Source: Gammaproteobacteria bacterium
GTDB taxonomy: Bacteria > Pseudomonadota > Gammaproteobacteria > RBG-16-57-12
Length of the DNA stretch: 64,000 nt
Assembly: GCA_021647245.1 (NCBI GenBank)
Contig: JAKIVC010000009.1
Location: 1 to 64,000, forward strand
Direction: 5' to 3'
Positions 1-64,000 of this stretch are shown piece after piece. The translations under genes and the position numbers were made by a program. Numbering within the stretch: position 1 is the first letter of the stretch; the number at the start of each line of letters is the position of its first letter. The notes under the pieces are model-generated. The model was not told the DNA's origin and did no database searches. It saw only the letters and a program-made list of their open reading frames with translations.

Positions 1-127
1 ATCCCAGGGACTTTATGCGTTACGTGATGGATGGATTGCGCTTCACCATGCTAAATGAAACGCCCTGTGCGGAGCCGCATGCAGGGTGTTGTGGGGACTG
101 GGGGTTAGAGACCCCCGGTTACCCGAT
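1..127 (+). mobile_element. 3' end of a group II intron (domains V and VI)
   Basis: The window opens inside an intron whose 5' part and any reverse transcriptase lie upstream and are not visible. Bases about 58-92 form a domain V-like hairpin in which AACGCCCTG pairs with CAGGGTGTT around a short GCGG/CCGC tip. Bases about 93-127 form a domain VI-like hairpin (GGGGG, loop, CCCCC) that finishes with ACCCGAT, the usual look of bacterial intron 3' ends. The 3' splice junction should therefore be near 127, eight bases past the stop codon of the antisense acetyltransferase. The short open frame across this stretch is not a gene. Recognition is by pattern memory of this intron class, not by a folding calculation. 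Confidence 0.72.
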
Positions 128-135
128 TAGCTGCG

Positions 136-474
136 TTATTCAAAGTAGCTCCGTAAACGCTGTGCCAACTTACTGGACTGTTTGTCGTATTGCTGTTGAT
201 ACGTGGTGATTGCCATTGGGCCGATGCGCGTCACCCCACGCGCTTTCAGATGCTGCGCCAAGATGTCTATAACTTTTTTCCCGTAGCCTCGACCCCGAAA
301 TTCTGAATCGATCCACCAGCCAGGTTTAACGTCATTTAGGCCGGATGCCTCAACTAGCGCAACCAACCGACCTGATGTTTCCTCGAATAAAGCGAAAAGT
401 CCAGATTCATAAGCAGCCCAGACTTGCGGCGGCCCCAAATCATTTCGGTGCTCTGACAAATGATAAGGGGTCAA
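136..474 (-). pseudogene. GNAT family N-acetyltransferase, probably 5' truncated
   Basis: The 112-residue product has the core of a GNAT fold: a strand-turn-strand ending in WWIDSEFRGRGYGKK, which is the acetyl-CoA pyrophosphate loop (R/Q-x-x-G-x-G/A type), then an alpha helix and the C-terminal strand. A normal GNAT carries another 30-50 residues before this point. Here the only available start is a TTG at 474 that lies inside the last codons of the neighbouring transposase remnant, so the true N-terminus looks lost by insertion or deletion. The substrate cannot be told. It ends eight bases from the intron junction. If translated from the TTG it might still be a small protein, but I think it is a relic. 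Confidence 0.55.
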
Positions 475-705
475 GTCTTTACATTAATCATTTTAACCGC
501 TTCATCAACTTTAGCCTCCAACTCCCCATCAACACATAGCTGATTCTCGAATCATTTAATGATTCCAGGCACGCTGCCATGGTGGTTTAAGTCAAAATAG
601 TCGGCGATCTGATTTAGCGGCAGACCCGCGTGTTTTCGACTGAGATAAAGCGATACAACACGGGCTCTGTTTTTCTGACCTCGTCCACGACGGCTTTTTG
701 ATGTT
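471..705 (-). pseudogene. REP-associated (RAYT/Y1) transposase, C-terminal remnant
   Basis: Read on the minus strand, one frame gives a recognisable C-terminal tail of long RAYT-type Y1 transposases: SRRGRGQKNRARVVSLYLS, then a helix-turn-helix resembling the DnaA C-terminal domain (AGLPLNQIADYFDLNHHGSV), then a Lys/Glu-rich helix ending MINVKT and a stop at 471-473. A TGA interrupts the frame inside the helix-turn-helix tail, apparently a decayed Arg codon, and no catalytic HUH domain remains upstream. The bases around the stop (AAGACTTGACCCC) are the kind of end sequence often found next to these elements. It is a non-functional fragment. Confidence 0.6.
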
Positions 706-733
706 TTTCAAGGTAGTTGACCACTCCATTTTA

Positions 734-3214
734 TCAGCATCGCAAGCTGACCAGTGGGGGTTGCTTCAGTATAAAGCGGGTACTTAATACGCCAGCCAGG
801 CCGATGGCGAGTGCTGAGGCGATGGGTGCTCCCAACCATAGCCAGGGGGATGGGAGGTAGGCGAGGTTGAAAATTTGCTCGGCCAAGAGTGCGGCGGCAG
901 CTGATGAGACGACGACAGCGACGCTTCCGGCTAATAGCCCGAGCACGGCAAACTCTGCTAGCAATCCTTTTTGAAGCTGCCCCCGCTGTGCGCCCAAGGT
1001 GCGCAGCAGTGCGCTCTCGCGAATGCGCTCATCAAGGGTGGATTGTATGGCGGCGTACATCACCATTAGGCCAGCCAGTAGTGTGAAGAGGAAGACAAAC
1101 TCTACCGCCATAATGACCCGTTCTACAATTCGCCTGACTTCTTCCATAATGGAGGAGACATCCAGCACTGTAATATTGGGGAACTGCTGTAGCAGCTGGT
1201 TAAGCAGTGGGTATTTATTTTCAGGCAGGTAGAAACTACTCACATAGTTGCTGGGGTAGTTATCCAGCACGCCAGGGGATGCAATCACAAAGAAGTTGAC
1301 CTGAAAGCTGTCCCACTCCACGCTACGCAAACTGGTGACGGTTGCCTCTACCTCCTCACCGGCAATTTTGTAGCGTAGCCGATCACCCAGTCGAATACCG
1401 AATGCCTCGGCAATCCCCTGCTCTATTGAAAATTGCGGTTGGTCACTGGCTTGCCACCACGCCCCTTCGATCAGGCGGTTGCCGTTTGGCATTGTTTGTG
1501 ACCAAGAGAGGTTAAACTCCCTCATCAGTAGCCGCTTTGCCCGGTCGTCCGGGAAGTCGTCTACGCTGAGTATGTTGTTGTTGATCGCCACTAAGCGCCC
1601 TCTTACCATGGGATAGAGGGGAACGTTATCGACCTGCTGTTGGCGAAAAAATTGCGCCACCGCGGCCACTTGATCGGGTTGGATATTAATCAGGAAACGG
1701 TTGGGGGCATTTTCGGGTAGTTGCAGCTGCCACTCACTGAGCAGGTCACCCCGCACCATGGTGAGCAGTAATAGCGCCATGATGCCGAGGCCAAAGCCAC
1801 TCACCTGCACTACGCTGGCGGTGGTACGGCGAGAGATATTCAGCAATCCAAAGCGCCACGATAACCCCACCTGCCCTTTAAGGCGGCCAATTCCCCACAC
1901 CATCAACCAGGCCAGTGAGGCCAGCAGTAGCAGCGACACCGCTACGCCCAATAAGGCAAAGAGCCCTAACCGTACATCACCTGCCTGGATGACCAGCAGC
2001 ACCATGAGTGCGCTAAGGCTGATCAGGAAAACCAGCCACGGCTGGGTGCCAGCCCCTTGCAGCTCCCGGCGCAATACCCGTAGCGCGGGGACTCGGCTAA
2101 GGGCGATAAAACGCGGTAATGAGAAACCAAACAGTGTGACCAGACCCACCAAAATACCGACGGCGGCGGGCTGCAGTGATGGCGGGGGTAGTTCGCCACT
2201 AAACAGGGGCGCGAGCGCATTAACCAAGCCCGCTTGCGCCAAATAGCCCAGTGCAGCACCCAGCCCTCCGGCGACGGTGCCGACAATCAAGAGCTGTAAC
2301 AGGAACAGGTTTAATATTTGCCGATGGCTAGCTCCCAGGCAGCGCAACACGGCGCAGTGGTCATAGTGTCGTTCACTGTAGCGGCGACTGGCCATGGCGA
2401 TGGCGACACCTGCCAGCAACACACTCACCAGTGCCGCTAACCCCAAAAAGCGGGCAGCACGCTCTACGGCCATGTTTACCTCAGGGCGGCCATCGGTTAT
2501 ATCCAGTAGCCGTTCGCCGGGTTGTAGCTGCCGTTGCAGCTGTTTTTTATGTTGATTAATCTGCGCCATATCGCCCGCCATCATCAGCTGATAACGTACC
2601 CGACTGGCGGGTTGAACCAGCTCGGTTGCCGCCAGGTTGGCGCTGTTTAACAAGACCCGTGGTGATAATGAAAATAGATTTCCCGCTGCACGGGCGGGTT
2701 CATTGCGAATCACCGCGCTGATTTGCACACTTAATGCCCCCAAGCTTAGTGAGTCGCCTACCGAAAGGGCCAGATCACTCAGCAGTTGTGGCTCCACCCA
2801 AACAGTGCCCGGAGCGGGTAACCCGCTGGCCACCTGTGCAGGGGCAAATGGATCTTGGCTAATTAACAGTTGACCCCGCAGTGGGTAGCCATTCGAAACC
2901 GCTTTGACCGCCACCAGGCGTGCCCGATCGTCTACCATCACCATGGAGGGAAATTCATAACCCTCTACCCATAATATCCCGGCGTGATCCGCTTGTTGGC
3001 GGTATGTCAGGGGCAGTGGATTATCCGAGGAGAGAATCAGGTCGCCCCCCTGCAATGCGTTAGCTTGTTGTATTAATGCTTGATTAACCCGGTCACTAAA
3101 GACCCCCACCGCCACTACGGCGGCCACCGCAATCAGCAGTGATAACCAGATCACCCGCAGTTCGCCACTGCGCCATTCACGGCGCAACATTCGCAGTGCC
3201 AGCGCCGTGGTCAT
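734..3214 (-). CDS. ybbP: YbbP-like ABC transporter permease (FtsX/MacB fold)
   Basis: This 826-residue inner-membrane protein has the layout of the YbbP family: an N-terminal membrane segment at about 18-38, a large periplasmic domain, four or so membrane helices in the middle (about 255-450), a second periplasmic domain, and three C-terminal helices (about 690-820). The FtsX-type permease domain appears twice, as in full-length YbbP. It pairs with the ATPase gene just upstream, with which it overlaps by four bases. In Escherichia coli the same pair sits divergent from tesA, as here. The family is thought to extract lipid or lipoprotein-like substrates from the membrane, but the actual cargo is not established. 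Confidence 0.9.
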   Translation of the reverse strand: MTTALALRMLRREWRSGELRVIWLSLLIAVAAVVAVGVFSDRVNQALIQQANALQGGDLILSSDNPLPLTYRQQADHAGILWVEGYEFPSMVMVDDRARLVAVKAVSNGYPLRGQLLISQDPFAPAQVASGLPAPGTVWVEPQLLSDLALSVGDSLSLGALSVQISAVIRNEPARAAGNLFSLSPRVLLNSANLAATELVQPASRVRYQLMMAGDMAQINQHKKQLQRQLQPGERLLDITDGRPEVNMAVERAARFLGLAALVSVLLAGVAIAMASRRYSERHYDHCAVLRCLGASHRQILNLFLLQLLIVGTVAGGLGAALGYLAQAGLVNALAPLFSGELPPPSLQPAAVGILVGLVTLFGFSLPRFIALSRVPALRVLRRELQGAGTQPWLVFLISLSALMVLLVIQAGDVRLGLFALLGVAVSLLLLASLAWLMVWGIGRLKGQVGLSWRFGLLNISRRTTASVVQVSGFGLGIMALLLLTMVRGDLLSEWQLQLPENAPNRFLINIQPDQVAAVAQFFRQQQVDNVPLYPMVRGRLVAINNNILSVDDFPDDRAKRLLMREFNLSWSQTMPNGNRLIEGAWWQASDQPQFSIEQGIAEAFGIRLGDRLRYKIAGEEVEATVTSLRSVEWDSFQVNFFVIASPGVLDNYPSNYVSSFYLPENKYPLLNQLLQQFPNITVLDVSSIMEEVRRIVERVIMAVEFVFLFTLLAGLMVMYAAIQSTLDERIRESALLRTLGAQRGQLQKGLLAEFAVLGLLAGSVAVVVSSAAAALLAEQIFNLAYLPSPWLWLGAPIASALAIGLAGVLSTRFILKQPPLVSLRC

Positions 3215-3888
3215 GAGAGTTCCCTTAGCTGTCCTTGATGAAGCTCCAGTCGCCGTTGGCAGCGCTGGGCAAGTCCTCTGTCGTGGGTGACCAGCACCAA
3301 GGTGGTCTGTTGTTCGCTGTTGAGCTGAAACAGCAGGTCGATAATTCGTTCGCCGGTGGCGCTGTCCAGGTTGCCGGTCGGCTCATCCGCCAGCATCAGT
3401 GCTGGGTTGGGCGCAAAGGCACGGGCAATGGCAACGCGCTGCTGTTCGCCCCCCGAGAGTTGTTTGGGGTAGTGGTGTAACCGATGAGCCAGCTCAACTT
3501 TAGCCAGCACCTCTTTGGCATACTCTTGAGCATTTTTTCGGCCTGCCAGCTCCAGCGGCAACATCACATTTTCCAGCGCTGTCAGGTTATCCAGCAGCTG
3601 AAAGTTCTGGAAAACAAAGCCTAGCTTGGCGGCACGCAGTGCGGCGCGACCATCCTCATCCAACTCAAACAGCGCCTGACCCGCGATAAACACTTCGCCT
3701 TCACTGGGTTCATCCAGGCCCGCCAGCAGCCCCAGCAATGTTGATTTACCAGAGCCGGAGGCACCCACCACTGCCACTGTTTCACCCGCTGCTACATGCA
3801 TCTCGACACGCTCTAACAGCACCAACTCACCTTCGGGGCTGTTAACGCGCTTCCCCAATGCCTGGGTTTTCAATATGCTATGTGTCAT
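3211..3888 (-). CDS. ybbA: YbbA-like ABC transporter ATP-binding protein
   Basis: A 225-residue cytoplasmic ATPase of the LolD/MacB type. It shows a Walker A motif (GASGSGKST at about 41-49), a Q-loop (FVFQNFQLL), the ABC signature [14 protein letters not shown] at about 143-156, Walker B with [12 protein letters not shown], and the switch histidine in VTHD. It energises the YbbP permease encoded directly downstream, and the two genes overlap by four bases, so they are translationally coupled. A good ribosome-binding site (AAGGAAG) lies eight bases before the ATG. Only 32 bases separate it from the divergent tesA gene, so the two promoters must overlap. Confidence 0.92.
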
Positions 3889-3920
3889 CAGTTTAACTTC
3901 CTTCGTGACTCAAATTATTT

Positions 3921-4556
3921 ATGACAATTCCGTACCGGCTACAACGTAGCATTCAACTGCTCATGCTTTTCACCCTGCTGTGGTTCTCAGCCAACCTGTT
4001 GGCCGCACCCCAACCCACGCTGTTGGTACTGGGTGATAGCCTCAGTGCCGCTCATGGTATCGATGAGGCTGCGGGCTGGGTGGCACTGCTCCAGCAACGG
4101 CTGACCCATGATAACCGCCCCTATCAAGTGGTCAACATCAGCATCAGTGGCGAGACCAGCCAGGGTGGCCTTAGTCGCCTGCCTACGGCACTGGAGCAGT
4201 ATCAGCCACAATTGTTGATTCTGGCCCTGGGTGCAAATGATGGCTTGCGCGGCAGCTCTCTTAAGCAGTTAAAGAAAAATCTTGAGGCGATGATTCAACT
4301 CGCCCAGCAACAAAATAGTCAGCTGTTATTGGTTGGTATGCGGTTGCCACCTAACTATGGCGTGCTATTCAACCAAAAGTTCCATGCCATCTACCATCAA
4401 CTTGCCCAGCAATATGCACTACCACTGGTGCCTTTTTTACTTGAAAAAATGGCACATAACAACGCCCTTTTTCAAGCCGATGGCCTGCACCCCCGCAGAG
4501 AGGCACAGCCGCTGCTGCTGGAGGCAGTATGGCCACAGCTCGAGCCGCTGTTATAG
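3921..4556 (+). CDS. tesA: TesA-type esterase / lysophospholipase / thioesterase I
   Basis: A 211-residue SGNH/GDSL hydrolase with a cleavable signal peptide of about 28 residues ending at LLAAP, so it acts in the periplasm. The four SGNH blocks are visible: GDSLSAAHG (nucleophilic Ser), ISGETSQGG (oxyanion Gly), GANDG (Asn) and DGLHP (catalytic Asp and His). Family members hydrolyse acyl-CoA thioesters, lysophospholipids and small aryl esters. The gene is divergent from ybbA, which is the conserved enterobacterial arrangement. There is no clear ribosome-binding site before the ATG at 3921; the start is chosen because it gives a complete signal peptide. Confidence 0.9.
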   Translation: MTIPYRLQRSIQLLMLFTLLWFSANLLAAPQPTLLVLGDSLSAAHGIDEAAGWVALLQQRLTHDNRPYQVVNISISGETSQGGLSRLPTALEQYQPQLLILALGANDGLRGSSLKQLKKNLEAMIQLAQQQNSQLLLVGMRLPPNYGVLFNQKFHAIYHQLAQQYALPLVPFLLEKMAHNNALFQADGLHPRREAQPLLLEAVWPQLEPLL

Positions 4557-4585
4557 CATGAGAGCAATAAAAACGCTCACTGCCA

Positions 4586-5911
4586 ATGCCTAGCCCCGCT
4601 CTGCTGCACCATCGCCCGATATTGCGCCTTGCGCTGCCGCTGATGCTCTCTAATCTCTCGATTCCATTGCTGGGGCTGGTAGATACTGCGGTGGTGGGGC
4701 ATCTCGAACACGCCTACTATCTCGGTGCCGTCGCATTGGGTGCGTTAATATTCTCTTTTCTCTTCTGGGGCTTTGGCTTTCTACGCATGGGCACCACTGG
4801 GCTAATTGCACAGGCGTTTGGTGAGGAGAATAACCATGAAATACACGCCACGCTGGTACGGGCAAGCCTGTTAGCCCTACTCTTTTCGCTACTTATTTTA
4901 TTATTGCAGTACCCCATTGGCCAGCTCGCCTTCTATCTACTTGATGGCAGCCACCCAGTCGAACACTACGCCCAGCAATATTTCACCCTTCGTATCTGGA
5001 GCGCGCCGGCGACGCTGCTCAACTATGTACTGATCGGCTGGATGCTCGGAATGCAGAATGTCCGCGGCCCACTGGTAATGTTACTGGTAACCAACCTCAC
5101 CAATATCGTGCTTGACCTCTGGTTTGTGGTTGGCTTAGGCATGACTGTGGATGGTGTTGCCATCGCCTCAGTCATCGCAGAGTATATTGGCTGTGCGGTG
5201 GGTATTGTGTTGACCTTCCAACTGCTAAAACAGCACCCAGCCCAGTGGCAGTGGGAGCAGATTTTAAAGCGCCACAAGCTGCGTCAGCTGGTCACCCTGA
5301 ACAGCAACATTATGCTGAGAACCCTCTGCTTAATCTTTACCCTCGCCTTCTTCACCGCACAGGGGGCTAAAATGGGCGACCTGATACTGGCTGCCAACGC
5401 TATCCTGATCAACTTTCAAACACTGATGGCCTATGCTCTGGATGGTTTTGCCCATGCGGCAGAAGCGCTGGTTGGCCGTGCCATCGGCAAATGTGACCGC
5501 AGAGCCCTTAAGCGTGCAATCTATACCGCCGCTTTCTGGTCACTCGGTTTTGCGCTGTTGTTTGTAGCTTTTTATGCACTGGCTGGCCAGTGGATGATCG
5601 ACCAGCTCAGTGATATTGAGGCGGTCAGATCGGTAGCTAATGAGTATCTTATCTGGTCAATTTTTATGCCGCTGGTAGCGGTGTGGGGTTATCTGTTTGA
5701 TGGTATTTTTATCGGCGCAACCCGCGCTCGAGAAATGCGCAACACCATGCTAGCCTCAACCCTGCTGGTCTTCTTTCCCGCCTGGTGGCTACTGCAACCC
5801 TGGGGAAACCACGGACTGTGGGCCGCTTTGATGCTGTTTATGGTGGCGCGGGGAGCGGCAATGGCGTGGAGCTTCCGGCGATTAACCCGCCGTGGGGTTA
5901 TCCCCCTTTAA
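4586..5911 (+). CDS. dinF: MATE family efflux transporter, DinF type
   Basis: The 441-residue product has twelve predicted membrane helices in two similar halves, as in MATE transporters. The N-terminal half starts with PLMLSNLSIPLLGLVDTAV and has the GLVDTAVVGHL signature of the DinF branch, and the second half has the matching LDGFAHAAEALVGRAIG segment. Members export drugs or small organic cations using Na+ or H+ gradients; the substrate here is unknown. It lies 29 bases after tesA and may be read from the same promoter. Its last 14 bases overlap the end of the convergent recJ gene. Confidence 0.88.
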   Translation: MPSPALLHHRPILRLALPLMLSNLSIPLLGLVDTAVVGHLEHAYYLGAVALGALIFSFLFWGFGFLRMGTTGLIAQAFGEENNHEIHATLVRASLLALLFSLLILLLQYPIGQLAFYLLDGSHPVEHYAQQYFTLRIWSAPATLLNYVLIGWMLGMQNVRGPLVMLLVTNLTNIVLDLWFVVGLGMTVDGVAIASVIAEYIGCAVGIVLTFQLLKQHPAQWQWEQILKRHKLRQLVTLNSNIMLRTLCLIFTLAFFTAQGAKMGDLILAANAILINFQTLMAYALDGFAHAAEALVGRAIGKCDRRALKRAIYTAAFWSLGFALLFVAFYALAGQWMIDQLSDIEAVRSVANEYLIWSIFMPLVAVWGYLFDGIFIGATRAREMRNTMLASTLLVFFPAWWLLQPWGNHGLWAALMLFMVARGAAMAWSFRRLTRRGVIPL

Positions 5912-7637
5912 CCGGCTCAATATAGCGAACCAGTAGCTGCAAGCTGCGGTTGCCGCGAAACTCATTAATATCCAACTGATATGCGACCTTAACTTGGCTT
6001 ACTTCGACAGGCCATTCGTGGTCAGTTTTGTTGAAGGCAATCGCATCAATTGGCTGCGACAGTGCGGCGTGGCGCAGCTGTAGTTTGAGGTGTTTTTCGC
6101 CCACAATACGCCGTGAGTGCAGGCTAAAGACAGCATCGAATACCGGTTCGGTGAAGGCTTGCCCCCACGGGCTGGCGTGGCGTAGCTGTTCGGCGGTTGC
6201 CTGGTTAAATTCATCTGCCGCCAACTCGCCATCACTATGAATAACACCACGCAGTTGATCACGACTAAGGTGTCGCTGCACCTCCTGGTCAAACAGCTGT
6301 TTAAACTGCGTGAAGTGCTCTGCTGCCAGTGTCAGGCCCGCCGCCATCGCGTGGCCACCAAATTTATTGAGCAGGCCGGGATGGCGTGAGGCAATGGCAT
6401 CCAGCACATCACGAATATGTACCCCGCTGACCGAACGTGCCGAACCTTTTATCTGGCCACTGCCGTCATCCGCCGGAGCAAAGGCGATCACTGGACAGTG
6501 CAGCTTCTCTTTAATACGTGATGCCAGGATCCCCACCACCCCTTGGTGCCAGCTTTCATCGTAGAGGCAGAGACCCACGGGAAGCGCCTCATCCAGCTCC
6601 ATTTTATTCAGTATTACCATCGCCTGTTGCTGCATTCCCTGCTCGATATTGCGCCGATCCTGATTGAGTCCATCCAGTTCGTTAGCTATATTTTTCGCCC
6701 GCGTGGCATCGTCTGTTAACAAGCACTCAATACCCAGTGACATCTCATCCAGACGGCCAGCGGCATTCAGGCGCGGGCCAACCATAAAGCCGAGATCTGA
6801 TGAGCTAATATCTGACTGGTTGCGCCCGGCGACCTGCAAAATAGCCTGAATACCGGCACAGCAGTGGCCACTGCGAATACGCGCCAGCCCCTGGCTGACC
6901 AGAACCCGGTTATTGTGGTCCAGCGCCACCACATCGGCGACCGTGCCCAGGGCAACCAGATCTAATAGGGATGCCAGGTTGGGTTCTGCGCGTTGCTGAG
7001 TAACAAACCACTGCTGCTCACGCAACTGTCGGCGCAGCGCCAATAGCAGATAGAAGATCACCCCGACTCCGGCAAGATTTTTGGAGGGGAAGGTATCTCC
7101 CGGCTGGTTGGGGTTGACGATGGCAATGGCATCCGGTAGCTGCGCGGCTGCCAGGTGATGATCGGTTACCAACACATCAATGCCTAACTGATTGGCGGCG
7201 GTAACTCCCTCAATGCTGGCGATACCATTATCGACGGTGATGATCAGGTCTGGCTTGCGCGTGGCCGCCACCGCGACAATTTCGGGTGAGAGGCCATAAC
7301 CATATTCAAAGCGATTCGGTACAATATAGTCGAGATGTTGTACCCCCAGCATCGCTAAACCACGCAGTGCAACGGCACAAGCGGTGGCACCATCACAGTC
7401 AAAATCGGCCACTACCAGAATGCGCTGCTGTTGATCGAGCGCCTGTTGTAGGCGCGCTACTGCACCATCAACACCCTTGAGCAGAGCGGGCGCTAGCAAT
7501 TGGTTCAGGCCATTATCAAGCTGGTTCGGGTGGGTTATGCCACGCGCTGCATAGATGCGTGCCAGCAGAGGCATTTCTGTTGCAAGGTTGGCCAGCGCCT
7601 CAGGATCAGCGTGGCGGCGTTCGATGATGATACTCAT
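5898..7637 (-). CDS. recJ: Single-stranded-DNA-specific exonuclease RecJ
   Basis: A 579-residue 5'-3' exonuclease of the DHH family used in RecFOR recombination, mismatch repair and base-excision repair. The DHH phosphoesterase core is intact: VVADFDCDGATAC, TVDNGI, VTDHH and the NPN segment, followed by the DHHA1 domain with GGHAMAAGL, and a C-terminal OB-fold domain. The length fits the E. coli protein (577). The start codon overlaps the stop of the upstream gene in an ATGA, so translation is coupled. The lysS/prfB-recJ neighbourhood is the same as in enterobacteria. Confidence 0.95.
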   Translation of the reverse strand: MSIIIERRHADPEALANLATEMPLLARIYAARGITHPNQLDNGLNQLLAPALLKGVDGAVARLQQALDQQQRILVVADFDCDGATACAVALRGLAMLGVQHLDYIVPNRFEYGYGLSPEIVAVAATRKPDLIITVDNGIASIEGVTAANQLGIDVLVTDHHLAAAQLPDAIAIVNPNQPGDTFPSKNLAGVGVIFYLLLALRRQLREQQWFVTQQRAEPNLASLLDLVALGTVADVVALDHNNRVLVSQGLARIRSGHCCAGIQAILQVAGRNQSDISSSDLGFMVGPRLNAAGRLDEMSLGIECLLTDDATRAKNIANELDGLNQDRRNIEQGMQQQAMVILNKMELDEALPVGLCLYDESWHQGVVGILASRIKEKLHCPVIAFAPADDGSGQIKGSARSVSGVHIRDVLDAIASRHPGLLNKFGGHAMAAGLTLAAEHFTQFKQLFDQEVQRHLSRDQLRGVIHSDGELAADEFNQATAEQLRHASPWGQAFTEPVFDAVFSLHSRRIVGEKHLKLQLRHAALSQPIDAIAFNKTDHEWPVEVSQVKVAYQLDINEFRGNRSLQLLVRYIEPVKGG

Positions 7638-8602
7638 AGAAATTGCTTCATTTCACGCCGTTTGCGCCACCAACGACGCAGGCTCTTTTTGCTTATCGGG
7701 TATTGATAGCCATTATCGAGCCACAGGGTAAGGGTGTTGAGCTCTCCTGACTTAAGGGCGGTGGCTAACGGCTCAAACCATGTTTGTTCATACGAGTAGA
7801 CCTCTTCAGGCGCTGTCAGTACGATCAGGTGTCGGCCTGGTGTGATGGCATGTTGTAACCATTGCGTGGCGCTTTCCGGCGATTCACAGCGGGGCAAATC
7901 GGCATGTTTTGCAGCGGCTAGCACCAGCGACTCATCACTCCATATTTGTGCCCAAGTGGTTTTTGGTTTGGCCGGTAGGCGGCCACCGCCCCAGATCCAT
8001 ACGTTATTTACCGGCAGCTGCTGGGAGGCGCTACGCTGCTGGTTCGATTGGTTGCTGTGCAGCAACATTTCGATCTCGCTCATGGCGCGGTGCAGTGCTA
8101 CACCTTGGGGAGATTGCGGTAAGTAGTCGTGAATATTGTGACCCATCACCGATGAGAGGGGGCTGGTTTTGAGCTGCTCGGCGGCGGGCATTTTAAGGTA
8201 CCAACGGTCAGGATGCGCGGCAATAAACTGCCAACCATCTTCAGCAAACAGATGGTTAAGATCTGCAACCATGCTATCGGCCTCTGCTTGAAGCAGCCCC
8301 AGCTCTCGCGCCATCAAGACCACTCGGCCACGATCCGGCTGACAATAGATGGGGTCTACCCGCAACAGGTACTCATCGCCCGGTTCGCCACCATCCAGCG
8401 CGTAGGTGAGCGGAGCCGCCGGCAGTGATTCAGGCTCAGCCTGAATCGAAAACAGTTTGAGTATCAACGGCTCAAAGTGACGGGTGGCACAGCGCACCCC
8501 ATCTGCCCGGCTTAATAGCCGTGACAGGGTGGGCTGCTCAGATGCCAGTACACACTCCGGCCGCATAAAGCCCGGAATTAGTAGCGTGAGATCTCTGTTC
8601 AC
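7634..8602 (-). CDS. RpfE-like phosphoglycerate mutase-fold protein of unknown function
   Basis: The protein starts NRDLTLLIPGFMRPE and continues as a 322-residue cytoplasmic protein that resembles the family annotated as RpfE-type or cofactor-independent phosphoglycerate mutase-like proteins, commonly next to recJ in gamma- and betaproteobacteria. Visible segments are a DPIYCQPDRGRVVL stretch, a VWIWGGGRLP stretch, and a C-terminal strand region. I see no complete set of metal ligands of a true iPGM, so enzymatic function is doubtful. I chose the GTG at 8602 rather than the upstream ATG because it lies directly after the lysS stop, has AGGGG eight bases before it, and gives the expected N-terminus. 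Confidence 0.7.
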   Translation of the reverse strand: MNRDLTLLIPGFMRPECVLASEQPTLSRLLSRADGVRCATRHFEPLILKLFSIQAEPESLPAAPLTYALDGGEPGDEYLLRVDPIYCQPDRGRVVLMARELGLLQAEADSMVADLNHLFAEDGWQFIAAHPDRWYLKMPAAEQLKTSPLSSVMGHNIHDYLPQSPQGVALHRAMSEIEMLLHSNQSNQQRSASQQLPVNNVWIWGGGRLPAKPKTTWAQIWSDESLVLAAAKHADLPRCESPESATQWLQHAITPGRHLIVLTAPEEVYSYEQTWFEPLATALKSGELNTLTLWLDNGYQYPISKKSLRRWWRKRREMKQFL

Positions 8603-8603
8603 A

Positions 8604-10112
8604 CTACCCCTGCTTGCGCATGTGGGGAAATAACAACACATCTCTAATTGAGGGTGAGTCGGTCAGCAGCATCACCAGACGATCAATTCCGATCCCCTCG
8701 CCGGCAGTGGGTGGCAGGCCGTGCTCAAGGGCGATAATGTAATCTTCATCAAAGTGCATCGCTTCATCATCACCGGCATCTTTCTCGGCCACCTGCATAC
8801 GGAACCGTTCTGCCTGATCTTCAGCATCATTCAGCTCTGAGAAACCATTAGCAAGCTCTCGACCACCGACAAAGAACTCAAAACGGTCGGTCACAAACGG
8901 GTTGTCATCATTACGACGCGCCAACGGTGAAACCTCGGTGGGATAGGCGGTGATAAAGGTGGGATCTTTTAGTTTGTGCTCGACTGTTTTTTCGAAAATT
9001 TCGATCTGCACTTTACCTAGCCCATAACCTGCCTTGAGCGGAATATCCAACGTATCAGCCACCTTACGGGCCTCATCCAGTGTTGCCAACTGTTCAGGTT
9101 TTAACGCTGGGTTGTGGTGTAAAATCGAGTCGGTCACCGTCATGCGGGTAAAAGGTTTGCCGAAGTCATACTCATCACCTTGATAGGGAACTGTGGTGCT
9201 GCCTAACACCTCTTGAGCCAAGCCACGCAGCATCTCTTCGGTGATATCCATCAGGTCGTTATAGTCCGCATACGCTTCGTAGAATTCCAGCATAGTGAAC
9301 TCAGGATTATGGCGGGTTGAAAGCCCTTCATTACGGAAGTTGCGGTTGATCTCGAACACTTTCTCAAAACCACCTACCACTAAACGCTTCAGATAGAGTT
9401 CGGGGGCGATACGCAGAAACAGCTCCATATCCAGAGCATTATGTTGGGTAGTGAAAGGGCGTGCCGTGGCACCGCCGGGAATCGCCTGCATCATGGGGGT
9501 TTCGACTTCAAGGAAGCCCTTTTTTTCCAGAAAACGGCGAATGAAGCTGACACATTGACTGCGAATCAGGAAGGTTTTGCGGGTCGGATCATTCATGATC
9601 AAGTCAACATAGCGCTGGCGGTAGCGGGTCTCCTGATCTTCTAGGCCATGAAATTTATCTGGCAATGGACGCAGTGATTTGGTTAACAGACGAATCTCGT
9701 CAGCCTTGATAGAGAGTTCACCTTTTTGAGTGCGAAACATCACCCCTTCAACACCGATAATGTCTCCAATATCCCACTTTTTAAACTCGTCGTAACCCCC
9801 CTCCGGCAGCATTTTCCCCTGCACATAGATCTGAATACGGCCCGACATATCCTGCAGGGTGGCAAAACTCGCTTTACCCATCACACGTTTTAGCATCATG
9901 CGACCGGCCACTTTCACCCGCACCGGCTCGGCCTCATCAATGGCCGCTTTATCCAGCGCATCGAACTTGGCATGTAGCTCGCCTGCCACCACGTTGCGCC
10001 GAAAATCATTCGGGAAAGCGTTGCCATTTTCCCGCAGTTCATTCAGCTTGCCACGGCGTTCGGCGATCAGCTTGTTTTCATCTTCAACTTCAATTTTTTC
10101 TGGTTCGTTCAT
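8604..10112 (-). CDS. lysS: Lysyl-tRNA synthetase, class II
   Basis: A 502-residue cytoplasmic enzyme that charges tRNA-Lys. The N-terminal OB-fold anticodon-binding domain covers about 65-170 ([19 protein letters not shown]), and the class II catalytic domain follows with motif 2 ([20 protein letters not shown]) and motif 3 ([19 protein letters not shown]). Length and ends match the E. coli enzyme (505). It is followed after one base by the RpfE-like gene and preceded by sugE and prfB; prfB-lysS is a conserved pair that is here split by sugE. The 147 bases before it contain no gene. Confidence 0.97.
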
Positions 10113-10259
10113 AGCGGCTGTTATCTATCTCTTCTGAGCCTCTAGAGAGGCGTAAAATTTAAAATAATGTTGCAGCAAAATCCCGCAACTGCTTACGCTG
10201 AGTGAGCGCGAGCGCTGGCAATATTCAGGTTACATCTCTTCTGAATAAAGAGCAGTGGT

Positions 10260-10580
10260 TCAATGGCTTGAAGCAAACTTTAACCCAACAATAGAGCCAA
10301 TCAACGTCACCAGAAAAAATATTCTCCACAACGTTAATGGCTCTTTGAAAAAGAGGATACCAACCATCACGGTTCCCACAATTCCGATCCCGGTCCAAAC
10401 CGCATAGGCCGTTCCAATGGGGATCTCAGCTAACGATTTTTCAAGAAAGTGGAAGCTGGCAATAATACAGATGAAGAAGATCACTGAGGGCCACAGCCGC
10501 GTAAAGCCTTCTGTCAATTTTAAAGTACTGGCAAAGCCCACCTCAAACAGACCGGCAATAACGAGGTAAAACCAACTCAT
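10260..10580 (-). CDS. sugE: SMR family transporter, SugE/Gdx guanidinium exporter type
   Basis: A 106-residue four-helix membrane protein of the small multidrug resistance family. The conserved membrane Glu is in helix 1 (MSWFYLVIAGLFEVGFAS), and the IPIGTAYAVWTGIG segment with the KEP turn (FFKEPLTL) is the pattern of the SugE/Gdx branch, whose studied members exchange guanidinium for protons. I start at the second Met, which has GGAG eight bases upstream. The gene is inserted between prfB and lysS. No guanidine riboswitch fits in the 40-base gap before it, so regulation by guanidine is not supported by the sequence. Confidence 0.85.
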   Translation of the reverse strand: MSWFYLVIAGLFEVGFASTLKLTEGFTRLWPSVIFFICIIASFHFLEKSLAEIPIGTAYAVWTGIGIVGTVMVGILFFKEPLTLWRIFFLVTLIGSIVGLKFASSH

Positions 10581-10620
10581 CTGCTTTTCTCCAATCACAA
10601 CTTCAGTAATGATCAGGCCG

Positions 10621-11719
10621 CTATAATCCGCTCTTCAGCGACGCGTCTATAAACTGATTCAGATCGCCGTCCAGCACCGCTTGGGTATTACTGGTCTCAA
10701 CACCGGTGCGCAGATCTTTGATTCTCGACGCATCCAGCACATAGGAGCGAATCTGGCTTCCCCAGCCGATGTCAGATTTGGTATCTTCCAGCGCCTGCTT
10801 CTCTTGGTTGCGTTTCATCATCTCCAGCTCATAGAGCTTTGCTTTGAGCTGTTTCATGGCCGCTGCTTTATTTTTATGTTGCGAGCGATCATTCTGGCAC
10901 TGCACCACGCTGTTGGTGGGAAGATGAGTAATCCGCACTGCGGAGTCGGTACGGTTAACATGCTGACCACCGGCACCGGAGGCGCGGTAGGTATCGATAC
11001 GCAGGTCCGCCGGGTTGATCTCAATATCCACATCGTCATCGACCTCGGGGGAGACAAAAACCGAAGTGAATGAAGTATGGCGGCGGCTGCTGGAATCAAA
11101 GGGTGATTTTCGTACTAAGCGGTGCACGCCGGTTTCGGTACGCAACCAGCCAAAGGCGTATTCACCTTTAAAGTGTATGGTGGCACTCTTGACCCCGGCC
11201 ACATCACCGGGGGAGCACTCCATCAACTCAACCGCAAAGCCTTGCGCTTCGCCCCAGCGCAGATACATCCGCAACAACATTTCAGCCCAGTCCTGAGCCT
11301 CAGTACCACCCGAGCCTGATTGAATGTCCATATAGGCACTATTGGCATCCATCTCACCTGAAAACATCCGACGAAATTCAAGGGTCGCCAGCTCGCTTTC
11401 CAGAGCAGCAAGGTCAGCCTCTAGCGCCGCCGCACTCTCTTCATCATCCTCTTCTGAGGCCATTTGCAGCAGCTCTTTGGCATCTGCAAGGCCCCCTTCC
11501 ATGTTATCGATGGTTTTTACCACGCGCTCTAACGCAACACGTTCACGACCCAGCGCTTGGGCACGCTCGGGGTTATCCCACACCGATGACTCCGCTAACT
11601 CGCGCTCTACCTCAACTAACTGCTCAGACTTGGTATCGTAGTCAAAGATACCCCCTCAGCGTAGCAGTACGCTCAAGCATATCGTCGATCATTTTAAAAA
11701 CAGGGCTCAGTTCCAACAT
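10621..11719 (-). CDS. prfB: Peptide chain release factor 2 (programmed +1 frameshift)
   Basis: RF2 terminates translation at UGA and UAA. The full protein needs a +1 frameshift: the ATG at 11719 opens a 25-codon frame (starting MLELSPVFK) that ends CTT TGA at 11647-11642, and shifting by one base at TGA gives GAC and the long frame down to 10621. The sum is 365 residues, the same as E. coli RF2. The long frame has the RF2 anticodon-like SPF tripeptide ([13 protein letters not shown]) and the catalytic GGQ loop ([14 protein letters not shown]). Simple gene callers would start it too late, at 11583. sugE and lysS follow on the same strand. Confidence 0.96.
11641..11656 (-). promoter_or_regulatory. 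prfB: prfB autoregulatory +1 frameshift site
   Basis: On the minus strand the bases read AGGGGGTATCTTTGAC: an internal Shine-Dalgarno-like AGGGGG three bases before CTT, then the slippery CTT and the in-frame UGA with C after it. This is the same element as in E. coli prfB. When RF2 is scarce the ribosome pauses at UGA, slips by +1 and makes full-length RF2. Confidence 0.96.
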
Positions 11720-11931
11720 TATTTATATCAACCGCGTTGCCGAGAAAAACGCCAATGATACTACAGACACCCTCAGCGTGTCGTAAATTTAACGACAAAA
11801 AAGCCACTATAGGGGTTGTGACAACCTGCTAACGCCATCATAATAAAAGAATTTTATATCGTGATAGAAAATACCTTCCCCGTTTTTAAATTTTACTCCC
11901 CTTAAACGGGTGTTTAACTGGGTGAACCGGT

Positions 11932-11937
11932 TATAAT
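11932..11937 (+). promoter_or_regulatory. Possible -10 box of the cysH promoter
   Basis: A perfect TATAAT lies 72 bases before the cysH start codon in the prfB-cysH divergent gap. No good -35 hexamer is seen 16-18 bases upstream, so an activator may be needed, or the match may be chance. The rest of the 290-base gap (11720-12009) is AT-rich and shows no gene. Confidence 0.35.
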
Positions 11938-12009
11938 GGCCGATTATCTAACCCGAATAATTCATAAATTGTCTTATCCCGAGACCCAGATGTACGGTGG
12001 CCGCTAGAA

Positions 12010-12714
12010 ATGAGTGATGCAGTAGAGATAACAGACGATGAGCGGGCCGAGATTGATTCTCAAATTGCCCACCTGAACAGCTTGTATGGGCCATTGTCGC
12101 CCGAAGAACGTGTGCAGCAACTCTATAAAGATTTTATGGAAGATGAGGTGATGCTCACCTCATCTTTTGCTACTAATTCGGCCTTTTTACTGCATCTTTT
12201 TTCTCAAGCAGCACCACACCAAAAAGTGATTTTTATTGATACCGGTTATCACTTCCAGGATACCCTGCTCTACAAAGAGGAGTTAACTGAACTCTACAAC
12301 CTTAAGGTTGAGGATGTGCGTGCTGAGAAGTGGAAGTATGAGTTCACGCTCAAAGATGAGACCTGGAAAACCGATCAGGATCTCTGCTGTAGCATTAATA
12401 AGGTAGAGCCGCTACAAGAGGTAAAAGAGAAGTACAGTGTCTGGGTTTCCGGGTTGATGCGCTGGCAAACAGAGCACCGCGCCTCGCTTGATGTATTTGA
12501 GTACCGAGGTGGCATTATCAAGTTTTATCCGTTGATTGATGTGACCAAGCAGCAGCGTGATAACTACATCCGCGACCACAAACTCCCTTTCCACCCAATG
12601 GTTGCCAAGGGCTTCTCTTCGGTAGGCTGCACCCACTGCACCCGCCAGGGTGATGACCGTTCGGGGCGCTGGGTAGATACCACTAAATCTGAATGCGGCC
12701 TGCATACCCGCTGA
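12010..12714 (+). CDS. cysH: Adenylyl-sulfate (APS) reductase, iron-sulfur CysH type
   Basis: A 234-residue cytoplasmic enzyme that reduces activated sulfate to sulfite for cysteine synthesis. Besides the PP-loop-like fold and the C-terminal catalytic motif SECGLHTR, it has the paired cysteines CCSINKVEPL at about 125 and CTHCTRQGDDR at about 205. That CC...CXXC set is the [4Fe-4S] signature that distinguishes APS-using reductases from the PAPS-using enterobacterial type, so APS is the likely substrate. Thioredoxin is the usual reductant. The ATG at 12010 has a weak ribosome-binding site. It stands alone, between prfB and rep. Confidence 0.92.
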   Translation: MSDAVEITDDERAEIDSQIAHLNSLYGPLSPEERVQQLYKDFMEDEVMLTSSFATNSAFLLHLFSQAAPHQKVIFIDTGYHFQDTLLYKEELTELYNLKVEDVRAEKWKYEFTLKDETWKTDQDLCCSINKVEPLQEVKEKYSVWVSGLMRWQTEHRASLDVFEYRGGIIKFYPLIDVTKQQRDNYIRDHKLPFHPMVAKGFSSVGCTHCTRQGDDRSGRWVDTTKSECGLHTR

Positions 12715-12829
12715 TTCTGCCGGTAACGCGCTGACGATAATGAGTAGGCAGTGCACAGGTTTGACGGGCTACCAAAAATCACTCAGCCACTGTTGAGTTG
12801 CGAGGGGCCGGATTTTAGGCTGACTTGTC

Positions 12830-14839
12830 TTAAGGCTTGCTGAGTATACTTTTTAGGTTAGCTAGGTTGGCTTTCCCGCGCTCTTTTTTCTTTTCCGGAC
12901 AGATGTCACCGCCGCGCCCCTCCCATTCGAGATCGTCTTGTGGTAGTTCGTGCAGAAAGCGGCTAGGCTCGCAGGCGGTGAGTTCACCGTACTGTTTTCG
13001 CCTGGCCGCATAACTGAAAGTGAGGGTTTTTTGAGCACGGGTGATGCCAACATAGGCGAGGCGGCGCTCCTCTTCGATGTCATCATTTTCGATGCTGTTG
13101 CGGTGTGGCAGTATCTCCTCCTCTACACCGATTAGAAATACATGGGGGAATTCGAGCCCTTTTGCAGCGTGCAAAGTCATCAGAGTAACGGCGTCGCTCT
13201 CTTCTTCTTCATTTTGGCGGTCAAGTATGTCGAGCAGCGCCATGCTGGCGACCGCTTCGGCGAACGATTTGTCGCCCTCCTGCAACATCCGCCCCAACCA
13301 TTCAATCAGTTCGTACACATTTTGCAGACGCTTCTCGGCTTGCGCTTCATTTTTACTGCTCTCCGCCAGCCACTCTGAATAGCCGATTTCGGTCACTACA
13401 CTTTTTATCACCGCCAGGGTATCGCCTCTTTTTGCGTTGTCGGCTTGCAGGTTAATCCAGTGAGTGAAGCGTTGCAGCCGCTCTAATTGGCGCTCTTTGA
13501 GGGACTCTCCCAGCCCCATTTCGAAACTGGCGGCAAACAAGCTAATGCCGCGCAGGGTGGCGTAACTGCCTAATTTTTCGAGGGTAGATGGCCCCAACTC
13601 GCGGCGCGGCACATTGACTATCCTCAGGAAGGCGTTGTCATCATCCTGATTCACGAGCAGTCGCAGGTAGGCCATCATATCTTTTATCTCGATTTTCGAG
13701 AAAAATGAGCTGCCACCACTCAGGCGGTAGGGGATGTGGTGCTCTCGCAACATACGCTCTATGAGCCTTGACTGGTGGTTGCTACGGTAGAGGATCGCGT
13801 AATCTTTGTCCTGAGTGCGGTTTTGAAATTTGTGGTGCAGCAGCTCTGAGACCACGCGCTCAGCTTCCTGCTCTTCATTTCGACAATGCAATACCCGCAG
13901 CGGGTCACCATAGCCCTTGTCAGACCAGAGCTTTTTCTCGAATACATGGGGGTTGTTGGCGATCAGGGCATTGGCGGCTTTAAGGATACGTCCCATGGAG
14001 CGGTAGTTTTGCTCTAGCTTGATAAGTTTTAGCGCGGGGAAATCCTCTTTCAGCAGTGCCATATTTTCTGGCTGTGCACCGCGCCAGGCGTAAATCGATT
14101 GATCATCATCACCCACGACCGTCAGGCAACCACGCTGACCGACGATCTGTTTTACCAGGGTGTATTGTGAACCATTGGTATCTTGATACTCATCCACCAA
14201 CAGGTAGCGAATACGCGTTTGCCAGCGGCTTAGAATTTCGGGATACTGGGAAAACAGCTGTGTCGGCATCAAAATAAGGTCATCAAAGTCGACCGCATTA
14301 TAGGCTTTGAGGTTACGTTGGTATTTTTCGTATAGTGCGGCAGCGATCACTTTTAGCTCTTCACCTTCGGTTTGGTTTAGAGCAAGGTCGGGGCTGATCA
14401 TGGCGTTTTTCCAGCTGGATATTTGCCACTGCACCTGCTGTACCATTTCGCCATCACCCTCAAATGAGCGGTGCATCAGCTCTTTAATCAGTGCGGCACT
14501 ATCAGCGGCATCAAAAATGGTGAAACCGGCTTTATATCCGAGGGCTTTGTGCTCGCGCTTTAGAATGTTTAACCCTAGGGTATGGAAGGTTGAGACCTTT
14601 AAACCCCGTGACTCTTTTCCTTGCAGGAGCTTCCCAACCCGCGCTTTCATTTCACGGGCGGCTTTGTTAGTGAAGGTGACGGCAGCAATGGTGTTGGGTT
14701 TGTAACCACACTTTTGGATCAAGTAAGCAATTTTTTCGGTAATAACCCGGGTTTTTCCGCTGCCCGCACCGGCCAACACCAGACAGGGGGTATCAATATA
14801 GAGTACGGCTTCTTTTTGGTGGGGGTTAAGACCTTTCAT
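12830..14839 (-). CDS. rep: ATP-dependent DNA helicase Rep
   Basis: A 669-residue superfamily 1A 3'-5' helicase that helps replication forks pass protein blocks. Motifs are intact: Walker A AGAGSGKTRV at about 24-33, TFTNKAAREM (Ia), VDEYQDTN (II), VVGDDDQSIYAWRGA (III), LEQNYRS (IV), TLMTLHAAKGLEF (V) and YVGITRAQKTL (VI). Length and the N-terminal LNPHQKEAVLY match Rep (673 in E. coli) rather than UvrD (720). It is a single-gene unit facing away from asnB-like gene upstream by 190 bases, in which I see nothing recognisable. Confidence 0.93.
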   Translation of the reverse strand: MKGLNPHQKEAVLYIDTPCLVLAGAGSGKTRVITEKIAYLIQKCGYKPNTIAAVTFTNKAAREMKARVGKLLQGKESRGLKVSTFHTLGLNILKREHKALGYKAGFTIFDAADSAALIKELMHRSFEGDGEMVQQVQWQISSWKNAMISPDLALNQTEGEELKVIAAALYEKYQRNLKAYNAVDFDDLILMPTQLFSQYPEILSRWQTRIRYLLVDEYQDTNGSQYTLVKQIVGQRGCLTVVGDDDQSIYAWRGAQPENMALLKEDFPALKLIKLEQNYRSMGRILKAANALIANNPHVFEKKLWSDKGYGDPLRVLHCRNEEQEAERVVSELLHHKFQNRTQDKDYAILYRSNHQSRLIERMLREHHIPYRLSGGSSFFSKIEIKDMMAYLRLLVNQDDDNAFLRIVNVPRRELGPSTLEKLGSYATLRGISLFAASFEMGLGESLKERQLERLQRFTHWINLQADNAKRGDTLAVIKSVVTEIGYSEWLAESSKNEAQAEKRLQNVYELIEWLGRMLQEGDKSFAEAVASMALLDILDRQNEEEESDAVTLMTLHAAKGLEFPHVFLIGVEEEILPHRNSIENDDIEEERRLAYVGITRAQKTLTFSYAARRKQYGELTACEPSRFLHELPQDDLEWEGRGGDICPEKKKERGKANLANLKSILSKP

Positions 14840-15029
14840 TACAAAGCAGCTTTACTTAAAACGGGCTGGCGATTATACCTTTTTCGCACCTGAGTAGTAG
14901 CCTAATCCCCAGATAGAGATTCACATACTGCACAAACTATTGATTACACAGTAAAACCAACATCTTGCATTTTCAGCCGAGAGGCAGGGTGATATTAAAT
15001 TTGCCGATCCTTCATGACCGGCGGCTACT

Positions 15030-16817
15030 TTAAAATAGTTTTCGACTATCCACATTGCGCTGCAACCAAAGCTCCAGCAGTGCGCTGTGCCAGAGTTTGC
15101 TACCCTGCAGCTGTGTAAAGTGCGTCTCTGGTGAAGCTAGTAGTTTGTCGAGGTAGGGACGCTTAAACAACCCCCGTTCGCGGCTCGCTTGTGCGTTGAG
15201 AATGTCACGCATGAAGTCGAGAAACTCCCCCTGTACATATTTAAGCGCGGGCATCGGAAAGTAGCCCTTAGGGCGGTCGATAATTTTCTGCGGCAGGATG
15301 GATCGGGCAATCTCTTTCAGCGGATGTTTTCCGCCAGATTGTAGTTTCAGTTGTGGAGGAAGCTGCATCGCCAGCTCAACCAGCTCATGATCAAGGAAGG
15401 GGACTCTCGCTTCCAGACCCCAGGCCATGGTCATGTTATCTACCCGCTTGACCGGATCATCTACAATCAATGTACTCACATCAAAGCGCAGTACCTGATC
15501 AAGAAACTCATCCGCTCCGGGTGAGCCAAGGTGGTCGGCCACCAATTCGCTAGTATAGTCGGCTCCTTGGTATTGGGCGCAAACGCTCTCGATAAATTCG
15601 CGGTGAGAGCGATCAAAATAGTGTTTAGCAAAGCGTTCAAGGTAGCTGCCGCTTGCCGCTTCCATCTCCGGGTACCAGAAGTAACCGGCGAACAGCTCAT
15701 CGGCACCCTGGCCACTTTGAACCACTCGAACCTGCTGCGAAACCTGCTCTGATAACAGATAAAAGGCAACAGCATCCTGCCCAACCATCGGCTCTGCCAT
15801 GCAATCAACCGCCTCAGGCAGTCGTGGCAATACGGTGCTGTTGGGGATATGATATTTTTGATGACGAGTGCCGTAGTGGTTGGCCACAAGGTCGGAGAAT
15901 TCAAACTCACTACCCGCTTCACTGCCGATATCATCGAAACCGATGGAGAAGGTTCGTAGCTCATTTACGCCCGCTTCGGCCAGCAGCGCCACTAACAGGC
16001 TTGAATCCAGGCCACCTGAGAGTAAAACACCTACCGGCACATCGGCAATATCCATCCGTCTCCGCACTGCCAGGCGCAGGGCATCGTGTATTCTCTCTAT
16101 CCACTCTGTTTCGCTGTATGTTTGCACGGGGCGCTGTGCCGTGAGCTGCCAATAGCGTTGTTGGGTCACCTCGCCTTTTAGGTTGATTCGCATTGAGCTG
16201 CCCGGTTCTAGTTTGCTAATGCCTTGCAAAAGAGTGCGCGGCGCAGGAATAACCGCATGCAGGGTTAATTGATTGTGCAGTGCGATGGGGTCGATCGAGA
16301 CATCGGTATCACGGCTGCACAAGAGCGCCTGAGTGTTGGATGCGAAGCGAAAAACATGATCATTTTGAGAAAAATAGAGCGGCTTGATGCCGAGGCGATC
16401 GCGGGATAAAAACAGCTCCTTTTTTTGCATATCCCAGATTGCAAAGGCAAACATCCCCTGTAGGCGGTTCACACACTGTTCACCCCAAGCGTGAAAAGCC
16501 TTGAGAATGACCTCACTGTCACCGCTGCTGAAAAACTGGTAGCCCTTGCCTTGCAGCTCTTTTCTCAGCTCAGGGTAGTTATAAATTGCGCCGTTAAAAA
16601 CCATCGCCAGGCTTAATTGTGGATCGACCATAGGCTGGTTAGCATGCTCGGAAAGATCAATCACCGAAAGGCGACGATGCCCCAGCGCCAGCGGCCCATC
16701 TGAATAACTACCGCTGTGATCTGGCCCACGCCGGGCAATTGCAGCCAGCATTTTATTGAGTAGCCCCAGCTCAGGCGAGGTGCCATCCAGACGCAGTTCA
16801 CCACAAATACCGCACAT
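15030..16817 (-). CDS. N-acetylglutaminylglutamine amidotransferase (asparagine synthase family)
   Basis: A 595-residue class II glutamine amidotransferase. Cys2 of MCGICGE is the glutaminase nucleophile, followed by the RRGPDHSG and FNGAIYNYPELR glutaminase segments. The synthetase half has the PP-loop LLSGGLDSSLLVALL at about 265 and GQGADELFAGY. The N-terminus MCGICGELRLDG, the HAVIPAPRTLL segment and the length fit the subfamily that makes the amide of the osmolyte N-acetylglutaminylglutamine amide, rather than general AsnB. The partner synthetase gene, normally adjacent, is not in the window. If this reading is wrong it would be an ordinary asparagine synthase. Salinity response is inferred only. 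Confidence 0.8.
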   Translation of the reverse strand: MCGICGELRLDGTSPELGLLNKMLAAIARRGPDHSGSYSDGPLALGHRRLSVIDLSEHANQPMVDPQLSLAMVFNGAIYNYPELRKELQGKGYQFFSSGDSEVILKAFHAWGEQCVNRLQGMFAFAIWDMQKKELFLSRDRLGIKPLYFSQNDHVFRFASNTQALLCSRDTDVSIDPIALHNQLTLHAVIPAPRTLLQGISKLEPGSSMRINLKGEVTQQRYWQLTAQRPVQTYSETEWIERIHDALRLAVRRRMDIADVPVGVLLSGGLDSSLLVALLAEAGVNELRTFSIGFDDIGSEAGSEFEFSDLVANHYGTRHQKYHIPNSTVLPRLPEAVDCMAEPMVGQDAVAFYLLSEQVSQQVRVVQSGQGADELFAGYFWYPEMEAASGSYLERFAKHYFDRSHREFIESVCAQYQGADYTSELVADHLGSPGADEFLDQVLRFDVSTLIVDDPVKRVDNMTMAWGLEARVPFLDHELVELAMQLPPQLKLQSGGKHPLKEIARSILPQKIIDRPKGYFPMPALKYVQGEFLDFMRDILNAQASRERGLFKRPYLDKLLASPETHFTQLQGSKLWHSALLELWLQRNVDSRKLF

Positions 16818-17032
16818 ATACTCTTCTCACTAAAAACTCAATCTACGGCGTATTGTAACGTACCATCAGCCGCTGCGCTGCCCCCTCGGATGATTCTTGG
16901 ATAAATTGCTTACATTTTGTACAAGCTTTTTGATCGCCATTCCGTTATACTGCGCGTCGCTTTAACCCATGCGGTTTACCCCACAGTGATAGTTTTCATA
17001 GAGAGGGGCGGCCGCTTAACAAGGTACCCCCT

Positions 17033-18712
17033 ATGACAACACCCGAAAATGCGAGCTTCGCAGACTTAGCCCTTTCCGCTCCACTACTGAAAGTACTCCA
17101 AGAGGTCGGATACGAGACCCCCTCCCCCATTCAGGCGGCCAGCATTCCCGCTTTACTAGAAGGGAATGATATTTTAGGCATGGCACAAACCGGCACCGGT
17201 AAAACCGCCGCGTTTGCTTTGCCAATGCTGCAAAAAATTGATGTCAGTAAAAAATATCCGCAGGTCTTGGTATTAGCCCCCACCCGTGAACTTGCAATCC
17301 AGGTTGCAGAAGCTTTCCAGGTCTACGCTCGCCATATGCCAGGCTTCCATGTTCTACCAGTCTACGGTGGCCAGAGCATTGATATCCAGCTTAAGCACCT
17401 GCGTCGTGGCGCTCACGTCGTTGTGGGTACTCCTGGACGCGTAATGGACCACCTGCGACGCAAAAGCCTCTCTCTTGAGAAGCTCAGCAGCTTTGTGCTG
17501 GATGAGGCCGATGAGATGCTGCGTATGGGCTTCATTGAAGATGTAGAGTGGATTTTGGAGCATGCACCCAAACAGCGTCAAGTGGCTCTTTTCTCTGCCA
17601 CCATGCCGGCGGCGATCAAGAAGGTAACCCAGAAGTACCTGAACAACCCTGTTGAAATCAAAATTAAGTCCAAAACCTCGACGGTTGAAAATATCGAGCA
17701 ACGCTATATTCAGGTCACCCCTCGCTTTAAGCTGGATGCGCTCACGCGCATTCTTGAGAGCGAGCCCTTCGATGGCGTGATCATTTTTTCCCGCACCAAA
17801 ACAGCCACGGTTGAGCTTGCTGAGAAACTGGAAGCACGAGGCTATCCCAGCTCTGCATTAAACGGTGATATGAGTCAGCAGCTGCGCGAGCGCACCATCA
17901 ACCACCTGAAAAGTGGGAAAATTGATATTGTTATCGCCACCGATGTAGCGGCGCGTGGCATTGATGTCTCCCGTGTTACCCATGTCATTAACTATGATAT
18001 GCCACATGATACAGAGTCATATGTACACCGCATCGGCCGTACGGGTCGCGCAGGCCGCAGTGGTGTCGCCATTCTATTTTCATCGCCCCGTGAGCGTCGT
18101 ATGTTGTTTGCGATTGAGAAGGCAACCAGAGCAAAACTCAAAGAGATGCCACTGCCATGTGCTGATAGCATTGCAACCAAACGTGTTGAGCAATTCAAAC
18201 AGTTGATCACTGATACCATTGAGAGCGAAGAGCTGGGCTTTTTCACCCAACTCGTCGATGACTATACTCAATCACAAGATATTAGCGCGCACGAGGTTGC
18301 TGCTGCACTGGCTTTTCTTTGCCAAAAAGAGCGCCCGCTACAGTACAAAGAAGAGATCCCTGCACCGCGTGAATCCCGCGAACGAAATGAGCGTGACCGC
18401 CCCCGTCCATCACGCGGTGGTGAGCGCAAAGAGCGTCGTCCACGCCGTCAACAGTCCGATGTTGAACTAACGACATACCGTATTGAGGTAGGCCGTGACC
18501 AAGGGGTTACACCCCGCGATATTGTGGGTGCGATTGCTAATGAGGCCGGCATTGATAGCCAACACATTGGGCACATCAAACTACACAACGACTTCAGCAC
18601 CGTTGACCTGCCAACGGGCATGCCCAAAGATATGCTGCAACACTTGAAGCGGGTGCGTATCCGTAACAATCCAATGCGCATCAGCATTGATCAGGGCGGC
18701 TTTAAAAAATAG
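17033..18712 (+). CDS. deaD: DEAD-box ATP-dependent RNA helicase, DeaD/CsdA type
   Basis: A 559-residue RNA helicase. The order is Q motif (FADLALSAPLLKVLQE and SPIQAASIP), Walker A AQTGTGKTAAF, PTRELAIQ, TPGRVMDH, DEADEM, SATMP, then the second RecA lobe with IIFSRTK, ATDVAARGIDV and HRIGRTGRAGRSG. A basic linker rich in Arg and Glu (about 440-475) leads to a DbpA-type RNA-binding domain at about 480-550. This layout is that of CsdA/DeaD, which helps ribosome assembly and mRNA turnover in the cold. AAGG lies before the ATG; a TATACT possible -10 lies about 80 bases upstream. It stands alone. Confidence 0.93.
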   Translation: MTTPENASFADLALSAPLLKVLQEVGYETPSPIQAASIPALLEGNDILGMAQTGTGKTAAFALPMLQKIDVSKKYPQVLVLAPTRELAIQVAEAFQVYARHMPGFHVLPVYGGQSIDIQLKHLRRGAHVVVGTPGRVMDHLRRKSLSLEKLSSFVLDEADEMLRMGFIEDVEWILEHAPKQRQVALFSATMPAAIKKVTQKYLNNPVEIKIKSKTSTVENIEQRYIQVTPRFKLDALTRILESEPFDGVIIFSRTKTATVELAEKLEARGYPSSALNGDMSQQLRERTINHLKSGKIDIVIATDVAARGIDVSRVTHVINYDMPHDTESYVHRIGRTGRAGRSGVAILFSSPRERRMLFAIEKATRAKLKEMPLPCADSIATKRVEQFKQLITDTIESEELGFFTQLVDDYTQSQDISAHEVAAALAFLCQKERPLQYKEEIPAPRESRERNERDRPRPSRGGERKERRPRRQQSDVELTTYRIEVGRDQGVTPRDIVGAIANEAGIDSQHIGHIKLHNDFSTVDLPTGMPKDMLQHLKRVRIRNNPMRISIDQGGFKK

Positions 18713-18748
18713 CCGCGCTAACACGGTAAGCAACTGAAACACCACCCT

Positions 18749-18912
18749 AGGAGGCTTGTCGGACTTAGGGTGAATCTACTGCGGAAAATCCATTCAGGCC
18801 CATTTCTCCGATCATTTTCGTTGAATATGCTCAATATTCGCCTCAAACGATCAAAAAAATGGACTCAAAGTGGTTTTCCCTCGCTACGATCACCTAAGTC
18901 CGACAGCCTCCT
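18749..18912. repeat. MITE-like element A, copy 1
   Basis: A 164-base non-coding element with imperfect terminal inverted repeats AGGAGGCTTGTCGGACTTAG and the complement of AGGAGGCTGTCGGACTTAGG. The interior is also dyadic (GGCCCATTTCTCCGATCATT against AATGATC...). Two further copies lie at 41849-42011 and 44178-44340, both reversed relative to this one. It is probably a miniature inverted-repeat element moved in trans by an IS transposase not present here. Confidence 0.85.
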
Positions 18913-19060
18913 GATATGTATTAACTCGCAACTCATTATTCCAGATGTCTTTTTTTCTGGAATAATGATTGTCTAATACCATCGGACTTTATGTATTTAC
19001 TCGCCAACAATCCATATTATGGATAATTAAGCTGGTGGCGAGTTAATACATAAAGTCTAG
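18749..19060. repeat. Composite palindromic repeat, copy 1
   Basis: A 312-base unit bounded at each end by CTAG. It joins the 164-base element A (18749-18912) to a second AT-rich palindromic part (18913-19060) that contains a hairpin (ATTATTCCAGA ... TCTGGAATAAT) and inverted ends of the type ACTTTATGTATT ... AATACATAAAGT. The whole unit recurs in reverse orientation at 44030-44340 with, by eye, only a few differences. No transposase is encoded. It fills most of the deaD-19124 gap. Confidence 0.85.
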
Positions 19061-19123
19061 GAACGCTGATCTACTCTATTCAGCCGCCCCTTTTTTATGG
19101 CATCGACTTCACCTGGATATTTC

Positions 19124-19549
19124 ATGGCAACGACTGACAACTCAATTTTGCAACAAGAGTGGAGCATACTACACCGTGATTTTGAGCGTTATGATCAGTA
19201 TGGCCTGCTTATCAAGGTCGCTGCCATCATCACAGCCGCGACCTCCCTTGGCTTATTTGAACTGCCGCTATTGGCCATCATAAGCTTTACCGTCATATTC
19301 TGGCTACAAGAGGGTATCTGGCGAACGGTGCAAGGGCGGTGTGGTGATCGCTTGTTGGTATTGGAAAAGCAGATTAAAGCTGAGCCAGATAGCGTGGGGA
19401 TGCAATTTTACAGCGAGTGGGAGGCCTCACGCCCAGGCACTCTCGGCACAATCGTTGAATATCTTCGTCACAGTGCACGACCAACCGTCGCCTACCCCTA
19501 TATTATACTTATTGCGCTAGCACTGCTGCTGGCGTATTGGGCAGGATAA
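19124..19549 (+). CDS. Hypothetical small membrane protein
   Basis: The 141-residue product has a polar N-terminus, two close membrane helices at about 30-70 ([19 protein letters not shown], then [18 protein letters not shown]), a soluble middle of about 50 residues and a C-terminal membrane helix ([18 protein letters not shown]). I do not recognise the family. I start at the second ATG, which has GGAT eight bases before it, instead of the one at 19097. The last 41 bases overlap the end of the convergent sfsA gene. It stands directly after the composite repeat. Confidence 0.7.
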
Positions 19550-20249
19550 CCGGCATCACTTGTCGTAGTGTGATGGCATCTACACTCATCTCTGCACCAT
19601 ACGCAATCACTTCCAAACCGCACTTCATCGCTTCCCGTAACGTCTTTCCGTAGAGTGGGTCAATATCATCGGCACTGCTCACACTTTTAATACCTGCGTG
19701 CTGAACACAAAAGCAGAGTACGGCACGGTAACCCTGCTCAACCATTAACATCAACTCCCGCAGATGTTTGGTGCCCCTTGTGGTTACCGCATCAGGAAAA
19801 TAACCCTTGGATCGCTGATCCCATAGGGTGACATTTTTCACTTCCACATAACACGAGGGCAACTCATGGTGCCCGCTGAGCAGAAAGTCGACCCGGCTCT
19901 TTTCATCGCCATATTGCACTTCTGCACGAATATCCTGATAACCCTGTAGCTCTGTAATCGTGCCTTGTTCGATAGCTTCCTTGACCAGTCTATTACTAAG
20001 GCTGGTATTGATTCCTACCAGGATGGAGGGGGCAACTTCAACCAGCTCCCAACTATATGCCAGCTTACGCTTCGGGTTGTTTGAGCGACTAAGCCACACC
20101 CGAGCATTTTCAGGCTGACAGTTTTTCATTGAGCCGGTATTGGCACAGTGCGCCGTCACCTGCTCACCATCAGCAAGCATCACATCAACTAAAAAACGCT
20201 TGTAACGCTTTACTAGACGCCCTTCAATGAGTGGTGCAGAGAATTTCAT
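19509..20249 (-). CDS. sfsA: SfsA family DNA/RNA nuclease-like protein
   Basis: A 246-residue protein of the sugar fermentation stimulation family: an OB-like N-terminus ([19 protein letters not shown]), the family block [19 protein letters not shown], and a C-terminal PD-(D/E)XK-like domain with SRVDFLLSG and [10 protein letters not shown]. The biological role is poorly known; E. coli SfsA was found through maltose metabolism. The start is the second Met, eight bases after GGAG. It lies just downstream of the sspB terminator, whose U-tract merges into this ribosome-binding site, so low-level readthrough from sspAB is possible. Confidence 0.9.
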
Positions 20250-20258
20250 TGAATACTC

Positions 20259-20283
20259 CAAAAAAAACCCCGCGAAGCGGGGT
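20259..20283 (-). terminator. Rho-independent terminator of sspA-sspB
   Basis: On the minus strand ACCCCGC and GCGGGGT (7 bp) enclose a TTC loop and are followed by eight T. It starts seven bases after the sspB stop codon. The T-run is directly followed by GGAG, the ribosome-binding site of sfsA. Confidence 0.92.
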
Positions 20284-20289
20284 GATTAA

Positions 20290-20691
20290 TTACTTTACCA
20301 AAGTCAGTGAGGGTTTGGGTGCACTTTTGGCACGCTCCCGCTCAGGAGGTAAGTCAGGTGGTACGGGGACATCAACTTCATCATTAAAGACCATGCCACG
20401 ACCATTCTCCCGAGCATAAACGGCCATCACGGCATGAACCGGCACATGGAGGTTCATTGGCTTGCCACTGAAACGGGCGCTAAACTGAATATGTTCATTG
20501 CCCATTTGTAGTGACTGCACAGCACTCGGGTTAACATTGAGGATGATTTTTCCATCTTCAATAAACTGCTCGGGAACAACAACCCCTTCAATATCTGCTT
20601 TTACCAGCAGATAGGGGGTGAGGTAGTTATCCACAATCCACTCATACATGGCCCGCACTAAATAGGGCCGACTTGATGTCATCTCTTCCAT
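20290..20691 (-). CDS. sspB: ClpXP specificity-enhancing factor SspB
   Basis: A 133-residue adaptor that delivers ssrA-tagged proteins to ClpXP. The folded N-terminal domain (about 5-110) includes RPYLVRAMYEWIVDNYLTPY and the SARFSGKPMNLHVPVHAV tag-binding strand region. A proline-rich linker (VPVPPDLPPERER) joins it to the ClpX-binding tail SLTLVK. The ATG at 20691 has AGG six bases upstream and is preferred over the TTG at 20697. It follows sspA after nine bases and ends in a strong terminator. Confidence 0.94.
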   Translation of the reverse strand: MEEMTSSRPYLVRAMYEWIVDNYLTPYLLVKADIEGVVVPEQFIEDGKIILNVNPSAVQSLQMGNEHIQFSARFSGKPMNLHVPVHAVMAVYARENGRGMVFNDEVDVPVPPDLPPERERAKSAPKPSLTLVK

Positions 20692-20700
20692 ATGCAACCT

Positions 20701-21330
20701 TTAAATCGCCCTGATCTCTTGCTCTGCTTCAGAGAGACTTGCCTGGAAACCTTCGCGCTTAAACAGAGCATCTGCGTAATCATTAATTGATTGAGCTTCA
20801 GCGGGCAGTTCAATGCGATAGAGAGGTAAACGCCACAACACCGGGATAATGGCACAATCAACCAAGCTAAAATCATCACTCATAAAGTAGTCGCCTTGTG
20901 CAAAAATAGGCGCCACCATGGTCAAGCTCTCACGCAGCTCTTTACGCGCCTTGGCAACCGCTTTTTCACCCTTGGTATTAATCTCTTCCACCAGGGTGTA
21001 CCAATCATTTTCAACACGGTGCAGCATCAGTCGACTGCGCGCTCGCATCACGGGGTCTACCGGCATGAGGGGTGGATGTGGAAAGCGCTCATCCATATAC
21101 TCCATGATAACCTGAGAGCCAAAAAGCACCAGATCACGATCAACCAGTGTCGGTGCAGTGCCGTATGAGTTCAACTCAAGAAGATCCTCTGGCATATTAT
21201 CGGGATCAACTTCAATCACCTCATGGGTGATCCCCTTTTCAGCCAACACAATCCGCACTCGATGTGAATGAATGCAGTTTGAGTTGGAATAGAGGGTCAT
21301 GATCGAACGTCGGTTGGCCAATGACGCCAT
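20701..21330 (-). CDS. sspA: Stringent starvation protein A (GST fold)
   Basis: A 209-residue glutathione S-transferase-like protein that binds RNA polymerase and shapes transcription under starvation and acid stress in E. coli. The N-terminal thioredoxin-like domain begins RRSIMTLYSNSNCIHSHRVR and includes EVIEVDPDNMPEDLLELN; the helical domain follows. As in other SspA, the catalytic residue of true GSTs is not obvious. I start at the Met at 21330, which follows AGGAG by eight bases; a longer frame to 21378 lacks a ribosome-binding site. It is cotranscribed with sspB. Confidence 0.93.
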   Translation of the reverse strand: MASLANRRSIMTLYSNSNCIHSHRVRIVLAEKGITHEVIEVDPDNMPEDLLELNSYGTAPTLVDRDLVLFGSQVIMEYMDERFPHPPLMPVDPVMRARSRLMLHRVENDWYTLVEEINTKGEKAVAKARKELRESLTMVAPIFAQGDYFMSDDFSLVDCAIIPVLWRLPLYRIELPAEAQSINDYADALFKREGFQASLSEAEQEIRAI

Positions 21331-21385
21331 GCGTACATCTCCTAAAAAAAAACAGGGTTGGAAAAATAATCGAATCATTATAAAC

Positions 21386-21414
21386 GAAGAAGGGGGACAA
21401 TGTCCCCCTTCTTC
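21386..21414 (-). terminator. Terminator-like perfect hairpin after petC
   Basis: GAAGAAGGGGGACA and its exact complement are separated by a single base, so a stem of about 12 bp with a small loop can form. It lies 20 bases after the petC stop and before sspA. The T-run after it is weak (GTTTATAAT), and the TATAAT there may instead be the -10 box of sspA. Confidence 0.7.
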
Positions 21415-21434
21415 AAGAATTTACCGCAACTAAC

Positions 21435-22172
21435 TCAATGTATATCGCGCCAATACTCTTTCTTCAACAAATAGAGCAAAAAGGTTAGGAAGATTAAAAA
21501 TACGATTACCTTCCAACCCAAGTCGTAACGTACCAGCTTCGCAGGTTCGCCCATATAGACCATAAACCCGACCAGATCACGAACCGCTTCCTCATAGTCT
21601 GCCGTGCTCATTGCGCCACCTGCAGGCTGAGAAAGTGACTCAACAACCTTGCGGATAGAACCATCAGGCAATGTCTCATCACGATAGATAGGATCAGCGA
21701 GGCCCTGCATACTGAGCATGGCGTGTGGCATACCCACATCCTTGAACAGCAGGTTATTCACACCAAATGGGCGATTATCATCCTTATAAAATGAAAGGAA
21801 GTAGGTATATAACCAGTCCGCACCACGAAAGCGTTCGATAACGGTCAGATCGGGAGGCAGTGTACCAAACCAGGCTTTCGCCTCTTTTGGATCCAGTGCC
21901 ACCACCATGGTGTCGCCCACTTTATCAGTGGTAAACATCATGGATTTGATCTCTGACTCAGCCATGCCAAGATCCTCACTCACGCGGTTATAACGCATGT
22001 AGTGAGCAGAGTGACAATTCAGGCAATTATGTATAAAGATTGCCGCGCCTCTTTGTAGAGACTCCTTGTCATCCAAATCAATGTTTGCAGAGAGCAGTGG
22101 GATTGAAGGGCCTGCAGCCATTCCCAAAGCAGGTAATGCCATCATCAAAATGGCGATCATTAACTTTTTCAT
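21435..22172 (-). CDS. petC: Cytochrome c1 of the bc1 complex
   Basis: A 245-residue membrane-anchored cytochrome that passes electrons from the Rieske protein to soluble cytochrome c. It has a signal peptide (about 1-19), the haem c site CLNCHSAHYMRYNR at about 50-63, the loop GTLPPDLTVIERFRG, and a C-terminal membrane anchor (VIVFLIFLTFLLYLL) followed by KKEYWRDIH. It overlaps the end of petB by four bases. Last gene of the pet operon. Confidence 0.95.
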   Translation of the reverse strand: MKKLMIAILMMALPALGMAAGPSIPLLSANIDLDDKESLQRGAAIFIHNCLNCHSAHYMRYNRVSEDLGMAESEIKSMMFTTDKVGDTMVVALDPKEAKAWFGTLPPDLTVIERFRGADWLYTYFLSFYKDDNRPFGVNNLLFKDVGMPHAMLSMQGLADPIYRDETLPDGSIRKVVESLSQPAGGAMSTADYEEAVRDLVGFMVYMGEPAKLVRYDLGWKVIVFLIFLTFLLYLLKKEYWRDIH

Positions 22173-23398
22173 TTGTCGGTCACCCTTTCTGGTACTGGCT
22201 TACATTTTTCGTTCTTGGTGTACCAAGGCATACATACAAAGAATGCAAAGTACAGAACAGTACAAATCTGGCCAGCGATGTTATACAGCGGGCTAGGTGC
22301 TTTCGTACCCAAGAATCCCAGGATGAAAAATACAACTACAAACATCGCCACCCAGAGCTTAAAGGTGGTGCTGCGATAGCGAATTGACTTCACAGGGCTG
22401 CGATCTAACCAAGGCAACAGCATAAAGATCAAGGTTGAAATACCCATTGCTACTACACCAGGGAACGGTGACCCTCCAATACTCGGAACCGCACGCAGAA
22501 TGGTGTAGAACGGCGTAAAGTACCAGACAGGCGCAATATGATCCGGCGTTTTCAGGGGATCTGCGGGTACAAAATTGGGCGCTTCAATGAAGTAACCACC
22601 CCCTTCTGGCCAGTAGAACATCACCACACAGAAGAAGATAAGGAATAGTGATGCGCCGAAAGCATCTTTCACCGTGTAATAGGGGTGAAAGGGAATACCA
22701 TCAAGAGGAATACCATTTGCGTCTTTATCTTTCTTGATATCAACACCATCGGGATTATTAGAACCCACTTCGTGTAGAGCCGTAATATGGACAACCACTA
22801 ACCCGAGAAGCACCAGTGGCGCAGCAATAACATGGAATGCAAAGAAGCGGTTAAGCGTCGCATCGGCGACCACAAAATCACCCCGAATCAACAATGCCAA
22901 TTCCGGCCCTACAAAGGGCACGGCACCGAACAGCGAGATAATAACCTGCGCCCCCCAGTATGACATCTGACCCCATGGCAACAAATAACCCATGAAGGCT
23001 TCGGCCATCAATAGTAGGAAGATACCCACACCGATCATCCATACCAACTCACGAGGCTTTTTGTATGAACCATACAGCAGGCCGCGGAACATATGCAGAT
23101 AGATAACAATGAAGAAGAAAGAAGCACCCGTTGAGTGCATGTAACGAATTAACCAGCCCCACTCTACGTCGCGCATAATGTATTCAACGGAGCCGAAGGC
23201 TGCATCACCGTCTGGCTTGTAATTCATAGTAAGGAAAATACCACTCACGATTTGAATCACCAGCATCATGATTGCCAGCGAACCGAAGAAGTACCACATG
23301 TTGAAATTTTTCGGGACGTAGTAGTGAGCTAAGTGCTCATTAAATGTTTTGGTCAGTGGAAATCGATCATCGACCCACTCAAGTAGCTTATTCTTCAT
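22169..23398 (-). CDS. petB: Cytochrome b of the bc1 complex
   Basis: A 409-residue inner-membrane protein with eight helices carrying both b haems and the quinol sites. Helix B and D histidines are seen in YMHSTGASFFFIVIYLHMF and in LGLVVVHITALHE. The Qo region has GYLLPWGQMSYWGAQV and PVWYFTPFYTILRA, the PVWY variant typical of beta- and gammaproteobacteria. The start is the Met at 23398, one base after the petA stop, with AGGGGG upstream; the longer frame to 23431 runs into petA. It overlaps petC by four bases. Confidence 0.95.
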   Translation of the reverse strand: MKNKLLEWVDDRFPLTKTFNEHLAHYYVPKNFNMWYFFGSLAIMMLVIQIVSGIFLTMNYKPDGDAAFGSVEYIMRDVEWGWLIRYMHSTGASFFFIVIYLHMFRGLLYGSYKKPRELVWMIGVGIFLLLMAEAFMGYLLPWGQMSYWGAQVIISLFGAVPFVGPELALLIRGDFVVADATLNRFFAFHVIAAPLVLLGLVVVHITALHEVGSNNPDGVDIKKDKDANGIPLDGIPFHPYYTVKDAFGASLFLIFFCVVMFYWPEGGGYFIEAPNFVPADPLKTPDHIAPVWYFTPFYTILRAVPSIGGSPFPGVVAMGISTLIFMLLPWLDRSPVKSIRYRSTTFKLWVAMFVVVFFILGFLGTKAPSPLYNIAGQICTVLYFAFFVCMPWYTKNEKCKPVPERVTDK

Positions 23399-23399
23399 T

Positions 23400-23993
23400 C
23401 TATGCAACCCCCTGATCATCAGCACCCACAAAAATTACCGAGTCACTAATAAATTTATGACGTGGAACTTCGAGGTTTTTAGGTGCTGGCGCACCGTTAT
23501 ACACACGGCCAGCCAAATCAAATTTTGAGCCATGGCATGGGCAAAAGAATCCGCCTACCCAATCTTCACCCAGATCTGCCGGAGCAACCTCAGGCCGGAA
23601 AGTAGGCGAGCAGCCAAGATGAGTACAAATACCAACTATAACCGCGTATTCATCTCGAATGGAGCGATAAGGGTTTTGTGCGTAGTCAGGCTGCATTGGC
23701 ATCTCTGAATTTGGGTCACGGAGCAGTGGCACTAGACCATCCATACCCTTTAACTGGTCTTTAGTCCGACGAATAACCCACACAGGCTTGCCACGCCACT
23801 CAGCGGTTATGCGCTGGCCGGGTTCCATACGACTCACATCAACTTCCACTGGCGCACCTGCTGCCTGCGCCTTGGCACTCGGCAACATTGACGACACAAA
23901 TGGAACTGCGACAAACGCAGCTCCAACACCACCCATGGCACCTGCTGCTATGGTAAGTGTGCGACGTTTGCTGTGATCAACACCATCACTCAT
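23400..23993 (-). CDS. petA: Rieske iron-sulfur subunit of the bc1 complex
   Basis: A 197-residue protein. The N-terminal SKRRTLTIAAGAMGG is a Tat-type signal-anchor, and the soluble domain has the two [2Fe-2S] boxes CTHLGCSP and CPCHGSKFD, each supplying one Cys and one His to the cluster and one disulfide Cys. It transfers electrons from quinol to cytochrome c1 in the periplasm. The Met at 23993 follows AGGAGGGG and is preferred to the long N-terminal extension in the same frame up to 24119. First gene of the petABC operon. Confidence 0.95.
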   Translation of the reverse strand: MSDGVDHSKRRTLTIAAGAMGGVGAAFVAVPFVSSMLPSAKAQAAGAPVEVDVSRMEPGQRITAEWRGKPVWVIRRTKDQLKGMDGLVPLLRDPNSEMPMQPDYAQNPYRSIRDEYAVIVGICTHLGCSPTFRPEVAPADLGEDWVGGFFCPCHGSKFDLAGRVYNGAPAPKNLEVPRHKFISDSVIFVGADDQGVA

Positions 23994-24175
23994 CTTGCCC
24001 CTCCTGCTCAATCTAGATTGTTGGTTTTTATTCATCCAGGTACGAACCCGAATATACTGTATATCTGAAATAAGCCACAATTTGACACTCTGACGCACAA
24101 CGTCTTCTGTTTTTTGCATGGAACCCTTCGCAATAGCGAACGATTACCTGTAACTCATGCTTTAACAGAACAATT

Positions 24176-24295
24176 TTATACGTCAACTTTGGGCTTAAAA
24201 ATAAGAGAGTCTAAAAACCGCCCTTGGGCGGTACAATCAATACATCGAATATCAGATGCTGACTGGCCAAGCTTATATTTAGCTCTTATGGCCAT
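24176..24295 (-). CDS. Possible 39-residue leader peptide upstream of petA
   Basis: A short frame starts at ATG 24295 with GAGGAAGGGA directly before it, an excellent ribosome-binding site, and lies about 60 bases downstream of a good promoter. The product (MAIRAKYKLGQSASDIRCID... ending KPKVDV) has a CIDC pair and no signal. The terminator-like hairpin at 24212-24232 lies inside its coding sequence, an arrangement that suits attenuation. I do not recognise a family. Apart from this, the 460 bases between petA and trmO show no gene. Confidence 0.4.
   Translation of the reverse strand: MAIRAKYKLGQSASDIRCIDCTAQGRFLDSLIFKPKVDV
24212..24232 (-). terminator. Attenuator-like hairpin in the petA leader
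   Basis: On the minus strand ACCGCCC and GGGCGGT enclose two A and are followed by TTTTTAG. It is 220 bases before petA and about 120 bases after the predicted transcription start, so it could stop transcription early. It could otherwise be the terminator of trmO, whose stop is 350 bases upstream. Confidence 0.6.
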
Positions 24296-24362
24296 TCCCT
24301 TCCTCGTCAATCTTATTACTTGCTCACGCAAATATAACTGACTTATATTTATAGTCGACCCG

Positions 24363-24391
24363 ATCCTAGAATAATCTGCGTAGCCCGTCAA
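24363..24391 (-). promoter_or_regulatory. Sigma-70-type promoter, probably of petABC
   Basis: Minus strand TTGACG (24391-24386), a 17-base spacer, and TAGGAT (24368-24363). The match to the -35 consensus is 5 of 6 and to the -10 is 4 of 6 with optimal spacing. The next genes downstream are the short leader frame and petA. Confidence 0.6.
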
Positions 24392-24580
24392 CGATATTTC
24401 TAAGCACCTATTTATCGCTTAAAAATAATGGCTATTTCTATAGGCTCCAACCAGGCCAAACCCGCGTCAAATCACTGATTTTTATTACACAAACGGGCAT
24501 CGTTTATTAAGGCAGAATAAACTGTTTGATGGGCGTGTATTGCAGATGGTTTATAAATGATCGGGCTTATTGGTTAACCC

Positions 24581-25291
24581 TTACTCCCCATTAACCTTCG
24601 CCAACTCTAAAACCTCTACCCGATCCCCTATTACGCGCCATCGCAGATCGAAATCCCACAATCGCATCCCATATACCCGCCCCCCATCCTCTTCTTTGTA
24701 TGCAGGACGAGGATCACTCTGCAGCAACTGCTCTATCATGGTGTGCAAATGGGTGTATTGATGGCTGAGCTCATGGCAGCGCCTAGCGGCATCGGCTGTG
24801 AAGGTGACAGTATGTTTACGCGACGGGGCGCTTTGAGCAAAGCCGCCATCTGCGTTTGGAATGCTATCCGCATAGGGGATATAGGGTTTGATATCGACAA
24901 CCGGGGTTCCGTCAAGAAGGTCCACCCCTTTCAGGTGTAAAAAGAGGCGATCTACACCACTCTCCACACGTTCCAGCTTTACCGCTGACATACCGATGGG
25001 GTTGGGGCGAAAGGTTGTCCGGCTGGCAAACAGCCCAATGCGCTGATTCCCACCTAGGCGCGGTGGTCGTACCAGTGCTTGCCATTTATCATGTGGAGAA
25101 CCATGAAAGACAAACAATAGCCAGATATGGCTGAACTGCTCAATACCGCGTACTGTCTCAGGTTGATTATAAGGGGGCAGCAGCTCCAGCGTTGCTCGCG
25201 CCTCTGCCACTAACCCTGGTTGTCGTGGAATGCCAAACTTCTCTTTAAAACAGGAGTGGATAACGCCAAGGGTTTTAAACTCAAATGTCAT
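24581..25291 (-). CDS. trmO: tRNA (N6-threonylcarbamoyladenosine37-N6)-methyltransferase TrmO
   Basis: A 236-residue enzyme of the TsaA/YaeB/VirR family, which methylates t6A37 in tRNAs reading ACY codons. The beta-barrel catalytic domain is at about 5-140: LGVIHSCFKEKFGIPRQPGL, FSHIWLLFVFH, FASRTTFRPNPIGMSAVKL and LLDGTPVVDIKPYIPY. A C-terminal domain of about 80 residues follows, as in the longer enterobacterial form. I use the ATG at 25291 rather than the upstream TTG. It lies 46 bases after the last TPR gene and may be transcribed with it, but is functionally unrelated. Confidence 0.93.
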   Translation of the reverse strand: MTFEFKTLGVIHSCFKEKFGIPRQPGLVAEARATLELLPPYNQPETVRGIEQFSHIWLLFVFHGSPHDKWQALVRPPRLGGNQRIGLFASRTTFRPNPIGMSAVKLERVESGVDRLFLHLKGVDLLDGTPVVDIKPYIPYADSIPNADGGFAQSAPSRKHTVTFTADAARRCHELSHQYTHLHTMIEQLLQSDPRPAYKEEDGGRVYGMRLWDFDLRWRVIGDRVEVLELAKVNGE

Positions 25292-25337
25292 GACATACTC
25301 ATTTGACAACGGCAGATGAACTCCCCAAGGGGCATTC

Positions 25338-28103
25338 TCAGTTTAATGCTGTAATCATATCCAAGGCGTTCTCTTGCTTATTAAAGCGGGCAGGTTGAAG
25401 ACCCCCTAGCGCCTGAAAACTCTTTTTAACCCACTTATCATAAAGGCCGCTGCTAATTCTATTGATATTCAGCTTATGCAGATCAATCGCCTTTTCGTCA
25501 AAGGGAAAGGCTTGCTCCTCCAGCATCATGATATACATCTCCTGCTCTTCACCTTCGAGCTCTTTTGGTTGCTCCGAGGTCATTAGTGCATGGCTAAACA
25601 GCCGATATATTTCAGCAATTTGATATGTAGAGGCGGTGGTAACATTGCTGATGCGGTATTGACTGGCTTGTTTATACAGATCAAGTGCTGCCTGCATCGC
25701 CTCCTTTTTCTGCTTCAGCGCCTTTTTTATCGGGTTTTTAAGAGCAATCGATGCAAACACCTTTTGATAACTATCTGCCAACTTTAACGAGGCATTAGCG
25801 GCTTGTTGGCGCAGCCCGATATCGGGGTTGTCTTCCCCCACCTTTCTAACAATGCTCCTGAGGCTGGATCTATAAGAGCGGGTATTACCCAGTTTGTGGT
25901 GAATATCCGCAATACGCATACTCACCTCAAAATAACTCACATCCTCCACTTTTGTGAGGGCGAGATACTGCTCAAGCATATTAACCGCCAATCTATTATT
26001 ACCTTCTTGCAAATGAAGCTCTGCGGCCTGGCTTAACCAGCCACGTTTTCGCTCCGGATCAGTCTCTACACTGGCGAGCGCACTATAAGCGTGTGCAGCC
26101 TTCACACTTTCCCCCATTTCCATATAGGAATATGCCAGCTTTTCACGCGCACCCATCACTAACTTATGGCGTGGATAACTGGCTCTAAAGCGCTCCAGCA
26201 CCTTAACCGCCGCCCGCCAATCGCCATTACTCATAAGAGCTGTTGCCGCGTCGTATTGAGCCTGGGCGATAATAGCGGCTCCTGGAACCGCACTCACAAT
26301 ACGCAAAAAGTGCCCGGCTGCGGCCATCAAGTCACCAGCAGCTTGCGCTTGTTCGCCCTGTTTGTAGATTGCAGCCGCAAGCCGCTCTTTAATCTCTTTA
26401 CGCTGCTGAGGCTTTTCAACGTATAAGAGCGCTTGCTGGGAGCTGGCCTCTGCCGCCAAGTAATCATCCAGCATGAAGTGACTGTAAGAGAGCTTATACC
26501 AAACCGTACCGAGCTGTGGTGAGTCGGCTGGCAACGCATGGGCAAGCGTATTCAACTCATCAACGGCAGCTGCATACTCATTGGATGCCAAGTGCTGATC
26601 TGCTTTTTTGTGCCGTACTTCGTTGATTCGTACATCTTGGGGAAAGTGGCTAATAAAACGGTTGATACTGGCGATAAATTGCTGCAGGTGTGGCTGTTCA
26701 TCAATGTTTTGGCGTTTTTCGTGGCTGATTAAGGCCGCATAGCCCGCTTCTGCCATTTTATCGTGCACTGGGTACTCGTAAGCTGCGCTCTCATAGGCCA
26801 TTGCGGCCTGCTCAAAGGCTGCCGATTCGTACAGACTTTCAGCATACAGAAAATGGACACCACTGCTTTTCTCATCATTTGGAAAGCTATTCAGGAAATA
26901 CTGGTACCAGTATTGAGCGCGTGCCACATCGGCTAGCTGGTTATTTTTCTGGTAAAGGCCGTGGTAATATTTAGCAAGATAGATAATATTCTTTTGAAGT
27001 GCTGGCTCAATTGCTTTATACACCGCAACCGGGTGACGCTCCAATATCCCGCTGTCAGCCCCATAGTTTTCGACAAACTGTTGTCTTGCTTGCAGGGCCT
27101 CCTTGAAGTCACCACTCCTGTCCAATAGTGCAATCTGTTTCAAATGATAACCGGCGGCGTGCGCATCGTTAGCATTACGTTGCAGATAAAAGCCATACAC
27201 ACCCGCCGCTTCCCTGTAAAGGCGCTGCATAGAAAATTGATCAGAGAGCGCCTGATAAATCAGTGCAGTATAAGGCTGGTTATTACGCGCTTGTGCAAAC
27301 GCCTCAACCGACTCCACACCCTCCATTTGGGAAAAGCTAACGGCCAGGATACGCAACACATCTCGCACCAGCTCACTATTGGCCACAGCGACATCATCCA
27401 TGCTGCCCGGGGTATGCAGGAATTCCAGTAGATCGGCGAAATGGTGATGTGCCGCATCGATTCGGTCAGAACGATACAGCGCCCACGCCTGTTTGTAGAG
27501 TGCATGTTTGAAATAGGGGTCAGTTGCACCGCGATCGGTGACCTCTTTATAGGCTACAGTCGCATCATCAAACCGGCCAAGGGTAAAGAGCAGCTCACCG
27601 CGACGAAATTGAGCCTCAGAGAAAAAGCTTGATTCAGGATGTTGGTCAACGAGCTCAGTTAACACCTCCAAAACCACCCGTGGCTCACCCGCATAATCAT
27701 AGGCACGAGCCAGTTGATAACGAATACCATCATTCTCTACTCGATCCGGATAATCTTTTAACAGTTGCTGGTAAACAGTGATCGCCCGAAAATAGCCACT
27801 ACTGCGGGTAGTGCTATCCATGTCATCCATGCTGTCATTGAGTAGCTCATCCTCACTCTCTTCCAGTGCAAGATCTGCTAGACGATGTCGTGCAAGTGCT
27901 TCAATTTGAAAAAATTGACTTTCAGCCGCTTTTTGGTACTCCTCTTCCATTCCAGTTAGTTCAGTTTTGGGTATCTGATGTTTGGATATCGGAGCTTGAT
28001 AAGCGATAAGACGCTGCTCAGGTGTTTCGATCGGCACCTTGCTGCTGCAACCACTCAGCACCAGTGAGATGGCCAATAATGCAGTTTTTTTATTGAGCAT
28101 CAT
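25338..28103 (-). CDS. Large TPR-repeat lipoprotein
   Basis: A 921-residue protein with a lipoprotein signal (LAISLVLSGCSSK, lipid Cys at about 19) and almost entirely alpha-helical repeats of TPR/Sel1-like pattern, for example FFSEAQFRRGELLFTLGRF, YFKHALYKQAWALYRSDRI and GVHFLYAESLYESAAFEQ. Such proteins are scaffolds on the inner face of the outer membrane. It overlaps the upstream TPR gene by four bases (ATGA). In size, lipidation and company (a second TPR protein, barrels) it recalls GltE/AglT-type lipoproteins of the Myxococcus motility complex, but this is a similarity of architecture that I cannot test here. Confidence 0.8.
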   Translation of the reverse strand: MMLNKKTALLAISLVLSGCSSKVPIETPEQRLIAYQAPISKHQIPKTELTGMEEEYQKAAESQFFQIEALARHRLADLALEESEDELLNDSMDDMDSTTRSSGYFRAITVYQQLLKDYPDRVENDGIRYQLARAYDYAGEPRVVLEVLTELVDQHPESSFFSEAQFRRGELLFTLGRFDDATVAYKEVTDRGATDPYFKHALYKQAWALYRSDRIDAAHHHFADLLEFLHTPGSMDDVAVANSELVRDVLRILAVSFSQMEGVESVEAFAQARNNQPYTALIYQALSDQFSMQRLYREAAGVYGFYLQRNANDAHAAGYHLKQIALLDRSGDFKEALQARQQFVENYGADSGILERHPVAVYKAIEPALQKNIIYLAKYYHGLYQKNNQLADVARAQYWYQYFLNSFPNDEKSSGVHFLYAESLYESAAFEQAAMAYESAAYEYPVHDKMAEAGYAALISHEKRQNIDEQPHLQQFIASINRFISHFPQDVRINEVRHKKADQHLASNEYAAAVDELNTLAHALPADSPQLGTVWYKLSYSHFMLDDYLAAEASSQQALLYVEKPQQRKEIKERLAAAIYKQGEQAQAAGDLMAAAGHFLRIVSAVPGAAIIAQAQYDAATALMSNGDWRAAVKVLERFRASYPRHKLVMGAREKLAYSYMEMGESVKAAHAYSALASVETDPERKRGWLSQAAELHLQEGNNRLAVNMLEQYLALTKVEDVSYFEVSMRIADIHHKLGNTRSYRSSLRSIVRKVGEDNPDIGLRQQAANASLKLADSYQKVFASIALKNPIKKALKQKKEAMQAALDLYKQASQYRISNVTTASTYQIAEIYRLFSHALMTSEQPKELEGEEQEMYIMMLEEQAFPFDEKAIDLHKLNINRISSGLYDKWVKKSFQALGGLQPARFNKQENALDMITALN

Positions 28104-29941
28104 TGTGCCGCCTCAACCGTATTCAGGGCACTGTCTTTGATATAGGCAACACGATAATACGCTTGATCACGATAGAGTGCCAAGCGACTACGGTAGTGTT
28201 GCAAAGCCTCTACCGCCCGCTCAAGAAGCGCCTCTTCCTGTCGAGTGTAGAGCTGCTCTACTTGCTGGCCCAGCGTCTCCATTTGACCACTCAATTGATT
28301 AGTATACTGCTCATACTGGGAGAACATTTCAGGAGTGGTCAGCTCTGTTCTAGTCAGCACCTCTCGTTTCTCAGCAACCTCATCCAAAATACGCTGTTGT
28401 GCACGCAGCTCTTTGCGACGCTGCCAACTACGCACCTTAAATGTTTCCGTAAGTTGCCAAGTAAGCCGCCCTTTTAGCCGTTGATAGCGCTGTTGGTAAC
28501 CCTCAAGCAGATCACCTTCAGGTAGCATTTCAATGATCACTTCGATTTTTGATAGCCGCTCCAGCTGTTTTTCAGCCCCCTCATCCAACAGCTGATAGAT
28601 TGCCTGTTGCTGATCGATGGCATCCAATTGCCGTGTCAGCTGCTGGTGTTGTTTGACTAGGGATTGGTAGTGGTTATCCTTTTTGACCAGCTCAAGCAAC
28701 GGTAGAAATTCGTTATAACGCATTTGTCGCAATTTAATCATATGCTGGTAGCTGGGTATGTCATCACGCCAGATAGAGAGCTGACGCTGTAAGTAGCGCA
28801 GATCACGTAGGTTTCTCAATGCCTCAAAAAACGGATAACTGGAGAGCATTACCGCCATATAAGGGGTATTGGCTTTAGGTAGCTCAATGCGTTCCTCCCA
28901 GCCAAAGCCTTGTGATATGCCGTGCAACTGCGGCAAAAGCTGATTCAAGAAACGCCCATCTCCTAGGGAGTCAACCACCTCGTCAACCTGCGCTATCTCC
29001 CGTTGATAGTGCGAGATGGCACCCTCATAACTCTTTTTCGCTTCATGCAAAGCATTAGCATGCTCCTGAACATAGCCCTCAAGAAGCCACGCCTCTTTTG
29101 CCTCAATATCACGGCTGTTGCGCTCTTTAAGTAAGCGCAGCGGTGCCAGTGCTTTTATATTTTCGCCCTGTTTGTAATAGGCCCATGAGAGGGCAATCAG
29201 TGCCTGATCAAAAAAAACCGTATCAATAGGAACCTGGTGGAGTAACACAATGGCATTGTGGGTTTTACCGTGCTCTAGGTAGCGCTGCGCAAGAATAATG
29301 CGCGCTTTATGTTGCAACATCTCCGCTTCCGGGCTTTCAGCCTCAGCTAAAATAAGTTGCCGCAGTGCAGCGGAACTTTTCCTATTTTTCTCTGCCCTTT
29401 CAAGTGCAACCGCGAGGTTGTACTGCGCAAAAAGGTCACCTGGTGCCTGTGTCTGCTTGCCCACCTCTGCGGCCAAGCTAAAGCGCCCCTGCCCCATTAA
29501 TAACATAATTTGTAAGTGGTGCCGCTCGCGCTGCAGCTCACCTGGAAGGGCACCTTGGATTTTAAGCAGCGCCTGCAATCCAGCATCGTAGAGGCCACGC
29601 TGATAGCGCACTTTTGCCATATAAAACCAAGCACGGTCACTCACTGGATTTTGTTGCGGTGTTGTGTGGCGCAAAAAAATCGCCTCGGCCTCATCGTGCA
29701 TTCCGTAATAGAGCAGAATACTACCCAACAATAGCTCCGCCTCACCTTTATGGTGTTGCAGTTTCTGCTGCTGCAAGCTAATCCCAAGATTGACCGCAGA
29801 GCGATAATAGCGCTGCTGGTAAAGATCAAAAAAGACCACGCCGTAATCGAGATCCTTGATCGAGGTATTTTGATCGGCATAGAGCGGCGTGCTACAGCAA
29901 AGCAGCACCAGAGAGAGCCATAAGAAAATCTGGCGGAGCAT
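28100..29941 (-). CDS. Periplasmic TPR and coiled-coil protein
   Basis: A 613-residue protein with a signal peptide ending near PLYA. The first half (about 30-300) is TPR-like, with LGISLQQQKLQHHKGEAELL, DRAWFYMAKVRYQRGLYDAG and QALIALSWAYYKQGENIKAL. The second half (about 380-590) is rich in Gln, Leu and Arg with heptad spacing and should form long coiled coils. Start is the ATG at 29941, which overlaps the previous stop (TAATG) and has AAGGAG at the right distance; the GTG at 29947 is less likely. It probably works with the TPR lipoprotein encoded next. Confidence 0.8.
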   Translation of the reverse strand: MLRQIFLWLSLVLLCCSTPLYADQNTSIKDLDYGVVFFDLYQQRYYRSAVNLGISLQQQKLQHHKGEAELLLGSILLYYGMHDEAEAIFLRHTTPQQNPVSDRAWFYMAKVRYQRGLYDAGLQALLKIQGALPGELQRERHHLQIMLLMGQGRFSLAAEVGKQTQAPGDLFAQYNLAVALERAEKNRKSSAALRQLILAEAESPEAEMLQHKARIILAQRYLEHGKTHNAIVLLHQVPIDTVFFDQALIALSWAYYKQGENIKALAPLRLLKERNSRDIEAKEAWLLEGYVQEHANALHEAKKSYEGAISHYQREIAQVDEVVDSLGDGRFLNQLLPQLHGISQGFGWEERIELPKANTPYMAVMLSSYPFFEALRNLRDLRYLQRQLSIWRDDIPSYQHMIKLRQMRYNEFLPLLELVKKDNHYQSLVKQHQQLTRQLDAIDQQQAIYQLLDEGAEKQLERLSKIEVIIEMLPEGDLLEGYQQRYQRLKGRLTWQLTETFKVRSWQRRKELRAQQRILDEVAEKREVLTRTELTTPEMFSQYEQYTNQLSGQMETLGQQVEQLYTRQEEALLERAVEALQHYRSRLALYRDQAYYRVAYIKDSALNTVEAAQ

Positions 29942-30447
29942 TACCACTCCTTGGCAATAAATTGGGCCTGCTGCTTGTCTTCATCATCCTTGATTGAAAA
30001 CTCGATATTTTTAACCTCTTTTGCCTTGTTAAAAGTAATTGAGGCGGCACGCTGGAGAGGGCGTTGATTGGGCCCCATACCATTAAAAATGGCGGTTAAC
30101 TGATGTTCCCCACTGTGAATATTCCCCACATAAAGACGTTGAACACCACCACGAGCGAGTGCCTGCTGCTCACGCTGGGTATAAAGATAGTGGGTGACCG
30201 TTTTACCATCTATTTTCAGCTCTACATTATCAACGACAAAGTATTTTCCCACATCGATTGATACATAAACGGCAAGTTGTGTACTAGAGGGGAAGAGCAG
30301 CTCTTCCTCAAGAATAAAGAGTTGACGATTAAGCTGCATAATCTCTTTTTTGAGGTTTTGCAGCTGGCTATCTATATTTTCTGGTGCACTATTGGCTTGA
30401 AATGAGATGCTGGCAAGCAGCAGAAGACAGATGGTAAAAAAACGCAC
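29941..30447 (-). CDS. Small periplasmic protein often mislabelled AraC-family regulator
   Basis: A 168-residue protein with a signal peptide (MRFFTICLLLLASISFQANS), a short coiled coil (IDSQLQNLKKEIMQLNRQ), then a beta-rich domain with YVSIDVGKYFVVDNVELKID, LYTQREQQALARGGVQRLYV and IHSGEHQLTAIFNGMG, ending FIAKEW. There is no helix-turn-helix. I recall this family next to TPR and TolQR-like genes in gammaproteobacteria, where databases sometimes call it an AraC regulator in error. The fold suggests a PEGA-like or Ig-like adaptor. Start is GTG after AGGGGGA. It overlaps the next gene by one base. Confidence 0.72.
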   Translation of the reverse strand: MRFFTICLLLLASISFQANSAPENIDSQLQNLKKEIMQLNRQLFILEEELLFPSSTQLAVYVSIDVGKYFVVDNVELKIDGKTVTHYLYTQREQQALARGGVQRLYVGNIHSGEHQLTAIFNGMGPNQRPLQRAASITFNKAKEVKNIEFSIKDDEDKQQAQFIAKEW

Positions 30448-30477
30448 AATTCCCCCTAAACAGATCGTTAGATGTTT

Positions 30478-31614
30478 TTAGTACCATACAGAGATGTATA
30501 CTTGTATGACATTAGCCGAAAAACCATAAAGCGGCTCATTGCCGACATCACTACTGACATCCGCATTACGAAAATCAGCATAGTCAAATCGTAGATGATC
30601 CCAGCTGAGGTTTATGCTCCCCCGGTCTATCCACTGAACTCCGCTAAGGTTAAACCCATAGCTGGCAGTGATGCCGAATGTCTGGCTCTCATAGGTGCTG
30701 AGTTCCTTATCCCTTGCCATATAATTTTGTGCATTTTGGGCATCAAAAAGATCGGAGTAAAAATCAGCACGGTTTTGACTGTACTGGCGATATCTTACCT
30801 CAAACAACCAGCCATTGTCGGTTGGATGACGATAAAAAAGCTGCCAGTTTTGAGCATTAATCCCCCAGGTATCAGAGAACTGGCGAACCTCAGCACCCAC
30901 TACCGCCCGGTAGGGGAGATAATAGAGGCCCCGCAAGCCCAGCGCGTTGCTGGTGCGGGTGCCTGGGTAGACTTCATAATCCCATGACTCACCGCCTGCT
31001 AAATCCGAATAGCGATAACGACGATAGGGGTTATTTAAAAAACCTTCATCCGTTGTGAGGTCAAATGCAAACGTAACCGTCATGTTTTTAGTTAAAATCT
31101 GCGACAAGCCAAATCGATAGTTACGTCGTTCAACCGCCCTTTCAAACACATTGTCGGTTGATCGACTAACTGTATCACTGCCACGGGAAAAGCCTAATGA
31201 GATATTGGTCAGGTCGCCAAAAAAGTCTTGCGATATACCGACATTCACTGTGTTGGCAACATAATCATTCTCCGAGCTAGTGGTATACCCCATTGAGAGC
31301 AGATTTTTACCATTGAGGTAATCCACATTCAAGCCATACTCAGTACGCTCTTCATTGTAGGGACTGGCCTGGGTCACCACATCGATTGAGGCACTGCTGA
31401 TGGTATCGACATAGTAGTGGGTTGACACAGATAGCGGAGCGGCAACCTGTTTACGAAACAGCAACGATGGACCACTAATATCCACACCGCCACCCGCATA
31501 GTAGTGATAGAGCACATCAAAACGATCTTCTGGCAGGATAGCTGCCGTCAAAGGCAAACAAGCCAACAGCAATATAATGAGTACGAAATGGCGTTTTGTC
31601 CTAGTTGCAGCCAC
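30478..31614 (-). CDS. DUF3570 outer-membrane beta-barrel protein
   Basis: About 378 residues with a signal peptide (RHFVLIILLLACLPLTAA) and a long series of amphipathic strands with aromatic girdles, ending in a barrel-type C-terminus (VIQVYISVWY). The pattern LYHYYAGGGVDISGPSLLFRK near the start and repeated YG/YR strands fit DUF3570, a putative outer-membrane barrel. Such genes go with DUF4266 and thioredoxin genes, as here, and commonly with an ApbE flavinyltransferase, absent here. I place the start at GTG 31614, which overlaps the DUF4266 gene by 14 bases and follows GGGGGG. Other GTG codons nearby are possible. Confidence 0.8.
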   Translation of the reverse strand: MAATRTKRHFVLIILLLACLPLTAAILPEDRFDVLYHYYAGGGVDISGPSLLFRKQVAAPLSVSTHYYVDTISSASIDVVTQASPYNEERTEYGLNVDYLNGKNLLSMGYTTSSENDYVANTVNVGISQDFFGDLTNISLGFSRGSDTVSRSTDNVFERAVERRNYRFGLSQILTKNMTVTFAFDLTTDEGFLNNPYRRYRYSDLAGGESWDYEVYPGTRTSNALGLRGLYYLPYRAVVGAEVRQFSDTWGINAQNWQLFYRHPTDNGWLFEVRYRQYSQNRADFYSDLFDAQNAQNYMARDKELSTYESQTFGITASYGFNLSGVQWIDRGSINLSWDHLRFDYADFRNADVSSDVGNEPLYGFSANVIQVYISVWY

Positions 31615-31816
31615 AACCACCCCCCTGCCCGCTTTCAGCACCACGCGCCGACTCACGTGCCTGGTATACATGGTTAAGGTAGCTACTAGAGACAGGATTT
31701 GGATCCATATTCATAATCGGGTCAGCCAGCCGTGCGCGCTCATAGGGCAACACCCAAGGCTCAATAGAGCAGCCTTGAAGAAGTACCAAAAACACAATAA
31801 AGAGGATAAATCGCAC
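31601..31816 (-). CDS. DUF4266 mini-lipoprotein with GGGCGCN tail
   Basis: A 71-residue lipoprotein. The signal LFIVFLVLLQGCSI has a lipobox with the acylated Cys at about 16, followed by a conserved ERARLADPIMNMDPNP segment, and the protein ends in ESGQGGGCGCN. Two cysteines in the last four residues are typical of DUF4266. A role in binding metal or as a substrate for the neighbouring thioredoxin is possible but not shown. GTG start with GGGAG upstream, four bases after the TlpA stop. The small size makes it easy to miss. Confidence 0.85.
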   Translation of the reverse strand: MRFILFIVFLVLLQGCSIEPWVLPYERARLADPIMNMDPNPVSSSYLNHVYQARESARGAESGQGGGCGCN

Positions 31817-31820
31817 CCCA

Positions 31821-32321
31821 CTACTCCCGTATCAACGCCTTGATATCGGCTTCATACTGATCCTCGAAACCGGGTTGATAGCCTTTGTGTAAAACCCGCA
31901 ACTGGCCATCACGATCAACCAAGATAGTCGTGGGCATCGCTTTTACGCTGTAGAGGCGGCTCACTGCACTGTCTGCATCAAAAAGCACCGGAAATGAGAC
32001 TGGGATCTGCTCCAGCAGTTTCTCGGCATTTTCACGCTCCTCATCCACATTAATACCGAGCAGTGTAAAGCCCATCATTTGATATTTTTTATGGAGGTCT
32101 TCAAGTAGCGGCATCTCCTGGCGACAAGGGGCGCACCATGAGGCCCAAAAGTTAATCATCACCACCTCACCCAGGTGGTCACTGAGGCGGATGTTTTCGC
32201 CCTTGCGATTATCCAAGGTAAAATCGGGAGCGGCACCTTCTAGGCTGGCGCTAAAAGCATTGTTAAACAACAAAATAGTGCAGGCAATAAAAATAACGAG
32301 TAGAGCTTTTATTGGTTTCAT
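31821..32321 (-). CDS. TlpA/ResA-like periplasmic thioredoxin
   Basis: A 166-residue protein with an N-terminal signal-anchor (LLVIFIACTILLFNNAFS) and a thioredoxin domain with INFWASWCAPCRQEMP (active WCAPC) and the cis-Pro loop KAMPTTILVD. Members keep cysteines reduced in the periplasm, for example the CXXCH sites of apocytochromes before haem attachment. That fits the haem proteins encoded nearby. Start at the Met at 32321 after AGGAG. It is four bases before the DUF4266 gene. Confidence 0.9.
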   Translation of the reverse strand: MKPIKALLVIFIACTILLFNNAFSASLEGAAPDFTLDNRKGENIRLSDHLGEVVMINFWASWCAPCRQEMPLLEDLHKKYQMMGFTLLGINVDEERENAEKLLEQIPVSFPVLFDADSAVSRLYSVKAMPTTILVDRDGQLRVLHKGYQPGFEDQYEADIKALIRE

Positions 32322-32345
32322 TCGGGTACTCCTTGGCAATCCGAT

Positions 32346-32981
32346 CTAGAAAAAAAGTGATAAGCTAAATAACATTTCGAGGTTATGGACATTTTTTTTC
32401 TCTCCAAACAGCTCACTGCTATAGACGTGGTCTCGTCCGTCAACACGCAGTGCCAGCCAGTCGTTTACCAGTAATCGGTAGCCCACACCATAGTTGAGCG
32501 TAAACACCTCATCCCCCGCAAACTCGGTAAGACCGGCACCTCCGATCACATAGAACGCCGTATTGTAGGTACGCCCCTGGCTAATAAAGGCTTCACCTGG
32601 CAGCAAATTATAACCAAGCGATACATTGTAATAACGGTAGCTCCGTTCATCATCGCTCAAGATTTTTACATCACCATACAGCAGCTCGGCACTGGTATAG
32701 CCCGCTTCACTTATTCCGTATGCCGCTTCAGCAAAAAAGTCTTCGCTAATGTGGTAAGCAAGGCGGGCAACCGTGACCATATTGCTGCCAAAATCTTCGA
32801 TACTGATAATGCCTGCGGAGGCCGTTACCTCGAAGTTTTCACTATCAATCAATGCCTCGCTGATATCACGGCGCTCTATTTGAGTATCCGCACCCAGCGC
32901 ATCAAGCTCTTGCGCCAGCACTAACTGCGAGCTGGACAATAGAAGCGTTGCTAAAAGAAAGCAGCAAAACCTATTTTCCAT
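32346..32981 (-). CDS. Outer-membrane beta-barrel protein
   Basis: A 211-residue protein with a signal peptide (about 1-23, ending LVLAQ), a short polar linker with IERRDISEALIDSENFEV, and an eight-strand-type barrel of about 160 residues (YHISEDFFAEAAYGISEAG, RYYNVSLGYNLLPGE, LNYGVGYRLLVNDWLALRVD) ending in LFSLSLFF, a C-terminal Phe signal for the Bam machine. It resembles the small barrel family found with Myxococcus-type envelope complexes. Its first 31 bases overlap the end of the next gene upstream, so they are translationally coupled. Confidence 0.78.
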   Translation of the reverse strand: MENRFCCFLLATLLLSSSQLVLAQELDALGADTQIERRDISEALIDSENFEVTASAGIISIEDFGSNMVTVARLAYHISEDFFAEAAYGISEAGYTSAELLYGDVKILSDDERSYRYYNVSLGYNLLPGEAFISQGRTYNTAFYVIGGAGLTEFAGDEVFTLNYGVGYRLLVNDWLALRVDGRDHVYSSELFGEKKNVHNLEMLFSLSLFF

Positions 32982-33691
32982 TCGATAATTTCCTCATTGT
33001 TTTGATCGCTGTTGAAGAGTACATATTCTTTATACTGAAGTCGTAATACAAAGCGCTGGCTCAGGTAGGTACGCAATCCCATAGTGGCACTCGCGTATCC
33101 CTCTTGACGACGTTCAGATTTAACCAGCGTTGCTTTAGGTTTGATTTGCATCACCCCACCACCCAAGCTGAAATAAGGGGCCACCCGCCAACGGGGAAAG
33201 GGCTGATGCTGAATCGCCAGCCCTACAACCTCTGAGGTAAAAAATGTACCTAAACCGATACCGTAGTTCGCTTCGAGGCCAAGGTTTTGAGTCATAAAAT
33301 AGAGTGCAGAAATCTCCATGGCCCGCGAACCATCCAGGTCGCCCGCCATCATTGCCAGCTCCCAGCTACGTTGGGAGAAATCTCTCCAGTTAGGTGCCTT
33401 AATCGTGGTCTGCTCGCCTTGCGGATTTAAGGTGCGTTCCAGCTGATCTCTAGCAACCCACCCCGTCTCTCCCTGTCGGGTACTGATGAGAAACCAACGA
33501 TTCTTACGCTTGTGAATCGAAACCCATTCGCCCTCTTTCACCACACGAATAATTGGGTAACCACGCCCAGGGCCACTGTGCAGATCGAGATAGGGATCAA
33601 TAACAGCCACTTGCGGCACCGTCTCTTCCGCAGAGGCTACGGGTGAAAAGAAAAAGAGCAGTAACAGGGGAAATAACAGCCTACATTTCAC
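32951..33691 (-). CDS. Bacterial SH3 domain plus outer-membrane beta-barrel
   Basis: A 246-residue exported protein. After a signal peptide ending at about 21 comes an SH3b domain (about 27-88: DPYLDLHSGPGRGYPIIRVV and RWFLISTRQGETGWVARDQL), which usually binds peptidoglycan or peptide, then a barrel of about 150 residues ending WKIGFAAFF. The C-terminal barrel is similar in plan to that of the downstream gene, with which it overlaps. The two may be a barrel pair, one with a periplasmic anchor. It starts three bases after the HzsA-like gene. Confidence 0.78.
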   Translation of the reverse strand: MKCRLLFPLLLLFFFSPVASAEETVPQVAVIDPYLDLHSGPGRGYPIIRVVKEGEWVSIHKRKNRWFLISTRQGETGWVARDQLERTLNPQGEQTTIKAPNWRDFSQRSWELAMMAGDLDGSRAMEISALYFMTQNLGLEANYGIGLGTFFTSEVVGLAIQHQPFPRWRVAPYFSLGGGVMQIKPKATLVKSERRQEGYASATMGLRTYLSQRFVLRLQYKEYVLFNSDQNNEEIIEWKIGFAAFF

Positions 33692-33694
33692 CAG

Positions 33695-36400
33695 TTACTC
33701 CTCCTCAGGCACCGCAAACGGGTTGTTGTAATACTGGGCGCCGATATCCAGCCACTCACTAATCAAGCGAAGTTCAGCCGGAGTTAACCACCCCTCGTGA
33801 ATCGCTCCACTATCAAAAAGCGACAAGAAATAACGTGCATTTGCACCTGCACTTGACATCGAAGGGCCCGGTGCGAGCTGCGTGACCAGAATGGGAATAT
33901 CGATCAAGATAGGGACAGTGATCAAGATAGGGATAGGATTATTATTATCATCAAGAATGAGCTCTCCATTTTCATCTGTTTCAAACTCACCACTTTCTAC
34001 TACCTCAAACTCACCACTCTCCACTGTCTCAAACTCACCACTCTCTACCAAAATATCCTGCAATGCACCATTTTGCAGCGCTTGAACATTATCAGCAAAG
34101 AATAACTCGCGATAGCTGATGAGGTGATCGGCATCTTCTGGCGAGACTCCACCATTGAGCTGTAACTGTGCCTCTGGTACCCGCAAAACACCCACCTCAT
34201 CCAGGTCACTATGGCAATTTGTACAACGCCTATCGACCAGTGCGCTGTCTACCCGCGGCAGATCCCAAAGTGGGTGAATATGCTCGGGGTAGTTGACAAT
34301 AGTGCGGCAGAGCAGCTGCCAGCTATTTTGGCAACTTTCATTGGTGGGGTGTAAAAGCGCACTGTCCAGGTCAGCGTAACGGTACTCAAAGCTATCATCA
34401 GGCAGGCGCAGTGCGCTATCACTCCAATGATCGACAAAAGCAACATCCATCTGCAGCTTACGCTCGGCGCAGTCGGTCTCACAACTAAGGCGCATACGTG
34501 TCTGAGCCATGGTTTCACCCATATGGGCAACCATTGCAGGATTTGTATTAGGGAAGGGCTGACCACTGGTCGTCGCGCCACTATTAACGGCAACAGGGCC
34601 ATCAATACGACCGTGAGGCATTCCGCTACCGTGATTGTGACAACCGTTGCATGTCAATGTTTCACCGGGGCGAACCTGCAGCCAAGCTTGATGGCGGCTA
34701 CGCATACGCCGCCCATTTTCATCAAGCAGTTCAATGGCAAAAGGGATGTTGGCAGGCACTTCAACCATCACCGAGCCATCCGGCTCAATCATCCCGTAGC
34801 CAACAATTTCACGCATCAATTGCTGGGCACTGATACCCAGCGAACTCCTGTTAACAATCAATGTATCCCGATCAGGCAGTGTGACCGATTTTACTATTTT
34901 AATAAAACGCGCCGGACGATCAGCCGCCGCCGTCTGTTGCGGGTCGGCCAGAGTGGCCAGATTAGGTTGTGCTGTATCCCTTCCATCAACATCATAAACA
35001 GAGCGAATATGTAACAGCCCCACTCCGCGATCATGAAGGTCACGATCAATGCGGCCATCACCAGGAAATCCATCGTAGAGACGCGCAGGAAAGTCCCGCT
35101 CACGCAGCGTGGCAACATCACTAATAACAACCCCTTCTTGGGCTATCACCAAAGGACGCAGCGTGTGGCTGCCAATATCATACAGATAGAGCCCAAAAAG
35201 TGGGTCGGCGGGAACCGTCTCTTCACTATTTAGATCAGCAGCAGGACACGGCACAATTACCCCTCCACTTATGATGCGGCAGGGTGTCCAACTGGTGAGA
35301 ATTCGCTGACTACCATCCCAAAGTGGGTAGGCCGACATAAACATCCCCCCGGCTGAAAGCGATTGATTTTCAAGTTGTACATCAAGAACAGTCGCCGCCT
35401 CTTGGCCAGGGCCACTGAGCACACCCCGGTTAATCTCGGTAGGTTGGTCGTGGTCAATATAGTTTTCAGCATCAATAATAACCAGATCACCCCCCCGGTT
35501 TTCCTGTCCACGTAAGGTTTGAGTTGCCAACAGCCTGCCATCCTCCATCTCCCGCACCTGAACATAACCTGTGGAGGCATCCCCATGCCCTACCTGTGCA
35601 CTGTGCGCACCGTAGTGAAGCTGCAAATCACCACCATCGGGGCGAACAGTGTAAAGACGAATCGCATTTTGTCCGCCCATGTTATCCCAACGGCTAAAGA
35701 GAATACGACCACTCATGAGCACTGTGGGATCAAAATCGTGGCTGGCATTGAATGATATCTGTTGAATATCAGTCCCATCATCACCCATCACATGCAGCAC
35801 GGCGGCATGCTCCTGCCTCGACTCTTCAACGCCTTTGAACAGCGGTTTCCCCTCATCCAGCAATGTACGTCCTGTTTCTCGTTGACGTGTTGAGGTGAAC
35901 ACAATACGTCCATCAGGGAGGTAACTCGGGGCGAGATCCTGCCCCTGTCTTGCGATGATATCACTACTGATAATACGCTTAAGTTGCTGGCCAACAATAT
36001 CGTACTCCCAGATATTCCAGGTGGGCTGCTGATCGTCGGGCACACCCTCCATCTCTGGCTCACGCATCGAAAAAATTATTTTGGTGCCGTCATAGGAGGT
36101 ATTCAGATCACGTACATCGCCCGCACCCTGCGTCACTGAGGTGGTCACAATACGTTCGGGTGCAGTAGATGAGGCGCGGTCTCTTATGTAGAGGTCACCA
36201 CCCGGACGAAAAGTCAGCAGTTCACGACCACTCAAGGGGGTTAGCTCGCCTTCATTATCGTAGAGGGCACGCTTAACATAGGCGATTGGATAGTCTGGCA
36301 GTGCAGAATCAGGCGTCTGATTATCATCCACACACCCCGATAGCGTCATCAACGAAGAGACCAATAGCGCCGCTAGCAATAGAGAAAAAATTAAACGCAC
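33695..36400 (-). CDS. HzsA-like beta-propeller lipoprotein with two CXXCH haem sites
   Basis: A 901-residue exported lipoprotein (MTLSGC lipobox). The middle is a TolB/WD40-like propeller with LNTSYDGTKIIFSMREPE, LPDGRIVFTSTRQRE and MSGRILFSRWDNMGGQNAIR, which is the layout of the hydrazine synthase alpha subunit family. Haem c sites are C584-NG-CH588 and C726-TN-CH730. A low-complexity stretch at about 784-830 has three copies of (V/T)ESGEFE(T/V). True hydrazine synthesis is not implied: the beta and gamma partners are missing. It heads the minus-strand operon. Confidence 0.75.
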   Translation of the reverse strand: MRLIFSLLLAALLVSSLMTLSGCVDDNQTPDSALPDYPIAYVKRALYDNEGELTPLSGRELLTFRPGGDLYIRDRASSTAPERIVTTSVTQGAGDVRDLNTSYDGTKIIFSMREPEMEGVPDDQQPTWNIWEYDIVGQQLKRIISSDIIARQGQDLAPSYLPDGRIVFTSTRQRETGRTLLDEGKPLFKGVEESRQEHAAVLHVMGDDGTDIQQISFNASHDFDPTVLMSGRILFSRWDNMGGQNAIRLYTVRPDGGDLQLHYGAHSAQVGHGDASTGYVQVREMEDGRLLATQTLRGQENRGGDLVIIDAENYIDHDQPTEINRGVLSGPGQEAATVLDVQLENQSLSAGGMFMSAYPLWDGSQRILTSWTPCRIISGGVIVPCPAADLNSEETVPADPLFGLYLYDIGSHTLRPLVIAQEGVVISDVATLRERDFPARLYDGFPGDGRIDRDLHDRGVGLLHIRSVYDVDGRDTAQPNLATLADPQQTAAADRPARFIKIVKSVTLPDRDTLIVNRSSLGISAQQLMREIVGYGMIEPDGSVMVEVPANIPFAIELLDENGRRMRSRHQAWLQVRPGETLTCNGCHNHGSGMPHGRIDGPVAVNSGATTSGQPFPNTNPAMVAHMGETMAQTRMRLSCETDCAERKLQMDVAFVDHWSDSALRLPDDSFEYRYADLDSALLHPTNESCQNSWQLLCRTIVNYPEHIHPLWDLPRVDSALVDRRCTNCHSDLDEVGVLRVPEAQLQLNGGVSPEDADHLISYRELFFADNVQALQNGALQDILVESGEFETVESGEFEVVESGEFETDENGELILDDNNNPIPILITVPILIDIPILVTQLAPGPSMSSAGANARYFLSLFDSGAIHEGWLTPAELRLISEWLDIGAQYYNNPFAVPEEE
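33981..34052. repeat. 24-base in-frame tandem repeat (three units)
   Basis: Units at 33981-34004, 34005-34028 and 34029-34052 share TCAAACTCACCACT. They encode the three ESGEFE-type repeats of the HzsA-like protein and keep its frame, so copy number could vary without breaking the gene. Confidence 0.85.
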
Positions 36401-36630
36401 AGAACGCCCTTATATCGATTTTTACAGCATTTCATATGGAGGATTGACCCCTTTAAACTGACAAATTGCACAAGCCAGGAAGGTCAAGCAACCAGCCACA
36501 CGACCCATATCGGGCGTTGCATACAGCTTAGCAGTCACCACATTCAAGAACTGTGAATTCCCCCACAATCCATAGTGCAAAAAGCACATATGCTTAAACG
36601 ACATTCTGTTTCAACAAGGATTCTTTCCCC

Positions 36631-37809
36631 GTGAAAAAAATTGCCATCTCTCTGTTAGCAGCAGCCATATGCTGTAGCTCAGCTTATGCCGGCTCACGTG
36701 AACAAGCCAAGCAGATACACGACAGGATCGCCGGTGTTCCGGCTGACACCGTGCTGCTTGACCAGATGCAGCTACTCATTGAAGGTGGTGATGCGATTGG
36801 TGCCGCCGAACTTGCCATAGAGCACCCGGACTTTTACAGCACCACCCTGAAAACCATTATCACACCCTGGACCAACGAAGCGCAAACCGCTTTTGCTCCC
36901 CTGAATGACTACACTGCCACTATGATTGGCGCAATACGTGATAATCTGGATTTCCGCACCCTGCTTTATGATGACATCCTTTATGTTGGCAGAGCGTCTC
37001 TTGGATTGCCCGCTTATTCGCAAAATAATAACAACCACTACGAGCAGATGGAACAGAGTGGTGTTGACCTGAAGGCTGACCTGGTTGCCGTCACCCAATC
37101 CTCTGTCAATGGCTTACCGGCTGCCGCAACCGCAGGCATAATGACCAGTCGAGCAGCGGCGCAAGCCTTTTTTGTCGATGGCACCAACCGTGCAATGCTG
37201 AGGTTTACCATCCTTAACCATCTCTGTAACGACCTAGAGCAAATAAAAGATAACACCCGCTCTCCTGATCGAATCCGCCAAGATGCTTCCCGCAGCCCCG
37301 GTGGAGACAGCCGCATCTTTATTAATGCCTGCCTAGGCTGCCACGCAGGCATGGATCCACTCGCACAAGCCTATGCTTACTACAACTACGTGTATGACAG
37401 CGGTACCGACCCTGATGCACGTAACGGGCGCTTGGAGTACACCGCAAACAGTGTCCAACCAAAATACCTGATTAACGCCAGCAACTTCCCTTACGGCTAT
37501 GCCACACCGAATGATAATTGGGCTAACTACTGGCGAGCCGGGGCAAACTCGCTGCTCGGCTGGGATACCAACAACCTTGGTCTTCCTGACAATGGTACGG
37601 GTGCAAAAAGCCTTGGCCGCGAACTTGCCAACAGCGAAGCGTTTGCTCGCTGTCAGGTTAAAAAAGTATTTAAAAACATCTGTTTCAGAGACCCTGAAAA
37701 CAGTGCAGATCACAACAAGATCGATCAAATCACTGAATCATTTAAAACCAACAACTACAACCTCAAGACCGTCTTTGCCGAAAGCGCTGTCTACTGCATG
37801 GGAGAATAA
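36631..37809 (+). CDS. Secreted CXXCH protein, DUF1588/DUF1585-like C-terminus
   Basis: A 392-residue protein with a signal peptide (MKKIAISLLAAAICCSSAYA). Most of it is of unknown fold; a CLGCHAGMDPLAQAY block at 234-248 carries one haem c site and resembles the CXXCH-x-MDPLG block of planctomycete-type DUF1588/DUF1585 cytochrome proteins. Two further cysteines lie near the end (CQVKKVFKNICF). GTG start after AAGGA. The 230 bases between this gene and the divergent HzsA-like gene must hold both promoters; I see no gene there, only a 60-codon frame I cannot support. First of a three-gene operon. Confidence 0.75.
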   Translation: MKKIAISLLAAAICCSSAYAGSREQAKQIHDRIAGVPADTVLLDQMQLLIEGGDAIGAAELAIEHPDFYSTTLKTIITPWTNEAQTAFAPLNDYTATMIGAIRDNLDFRTLLYDDILYVGRASLGLPAYSQNNNNHYEQMEQSGVDLKADLVAVTQSSVNGLPAAATAGIMTSRAAAQAFFVDGTNRAMLRFTILNHLCNDLEQIKDNTRSPDRIRQDASRSPGGDSRIFINACLGCHAGMDPLAQAYAYYNYVYDSGTDPDARNGRLEYTANSVQPKYLINASNFPYGYATPNDNWANYWRAGANSLLGWDTNNLGLPDNGTGAKSLGRELANSEAFARCQVKKVFKNICFRDPENSADHNKIDQITESFKTNNYNLKTVFAESAVYCMGE

Positions 37810-37812
37810 CGG

Positions 37813-40263
37813 ATGATTAATCGATACACTCTCTGCCTCATTTTGGCCCTCTCCCTCCTCACGGGCTGCCAAGGGGTTGATACAACCGATAATCCTGAAG
37901 TCGATCGCAGCAACGAGCCCCCCAAAGACTACAGTGGCCCTGCGGCAACAGATGATGATATTGCTCGTTTTAAAGAGTATGTGTGGGATAGCCTGCGCGC
38001 CAGCAACCGCTGTGGGAACTGCCATGGCACCGACAGTGACCAATTACAATTCGTACGTGATGATAATGTCAATTTCGCCTATACAGCGGCACTCACCATT
38101 GTAGACACCACAACGCCTAAGAACTCTGAAATAGTCACCCGGGTTGCTGCAGGCCATAACTGCTGGGAACCCTCCGACCTCATTTGCGCTGAAACCATCA
38201 CCTCCTACCTTGAGTTGTGGTTAAACCCTAATGACCCACTCCCCGGTAACAACGAAGTCAAGCTGATCGCACCACCCATCCAAGATCCTGATGGTGGCAA
38301 GCGACTGCCCGCCGATGCTGCGCTATTTTCTACCACTGTGTGGCCCCTGCTGACACAGTATTGTGCCAGCTGCCACAGCGAAGAAGGTGACTTCCCCCAG
38401 GCACCTTACATAGCGCAGAGTGATGTTAATGTCGCCTATGATGCGATACGCACGGGCCGGCGCATCGACCTGAACAACCCGGCTGACTCCCGTCTAGTAT
38501 TACGCTTGAGTGAAGAGTTTCATAACTGCTGGAATGATTGCCAATCCGATTCCGATGAATTTATCATCGCTATACAAAGCTTTGCAGATGGCGTCCCTAT
38601 CACCGAATTGGACAGCGCACTGGTTAACAGTAAAGCGCTCAACCTCTACGACGGAATCGTCGCTAGCGGCGGCAATCGCTTTGATGACCATATTATCGCC
38701 CGCTACGAATTAAAAAGTGGCCTTGGCGACACACTGTACGATACCAGCGGCATCGAGCCCGCTCTAAATCTCATACTATCCGGCACTGAAGGAGACGATT
38801 ACCAGTGGGTGGGTGGCTGGGGAATCGAGTTCTTCTCCACCTCAGCGCGAGGCAACACCGCCACCAGCGCCAAACTGGCTGAGCGGCTGAAATCAAGCAA
38901 CGCCTACACCATTGAAGCGTGGTTAGTCCCCGCCAACGTCACACAGGAAGGGCCTGCCCGTATCATCAGTTATTCGGCAAATAACTCCCTGCGTAACTTC
39001 ACACTGGGGCAAACACTCTACAACTATAACTTTGCCCAGCGCAGTAGCAGCACCGACACCAATGGAGAACCGATACTCTCAACCGCTGATGCCGACGAAA
39101 TATTACAAGCCACTCAACAGCATGTTGCCATCACCTTTAGCAGCACTGAAGGGCGAAAAATATTTGTTAATGGCACATTGGTTGCCAGTGAGACCGCTAC
39201 TCGAGGTGACAGCCTGAATGATTGGGATGAAAACTACACCCTACTGTTTGGTGCAGAGGCCGATGGCAGCTCACCCTGGAAAGGAAAACTGCGCATGGTC
39301 GCCATTCATGAGCGGGCACTCACTGCTGATCAGATACAGCAGAACATAGACGCGGGTGTGGGTGAGCGCTACTTCTTGCTCTTCAGCATTTCGCATCTAA
39401 TCGACACCCCAGATAGCTACATCTTGCTTGAAGTAAGCCAGTTCGATAACTACAGCTATCTCTTCCATAGCCCAAGATATGTCTCGCTTAACGAAACGCC
39501 TGGGGATATCGATTTTGCTGTAAAAGGGATGCGTATCGGAATCAACAGTGAAGAGTCTGCGGTTGGGCAGGTCTACCGCAACTTGGATCAGCAAGTTGTC
39601 AGCAGCCCGATGAGTCTCTCGTCATACGGGACAATTATTCCGTTGCAAGAGGGTCCTAACCTGGATCAGTTTTTCCTTACTTTCGAGCAACTGGGCTCGC
39701 ACATTAATGTTGTTCTGGAACCCGCACCCGCACAGCCGGCCATGCCAGCCGACAGCGAGCCGCAGCCACGCCTCGGGTTACGGACATTTGCCAAAATAAA
39801 TGCCAGCATGTCAATTCTGACGGATGTTCCCACAACACAAAGCGATGTTCAGGCCACCTATGAAATGGTCAAACAACAACTCCCATCCAGCAGCCGGATT
39901 GATGGCTTCCTGGCCTCCCATCAAGTGGCCATCTCGCAGCTGGCCATTGAGTACTGCAACGCACTGATCGATGACACCAGCTTGCGTGCCAGCTACTTTA
40001 CGGGTTTCGACTTTTTAGCCGATTCAACCACCGCTTTCGACACCACTGAAAAGCGTGACCAGCTACTCGACCCACTGATATCACGAATCAATGGTAGCAA
40101 CCTTGCCACACAACCGGATCCAGCCGTCGTAAAGCAGGAACTAAACAACCTCATCGACCGGCTCACCAGTTGTGGGATAAATTGCAGTAGCGACCGAACA
40201 CTTGCCGTTGCCAAAGGCAGCTGCGCCGCCCTTTTATCCAGCGCCGTGATGACCGTGCAATAA
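37813..40263 (+). CDS. LamG-domain lipoprotein with two cytochrome-like modules
   Basis: An 816-residue lipoprotein (LTGC lipobox, Cys19). Two tandem modules each carry a haem c site followed about 50 residues later by HNCW and one more Cys: C67-GN-CH71 with H115-NCW and C125, and C184-AS-CH188 with H237-NCW and C243. A LamG/concanavalin-like domain follows at about 350-515 (SNAYTIEAWLVPANV, VAITFSSTEGRKIFVNG, LRMVAIHERALTADQI). The last 300 residues are unknown. Three bases after the previous gene. It may bind a polysaccharide or protein on the surface and pass electrons, which is inference. Confidence 0.78.
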   Translation: MINRYTLCLILALSLLTGCQGVDTTDNPEVDRSNEPPKDYSGPAATDDDIARFKEYVWDSLRASNRCGNCHGTDSDQLQFVRDDNVNFAYTAALTIVDTTTPKNSEIVTRVAAGHNCWEPSDLICAETITSYLELWLNPNDPLPGNNEVKLIAPPIQDPDGGKRLPADAALFSTTVWPLLTQYCASCHSEEGDFPQAPYIAQSDVNVAYDAIRTGRRIDLNNPADSRLVLRLSEEFHNCWNDCQSDSDEFIIAIQSFADGVPITELDSALVNSKALNLYDGIVASGGNRFDDHIIARYELKSGLGDTLYDTSGIEPALNLILSGTEGDDYQWVGGWGIEFFSTSARGNTATSAKLAERLKSSNAYTIEAWLVPANVTQEGPARIISYSANNSLRNFTLGQTLYNYNFAQRSSSTDTNGEPILSTADADEILQATQQHVAITFSSTEGRKIFVNGTLVASETATRGDSLNDWDENYTLLFGAEADGSSPWKGKLRMVAIHERALTADQIQQNIDAGVGERYFLLFSISHLIDTPDSYILLEVSQFDNYSYLFHSPRYVSLNETPGDIDFAVKGMRIGINSEESAVGQVYRNLDQQVVSSPMSLSSYGTIIPLQEGPNLDQFFLTFEQLGSHINVVLEPAPAQPAMPADSEPQPRLGLRTFAKINASMSILTDVPTTQSDVQATYEMVKQQLPSSSRIDGFLASHQVAISQLAIEYCNALIDDTSLRASYFTGFDFLADSTTAFDTTEKRDQLLDPLISRINGSNLATQPDPAVVKQELNNLIDRLTSCGINCSSDRTLAVAKGSCAALLSSAVMTVQ

Positions 40264-40272
40264 GGAACGAAT

Positions 40273-41838
40273 ATGACTAAGAAGAACAAACACCACGCAC
40301 TAAACCAGCCTCTTCTGCATACTCATCATCGTCGACCTTACAGCCGACGTGATTTTTTGGCCCAAGGACTGGCACTGGGAGGAGCCATGGTAATGGCGCC
40401 CCCTCTGTTTGGATTAAATAGCGCACAAGCTGCACTCTCTACCGATATGGAAGCACTTAAACTCGCTTGCGGTATCAACAGTGTTGGCGCAGGGAAAATC
40501 CCCTTCATCTGCTTTGATCTTGCCGGTGGCGCCAGCATGGCGGGAACCAATGTCCTCATTGGGCAGCAAGGGGGGCAGCTCGATTTTGTCTCAACTGAGG
40601 GTTACAACCGAATGGGGCTGCCAGGCGACATGGTACCTTCACTCAATGACCCTATCTCTGGCCTCCCCTACTACGACGACTCCCTAGGACTTGCCTTTCA
40701 CAGTGACAGTGGCTTTTTACGCGGCATACGAGAACGTCTTGGCACTGGAACCGCCGCCAATATCAATGGTGCGGTTATTCCGGCACGCTCTGAAAATGAT
40801 ACCGGCAATAACCCCCACAACCCGATGTATGGCATTGCACAAGCCGGGGCAAACGGTGAATTATTACGACTGATCGGCTCCGTCAGCTCCGATTCGGGGG
40901 GCAACTCAATGTCACCTGCACAGATGATTCGTACCGAGTGGCGGCCCACAAAAGTTGACCGCCCCAGAGATGTCACCGGCTTAGTAGATACAGGGAAATT
41001 AGTTGGGCTACTGGACCAGGCTGATGCGGTTGCAGTACTAGAGTCTGTACAACGGATCAGTGCGGCAAAAATTGGCAACATACAGACCGGTGTCACACAA
41101 GCTGCACTGATCAAAGACCTGCTCAGCTGTGGCTATGTTAAAACCGCTGACTTGGTCGACCGCTACGGTGACCCCAGCGCCCTCAACCCAACCCTCGACA
41201 CCGAGATTGTTGGCCCCGGTGGCATCTTCAGCCAGGCAGAATTTGACAGCGATCGCGAATTCCGCAAAACAGCTTCGGTGATGAAAATGGTGATGAATGG
41301 TTATGCGGGCGCCGGCACTATTACCATAGGTGGATATGACTACCACACCGGAGAGCGTGCCACCGGCGAGCTGAGAGACCTGCGTGCCGGACGTTGCATG
41401 GGTGCCTGCCTAGAGTATGCTCATCGACTAGGACAACCCCTCATGATGTATGTCAGCAGTGATGGCTCCGTATTCAGCAATGGCAGCCTTGATGAGAGCG
41501 AAGATGGGCGTGGCAAAGGTGTCTGGACCGGAGATAGCTCCGCCACAGCCGCCTCATTTTTCTTGGTATACAATCCATTGGGACGGCCGCAACTGCTCGG
41601 TGGCAACGCCGATCAACAAGCACAACAGCAACAGATTGGCTACTTCCGCCGCGATGGCTCAGTTGAAACAGCCTCCTCACCTGCCGCTAACAATGTCAAC
41701 CTGTTGGTAGAGACGGTGATCCTCAATTACCTTGCCCTCCACGGACAGCAAGGCGATTTTGAAACCCTCTTCCCAAACCACCGTCTTGGCAACAGTATAT
41801 TAAGGGACAGCTTGACCGCATTTGCCTCGATAAAATAA
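40273..41838 (+). CDS. Tat-exported DUF1501-like protein
   Basis: A 521-residue protein with a twin-arginine signal (SRRDFLAQGLALGGAMVM at 24-41), so it is folded in the cytoplasm, probably with a bound metal, before export. The body resembles the DUF1501 group: FICFDLAGGASMAGTNVLIG, a TIGGYDYHTG block, and AVVIL-type end regions (VNLLVETVILNYLALHG). DUF1501 belongs near the sulfatase/alkaline phosphatase fold and goes with DUF1588-like cytochromes in other phyla. I do not know its activity. AAGGA lies before the ATG. Last gene of the plus-strand trio; a MITE-like repeat follows 10 bases later. Confidence 0.72.
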   Translation: MTKKNKHHALNQPLLHTHHRRPYSRRDFLAQGLALGGAMVMAPPLFGLNSAQAALSTDMEALKLACGINSVGAGKIPFICFDLAGGASMAGTNVLIGQQGGQLDFVSTEGYNRMGLPGDMVPSLNDPISGLPYYDDSLGLAFHSDSGFLRGIRERLGTGTAANINGAVIPARSENDTGNNPHNPMYGIAQAGANGELLRLIGSVSSDSGGNSMSPAQMIRTEWRPTKVDRPRDVTGLVDTGKLVGLLDQADAVAVLESVQRISAAKIGNIQTGVTQAALIKDLLSCGYVKTADLVDRYGDPSALNPTLDTEIVGPGGIFSQAEFDSDREFRKTASVMKMVMNGYAGAGTITIGGYDYHTGERATGELRDLRAGRCMGACLEYAHRLGQPLMMYVSSDGSVFSNGSLDESEDGRGKGVWTGDSSATAASFFLVYNPLGRPQLLGGNADQQAQQQQIGYFRRDGSVETASSPAANNVNLLVETVILNYLALHGQQGDFETLFPNHRLGNSILRDSLTAFASIK

Positions 41839-41848
41839 ATATGCCCCC

Positions 41849-42011
41849 AGGAGACTGTCGGACTTAGGTGATCGTAGCGAGGGAAAGCCATTTTGAGTCC
41901 ATTTTTTTGATTGTTTGAGGCGAATATTGAGCATATTCAACGAAAATGATCGGAGAAATGGGCCTGAATGGCTTTTCCGCAGTAGATTCACCCTAAGTCC
42001 GACAGCCTCCT
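41849..42011. repeat. MITE-like element A, copy 2
   Basis: A 163-base copy of the element at 18749-18912 in reverse orientation, with ends AGGAGACTGTCGGACTTAG and CTAAGTCCGACAGCCTCCT. It lacks the AT-rich second part found with copies 1 and 3. It sits directly between the envelope cluster and the end of the SulP gene. Confidence 0.85.
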
Positions 42012-42062
42012 AGCTTTCGATAAGCTGAGCACCACTCCACATTCGTCATCTAAAGATGGCGC

Positions 42063-43595
42063 TTACTTGCGCTTTGCTTCGGTCTCTACATGGTAGTGAA
42101 TATCTTCCGTCACATTGACTTCAACCAAGTCACCCGATTTCTCAAACAACGCCTGACACTCATGGCTCAAGTGGCGCAGATGTACCTTTTTGCCCAGTTT
42201 GGTATAGCGCTCTGTGAGGCTATCAATCGCCTCCATGCCGGAGTGGTCGTAGACGCGGGTATATTTAAAGTCGATCACCACTTCATCGGGATCATTTTTG
42301 GGGTCAAACAGGTCGGTAAAGCTACGAATAGAACCAAAGAACAGCGGCCCATGCATGATATAGACTTTAGCGCCATTCTCATCGGTACTCTGCTCTGCCC
42401 ACATATGTTTGGCGGTTTGCCATGCAAACACCAGCGCGGAGATAATGACCCCGATAATGACGGCGGTGGCCAGATCGGTGAATACGGTAACCCCAGAGAC
42501 TAGGATCAACACAAACGCATCCGCCGGTGGGATTTTTTTCAGAATGCGAACACTTGACCATTCAAAGGTCGCAATCACCACAATAAACATCACCCCCACC
42601 AGTGCTGCCAGTGGAATCATCTCGATCAGATCCGATGCGAACAGAATAAAGCCCAACAGGAACAGTGCGGCAGAGATGCCGGACAAGCGCCCCAGACCAC
42701 CGGAGTTGATGTTGATCATCGACTGGCCAATCATTGCACACCCGCCCATACCACCAAAGAAGCCGGTTGCGATGTTGGCAGCGCCCTGCCCCATACACTC
42801 ACGATTACCTTGACCGCGTGTTTCGGTAATTTCGTCGATCAGGTTCATGGTCAGCAGTGATTCGATCAAGCCAATCGCGGCAAAGATCAGCGAGAAGGGC
42901 AAAATGATCATCAGGGTTTCAAAGGTAAACGGCACCATGGGGATATGGAATTCAGGGAAACCACCGGCAATTGAGGCGATATCACCTACGCTCTGGGTCT
43001 CCATGCCAAAAAAGATCACCAGTGCAGTGACCACAATAATCGCCGCCAGTGAGGAGGGAATCGCCTTGGTCAATTTAGGCAGAAAGTGAATGATGGCCAT
43101 GGTCAATACAATCAGGCCCAGCATCAACATCAGCTCATTACCCGGCAACCAGCTACTTATCCCCGCTGCATCGGTAATTTTGAACTGCTCCAGCTGGGCA
43201 AGAAAAATAACGATCGCCAGACCATTCACAAAGCCGAGCATCACCGGATAGGGAACCATGCGAATAAACACCCCCATTTTCAACACACCGGCCAACATCT
43301 GAATAATGCCCATCAACACCACCGCTGCAAACAGATATTCTGCGCCATGCTCTGCCACCAGGTAGACCATCACCACCGCCAGTGCGCCGGTGGCACCCGA
43401 TATCATCCCTGGGCGACCACCAATCGCAGCCGTGATCAAGCCCACCATAAAAGCCGCGTAGAGACCAACCAGAGGGTTTACACCGGCAACAAAAGCAAAA
43501 GCGACGGCTTCTGGCACCAGCGCCAGCGCAACCGTCAGGCCAGACAATATGTCATTCTTCACACTCGCATAGCGTGCATGACTCAATTCGAACAT
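42063..43595 (-). CDS. SulP family anion transporter with STAS domain
   Basis: A 510-residue inner-membrane transporter. The N-terminal SLC26-like transport domain has about twelve to fourteen helices, starting [20 protein letters not shown] and including [40 protein letters not shown] and the [18 protein letters not shown] helix. A cytoplasmic STAS domain covers about 410-500 ([20 protein letters not shown]). Substrate could be sulfate or bicarbonate; members in marine autotrophs (BicA/SbtA-like use) often move bicarbonate with Na+. Context does not decide. It is a single gene between repeats. Confidence 0.9.
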
Positions 43596-43680
43596 GGAAA
43601 ACCCTCAGGATGGTGTGGATGCAGGTTGAGCGAGCGCGGATTTTAACAAAAATAGCGGCAAATTTGTAGCGCCGCGAAGG

Positions 43681-43828
43681 CTACACCCCCCGTAGCACCC
43701 ACCCATTGACCACGTTCACAGGGAATATTTTAAGATTGCGCTGTGCAGGAGGCCAGCTTTTAATATTGAAGCGAGCACCGCCGCGCAGGGCGCAGATAAT
43801 TTCATCCCCTTCAATAGGGCCACCAAAC
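43681..43828 (-). pseudogene. Decayed C-terminal fragment of a Rieske [2Fe-2S] ferredoxin
   Basis: One minus-strand frame gives about 48 residues, GGPIEGDEIICALRGGARFN then IKSWPPAQRNLKIFPV and VNVVNGWVLRGV, ending in a stop at 43681. This resembles the second half of NirD/naphthalene-dioxygenase-type Rieske ferredoxins, where CPLHGARFNI...CPPAQ...FPVKVE is usual. Here the second box has lost its His (CALRGG), and the first box is missing, replaced by repeat DNA. It is not functional. Confidence 0.55.
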
Positions 43829-43901
43829 TAGAGGTACCGGCTTGCGAATATACTTATTCTCGAACGCACACAGCGCCTACCCACGAGTAGGTCAACCCTC
43901 T

Positions 43902-44025
43902 TATATTGCCTAGTCAGCGATTCTGTGGCATTTCGCATCAAGGCATAGCTCGCAGGCAGTGGTTATTCCCTTGACAAGCGCTATAACGCTGAGGCGGAGT
44001 GCCACAGAATCGCCCGCAGGGTTGA
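43902..44025. repeat. Palindromic element with GCGATTCTGTGGCA ends
   Basis: GCGATTCTGTGGCA at 43927-43940 is matched by its complement at 44000-44013, and outside this TCAACCCT at 43902 pairs with AGGGTTGA at 44018. The interior (CAAGGCATAGCTCGCAGGC ... GACAAGCGCTATAACGC) is not coding. It looks like another miniature inverted-repeat element and lies against the composite repeat copy 2. Confidence 0.7.
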
Positions 44026-44029
44026 TGTA

Positions 44030-44340
44030 CTAGACTTTATGTATTAACTCGCCACCAGCTTAATTATCCATAATATGGATTGTTGGCGAGTAAATACATA
44101 AAGTCCGATGGTATTAGACAATCATTATTCCATAAAAAAAGACTTCTGGAATAATGAGTTGCGAGTTAATACATATCAGGAGGCTGTCGGGCTTAGGTGA
44201 TCGTAGCGAGGGAAAGCCATTTTGAGTCCATTTTTTTGATCGTTTGAGGCGAATATTGAGCATATTCAACGAAAATGATCGGAGAAATGGGCCTGAATGG
44301 CTTTTCCGCAGTAGATTCACCCTAAGTCCGACAGCCTCCT
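44030..44340. repeat. Composite palindromic repeat, copy 2 (inverted)
   Basis: A 311-base unit, the reverse complement of 18749-19060. Bases 44030-44177 are the AT-rich part with ACTTTATGTATT and AATACATAAAGT ends, and bases 44178-44340 are element A. By eye it differs from copy 1 at only a few positions. The 43596-44506 gap is otherwise filled by the Rieske remnant (43681-43828) and the GCGATTCTG palindrome; the last 165 bases before leuS show nothing definite. Confidence 0.85.
44178..44340. repeat. MITE-like element A, copy 3
   Basis: A 163-base copy in the same orientation as copy 2, with ends AGGAGGCTGTCGGGCTTAG and CTAAGTCCGACAGCCTCCT. It forms the right half of the composite repeat. 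Confidence 0.85.
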
Positions 44341-44506
44341 AGTCTGGCTTTTTGTTAAAGAAACCAAGCCAAAAGAGGATAGGTGGTGCAGTGAGGGGTA
44401 TCCTACGGTAAAATTACCGATTCTATCTCTATAAGGCCGCTGCACCCACTTGTGCAGAGAACTCTTTATATTCAGATTAACCCGATTTTCCGCAGGCAGA
44501 TGACAG

Positions 44507-46963
44507 ATGGCAATGAGTGATCAGTACAACCCCCAGGCAATTGAAGAGCAGACCCAGCAGTATTGGGATGATAACAAGCTGTTTGAGGCGGTAGAGGATG
44601 CTTCTAAGGAGAAGTACTACTGCCTGTCGATGTTTCCCTACCCCAGTGGCCGTCTGCATATGGGGCATGTGCGAAATTATACGCTGGGGGATGTTATTTC
44701 GCGCTACCAGCGCATGCAGGGTAAAAATGTGATGCAGCCGATGGGTTGGGATGCCTTTGGTCTGCCTGCTGAAAATGCCGCCATTAAAAATAACGTACCA
44801 CCGGCCCGCTGGACCCAGGAAAATATTGCCTATATGAAGGGGCAGCTGAAACGCCTCGGCTTTGGTTATGACTGGAGACGAGAAGTGGCCACCTGTACGC
44901 CACAGTACTACCGCTGGGAGCAGTGGTTTTTTACCAAACTGTACGAAAAAGGGCTGGTGTATAAAAAAACCGCGCCTGTGAATTGGTGTCCGAATGATAT
45001 GACGGTGCTGGCCAACGAACAGGTGATTGATGGCTGTTGTTGGCGTTGCGACACAGTGGTCGAGCGTAAAGAGATTCCACAGTGGTTCATGAAGATTACC
45101 GACTATGCACAGCAACTACTGGATGATCTGGATCAACTGGATGGCTGGCCCGACCAGGTGCGCGCCATGCAGCGTAACTGGATTGGCCGCTCCGAAGGTG
45201 TGTTGGTGGAGTTTACGGTAGATGGTGAGCCACTCAAAGTGTTCACCACCCGCCCTGATACCTTGATGGGAGTCTCCTACCTGGCGGTTGCGCCGGAGCA
45301 TCTGCTGGCGCTCGCCGCAGCGAAAGAGAACGTCTCACTGGCCTCATTTATTGATGAGTGTAAAAACATGGAGACCTCCGAAGCTGCCATGGAGACCATG
45401 GAGAAAAAAGGGGTGGACACTGGACTAAAGGCGGTTCACCCCGTTAGCGGTGAGGCGGTACCGGTTTTTGCGGCTAACTTTGTTTTACTGGGGTATGGCG
45501 AAGGCGCGGTGATGGCGGTGCCTGCACATGATCAGCGTGACTGGGCGTTTGCCCATAAATATGACCTTCCAATCAAACAGGTGATCGCCCCTGAAAATGG
45601 CGAAGAAATCGATCTGGAGAGTGGCGCTTTTACCGATAAAGGGGTGTTGATCAACTCCGGTGAATTTACACACATGGGCTTTCAGGAGGCGGTGGATGCC
45701 ATTGCCGATTATCTCAGTGAGCGTGGCAAGGGCGAGAAAAAAATCAACTTCCGCCTGCGTGACTGGGGTGTTTCGCGGCAGCGCTACTGGGGCGCACCGA
45801 TACCCATTATCAACTGCCCTGCCTGTGGCGCAGTGTCCGTGCCAGAGGATCAGCTGCCAGTAGTGTTGCCAGAAGACGTGGTGCTGGATGGCGTTAGCTC
45901 GCCAATTAAAAAAATGGCTGAGTTTATTGAAACCCGCTGCCCTCACTGTGGTGGAAAAGCTGAGCGTGAAACCGATACTTTCGATACTTTTATGGAGTCC
46001 TCCTGGTATTTTGCCCGTTATGCATCGGCTGATAATGGCGAGGCGATGTTGGATGAGCGTGCTCGCTACTGGCTGCCGGTGGACCAGTATGTTGGCGGCA
46101 TTGAGCACGCCATCTTACACCTGCTCTACTCGCGCTTCTTCCATAAGCTGTTACGTGACTTTGGTTGGGTACAAGGTGACGAGCCATTTAAAAACCTGCT
46201 GACCCAGGGCATGGTGTTGAAAGATGGCCGTAAAATGTCCAAGTCCAAGGGAAATACAGTGGACCCACAGGCGTTGATTGAGCGCTATGGTGCCGATACG
46301 GTGCGTCTGTTTATCATGTTTGCAGCGCCTCCGGAGCAGAGTCTGGAGTGGAATGATTCGGGTGTTGAAGGTGCTCACCGTTTTCTTAAGCGTTTATGGG
46401 CTCTGGTGAATGAAAATCAGGCAATCATCGCAGCGTGGGGGGGTGACTATGATGGCTCCAGCGCAGATAGCAGCGTGAAAAAAACCCGTGGTGAGTTGCA
46501 TCGGATATTGGATCAGGCCAACCATGATTTCGCCAAATATCAGTTTAATACGGTGGTTGCGGCGGGTATGAAAATGGTTAACATCCTGATCGCGCTGGAT
46601 AAAAAAAGCAGTGGTGCGGAGGCTGTTTTGGCAGAGGGCGTTGATATTCTGTTGCGGATGCTGGCACCGATTGTACCCCATATCACGCATCAAATATGGC
46701 GTTCGCTGGGCAGAGAGGGTGATATATTGACGGCTCAATGGCCCACGGTCGATGCTCAGGCGCTAGTGCGTGAAACCATCGAGCTGGTGGTTCAGGTAAA
46801 CGGCAAGCTGCGTGCTAAAATCGAAGTGGTCGCTGAGGCTGATAATCAGCTGATCGAAGAGGCCGCCATTTCAGATGAAAATGTGATCCGCTTCCTTGAG
46901 GATAAAGAGATCCGAAAAATTATTGTGGTACCCAATAAACTGGTCAATATCGTTGTATCGTAA
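44507..46963 (+). CDS. leuS: Leucyl-tRNA synthetase
   Basis: An 818-residue class I synthetase. HIGH motif variant is HMGHVRNYT (at about 49-57), the editing domain (CP1) is at about 220-410 with [18 protein letters not shown] and [13 protein letters not shown], a zinc-type CPACG...CPHCGG pair is at about 440-485, and the KMSKS loop is in [15 protein letters not shown]. Length fits bacterial LeuRS (about 860) with a shorter C-terminal domain. Starts [15 protein letters not shown]; the second Met two codons on is a possible alternative start. First gene of the leuS-lptE-holA run. Confidence 0.97.
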
Positions 46964-47459
46964 AGCGTATGGTGGGTGGCTTTTGCTGGCACTGTCGCTC
47001 GCCTTGCAGGGGTGTGGCTTTCAACTGCGCAGCGCTGAAGTCTGGCCGCCCTCATTGCAACCGGTAGCGACAGACTCGGTGCCGCAGGGACGCGACTTCG
47101 TGCTGCTGTTACGGCGCGCCCTCAGTGAACAAGGGGGGGTGTTGAATGGAGTAGCGGCAGTGCGGATTACGGTACTGGCTGAGCAATATCAACGTCAGAT
47201 TCAGTCGCTGGACGAAGCAGGCCGAGCCAGTGTTTATCAGCTCGACTACCAAGTGACACTGAAGCTGGAGGGTGCGAAGGGAGAGCCGTTGATTGAGGCA
47301 GAGCAGTATCGCTCTCAACGCAGTTATGCATACGATCCTGCACGGGCGCTGGGGCATCAGTGGCAAGAAGAACAGATGGTCAAACGGATGCGCCAACAGG
47401 CGATTGAGCGTTTTATGCGACGTGTGGCACTGGGTGATCTAACAGGAAATGTTGAGTGA
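46953..47459 (+). CDS. lptE: LPS-assembly lipoprotein LptE
   Basis: The outer-membrane lipoprotein that plugs LptD and helps to insert lipopolysaccharide. The signal [15 protein letters not shown] has a lipobox with the acylated Cys. The mature domain includes [35 protein letters not shown] and [16 protein letters not shown], normal for LptE (RlpB). No ATG is in frame near the signal. I choose the TTG at 46953, eleven bases inside leuS, giving 168 residues; a TTG at 46896 is an alternative that would overlap leuS by 68 bases. The end overlaps holA (GTGA). Confidence 0.85.
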
Positions 47460-48490
47460 AAGTTTACGCTAATCAGCTGGAGAGGCACCTGAAAAGCCAC
47501 GCTTTACCTCCGGTGATACTGGTCAGTGGCGATGAACCGCTACAGATGGCCGAGTGTTGTGATGCGATTCGACAACAGGCGCGTGATGCGGGTTATCTCG
47601 GCCGGGAAGTACTGCATGTAGAAAAAGGCTTTGACTGGGGCGAGCTGGAGCGGGAGGCGAATGCGCTTTCACTGTTTGCAGAGCAGCGTATCATCGAGTT
47701 GCGATTGCTGAATGCCAAACCGGGTATTCCGGGGGGCAAAGCGCTACAGGCGTATTGCAAAGCACCGGCACCCGATACCCTTCTGCTGATTACCATGGGC
47801 AAGCTGGAGCCGGCAGCCAGTAAAAGTAAATGGTGCCAAGCCGTTGAACATGCCGGTTTTATGGTGCAGGTGTGGCCAATTGAACGAGCACAGTTGCCAC
47901 GCTGGATTGAGCAAAGAATGCGCAAGATTGGTTTGCAGCCCGAGGGGGAAGTGGCCGCTGTGTTGGCTGACCGGGTGGAGGGAAATCTGCTGGCAGCTGC
48001 TCAAGAGATTGAAAAGCTGCACCTGCTGATTGGCCAGAACCATCTGGATGTAGAGCAGCTACTCTCGGTGGTGGCGGATAGTACTCGCTATGACGTATTT
48101 GCGCTGGTTGATGCTGCGCTGCTGGGTGATGCAGTGCGGGTAATTAAAATTGTCAATGGCTTGCAGACCGAGGGGGAGGAGCCAGTACTGGTTCTTTGGG
48201 CGCTCAGTCGAGAGATACGTACACTTCTGAATATCGCCTATGAGGCTCGCCGAGGGGGTGTAAATGATGCCCTTTTGCGGCGCTATCGGATTTGGGATAA
48301 GCGCAAAGCAGCCATCAGCGCGGCATTGCTGCGCTACCGTTACCCGCACTGGGTGCACATGTTGGAGCAGTGTGCAGAGATTGACCGCATGATTAAGGGG
48401 CAGTCGCAGGGTAACCCTTGGGATGAACTAAGCGCACTTGCGATGCGCATGGCCGGTATTCGCCTGCCAAGAGCGCCCGCTGGGTTATAA
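47456..48490 (+). CDS. holA: DNA polymerase III delta subunit
   Basis: A 344-residue clamp-loader subunit that opens the beta clamp. The AAA+-like N-terminal domain starts [20 protein letters not shown], includes VILVSGDEPLQMAECCDAIR (degenerate Walker A) and VIELRLLNAKPGIPGGKAL, and the C-terminal collar domain is at about 215-335. The GTG start overlaps the lptE stop. This lptE-holA coupling is conserved in gammaproteobacteria. Confidence 0.94.
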   Translation: MKVYANQLERHLKSHALPPVILVSGDEPLQMAECCDAIRQQARDAGYLGREVLHVEKGFDWGELEREANALSLFAEQRIIELRLLNAKPGIPGGKALQAYCKAPAPDTLLLITMGKLEPAASKSKWCQAVEHAGFMVQVWPIERAQLPRWIEQRMRKIGLQPEGEVAAVLADRVEGNLLAAAQEIEKLHLLIGQNHLDVEQLLSVVADSTRYDVFALVDAALLGDAVRVIKIVNGLQTEGEEPVLVLWALSREIRTLLNIAYEARRGGVNDALLRRYRIWDKRKAAISAALLRYRYPHWVHMLEQCAEIDRMIKGQSQGNPWDELSALAMRMAGIRLPRAPAGL

Positions 48491-48568
48491 TAAAACAAAC
48501 AGGGTTAAGCTGAGATCGGCACACGGGTCTTAAACGCTGATTCGCTGCATGAGAGCAAGAGGATAGTG

Positions 48569-49825
48569 ATGGATATTAAGCAGTACATGAGTGAGTTAGG
48601 GGAAAAAGCGCGTGCCGCTTCGCGTATTTTGAACCGCACAGAGACCGGGGATAAAAACAGAGCGCTACTGGCGATTGCCGATGCGCTCGAGGCGAAACGT
48701 GAGTTTCTGAAATCTGAAAATGCCAAAGATCTATCGGCGGGCAAAGCGAGTGGCCTGGATGCGGCGATGCTCGATCGACTGGCACTGACTGATGAGGGTA
48801 TCAGCCAGATGGCCGAAGGGATTCGACAAATTGCCGCGCTCGCCGATCCGGTAGGTGAAATTGCTGATATGAAATATCTCCCCTCTGGCCTGCAAGTCGG
48901 CAAGATGCGCGTGCCACTCGGAGTGGTGGGTATTATTTACGAGTCGCGCCCCAATGTGACAGCGGATGCCGCTGCGTTGTGTCTCAAGTCTGGCAATGCG
49001 GCTGTATTGCGTGGTGGCAAAGAGGCGATCCACTCCAATAAAGCGATTGCCGCTGCTATTCAGGAGGGGCTTGATAAGGTGGGGCTGCCCACCTCGCTGG
49101 TGCAGGTGCTGGAAACCACAGATCGCGCCGCTGTGGCGGAGATGATCACCCTGCCCAAATATATTGATGTGATTATCCCCCGGGGAGGAAAAGGGCTGAT
49201 TGAAGCGATTAGCAAGGGTGCTTCTGTGCCGGTGATCAAACACCTGGATGGTATTTGCCATATCTATATTGATGACCAGGCTGATATTGAAAAGGCTCTG
49301 CGGGTTTCGTTTAATTCCAAAACCCAGCGTTACGGCACCTGTAACACCCTGGAAAATCTGCTGGTTGCCGAGGGGATTGCAGAGCAGGTATTGCCAGAAC
49401 TGTGTGGTATGTATCAGGAGAAGGGGGTTGAGTTACGGGGCTGTGAAACCACCCGGAACGTGGTGGCCAATATTAATCCGGCAACGGATGAGGATTGGGA
49501 CACTGAATATCTGGCACCGATCCTCTCGATCAAAGTGGTGAAAGATCTGGATGAAGCGATTGAGTTTATCAATGAGCATAGCTCGGGGCACACTGAATCG
49601 ATCATCACAGAAAACTACACGCGTGCCCGGCGCTTTTTGCGTGAGATTGATTCGAGCTCGGTCATGATCAACGCCTCCACCCGTTTTGCCGATGGTTTTG
49701 AGTATGGGTTGGGTGCAGAAATTGGTATCTCCACCGACAAATTCCATGCCCGTGGCCCGGTGGGTCTGGAGGGACTCACCTCACAGAAATATGTGGTGTT
49801 TGGTGATGGGCAGATCCGCACTTAG
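48569..49825 (+). CDS. proA: Gamma-glutamyl phosphate reductase
   Basis: A 418-residue cytoplasmic enzyme of the aldehyde dehydrogenase superfamily, second step of proline synthesis from glutamate. It has [20 protein letters not shown], the [18 protein letters not shown] region and the catalytic Cys in the [14 protein letters not shown] block. I use the ATG at 48569, preceded by AGAGG. proB is not in the window. nadD follows after 18 bases. Confidence 0.96.
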
Positions 49826-49843
49826 GCGTAGGCGCATGCATTC

Positions 49844-50494
49844 ATGAAGGCCGCATTGATATTGGGCGGTACCTTCGACCCAGTACATAACGCCCACCTG
49901 CGTACCGCAAGCGATGTGGCTGAGCTGCTGGGGGTGGAGCAGGTTCGCCTGCTCCCCTGCGGCGAACCAGCGCACCGGGAGCAGCCCGGAGCGACCGCCG
50001 CCCAACGACTGGCGATGCTGCAACGAGCCGTGCATGGGCAGAGGCGCTTTGTTATCGATGCCCAAGAGCTGGCGCGCAGCGGCCCCTCCTATATGGTTGA
50101 TACAGCGGCTAGCCTGCGCCGTGAACTGGGTGCCGAGTGTTGCATCTGTCTAATGATGGGAATGGATGCTTTTTTGGGGCTGCCAGGATGGCATGAATGG
50201 TCAAAGGTACCCGAATATCTAAACCTTGTGGTGATAGAGCGGCCAGGGTGGCAAGGGGCATTAAAGCAACAGAAGATACTGCGAATGTTGCTGGAGCAAC
50301 GTCAGGTACACAGTGTTGAGGCGCTGCTGGCGGCACCGGCCGGGAAAATATTAATGGTGACAGTGAGTCAGCTTCCTATCTCCGCTACTCAAATCCGTAA
50401 CATGATCAGTGCGGGGGAGTTACCACAGGGGCTGTTGCCCGAATCTGTATTAGCGTTGATTAGAGAACAGAAAATTTATCAAAATCAGACGTAA
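49844..50494 (+). CDS. nadD: Nicotinate-nucleotide adenylyltransferase
   Basis: A 216-residue enzyme that joins nicotinate mononucleotide and ATP to make deamido-NAD. The nucleotidyltransferase signature is in ALILGGTFDPVHNAHLRTAS (T/HxGH variant with FDPVHNAH) and the C-terminal ISATQIRNMISAG (ISSTxxR type). The Met at 49844 follows directly after proA. With rsfS, rlmH and maf it forms the common nadD-rsfS-rlmH neighbourhood. Confidence 0.95.
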   Translation: MKAALILGGTFDPVHNAHLRTASDVAELLGVEQVRLLPCGEPAHREQPGATAAQRLAMLQRAVHGQRRFVIDAQELARSGPSYMVDTAASLRRELGAECCICLMMGMDAFLGLPGWHEWSKVPEYLNLVVIERPGWQGALKQQKILRMLLEQRQVHSVEALLAAPAGKILMVTVSQLPISATQIRNMISAGELPQGLLPESVLALIREQKIYQNQT

Positions 50495-50547
50495 GAGAGT
50501 GATTACACACAAATTGTGTAGCACAAACGTCGACAACCAGGGTCGTA

Positions 50548-50901
50548 ATGATGGACAGTGAACAGTTAAAAAAATTGGTAATTGATGCCCTTGAAGAGAT
50601 TAAGGCGATTGATATTATCGAAATTGATGTGCGTGATAGAACCAGTATTTGTGATGTAATGGTGATTGCTACGGGCCAAACCAATCGTCAGGTTAAATCA
50701 TTGGCAGAGAGCGTGGTATTAAAAGCCAAAGCAGCGGGAGAGCAACCGATTGGTGTAGAAGGCCAAGCAGCGGGTGAGTGGGTATTGGTTGATCTTGGCG
50801 ATGTAGTGGTGCATGTGATGCAGCCACAAACAAGAGCGTTCTACAGTTTGGAAAAACTGTGGGAGATGGCACCCAGCGATACCAGCAAACAAGAGTCATA
50901 G
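50548..50901 (+). CDS. rsfS: Ribosomal silencing factor RsfS
   Basis: A 117-residue protein (Iojap family) that binds ribosomal protein uL14 and blocks subunit joining when cells starve. The whole domain is visible: [58 protein letters not shown] and [16 protein letters not shown]. It is followed six bases later by rlmH. Confidence 0.96.
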
Positions 50902-50907
50902 TTGCCG

Positions 50908-51381
50908 ATGCAGATCCACTTGATTGCTGTAGGCAGTAAAATGCCGCACTGGGTGGTGGAGGGCTATACGGAGTATGCTCGTCGCTTGCCCGCGGAGTGC
51001 CGCCTGCATCTGGTAGAAATTACGCCAGGAAAACGCGGCAAAAATGCAGATATTGCTCGCTTGACTCAGGATGAGGGCGAAAAGATGCTGGCTGCGATTC
51101 CCAAAGGTGCGCATGTGGTAGCGCTGGAGGTTGGCGGCAAGGAGTGGAGCACCGAACAGCTGGCGACACAACTGGATGGCTGGCTACAGGGTGGCTGTGA
51201 TCTCGCCTTGCTGGTGGGTGGCCCCGAAGGGCTTGCTCCCCGCTGTCGTGCGCGTGCCGACCAGTGTTGGTCGCTGTCGCGTTTGACCTATCCGCACCCG
51301 TTGGTGCGCGTCGTATTGGCCGAACAGGTCTATCGCGCTTGGAGCTTGCTAAAAGGGCACCCCTACCACCGAGCCGGTTAG
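50908..51381 (+). CDS. rlmH: 23S rRNA (pseudouridine1915-N3)-methyltransferase RlmH
   Basis: A 157-residue SPOUT methyltransferase that modifies pseudouridine 1915 in helix 69. The knot and AdoMet site are shown by [20 protein letters not shown] and the C-terminal [20 protein letters not shown] followed by [15 protein letters not shown] use the ATG at 50908; the frame is open from a TTG two codons earlier. Confidence 0.96.
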
Positions 51382-51397
51382 TTTGGAGCCCTCTTAT

Positions 51398-51979
51398 ATG
51401 ATAAAACAATTTCCTAAGATCTATCTGGCTTCCCGCTCGCCCCGCCGGCGTGAACTGCTTGATCAAATTAGTGTCTGTTATAAAGTGGTGGTGCCGAATG
51501 TAGCCGAGCAGAGAGTAGCCGCAGAGCCGCCTGCAGATTATGTTTGTCGTCTAGCATCAAGCAAGGCGAAGGCGGGCTGGGAGATGACGTTTGTGACAGA
51601 AAAGCGCCCTGTTTTGGGGGCGGATACGGTGGTGGTACTGGGTGACCGCGTAATGGAAAAACCCCTCAGCCGCGAGCATGGAATCGAAATGTTAACGGCG
51701 CTCTCGGGGCGCGTACATCAGGTGATGACCGGAATGGCGCTGGTAACGGAAAAAGGGTGTGACTGTGTTGTTTCAGTGAGTCGTGTCCACTTTCGAGAGA
51801 TACCCCTGCGAGAGCAGCTGGACTACTGGGCAACAGGCGAGCCTGAGGGCAAAGCAGGTGGTTACGCGATCCAGGGCCTTGCCGCCGCTTTTATTGAACG
51901 GATTGAAGGCAGCTATTCAGGCATTATGGGGCTGCCGCTGTTTGAACTGACAAAGATGCTGGCGACAAAAACAGATTAA
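51398..51979 (+). CDS. maf: Maf-family nucleoside triphosphate pyrophosphatase
   Basis: A 193-residue house-cleaning enzyme that hydrolyses dTTP/UTP or modified nucleotides to monophosphates. SRSPRRRELLDQI is the N-terminal phosphate loop, followed by KRPVLGADTVVVLGDRVMEK and the ATGEPEGKAGGYAIQGLAAA block. The ATG at 51398 has GGAG nine bases upstream. In this place, before rng, it is the Maf-1 (YhdE) type. Confidence 0.93.
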   Translation: MIKQFPKIYLASRSPRRRELLDQISVCYKVVVPNVAEQRVAAEPPADYVCRLASSKAKAGWEMTFVTEKRPVLGADTVVVLGDRVMEKPLSREHGIEMLTALSGRVHQVMTGMALVTEKGCDCVVSVSRVHFREIPLREQLDYWATGEPEGKAGGYAIQGLAAAFIERIEGSYSGIMGLPLFELTKMLATKTD

Positions 51980-52116
51980 ATGCCCTAAGCCCCCAATAGA
52001 AATGCGAGATGATATGTAAGATCCGTGTTGCTATCTGGGCATGAGGGAAATGAGACTACAACTGTGAAGGTCTCTAAATAACAACCCGTAAAGCGGGAAA
52101 GAGTTGAAGGGTAATT

Positions 52117-53571
52117 ATGTCAGAGGAGCTGTTGATCAATGTAACACCCCGGGAGACCCGCATTGCGGTGCTCGAAAATGGGGTCTTACAAGAGGTTTAC
52201 ATTGAGCGCGAAAGTAAGCGTGGCCTAGTAGGTAATATCTATAAAGGCAAAGTGGTGCGGGTGTTGCCGGGTATGCAGGCTGCCTTTATCGATATTGGCC
52301 TCGAACGTGCCGCTTTTCTTCATGAATCGGATATCGTGGTGGAGGGCCAGGAGAGTGATGGCAAAGAGGGGATCTCCCAGTTGCTGCGCGAAGGGCAAGA
52401 GGTATTGGTGCAGGTGATTAAAGACCCTCTGGGCACCAAAGGCGCTCGCCTGACCACGCAACTCTCGATTGCTGCGCGTTTTTTGGTCTTTATGCCGGGT
52501 ATTGCACACATCGGCGTTTCACAAAAAATTGTTGATGAAAAAGAGCGTGACCGCTTGAAAAATGCGGTACGCAAGGTGGTGGGCGATGATAATGACAACG
52601 GTTATATCATCCGAACATTCACTGAGGGGTGCAGTGAACAGGCATTAGCCGATGATATTCACTTTCTGGAGCGGGTGTGGAGTGCGATTCAGGAGCGAAA
52701 ATTGGAAGGCAAAGCGCCACTGCTGATCCATGAAGATCTGTCACTGGCACGGCGTGCACTGCGCGATTTTGTGGGTGTTGATGTAGAAAAAATACGCATT
52801 GATTCCCGTGAAGGTTATGCCAAGGCAAAAAAGTTTGCCGGAAAATTTATTCCCGAGGTAGTCGATAGAATTGACCACTATCCAGGGGAGCGCCCAATCT
52901 TTGATCTCTACGGAGTTGAAGATGAAATTCAGAAGGCGTTGAGCAAAAAGGTGCAGTTAAAGTCGGGCGGCTATCTGATAATTGATCAGACAGAGGCGAT
53001 GACGACTATCGATGTCAATACCGGCGCATTTGTCGGCCATCGTAACCTTGAAGAGACCATCTTCAAAACTAATCTGGAGGCGACACAGGCGATAGCGCGA
53101 CAGCTACGACTGCGTAATCTAGGTGGCATCATTATTCTCGACTTCATCGACATGGAGGCTCCCGAGCATCGCACTCAAGTATTAAATGAGTTACAGCGCG
53201 CCCTAGAACGAGATCATGCCAAGAGTAACATCTGCGAAGTCTCCAGCCTGGGCCTAATTGAGATGACCCGTAAACGCACCCGTGAAAGCTTAGAGCATAT
53301 TTTATGTGAATCATGCCCCACCTGTGAGGGGCGTGGCTCACTTAAAACACCCGAGACGGTTTGCTACGAAATATTTCGTGAAATCACCCGCGAAGCGCGT
53401 CAGTTTGAGGCGCAACGCTTCATGGTGCTGGCATCTAAGGATGTGGTGGATGTGATGCTGGAGGAGGAGTCCAGCAGCGTGGCTGAGCTGGAGGCTTTTA
53501 TTGGAAAGCCGGTCACGTTTCAGGTTGAAGTGATGTATACCCAGGAGCAATTTGACGTTGTGCCTTTGTAG
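52117..53571 (+). CDS. rng: Ribonuclease G
   Basis: A 484-residue RNase E/G family endonuclease that matures the 5' end of 16S rRNA. An S1 domain (about 38-130: GNIYKGKVVRVLPGMQAAFI) is followed by the RNase H-like and DNase I-like parts with metal-binding Asp in MTTIDVNTGAFVG and IIILDFIDME, and the Zn-link CESCPTCEGRG at about 403. It lacks the long C-terminal scaffold of RNase E. The maf-rng-yhdP order is as in E. coli. GAAGGG precedes the ATG. Confidence 0.96.
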   Translation: MSEELLINVTPRETRIAVLENGVLQEVYIERESKRGLVGNIYKGKVVRVLPGMQAAFIDIGLERAAFLHESDIVVEGQESDGKEGISQLLREGQEVLVQVIKDPLGTKGARLTTQLSIAARFLVFMPGIAHIGVSQKIVDEKERDRLKNAVRKVVGDDNDNGYIIRTFTEGCSEQALADDIHFLERVWSAIQERKLEGKAPLLIHEDLSLARRALRDFVGVDVEKIRIDSREGYAKAKKFAGKFIPEVVDRIDHYPGERPIFDLYGVEDEIQKALSKKVQLKSGGYLIIDQTEAMTTIDVNTGAFVGHRNLEETIFKTNLEATQAIARQLRLRNLGGIIILDFIDMEAPEHRTQVLNELQRALERDHAKSNICEVSSLGLIEMTRKRTRESLEHILCESCPTCEGRGSLKTPETVCYEIFREITREARQFEAQRFMVLASKDVVDVMLEEESSSVAELEAFIGKPVTFQVEVMYTQEQFDVVPL

Positions 53572-53640
53572 CCTTCCTAAACCTCGTGTTTTTACCCAAA
53601 AGCTGGGACATCGGCAGTTGCTGCTTATCAGGAATTGATC

Positions 53641-56600
53641 GTGCTAAAGAGACGTTGGGCCATCACTGTTTTCTGGGGGGGGTTAGCAACCGTTGCAGTC
53701 ACTCTTGCGCTGTTATTGACTGCGGCTCGATTGCTCTTCCCCCATGTGGACGAGTACCGCCAGGATATTGAAGTGTGGGCTGGGGAGGTGCTGGGCCAAA
53801 CGGTCTCCATAGGCGAGCTTGATGCCCGCTGGCGTTACACCTATCCTGAGGTTATTCTTCGCCATGTCACCTTGCTGGATCATCAATCACTTCCCGTTAG
53901 CACGCTACCCGAAATAAGCCTCAGCCTGGATATGGCTCAGCTGCTGCTCAAGCAGCAAATCTCATTTGTCCATTTAAACATTACCCTCGATAAATTGACT
54001 TTGCAGCGTGATCCACAAGGTCAGATCAGTGTGCCGGAGCTGCATAACCCCGAACCAAACAAGCAGGATGAAGGCGGTACCGCAAACCACTTGTTGCAGT
54101 GGCTTTTAAAGCAGGGGAGCCTGAGCGTCAATGTAGCTGAGTTGATCTGGGTTGATCAGCACACTGCCTTTGATTATCGTGTTCATGATGTCCAATTCTC
54201 ATTAACCAATGATGGTGACCACCATCAACTATCGGGTGCGGTTCAGCTCCCCTCCACAGAAGGGGCTTCACTTGAACTGGCTGTTGACCTGGTGGGTAAT
54301 CCATTGCTCGGCTCAGATTGGCATGGCCAGGCCTATCTTTCGGGTGATGCGATCTTACTGCCACACTGGCTATCGGAGCAGACGATTCAGGGACAGCAGG
54401 TGACCGGCGGCCGTCTGGACTTCTCCTTGTGGAGTGAGTGGGCTAACGGCTCGCTAAGCAGCATGCAAAGCATCCTCTCATTGCAAGAGCTAGAGTTGAA
54501 GGCCGCCGGGGGGGAGTCTCGAGACTTTGAATATATCGAGACCCTTCTTGATTGGCAGCGAATAGAGGGTGGCTGGCAGGTTGCACTGAATGATCTGGCG
54601 CTGAGTTACCAGCAGCACCGCTGGCCTCAGAGTAACCACGTGGTTCGCATCGTGCCGGGTGATGAGCGATCCATCGCCCTACAGAGTGACTATTTGCATT
54701 TGGCAGATATTGACAACTTTATTCGCTATCTGGATCTTCTCCCTGCCGAGCAGCAGGCGATGCTGGCCGCCCTACAGCCGCAGGGTGAGCTGGCTAATAT
54801 TGTGGCTCACTACTCAGAGAGTGGCCAATACAGTGTCAGTAGTGACCTTAACAAAATCTCACTCTCCGCTTGGGATAAGCTGCCGAGCTTTAACGATGTG
54901 AGTGGTCACCTTGCGCTAAACCCAGATCAGGGCATGTTGCAGCTGAATATAGAAAACGGTTCATTCGAGTGGCCAAAGATGTTCCGCCAGCCGATCCCAC
55001 TTGAGCAGCTACACGGTGAGTTTAGCTGGAGAGTACAGGAAGAGGGTTGGTCGCTCGATAGCCGAGGATTTTCACTCTCCAACCAACACCTCTCGCTGGA
55101 GGGCGCTATCAACCTTCTCATGCCGACAGGCAAAAGCCCTTTTCTTGACCTGGCACTTGAATTCAAGCGAGCCGATATGGCACACACCTCACGTTATCTC
55201 CCGCTCACACTACTCCCCAAACCGGTACTCTCCTGGCTTGATCAAGGTATTGCCACAGGAGAAGTGGTGGGCGGTGGCATGATCTACCATGGTGCAATAG
55301 CGGACTTCCCCTATCGCCACGGTGAGGGGCAGTTTGAGGTGGCCTTTGAGGCGGTAGGCGCGACCATTGTGCCTGGTAAAGGGTGGCTGCCCATCTCCAA
55401 TATCAATGCTTCCGTTGCTTTTCAACAGGCTGCCATGTCGATAAAAGCGACACAGGGCGAAGTGCTCAATTCACACATCCAGCAGAGTCATATCGCCATT
55501 TCTGATATGGGGGGGGAGAGCAGCTCCTTGAGCATCTCAGGCGATATTCTCGCAGAGACACCCGATATTTTGGAGTATCTACTGAAAAGCCCGGTGGCGG
55601 GTTCAGTGGACTTTCTTTCCATGTTTAAGGCTAAAGGAGAGGGCCAAGTGGCGCTGACGCTGGAGATTCCTCTCGCTAAAAAAGGGGTGTTCACTTTTAA
55701 TGCCCATGGCTCACTACAGAACGTCGCTTTAGACATTTTGCCAGCCGATTTGAGCTTTGAAGCATTGAGTGGAGAGCTGCACATTTCAACCGCTGGACTG
55801 GCGATCAAAAAAATCAATGGCTTGCTCTACGGAGAACCCATCACAGTAAGTGCTGAAACAGCACATGATGTGCCGGGTGGCGCGACACAATTACAGATCG
55901 AGAGCCATTTGAGTGGCGATATGTTAAGCCAGTATTTCAATCTCCCACTCTTCTCCCAGCTGATGAGTGGTAAGGCACCCTTGAGTGGCCATATTTTTAT
56001 TCCCCATAATCCAGAAGCTGCCCAGCGTGTAGCCTCCGTTAAATTGGACAGCACACTGTTAGGGCTGGCGCTAGCGCTGCCTGGTACGCTAGAAAAACCA
56101 GCACAGCAGCTGCGGCCACTCACTGTTGAGCTGCAACTCCTCAACAACGCCCCACCACAGATGCAGCTAACCTATGATCAGCAACTGGCGGCGTGGGTCA
56201 GCTTTGAAGAACCACGCCTAAGGGGTGAAGTGCTGATTGGCGAGCAGCGCGCGCTGCAACTGCCACAGCAGCCAGGCTTGGTTATCAACGGTGAGTTGAG
56301 CGCCTTCTCTTTAAGTCAACTACTTGCATTGCTGCCCACGCCAGAGCCACTGGGTGACGGCGAACCGGGCATTGTTCGCAGCGTAAAGCTCAAACTGGGT
56401 GAGCTGGAGCTGTTTGATCAGCAGCTTCAATCAGTTGACCTAACAGCCACACAGCTCGCCTGGCAGTGGTTTATCGATATTGACAGCCCACAGGCGAAAG
56501 GGCGTATAGCACTATCAGAGCAGCTACTGCAAAATCCGATTGTGGCCGAAATGGAGTACCTGCACCTCAATAAGCTATCGAAAGCTGAGCCACAACAGTC

Positions 56601-57450
56601 GCAAGAGCCTTTCGATATGTGGAAGCTGCCGCCACTGCAAATCCAAGTGAAATCCTTTAGTTATGACACACTCCCCTTGGGAGCAATGCGGCTGAAGAGT
56701 CGCTGGCTAGAGGGAGGGTACCAGCTGGAAGAGTTACTGCTGCATCCTGATTCTGCCGAACTGCGACTTGAGGGAACATGGCATGCAGAGCCACTCCCTT
56801 TAGGTGTGAGCAGCCTGAAGCTACGGCTTGAAAGCAGTGACATCAGTCGCACCATCAGTGGCTTGGGCTTTGCTGGAACAATTAAAAATGGCGAGGGTTA
56901 TGTTAACGCGACGATTGACTGGCTGGGTGGTTTAAGTGAATTTGAAGTGGCAGAAATAGATGGGAAAATAGACTTCAAACTGGAGAATGGGCGTATTCTG
57001 GATGTTGAGCCTGGTGCCGGGCGCATAATGGGCCTATTCAGCATCCAGATGCTGCCCCGCCGGTTACTGCTTGATTTTGGAGATCTGTTTGGCAAAGGGT
57101 TTCGTTTTAACGAAATTAGAGGCCACTACGATGTCGTTGATGGCCTTGCAAAAACCGATAACTTTACCTTGCTGGGTTCGTCGGTGAGAATGGATATGCT
57201 GGGGTCGGTTGACTTAGCAAAAAAAGAGTATGACCAGCGCTTAATTGTCACCCCGTTCGTTACCGACAGCCTACCACTGCTCACCTATTTGACAGGCGTT
57301 GCCACCCCGCAAATTGCAGCACTGCTCTTTTTAGCCCAAAAAGTATTCCAGGACGACCTCGCTAAAATAGCTCAATTTGAATACCGAGTCAGCGGCCCAT
57401 GGGACAATCCCGAGGTGGTTAAAGTTGAAGAGGTGGACGTGGGTGAGTAA
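53641..57450 (+). CDS. yhdP: YhdP-type AsmA-like phospholipid transport protein
   Basis: A 1269-residue envelope protein with an N-terminal membrane helix (WAITVFWGGLATVAVTLALLL) and one long periplasmic beta-rich body with the DUF3971 and AsmA-like C-terminal blocks (LENGRILDVEPGAGRIMGLF, FNEIRGHYDVVDGLAKTD, FEYRVSGPWDNPEVVKVEEV). E. coli YhdP is one of the bridge-like proteins that carry phospholipids from the inner to the outer membrane. The start is the GTG at 53641 with AGGA seven bases upstream; a TTG at 53635 is less likely. tldD, its usual follower, is not here. Confidence 0.93.
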   Translation: MLKRRWAITVFWGGLATVAVTLALLLTAARLLFPHVDEYRQDIEVWAGEVLGQTVSIGELDARWRYTYPEVILRHVTLLDHQSLPVSTLPEISLSLDMAQLLLKQQISFVHLNITLDKLTLQRDPQGQISVPELHNPEPNKQDEGGTANHLLQWLLKQGSLSVNVAELIWVDQHTAFDYRVHDVQFSLTNDGDHHQLSGAVQLPSTEGASLELAVDLVGNPLLGSDWHGQAYLSGDAILLPHWLSEQTIQGQQVTGGRLDFSLWSEWANGSLSSMQSILSLQELELKAAGGESRDFEYIETLLDWQRIEGGWQVALNDLALSYQQHRWPQSNHVVRIVPGDERSIALQSDYLHLADIDNFIRYLDLLPAEQQAMLAALQPQGELANIVAHYSESGQYSVSSDLNKISLSAWDKLPSFNDVSGHLALNPDQGMLQLNIENGSFEWPKMFRQPIPLEQLHGEFSWRVQEEGWSLDSRGFSLSNQHLSLEGAINLLMPTGKSPFLDLALEFKRADMAHTSRYLPLTLLPKPVLSWLDQGIATGEVVGGGMIYHGAIADFPYRHGEGQFEVAFEAVGATIVPGKGWLPISNINASVAFQQAAMSIKATQGEVLNSHIQQSHIAISDMGGESSSLSISGDILAETPDILEYLLKSPVAGSVDFLSMFKAKGEGQVALTLEIPLAKKGVFTFNAHGSLQNVALDILPADLSFEALSGELHISTAGLAIKKINGLLYGEPITVSAETAHDVPGGATQLQIESHLSGDMLSQYFNLPLFSQLMSGKAPLSGHIFIPHNPEAAQRVASVKLDSTLLGLALALPGTLEKPAQQLRPLTVELQLLNNAPPQMQLTYDQQLAAWVSFEEPRLRGEVLIGEQRALQLPQQPGLVINGELSAFSLSQLLALLPTPEPLGDGEPGIVRSVKLKLGELELFDQQLQSVDLTATQLAWQWFIDIDSPQAKGRIALSEQLLQNPIVAEMEYLHLNKLSKAEPQQSQEPFDMWKLPPLQIQVKSFSYDTLPLGAMRLKSRWLEGGYQLEELLLHPDSAELRLEGTWHAEPLPLGVSSLKLRLESSDISRTISGLGFAGTIKNGEGYVNATIDWLGGLSEFEVAEIDGKIDFKLENGRILDVEPGAGRIMGLFSIQMLPRRLLLDFGDLFGKGFRFNEIRGHYDVVDGLAKTDNFTLLGSSVRMDMLGSVDLAKKEYDQRLIVTPFVTDSLPLLTYLTGVATPQIAALLFLAQKVFQDDLAKIAQFEYRVSGPWDNPEVVKVEEVDVGE

Positions 57451-57679
57451 TTACCCGGTAGTATTGGCACTGCGGGTAAAAAACTATTTTTCGTGCAAAG
57501 GTCTCAATAGATCATGAGCTCTAACTCTATTATTCAAACGCTCTACTCCTTACCTAACATAAAAAACCGCTGATTCTAACCCTTTTACCCATGCGGAACA
57601 GCGAGGAACCAAAACCATTGAGCGAATCAAAAGCCAGGTCTCTAACCCGGACTCCGAAACACTTCCCTATCCTGATCGA

Positions 57680-58000
57680 ATGCTCGACATGATTCCCTGT
57701 GTCTCTAACAACCGGATAAAATTCATCAAGCCGAAAGAGATTGAGTATGTGCGATCCGATGTTCGTGGAATTTACGTAATGTGTGCTGATAGTGAATACT
57801 ATACCGACTTGACACTTGCGGCATTGGAAAGCAAAACAGAACTATTTCGTTGCCACCGACAGCATCTAATCAATGTTACGCGGATAGATGAATTAGTCCT
57901 ACTGGAAAACGGTTTGGCAGAAATAAAGACAAAATCAGAACACACGGTTGCTGTCAGTCGACACTATTTAAAGCAACTCAAAAAGCGGCTTGGCATGTAA
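57680..58000 (+). pseudogene. LytTR DNA-binding domain without receiver (response regulator remnant)
   Basis: The 106 residues form one full LytTR domain: RIKFIKPKEIEYVRSDVRGI, CADSEYYTDLTLAALESK, CHRQHLINVTRIDEL and VSRHYLKQLKKRLGM, close to the domain of BtsR/YehT-type regulators. The frame is open upstream for about 45 codons and there reads HAEQRGTKTIERIKSQV, which looks like the linker of a response regulator, but the receiver domain is missing and a stop comes before it. It is likely the surviving 3' part of a broken two-component gene; as a free-standing LytTR protein it could still bind DNA. Confidence 0.6.
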
Positions 58001-58108
58001 CTTAATAAGGTGCAGGGTTTAGTTATTCGGTAAATACGGCTGAATAAAAGCGTTGTAATTTTCATTGAGGCCCCTTTCCTACAAGTGGTAAGAGTGGGGT
58101 GAAGGGAT

Positions 58109-59491
58109 TTACAGCCGCTCAAAAATTGAGCCACTGCTGGGAGTAAATAGCTTGTGATAAAGCTTGGTGGCTTGGCTATCGGTGAGGCTGGCGATGTAGT
58201 CACAGATCACCCGCTGCGGGTTGTGTGACTGCCGATAAAGCTGTTGATGCTCTTCGGGCAGTAGCCGTAACGGGTTTTCACTCAGCACTTCAAATAGCCG
58301 TAAAATCATCTGTTGGCCTTTAAACTCCAGTGCCTGAACTTCCGGTGATTTAATCACATGTTTGAAGATAAATGCTTTTAACAGGTCGAGTATCTTGTTT
58401 GCTGGCGAGATGAGTATCGCTTGGTAGGTTAACAGTGGGTGATCAAACTGTGTGCGGTGCTGTATCTCAATGTGTCGCACCAAAAAACCTACCAATTTGC
58501 TGATGGCGTGTTTGCGGGTTTTTTTGTCTGCGAACAGTTTCTGATTGTAGAACTCGATTTCACGGCTGATATCGTTATCACCCAGTGCCATAATGGGTTC
58601 GATCACCTCTTTTTTCCAGTGATGAAAATCTACCAGGCGCATGGTGAGCGCATCTTCAAGGTCATGCACCCCGTAGGCGATATCATCGGCAATTTCCATT
58701 ATCGAGGTATCAAATGCCTTACAGGTGGCGCGGTGGTGTCGGTTACTCTGCTTTTTAATGGCGCGGAACTGTTGGCGATCCTGTATGGAGAAGGGTTCAA
58801 CAATCCACTCCAATATTTCAGCCTCATCATCCATGATGCATTTGGGTGGCTCCCAGCATGAGATGTTGCTGCTTGCATGTTGCTCGATATTATCAGGGTA
58901 GTTGGCGACATCACTATAAAGAGCCGGATATTTAAGCACCCCAAGCAGGGTACGGCGAGTGAGGTTAAAGCCCTGTTCGGGGGAGTATTCACCTAGGCGG
59001 GCGATGATGCGCAGTGTCTGGCCGTTGCCCTCAAAACCACCGTGGCGGTGCATCATATGGTTAAGTGCTATCTCTCCCCCGTGACCGAAGGGGGGGTGGC
59101 CCAGGTCGTGGCTGAGGGCTATCGCTTCAATCAGTGACATGGAGGGGAGCCAGTGTTGAATTTCAACATCATCCTGATATTTATCCCGCAATGTTTCGCA
59201 GATGCCGGAGCTTATCTGGGCAACTTCCAGGGAGTGGGTTAAGCGGGTGCGGTAGAAGTCACTCTCCCCCACGCCAAGTACCTGGGTTTTGGATTGCAGA
59301 CTACGCAGTGCGGATGAGTGAATGACCCGCGCCCGGTCACGCTGGTAGTTGCCCTCTGGGGTGGTGACAATAAAGCCACCACGATACTGCTCTTTACTGT
59401 GTCGTCTTGCCAGCCACTCATTCATTTGATTCCAACTCGGGTAGTGTTGCTCGATAGTCGCATTGTAGAGTGAGTGCGTCATACGCGCCAT
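58109..59491 (-). CDS. dgt: Deoxyguanosinetriphosphate triphosphohydrolase-like protein
   Basis: A 460-residue HD-domain protein. Metal ligands are in RLTHSLEVAQIS, ALSHDLGHPPFGHGGE and MEIADDIAYGVHDLEDA. The family cleaves dGTP or other dNTPs to the nucleoside and triphosphate. Length and N-terminus (RRHSKEQYRGGFIVTTPEGN) fit the dGTPase-like subtype 2 of proteobacteria rather than E. coli Dgt (505). The first Met at 59491 is used; a second Met three codons later is possible. It is divergent from the methyltransferase gene by 27 bases. Confidence 0.88.
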   Translation of the reverse strand: MARMTHSLYNATIEQHYPSWNQMNEWLARRHSKEQYRGGFIVTTPEGNYQRDRARVIHSSALRSLQSKTQVLGVGESDFYRTRLTHSLEVAQISSGICETLRDKYQDDVEIQHWLPSMSLIEAIALSHDLGHPPFGHGGEIALNHMMHRHGGFEGNGQTLRIIARLGEYSPEQGFNLTRRTLLGVLKYPALYSDVANYPDNIEQHASSNISCWEPPKCIMDDEAEILEWIVEPFSIQDRQQFRAIKKQSNRHHRATCKAFDTSIMEIADDIAYGVHDLEDALTMRLVDFHHWKKEVIEPIMALGDNDISREIEFYNQKLFADKKTRKHAISKLVGFLVRHIEIQHRTQFDHPLLTYQAILISPANKILDLLKAFIFKHVIKSPEVQALEFKGQQMILRLFEVLSENPLRLLPEEHQQLYRQSHNPQRVICDYIASLTDSQATKLYHKLFTPSSGSIFERL

Positions 59492-59518
59492 TTATAAAAT
59501 CGTGCTACTCTTCCGGCA

Positions 59519-60697
59519 ATGAGTTATTCGCAAAAATTACGGCGTTTAGACCAGCTGCTGGGGGAGTACTCATGGCTCTGGCAGCCGCAACCTTTCAAGC
59601 AACAGCGCCCCGCCTGGTGTGATCGTCTGCCGACACTATACAAACAGTTGCTAGCGCTAAGTGACGACACGCTATCGGCCGCGCAGGGGGAGCAAGCGGC
59701 GCTGCTGGCGCTGCTAACTCCGCACCTTGCTGCCTTATCGGAGATTGGCCCATTAACCACCGTGGCGGATGCCCCGCTCTGTGCACTCACGCCACTGAAC
59801 CCCCGCTTTCATGCCGCTATTCCGGGCCGCAAGTGGCAGCAGGTTCAAGCCTTTTGCGCGGCGACCGGTGAGGTTAAATACCCGATATTGGAGTGGTGTG
59901 GCGGCAAAGGGCACTTGGGGCGTTTGATGGCAGCGCAGTGGCGGCAGTCAGTGGTGACGCTGGAGTGGCAGGCATCACTGTGCCAGGCGGGGCGACAACT
60001 TGCCAAGCGCAGCAAGGTGAAGCAGCGCTTTAAAGTGGTTGATGTCTTAACACCGTTGCCAAGCTCACTGATTCAGCAGCAACATGCCATTGCTCTACAC
60101 GCCTGCGGTGAGCTGCATCGTAGCTTAATCCGACAATCGATTGCCAAGCAACTCCCGGCCCTGGATATTGCCCCCTGTTGCTACTACCGCATCCCCAGCA
60201 AAACTTACATCCCCTTTAATGAGACGTTGGCACTGCGCCCTGATTACAACGCCTTGCGTCTAGCGGTGACCGAAGCGGTCACCGCCAGCCCCCGTGAGCT
60301 AACATGGCGTGATCGGGAGATGGCGTGGAAGCTAGCTTATGAGTTGATATTGCAGCAACAGCTCGGACTACCCTATCAACCCATAAAGCCCATTAACAAA
60401 CAGTGGTTACGAGGTGATTTTAAGGATTTTTGTCAAAATTTGGCACAGCGTGATGGCTATCATCTGCCTGAAAATGTCGATTGGCGGCACTATCAAACAG
60501 CAGGCCTACAGCGCCAGCGTGAAACCATGCGGCTCTCTCTGCCACGCTTTGCTTTTCGCCGTGCCCTAGAGATGTGGCTGGTACTGGATATGGCCTGTTA
60601 TCTAGAGCGAAGTGGCTATACTGTAAGAGTAAGCCGTTTTTGTGATCGCACATTAACACCGCGCAATCTGTTGTTATCTGCCCGAAGATTACCTTAA
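59519..60697 (+). CDS. Class I methyltransferase, METTL25/RRNAD1-like (Methyltransf_32)
   Basis: A 392-residue protein with a Rossmann methyltransferase core: WCGGKGHLGRLMA at about 126 binds AdoMet, ALHACGELHRSLIRQ at about 194 and APCCYYRIPS at about 225 fit the Methyltransf_32 group that also has eukaryotic METTL25 and RRNAD1. The substrate is unknown. The N-terminal 90 residues and the C-terminal part, rich in Arg and aromatic residues, are helical. It is divergent from dgt. Confidence 0.82.
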   Translation: MSYSQKLRRLDQLLGEYSWLWQPQPFKQQRPAWCDRLPTLYKQLLALSDDTLSAAQGEQAALLALLTPHLAALSEIGPLTTVADAPLCALTPLNPRFHAAIPGRKWQQVQAFCAATGEVKYPILEWCGGKGHLGRLMAAQWRQSVVTLEWQASLCQAGRQLAKRSKVKQRFKVVDVLTPLPSSLIQQQHAIALHACGELHRSLIRQSIAKQLPALDIAPCCYYRIPSKTYIPFNETLALRPDYNALRLAVTEAVTASPRELTWRDREMAWKLAYELILQQQLGLPYQPIKPINKQWLRGDFKDFCQNLAQRDGYHLPENVDWRHYQTAGLQRQRETMRLSLPRFAFRRALEMWLVLDMACYLERSGYTVRVSRFCDRTLTPRNLLLSARRLP

Positions 60698-60768
60698 TCC
60701 GGATATCTCATAAATTCGCGCAAAGATCGCATCAGAGATTAGTTTTACTCAACAGGAGACCTTCGTTA

Positions 60769-61023
60769 ATGCCAAAAGTTAAGCCAGGTCGTTATTTGCA
60801 CTACAAAGGCAAGCCCTATCAGGTAATCGATATAGCAACACACAGTGAAACATTAGAGCCGATGGTGGTTTACCGCCCTCTCCATGGTGAGGGCAAGCTC
60901 TGGGTACGGCCGCTCTATCTGTTTATCGAGCCAGTGGAGGTGGAGGGTGAGAAGATTGATCGTTTTGAATACATGGGCGAAGGTGACGCTTCTGAGCAGC
61001 CCGTCGCGACCGGCACAGCTTAA
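60769..61023 (+). CDS. DUF1653 family protein
   Basis: An 84-residue protein with the DUF1653 pattern: KPGRYLHYKGKPYQVIDIA, SETLEPMVVYRPLHGEGKLW, and RPLYLFIEPVEVEGEKIDRF. This small beta-barrel is of unknown function. AGGAGA lies twelve bases before the ATG. The last four bases overlap the end of cysQ on the other strand. Confidence 0.9.
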   Translation: MPKVKPGRYLHYKGKPYQVIDIATHSETLEPMVVYRPLHGEGKLWVRPLYLFIEPVEVEGEKIDRFEYMGEGDASEQPVATGTA

Positions 61024-61832
61024 GGCTGTTTACACTGCAAATAGCCGCTCCAGTCGTGAGAGACATCACCAAAAGCTAGAAAATCCGGGTTTAACAGCGA
61101 CTCTTTGGTGTTGTAGCGCAGCGGTTGCAGGTTAATATCGGTAATCATGCCACCCGCTTCCTCAAGAATGCATTGAGCAGCCGCCGTATCCCACTCTGAA
61201 GTGGGGCCAAAGCGCGGGTATATATCAGCCTCACCTGAGGCGATCAGGCACGATTTAAGCGAGCTGCCAATGGTGATCACCTGCGGCTCAAAAAACTGCT
61301 GAATATAGTATTCAAACTCGGGGGTAGTTCCTGAGCGGCCAGCGGCAATCACCAAATTCTGTTGGTCGCTACAGCGCACACGCAGCGGTTGAGCATCGTG
61401 CCCGGTTACCAGCTTAAATGCACCATTGTTACGGGTCGCGTAGTAGCAAACTTCAATGACCGGCGCGTAAATCACCCCCAAAACAGGCTCGTTGTTCTCA
61501 ATCAATGCAATGTTAATGGTGAACTCACCGGTACGGTTAATAAACTCGCGGGTGCCATCCACCGGGTCGATCAACCAGTATCGCTGCCACTGTCGGCGCT
61601 CCTCAAAAGAGGCGCTATCAGCCTCTTCAGAGAGCACCGGAATGTCAGGGGTGATCATCTCCAGACCAGAGACAATCGCGCAATGCGCCGCAATGTCAGC
61701 ACAAGTGACGGGGGTCATATCCGACTTCTGCTCGATATTGAACTTACCATTGTAAATTTCGTTAATGCGATTGCCGGTGCAGCGGCACAACATAATCAAC
61801 ATCGGGATCAGGTCATTAGCTGACGGATACAT
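61020..61832 (-). CDS. cysQ: 3'(2'),5'-bisphosphate nucleotidase CysQ
   Basis: A 270-residue phosphatase of the inositol monophosphatase family. Metal-binding residues are in LSEEAD, WLIDPVDGTREFINRTGEF and SEWDTAAAQCILEEAGG. It removes the 3'-phosphate from PAP, a by-product of sulfate assimilation, linking it to the sulfate pathway. It overlaps the nudE stop by one base (TAATG), the nudE-cysQ pair known from E. coli. Confidence 0.94.
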   Translation of the reverse strand: MYPSANDLIPMLIMLCRCTGNRINEIYNGKFNIEQKSDMTPVTCADIAAHCAIVSGLEMITPDIPVLSEEADSASFEERRQWQRYWLIDPVDGTREFINRTGEFTINIALIENNEPVLGVIYAPVIEVCYYATRNNGAFKLVTGHDAQPLRVRCSDQQNLVIAAGRSGTTPEFEYYIQQFFEPQVITIGSSLKSCLIASGEADIYPRFGPTSEWDTAAAQCILEEAGGMITDINLQPLRYNTKESLLNPDFLAFGDVSHDWSGYLQCKQP

Positions 61833-62389
61833 TAAACCGCTCCCTGCGCGGTAAGCATTCGCTCACGCACCATATAGATAGCCGCTACACTGCGCGCCTC
61901 GTTAAACTCACCCGTGGCAAACAGTGCTGGCAAGTTATCCAGCCGCCATGGAACCACTTCAAGGGGTTCAGGCTCATCACCCTGCTCTTTTTGTGGATAG
62001 AGCTGCTCGGCGAGAATAATATGGGTGGTGTGGGTTTGGTATGAAGGGGCCTGGGTAAGCGTGGTGAGATGGGTGAGTTGATGAGCGCCGTAGCCGATCT
62101 CCTCCATCATCTCCCGGTTGGCGGCATCGAGGGGTGGCTCATCTCGCTCAATGCGCCCCTTGGGGAGCATCAGTTGATAATCGGCAACCCCCGCCGCATA
62201 TTCACGCACCAGCAGTACGGTCTGCTCATCAACCATGGGGATAATTAAAACCGCCCCATCACGAGAGCCTATCAAACGCTCATACTGCACTTCAACGCCA
62301 TTGGAGAAGCGTAAATCGAGCTGCTCAACCTTAAAAACATGGGTTTGAGCAACGACTGTGGCGTGGAGTAGTTGCGGTTTTTTCGGCAT
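61832..62389 (-). CDS. nudE: ADP compounds hydrolase NudE
   Basis: A 185-residue Nudix hydrolase that cleaves NADH, ADP-ribose and AP3A-type compounds. The Nudix box is GRIERDEPPLDAANREMMEE then IG at about 95-117, with the metal ligands in REMMEE. PKGRIERDE before it and TTHIILAEQLYPQKEQGDE after it fit the NudE subfamily. I use the ATG at 62389; a TTG two codons earlier is in frame. Coupled to cysQ. Confidence 0.92.
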   Translation of the reverse strand: MPKKPQLLHATVVAQTHVFKVEQLDLRFSNGVEVQYERLIGSRDGAVLIIPMVDEQTVLLVREYAAGVADYQLMLPKGRIERDEPPLDAANREMMEEIGYGAHQLTHLTTLTQAPSYQTHTTHIILAEQLYPQKEQGDEPEPLEVVPWRLDNLPALFATGEFNEARSVAAIYMVRERMLTAQGAV

Positions 62390-62492
62390 CAACAATGGTT
62401 CTCACAATCCTATGATAGGCTCATTATAGCCAGCCGACGGAAGGAACACTATCCTAATCGGTTGTTCGTACTGACAACACAGAGGGGCCGCC

Positions 62493-63368
62493 ATGCAATG
62501 GTCTGATATTGCTACTCAAATCACAGATGCGCTCCAGCAACCCTTTACCCCACAAACTCCGCGACAAATCAGTGGTGGCGACATTAATCTGGCCTATCTG
62601 CTGGAAGATAGTGGCCAGCGTTTTTTTATAAAACTAAATCAAGCCCATCGCTTACCCATGTTTGAAGCAGAGTACCAAGCACTGTTGGAGATGAAAGCAA
62701 GCAACACCATTCAAGTGCCGACACCACTCTGTTGTGGCATTTCAGGCCACCACGCCTTTATTGTGATGGAGTATATTGAGTTTTCAGCAGCCCACAATGA
62801 TAGCCAGGCATTATTGGGGCAACAGCTGGCCGATATGCACCGTATCACCGCAGAGCAGTTTGGCTGGCATCGCAATAACACCATCGGTACTACGCAACAG
62901 CACAATAGACAGCATAATGACTGGCTGACCTTTTGGCGTGATCAGCGCATCGGCATACCGCTACAGCTTTTGGCGGAGCGCGGCCACCAAGGGGCCATCC
63001 AATCGCTGGGAAGCGAGTTGCTAGCGGCCATGCCATCACTGCTGGGCGGGCACCACCCACCCGCATCGATGCTGCACGGTGATCTCTGGTCGGGGAATTA
63101 CGCCTTTAGTGCGCAAGGTAAGCCGCTGCTTTTTGATCCTGCTTTCTACTACGGCGACCGCGAGACCGACCTGGCGATGACCGAACTATTTGGAGGTTTT
63201 TCAGCGGCGTTTTATGACGCTTACCAAACAGCCTACCCATTGGATGAGGGCTACCCACAACGAAAAAATCTCTACAACCTCTACCATATTTTGAATCACG
63301 GCAACCTGTTTGGTGGTCACTACATTGACCAAGCAGAACAGATAATCAAAGCGCTGCTATTGCCCTGA
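62493..63368 (+). CDS. Fructosamine kinase family protein
   Basis: A 291-residue protein-kinase-like enzyme that phosphorylates sugars linked to lysine in glycated proteins. RFFIKLN is the ATP-binding Lys strand, SMLHGDLWSGNYAF is the catalytic loop and LLFDPAFYYGDRETDLAM is the metal-binding D-P-A-x-x-Y-G-D segment, the family signature. Divergent from nudE by 103 bases. The 340 bases after it contain no gene, only the nrdJ control region. Confidence 0.92.
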   Translation: MQWSDIATQITDALQQPFTPQTPRQISGGDINLAYLLEDSGQRFFIKLNQAHRLPMFEAEYQALLEMKASNTIQVPTPLCCGISGHHAFIVMEYIEFSAAHNDSQALLGQQLADMHRITAEQFGWHRNNTIGTTQQHNRQHNDWLTFWRDQRIGIPLQLLAERGHQGAIQSLGSELLAAMPSLLGGHHPPASMLHGDLWSGNYAFSAQGKPLLFDPAFYYGDRETDLAMTELFGGFSAAFYDAYQTAYPLDEGYPQRKNLYNLYHILNHGNLFGGHYIDQAEQIIKALLLP

Positions 63369-63407
63369 AAATATCCGCTGAAGTACCGTTTGCAGGGAAA
63401 ACAGCAT

Positions 63408-63422
63408 ACACAACATATTGTG
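63408..63422. promoter_or_regulatory. NrdR-box-like site 1
   Basis: ACACAACATATTGTG matches the NrdR box pattern ACACWATATATWGTG closely and is palindromic. It lies 23 bases before the predicted -35 box of nrdJ. NrdR represses ribonucleotide reductase genes when dATP is high. Confidence 0.7.
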
Positions 63423-63444
63423 CATGTGGAAATCAACCCCCAAA

Positions 63445-63474
63445 TGTATACAAAATATTTTTCCCATTTATAAT
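63445..63474 (+). promoter_or_regulatory. Possible nrdJ promoter
   Basis: TGTATA (63445-63450), an 18-base spacer and TATAAT (63469-63474). The -10 is perfect and the -35 weak. The transcript would have a leader of about 225 bases. Confidence 0.5.
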
Positions 63475-63593
63475 CCGTAGCTTAGTGAGTTTTTATTTTT
63501 TAATTCGTTGATTTATATTGATTTAATTAGATCACCAGATTTTGCGCGTAAGCGTTGACTATCACTAAAAAGACTTTTAGTATTTGCACAAAC

Positions 63594-63608
63594 ACACAAC
63601 ATCTAGTG
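63594..63608. promoter_or_regulatory. NrdR-box-like site 2
   Basis: ACACAACATCTAGTG, sharing the ACACAACAT half with site 1 and ending in AGTG. It is 186 bases from site 1, further than the usual three-turn spacing, and lies inside the leader. Confidence 0.55.
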
Positions 63609-63707
63609 TTTGATGAATTTTGTAGCACAAGATGGCGCATAGTGGCAAAACAACAAAAGCCTGCAGGACTATACGGCTATCAGAAAGGATAAGGGGATAA
63701 AAATAAA

Positions 63708-64000
63708 ATGAAGGTTGCTCACTTAAAAACAGTGCCGTCAATCACTGCAGGAATTGAATTTCAATCTGCATCCATGGATATTTGGGATAAAAAATATCGC
63801 CTGAAAAAGAAAGATGGCGAAGTGATCGACAAAGATATCGATAGCACCTATCTACGGGTAGCAGAAGCGCTCGCGGAAGTTGAAGTCACACCCGAAAAGC
63901 AGAAAGAGTGGCAAGATAAATTTGTATGGGCACTGCGCCACGGTGCAATCCCCGCCGGTCGCATCATCTCCAACGCCGGAGCACAGGCCTACAAACCCGC
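63708..64000 (+). CDS. nrdJ: Adenosylcobalamin-dependent ribonucleotide reductase (5' part)
   Basis: The first 97 codons of a class II ribonucleotide reductase, cut by the window end. It starts MKVAHLKTVPSITAGIEFQS and includes IDKDIDSTYLRVAEALAEVE and RHGAIPAGRIISNAGAQAYK, where the AGRIISNAGA block is the start of the catalytic domain. The enzyme makes deoxynucleotides without oxygen, using B12. No B12 riboswitch is visible upstream. Confidence 0.9.
   Translation, partial: MKVAHLKTVPSITAGIEFQSASMDIWDKKYRLKKKDGEVIDKDIDSTYLRVAEALAEVEVTPEKQKEWQDKFVWALRHGAIPAGRIISNAGAQAYKP

Follow-up and report, generated by a model that had tools for sequence, protein, structure and literature searches.

The 64,000-nucleotide window analyzed here (contig JAKIVC010000009.1 of a gammaproteobacterial genome) carries at positions 25338-41838 a row of twelve genes, nine on the minus strand and three on the plus strand, which form two divergent operons and lie where an earlier note, made from the sequence, had placed them. 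They comprise 11 large open reading frames (ORFs) and the gene for a 71-aa DUF4266 lipoprotein, the twelfth, which that note had left unnamed. Spacing between neighbors within each operon ranges from -71 to +30 bases, in keeping with the close or overlapping arrangement described earlier. The operons are separated by a 230-base intergenic region (36401-36630), in which a promoter-pattern scan found nothing above chance and Rfam gave no match; across the entire locus, searches for RNA families and promoter motifs were likewise uninformative. The divergent layout is kept in 103 of 104 loci. In comparison with two congeneric genomes, every gene with an estimable dS has a dN/dS of 0.03 to 0.10, so these genes are under strong purifying selection.

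Heme proteins and the Tat-exported protein

Three of the encoded proteins carry a total of exactly five CXXCH motifs (two, one, and two, respectively, in proteins of 901, 392, and 816 aa), within the range that the earlier note had given. The 901-aa di-heme lipoprotein (33695-36400, minus strand), with CXXCH at 584 and 726, matches the HZS_alpha model above the cut-off (E = 1.9e-15), as well as PD40. Its AF2 model (pLDDT 84.5) has the whole HZS-alpha architecture with a TolB-like propeller and matches 5c2v with a Foldseek E value of 9.3e-29 and a TM-score, by target, of 0.62. The likeness to the alpha subunit of hydrazine synthase (PMC12758564, PMC12607021) thus extends over the whole chain, covering the propeller and the middle and C-terminal heme domains. 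However, the 901-aa protein is a lipoprotein, and no beta or gamma subunits of hydrazine synthase were found among the 12 genes or the scanned neighbors. In hydrazine synthase, a Tyr ligand lies four residues after the first CXXCH (PMC12607021); such a Tyr is absent from the 901-aa sequence CNGCHNHGSGMPHG, where the first CXXCH (CNGCHNHGSGMPH) is followed by no Tyr and the conserved His596 is found instead. With both the active-site Tyr and the partner subunits missing, hydrazine synthesis is ruled out.

The plus-strand operon encodes the other two. An exported mono-heme protein of 392 aa (36631-37809) has a C-terminal PSD2/DUF1585 domain (PF07624, 27.2 bits versus a cut-off of 25.8), and its CXXCH and four more Cys residues are invariant in 106 orthologs; a literature search on the function of DUF1585/DUF1592 returned nothing useful. 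It is followed by an 816-aa di-heme lipoprotein (37813-40263, lipobox LTGC-Q) with the LamG domain that the earlier note had recognized (Laminin_G_3, E = 1.5e-22), in which both CXXCH motifs and two further His-Cys sites are conserved in 108 orthologs. Taken over all three proteins (106 to 121 orthologs), the Cys and His residues of the CXXCH motifs are 99 to 100% conserved. No protein has more than two such motifs (three in form B), and the locus contains no porin-cytochrome conduit of the Mtr type, with cytochromes of at least eight hemes and a large porin.

The last plus-strand gene (40273-41838) encodes the Tat-exported protein of the earlier note (motif SRRDFL). Its assignment to DUF1501 is not supported by Pfam: PF07394 matches neither this protein and its 16 orthologs nor anything else in the focal genome. 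The protein belongs to no Pfam or NCBIfam family and thus to an unclassified one, a solved structure for its family was sought by sequence and none was found, and literature on DUF1501 together with Alteromonas yielded nothing useful. The AF2 model (pLDDT 71.9) has its top Foldseek matches in the alkaline phosphatase/sulfatase superfamily (best E value, 4.6e-3), which is a weak signal for that fold.

The flavin and thiol module

The earlier identification of an outer-membrane DUF3570 barrel, a thioredoxin, and two smaller barrels, one with an SH3 domain, is confirmed. The DUF3570 barrel (30478-31671, minus strand; PF12094, E = 1.7e-36) probably starts downstream of the listed ATG, inside the listed ORF, the first ATG of which overlaps the DUF4266 gene by 71 bases. 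It contains a predicted ApbE-type flavin site, D-x-x-S-S-A-S, whose last Ser is Ser95 of the listed ORF. The relaxed pattern D-x-x-[ST]-x-A-[ST] is found in 99% of 74 orthologs and the strict [ST]GA[ST] in 20%; the latter is the form that has been experimentally tested, in contrast to the SSAS of the focal protein. No strict conserved flavin motifs were detected in the other proteins of the cluster. The DUF4266 lipoprotein (31601-31816, minus strand; PF14086, E = 4.5e-21) ends in GGGCGCN, and both cysteines of this CxC are invariant in 108 orthologs. The adjacent TlpA/ResA-type thiol-disulfide oxidoreductase (31821-32339, minus strand), an AhpC-TSA/Redoxin protein (AhpC-TSA, E = 9.3e-30) with the motif WCAPC, retains its CxxC in 99 to 100% of 111 orthologs. 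The two small outer-membrane barrels, also on the minus strand, are a 211-aa protein (32346-32981) that matches TIGR04565, OMP_myx_plus, above the curated cut-off (E = 1.1e-44) and a protein (32951-33691) that combines an SH3_3 domain (E = 4.2e-10) with a weaker, TIGR04565-like match at its C terminus.

DUF3570 flavinylation, the DUF4266 CxC, and a thioredoxin fed by DsbD were described as a module in 2021 by Meheust et al. (PMC8238504). The focal locus shares with those clusters DUF3570, DUF4266 with its CxC, and a thioredoxin-like protein. It differs from them in its relaxed SSAS motif, in a thioredoxin of the AhpC-TSA/ResA type rather than PF13899, in the additional heme lipoproteins, Tat protein, and TPR scaffold, and in the absence of ApbE and DsbD, both of which are encoded elsewhere in the genome (the single ApbE on a different contig, C2). 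Among relatives, roughly one locus in two (25 of 52 Tat-centered loci with full flanks) has an ApbE gene close by, as in the described clusters. Other carriers have a higher-scoring ApbE type that the focal genus lacks, its single ApbE being of another type. The earlier note had overlooked the predicted flavin site with its link to ApbE, the fold shared with HZS-alpha, and the connection with the Agl/Glt motor core.

TPR scaffold and the Agl/Glt motor

Of the proposed TPR scaffolds, the one encoded by the last gene of the minus operon, a 921-aa lipoprotein (25338-28103, minus strand; lipobox LSGC-S), has clear repeats (Pfam TPR_6, TPR_16, and YfiO, with the NCBIfam YbgF model slightly under its cut-off), while the other, a 615-aa periplasmic TPR/coiled-coil protein (28100-29947, minus strand; HMM family), has marginal scores (weak TPR_19) and a paralog, encoded elsewhere in the genome (contig C13), with TPR_19 above the cut-off. 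A paralog of the 921-aa protein (32% identity) is also found on C13, within a motor cluster. In position within the Agl/Glt core, the 921-aa protein is GltD-like; by size and position, its 615-aa neighbor may be the GltC-like component. An exported 168-aa core protein with no known domain (29941-30447, minus strand), whose gene directly precedes the two TPR genes in almost every locus, has a C13 paralog as well.

The focal locus has no motor gene, and the only such motor of the genome is encoded on C13, where linked genes for a MotA/TolQ/ExbB protein and two ExbD/TolR proteins lie beside TPR genes and adjoin the second scaffold set. A GltG-like protein from this cluster has the AgmX/PglI C-terminal domain (66.8 bits, cut-off 40) and matches the GltG model with an E value of 4e-12, below its equivalog cut-off, and the GltE model matches the C13 TPR lipoprotein, also below the cut-off. 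In TPR content, order, and paralogy, the features compared, the scaffold proteins fit GltC, GltD, and GltE and may be orthologous to those of M. xanthus.

An Agl/Glt core consisting of a TolQR-like motor, GltG, and a TPR scaffold was reported in Gammaproteobacteria in 2011 by Luciano et al.; this Group B core is paralogous to the Myxococcus Agl-Glt/Nfs machines and represents an ancestor-like form of the gliding and spore-coat machinery (PMC3169522). The present genes resemble Group B in their TPR proteins and in what comes after these in relatives and on C13, namely a GltE-like TPR lipoprotein, a GltF-sized protein of ~90 aa, an AglR-like ExbB, two ExbD proteins, and a GltG-like protein. They differ from it in that the focal locus represents the scaffold part only, with no motor of its own, and in that the scaffold is joined to a heme/thiol/flavin module and a Tat protein, of which the sections consulted make no mention. 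The TolQ/TolR-like motor, TolB-like propeller, and YbgF-like TPR are also reminiscent of Tol-Pal; however, the focal genome has a separate Tol-Pal cluster on contig C1, and the focal propeller bears hemes.

Distribution and candidate functions

Synteny is conserved in more than 100 loci of Gammaproteobacteria, mostly marine. At the genome level, 50 of the 369 genomes encode the heme lipoprotein with the HZS-alpha fold, 47 encode the Tat protein, and 42 encode both (Fisher p = 1.8e-41); such co-occurrence statistics ignore relatedness, although the carriers belong to ~30 families and occur patchily within them. The minus and plus sets thus occur together in 42 genomes, which speaks for the earlier view of them as one system and disposes of the refuting case named in the earlier note, in which the two sets would never be found together elsewhere. 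Of the 52 Tat-centered loci with full flanks, 50 to 52 contain each of the eight remaining redox genes, 21 to 26 the scaffold genes, and 13 to 17 the motor genes. The genes are conserved as a unit, and the heme lipoprotein comes with an Agl/Glt-type TPR scaffold and usually with a motor: among the 50 genomes encoding it, 49 have the TPR921 scaffold and 46 have AglR, which in 24 genomes is on the same contig at a distance of 9.6 to 17.8 kb. The motor core must have other uses, because 37 genomes carry it without the heme lipoprotein. Ten genomes, the focal one among them, pair a single motor with two TPR921 sets.

We consider, with about even confidence, that the 12 genes encode a single outer-membrane redox system, a relay of thiols, flavin, and hemes built on, and possibly energized by, an Agl/Glt-type machine. 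A thiol carrier in the periplasm (TlpA, supplied by DsbD) would exchange electrons with the CxC tail of DUF4266 and the flavin of DUF3570, and from there they would move to the c hemes of the HZS-alpha-fold and LamG lipoproteins and the mono-heme protein; this chain would serve the Tat-exported protein, a likely enzyme or receptor. The direction of electron flow and the substrate in this scheme are guesses. The 168-aa and TPR proteins could form a periplasmic frame that docks the assembly on a proton-driven GltG/AglR-ExbD-ExbD motor, which in the focal genome would be shared with the second scaffold set, just as the AglRQS motor of Myxococcus is common to Glt and Nfs (PMC3858216), a precedent for one motor serving two scaffolds. 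Besides synteny and co-occurrence, the known DUF3570/DUF4266/thioredoxin module (PMC8238504) and the conserved CXXCH, CxC, and CxxC residues favor this scheme, which is weakened by the SSAS site, the other-type ApbE, the absence of a motor gene from the focal locus, and the genomes with a motor core but no heme lipoprotein. A more tentative extension is that a proton-driven Agl/Glt-type motor gates, or does mechanical work on, a redox assembly at the cell surface that periplasmic thiols feed through the flavin barrel and c hemes, and that such an energized extracellular redox machine is an original, non-motility role of the gliding-motor family in Gammaproteobacteria. In the literature searched, a system of this overall composition has not been described, in agreement with the earlier note, although two of its modules have, separately (PMC8238504, PMC3169522). 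The locus brings together the Agl/Glt core, DUF3570 flavinylation, and HZS-alpha homologs outside anammox, turning three open questions into one testable one, and offers a first testable clue to the job of an orphan relative of the gliding motor in non-gliding bacteria.

A less probable alternative is an assembly or transport apparatus, in which scaffold and motor would place the surface lipoproteins and the Tat protein while TlpA and DUF4266 would only keep the cysteines of the CXXCH motifs reduced, so that heme can be attached as the proteins mature, with no surface relay. ResA-type proteins reduce apocytochromes, and the models that the focal thioredoxin matches best include those of the ResA/TlpA/DsbE type. 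The Agl-Glt/Nfs system of Myxococcus is itself a transport-like surface machine (PMC3858216). However, ordinary c-type cytochromes need no TlpA of their own in each locus, in other settings DUF4266 and DUF3570 form a redox module together with ApbE (PMC8238504), and 99% of the DUF3570 proteins retain the flavin-type site. A role in nutrient uptake, with the relay reducing and freeing ligand-bound iron or another nutrient and a TonB/TolQR-like motor importing it, would suit the TonB-like C terminus of the GltG-like proteins, the broad distribution in marine bacteria, and the VIT1 iron transporter of 25 DUF3570 clusters (PMC8238504), but is improbable given that the focal locus has neither a TonB-dependent receptor nor an iron transporter. 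An extracellular electron transfer conduit of the kind suggested in the earlier note, here read as serving metal respiration or the oxidation of an inorganic substrate at the surface, is improbable too: one locus does combine heme lipoproteins with outer-membrane barrels and a path of thiols and flavin, and flavinylation serves some extracellular electron transfer systems (PMC8238504), but with at most two or three CXXCH motifs per protein, no multiheme porin-cytochrome unit or quinol dehydrogenase in the locus, and a spread across marine heterotrophs as well as sulfur-oxidizing symbionts, what is supported is one envelope system with heme and thiol chemistry and not a particular role in the chemistry of metals, sulfide, nitrite, or hydroxylamine.

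Several other candidates were rejected. A chance neighborhood is ruled out by the synteny and co-occurrence. The tie to the adjacent bc1 operon is not conserved, this operon being present in genome G002 and not in that place in G001. For anti-phage defense there was a single weak PADLOC match, in the 615-aa TPR protein, and for a plasmid-borne element there were distant matches only, to Bacteroidota proteins annotated as SUMF1.

The hosts include Microbulbifer, Alteromonas, Paraglaciecola, Colwellia, and Shewanella, as well as sulfur-oxidizing symbionts. The five named genera are mostly known as heterotrophs, and culturable members of Shewanella, Alteromonas, and Microbulbifer are among the carriers in which knockouts look feasible. 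In most Microbulbifer loci, the 19 redox, scaffold, and motor genes form a single block.

A conserved divergent locus and its haem and thiol proteins

The locus at positions 25338-41838 of the window is real and conserved. As the earlier note described, it comprises twelve tightly packed genes in a row. The minus strand carries nine of them and the plus strand three; 11 are large ORFs and one encodes a 71-aa lipoprotein, and spacings inside each operon are -71 to +30 bases. The twelfth gene, unnamed in that note, encodes a DUF4266 lipoprotein (31601-31816) with the C-terminus GGGCGCN. The operons are separated by 230 bases, and their divergent arrangement is kept in 103 of 104 loci. All 12 genes are under strong purifying selection, with dN/dS values of 0.03-0.10 for each gene with estimable dS.

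Pfam searches confirmed the DUF3570, TlpA/ResA-type thioredoxin, SH3, HZS_alpha plus PD40, PSD2/DUF1585, LamG, and TPR domains; the 211-aa barrel belongs to TIGR04565 (OMP_myx_plus). Five CXXCH motifs are indeed spread over three proteins and are 99-100% conserved among 106-121 orthologues; the same holds for the DUF4266 CxC and the thioredoxin CxxC. Lipoboxes are found in the HZS-alpha-like protein (33695-36400, minus strand), the LamG protein (37813-40263, plus strand), the TPR protein TPR921 (25338-28103, minus strand), and the DUF4266 protein. A residue other than Asp after the lipobox Cys usually predicts outer-membrane placement and, since this residue is never Asp here (V, Q, S, and S, respectively), all four are predicted to reside in the outer membrane.

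The 901-aa HZS-alpha-like protein yields a good-quality structure model (pLDDT 84.5) that matches hydrazine synthase alpha (5c2v) over the whole chain, at E 9.3e-29 and TM 0.62 by target; its propeller part also matches TolB. The tyrosine ligand of haem alphaI in hydrazine synthase (PMC12607021 and PMC12758564 describe the site) is missing from this protein (sequence here CNGCHNHGSGMPHG), which is therefore a homologue with a different job. Bacteroidota plasmid proteins annotated as SUMF1/EgtB/PvdO (NZ_OY725748.1, NZ_AP025309.1, and NZ_AP025307.1) share 22-26% identity with the propeller/HZS-alpha region, which suggests fusions of HZS-alpha-like domains to formylglycine-enzyme-like domains.

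The Tat protein (40273-41838, plus strand; signal SRRDFL) matched no Pfam or NCBIfam family, except for a sub-threshold Tat signal. Its earlier "DUF1501-like" label has to be dropped, as no DUF1501 was found anywhere in the focal genome. Its AlphaFold2 model is of moderate quality (pLDDT 71.9), and the structural matches, with weak E values (best 4.6e-3), are led by members of the alkaline phosphatase superfamily (sulfatases, alkaline phosphatases, and phosphoglycerate mutases).

Distribution and variant forms

Of 369 gammaproteobacterial genomes sampled across the class, 50 have substantial matches to the 901-aa protein, 47 have the Tat protein, and 42 have both (Fisher P = 1.8e-41, uncorrected for relatedness). 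A scan of 84,980 species, one genome each, revealed at least 514 encoding stretches. The best 80 of these are nearly all from Gammaproteobacteria, including Microbulbifer, Alteromonas, Paraglaciecola, Aliiglaciecola, Colwellia, Shewanella, Pseudoalteromonas, Candidatus Thiodiazotropha, and Sedimenticola; one is in a metagenome bin labelled Polarisedimenticolaceae and some are labelled Proteobacteria only. This host spread argues against a narrow lithotrophic role.

Among 52 loci with full 10-kb flanks around the Tat gene, the haem, barrel, and thiol genes are found in 50-52 (DUF3570 in 50, the others in 52) and the Tat gene in 52 by construction, as the loci were centred on it. ApbE is encoded in 25, the 168-aa protein (29941-30447, minus strand, in the window) and TPR proteins in 23-26, the GltE-like lipoprotein in 21, and motor proteins in 13-17, distant parts being undercounted with such flanks. 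In about eight genomes, a second form (L028, L062, L063, L064, L066, L067, L068, and L030) encodes an HZS-alpha-like protein with three CXXCH motifs and no plus operon; it mostly has ApbE adjoining the HZS-alpha-like gene and an extra ~170-aa gene. Genome G039 carries both forms.

Association with the Agl/Glt motor core

This conserved gene set is tied to a scaffold and motor. In several relatives, the TPR genes continue into genes for a GltE-like TPR lipoprotein, an exported protein of ~95 aa, an ExbB/TolQ-type protein, two ExbD proteins, and a GltG-like protein; 19 genes are contiguous in most Microbulbifer loci. The TPR-to-motor run is the "Group B" core that Luciano et al. 2011 (PMC3169522) place, as a machine of unknown function, in many non-gliding gammaproteobacteria. 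In the focal genome, a complete standalone core lies outside the window on another contig, C13 (43000-52500; L087:2-9374); it consists of a YfaZ-like barrel, a 168-aa family member, two TPR proteins, a GltE-like lipoprotein, a 95-aa protein, AglR, two ExbD proteins, and GltG. It has its own paralogues of the 168-aa protein, TPR615 (28100-29947, minus strand, in the window), and TPR921, and its motor is the only one of this type in the genome. The nine-gene order recurs in many genomes that lack the redox module. The core's presence without that module in 37 genomes indicates a more general machine to which the redox module is attached.

TPR921-type proteins are encoded in 49 of the 50 carriers of the 901-aa protein and AglR-type motors in 46, the motor lying 9.6-17.8 kb from the haem gene in 24. 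The carrier without TPR921, the one-contig genome G037, has a haem-lipoprotein gene broken into two frames (L029, C1:1998596-2000185), and the stretch examined contains an intact plus operon and no barrel, thiol, or scaffold genes; this locus is possibly a decay intermediate. The three other carriers without a motor match are fragmented assemblies. Ten genomes, including the focal one, encode two TPR921 sets and a single motor, resembling the sharing of AglRQS by Glt and Nfs in Myxococcus (PMC3858216). The system combines known parts in a new way and is not a wholly new kind; what makes the locus more interesting than the earlier note said is the link it provides between a surface redox module and an orphan relative of the gliding motor.

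At L177 (G020:C12), the core adjoins genes for an SH3 barrel, an OMP barrel, TlpA, and a DUF4266-like protein; despite these, no haem lipoprotein was found in the G020 genome, and this locus is a partial module. At L184 (G088:C1), the first ORF, from base 1 and cut by the contig start, encodes a 725-aa protein with 21 CXXCH motifs directly adjoining the core, possibly another redox partner of the motor core.

A predicted flavin site and a proposed electron path

ApbE flavinylates DUF3570 at [ST]GA[ST] motifs, and clusters of DUF3570, DUF4266, and a thioredoxin-like protein, sometimes with DsbD, have been described (PMC8238504). In this family, most DUF3570s have SSAS at that position, and 99% of 74 fit the pattern D-x-x-[ST]-x-A-[ST]; SGAS occurs more often with linked ApbE (13 of 33 versus 2 of 41; P = 3e-4). 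The only ApbE of the focal genus is encoded next to a NusG_II-domain gene; the higher-scoring ApbE type of other carriers is absent from this genus. The focal site is SSAS; family membership makes a flavin there likely, as a prediction for this lineage.

Judging from the protein families, DsbD, which is present in the focal genome, would reduce TlpA, electrons would pass from TlpA via DUF4266 to the DUF3570 flavin, and then they would reach the c haems at the outer membrane. The Tat protein may be the working enzyme or a receptor, and the proton-driven motor might move or gate the assembly. A cytochrome bc1 operon (Rieske, cytochrome b, and cytochrome c1) lies nearby at 21435-24119; this adjacency is not kept in the congener G001.
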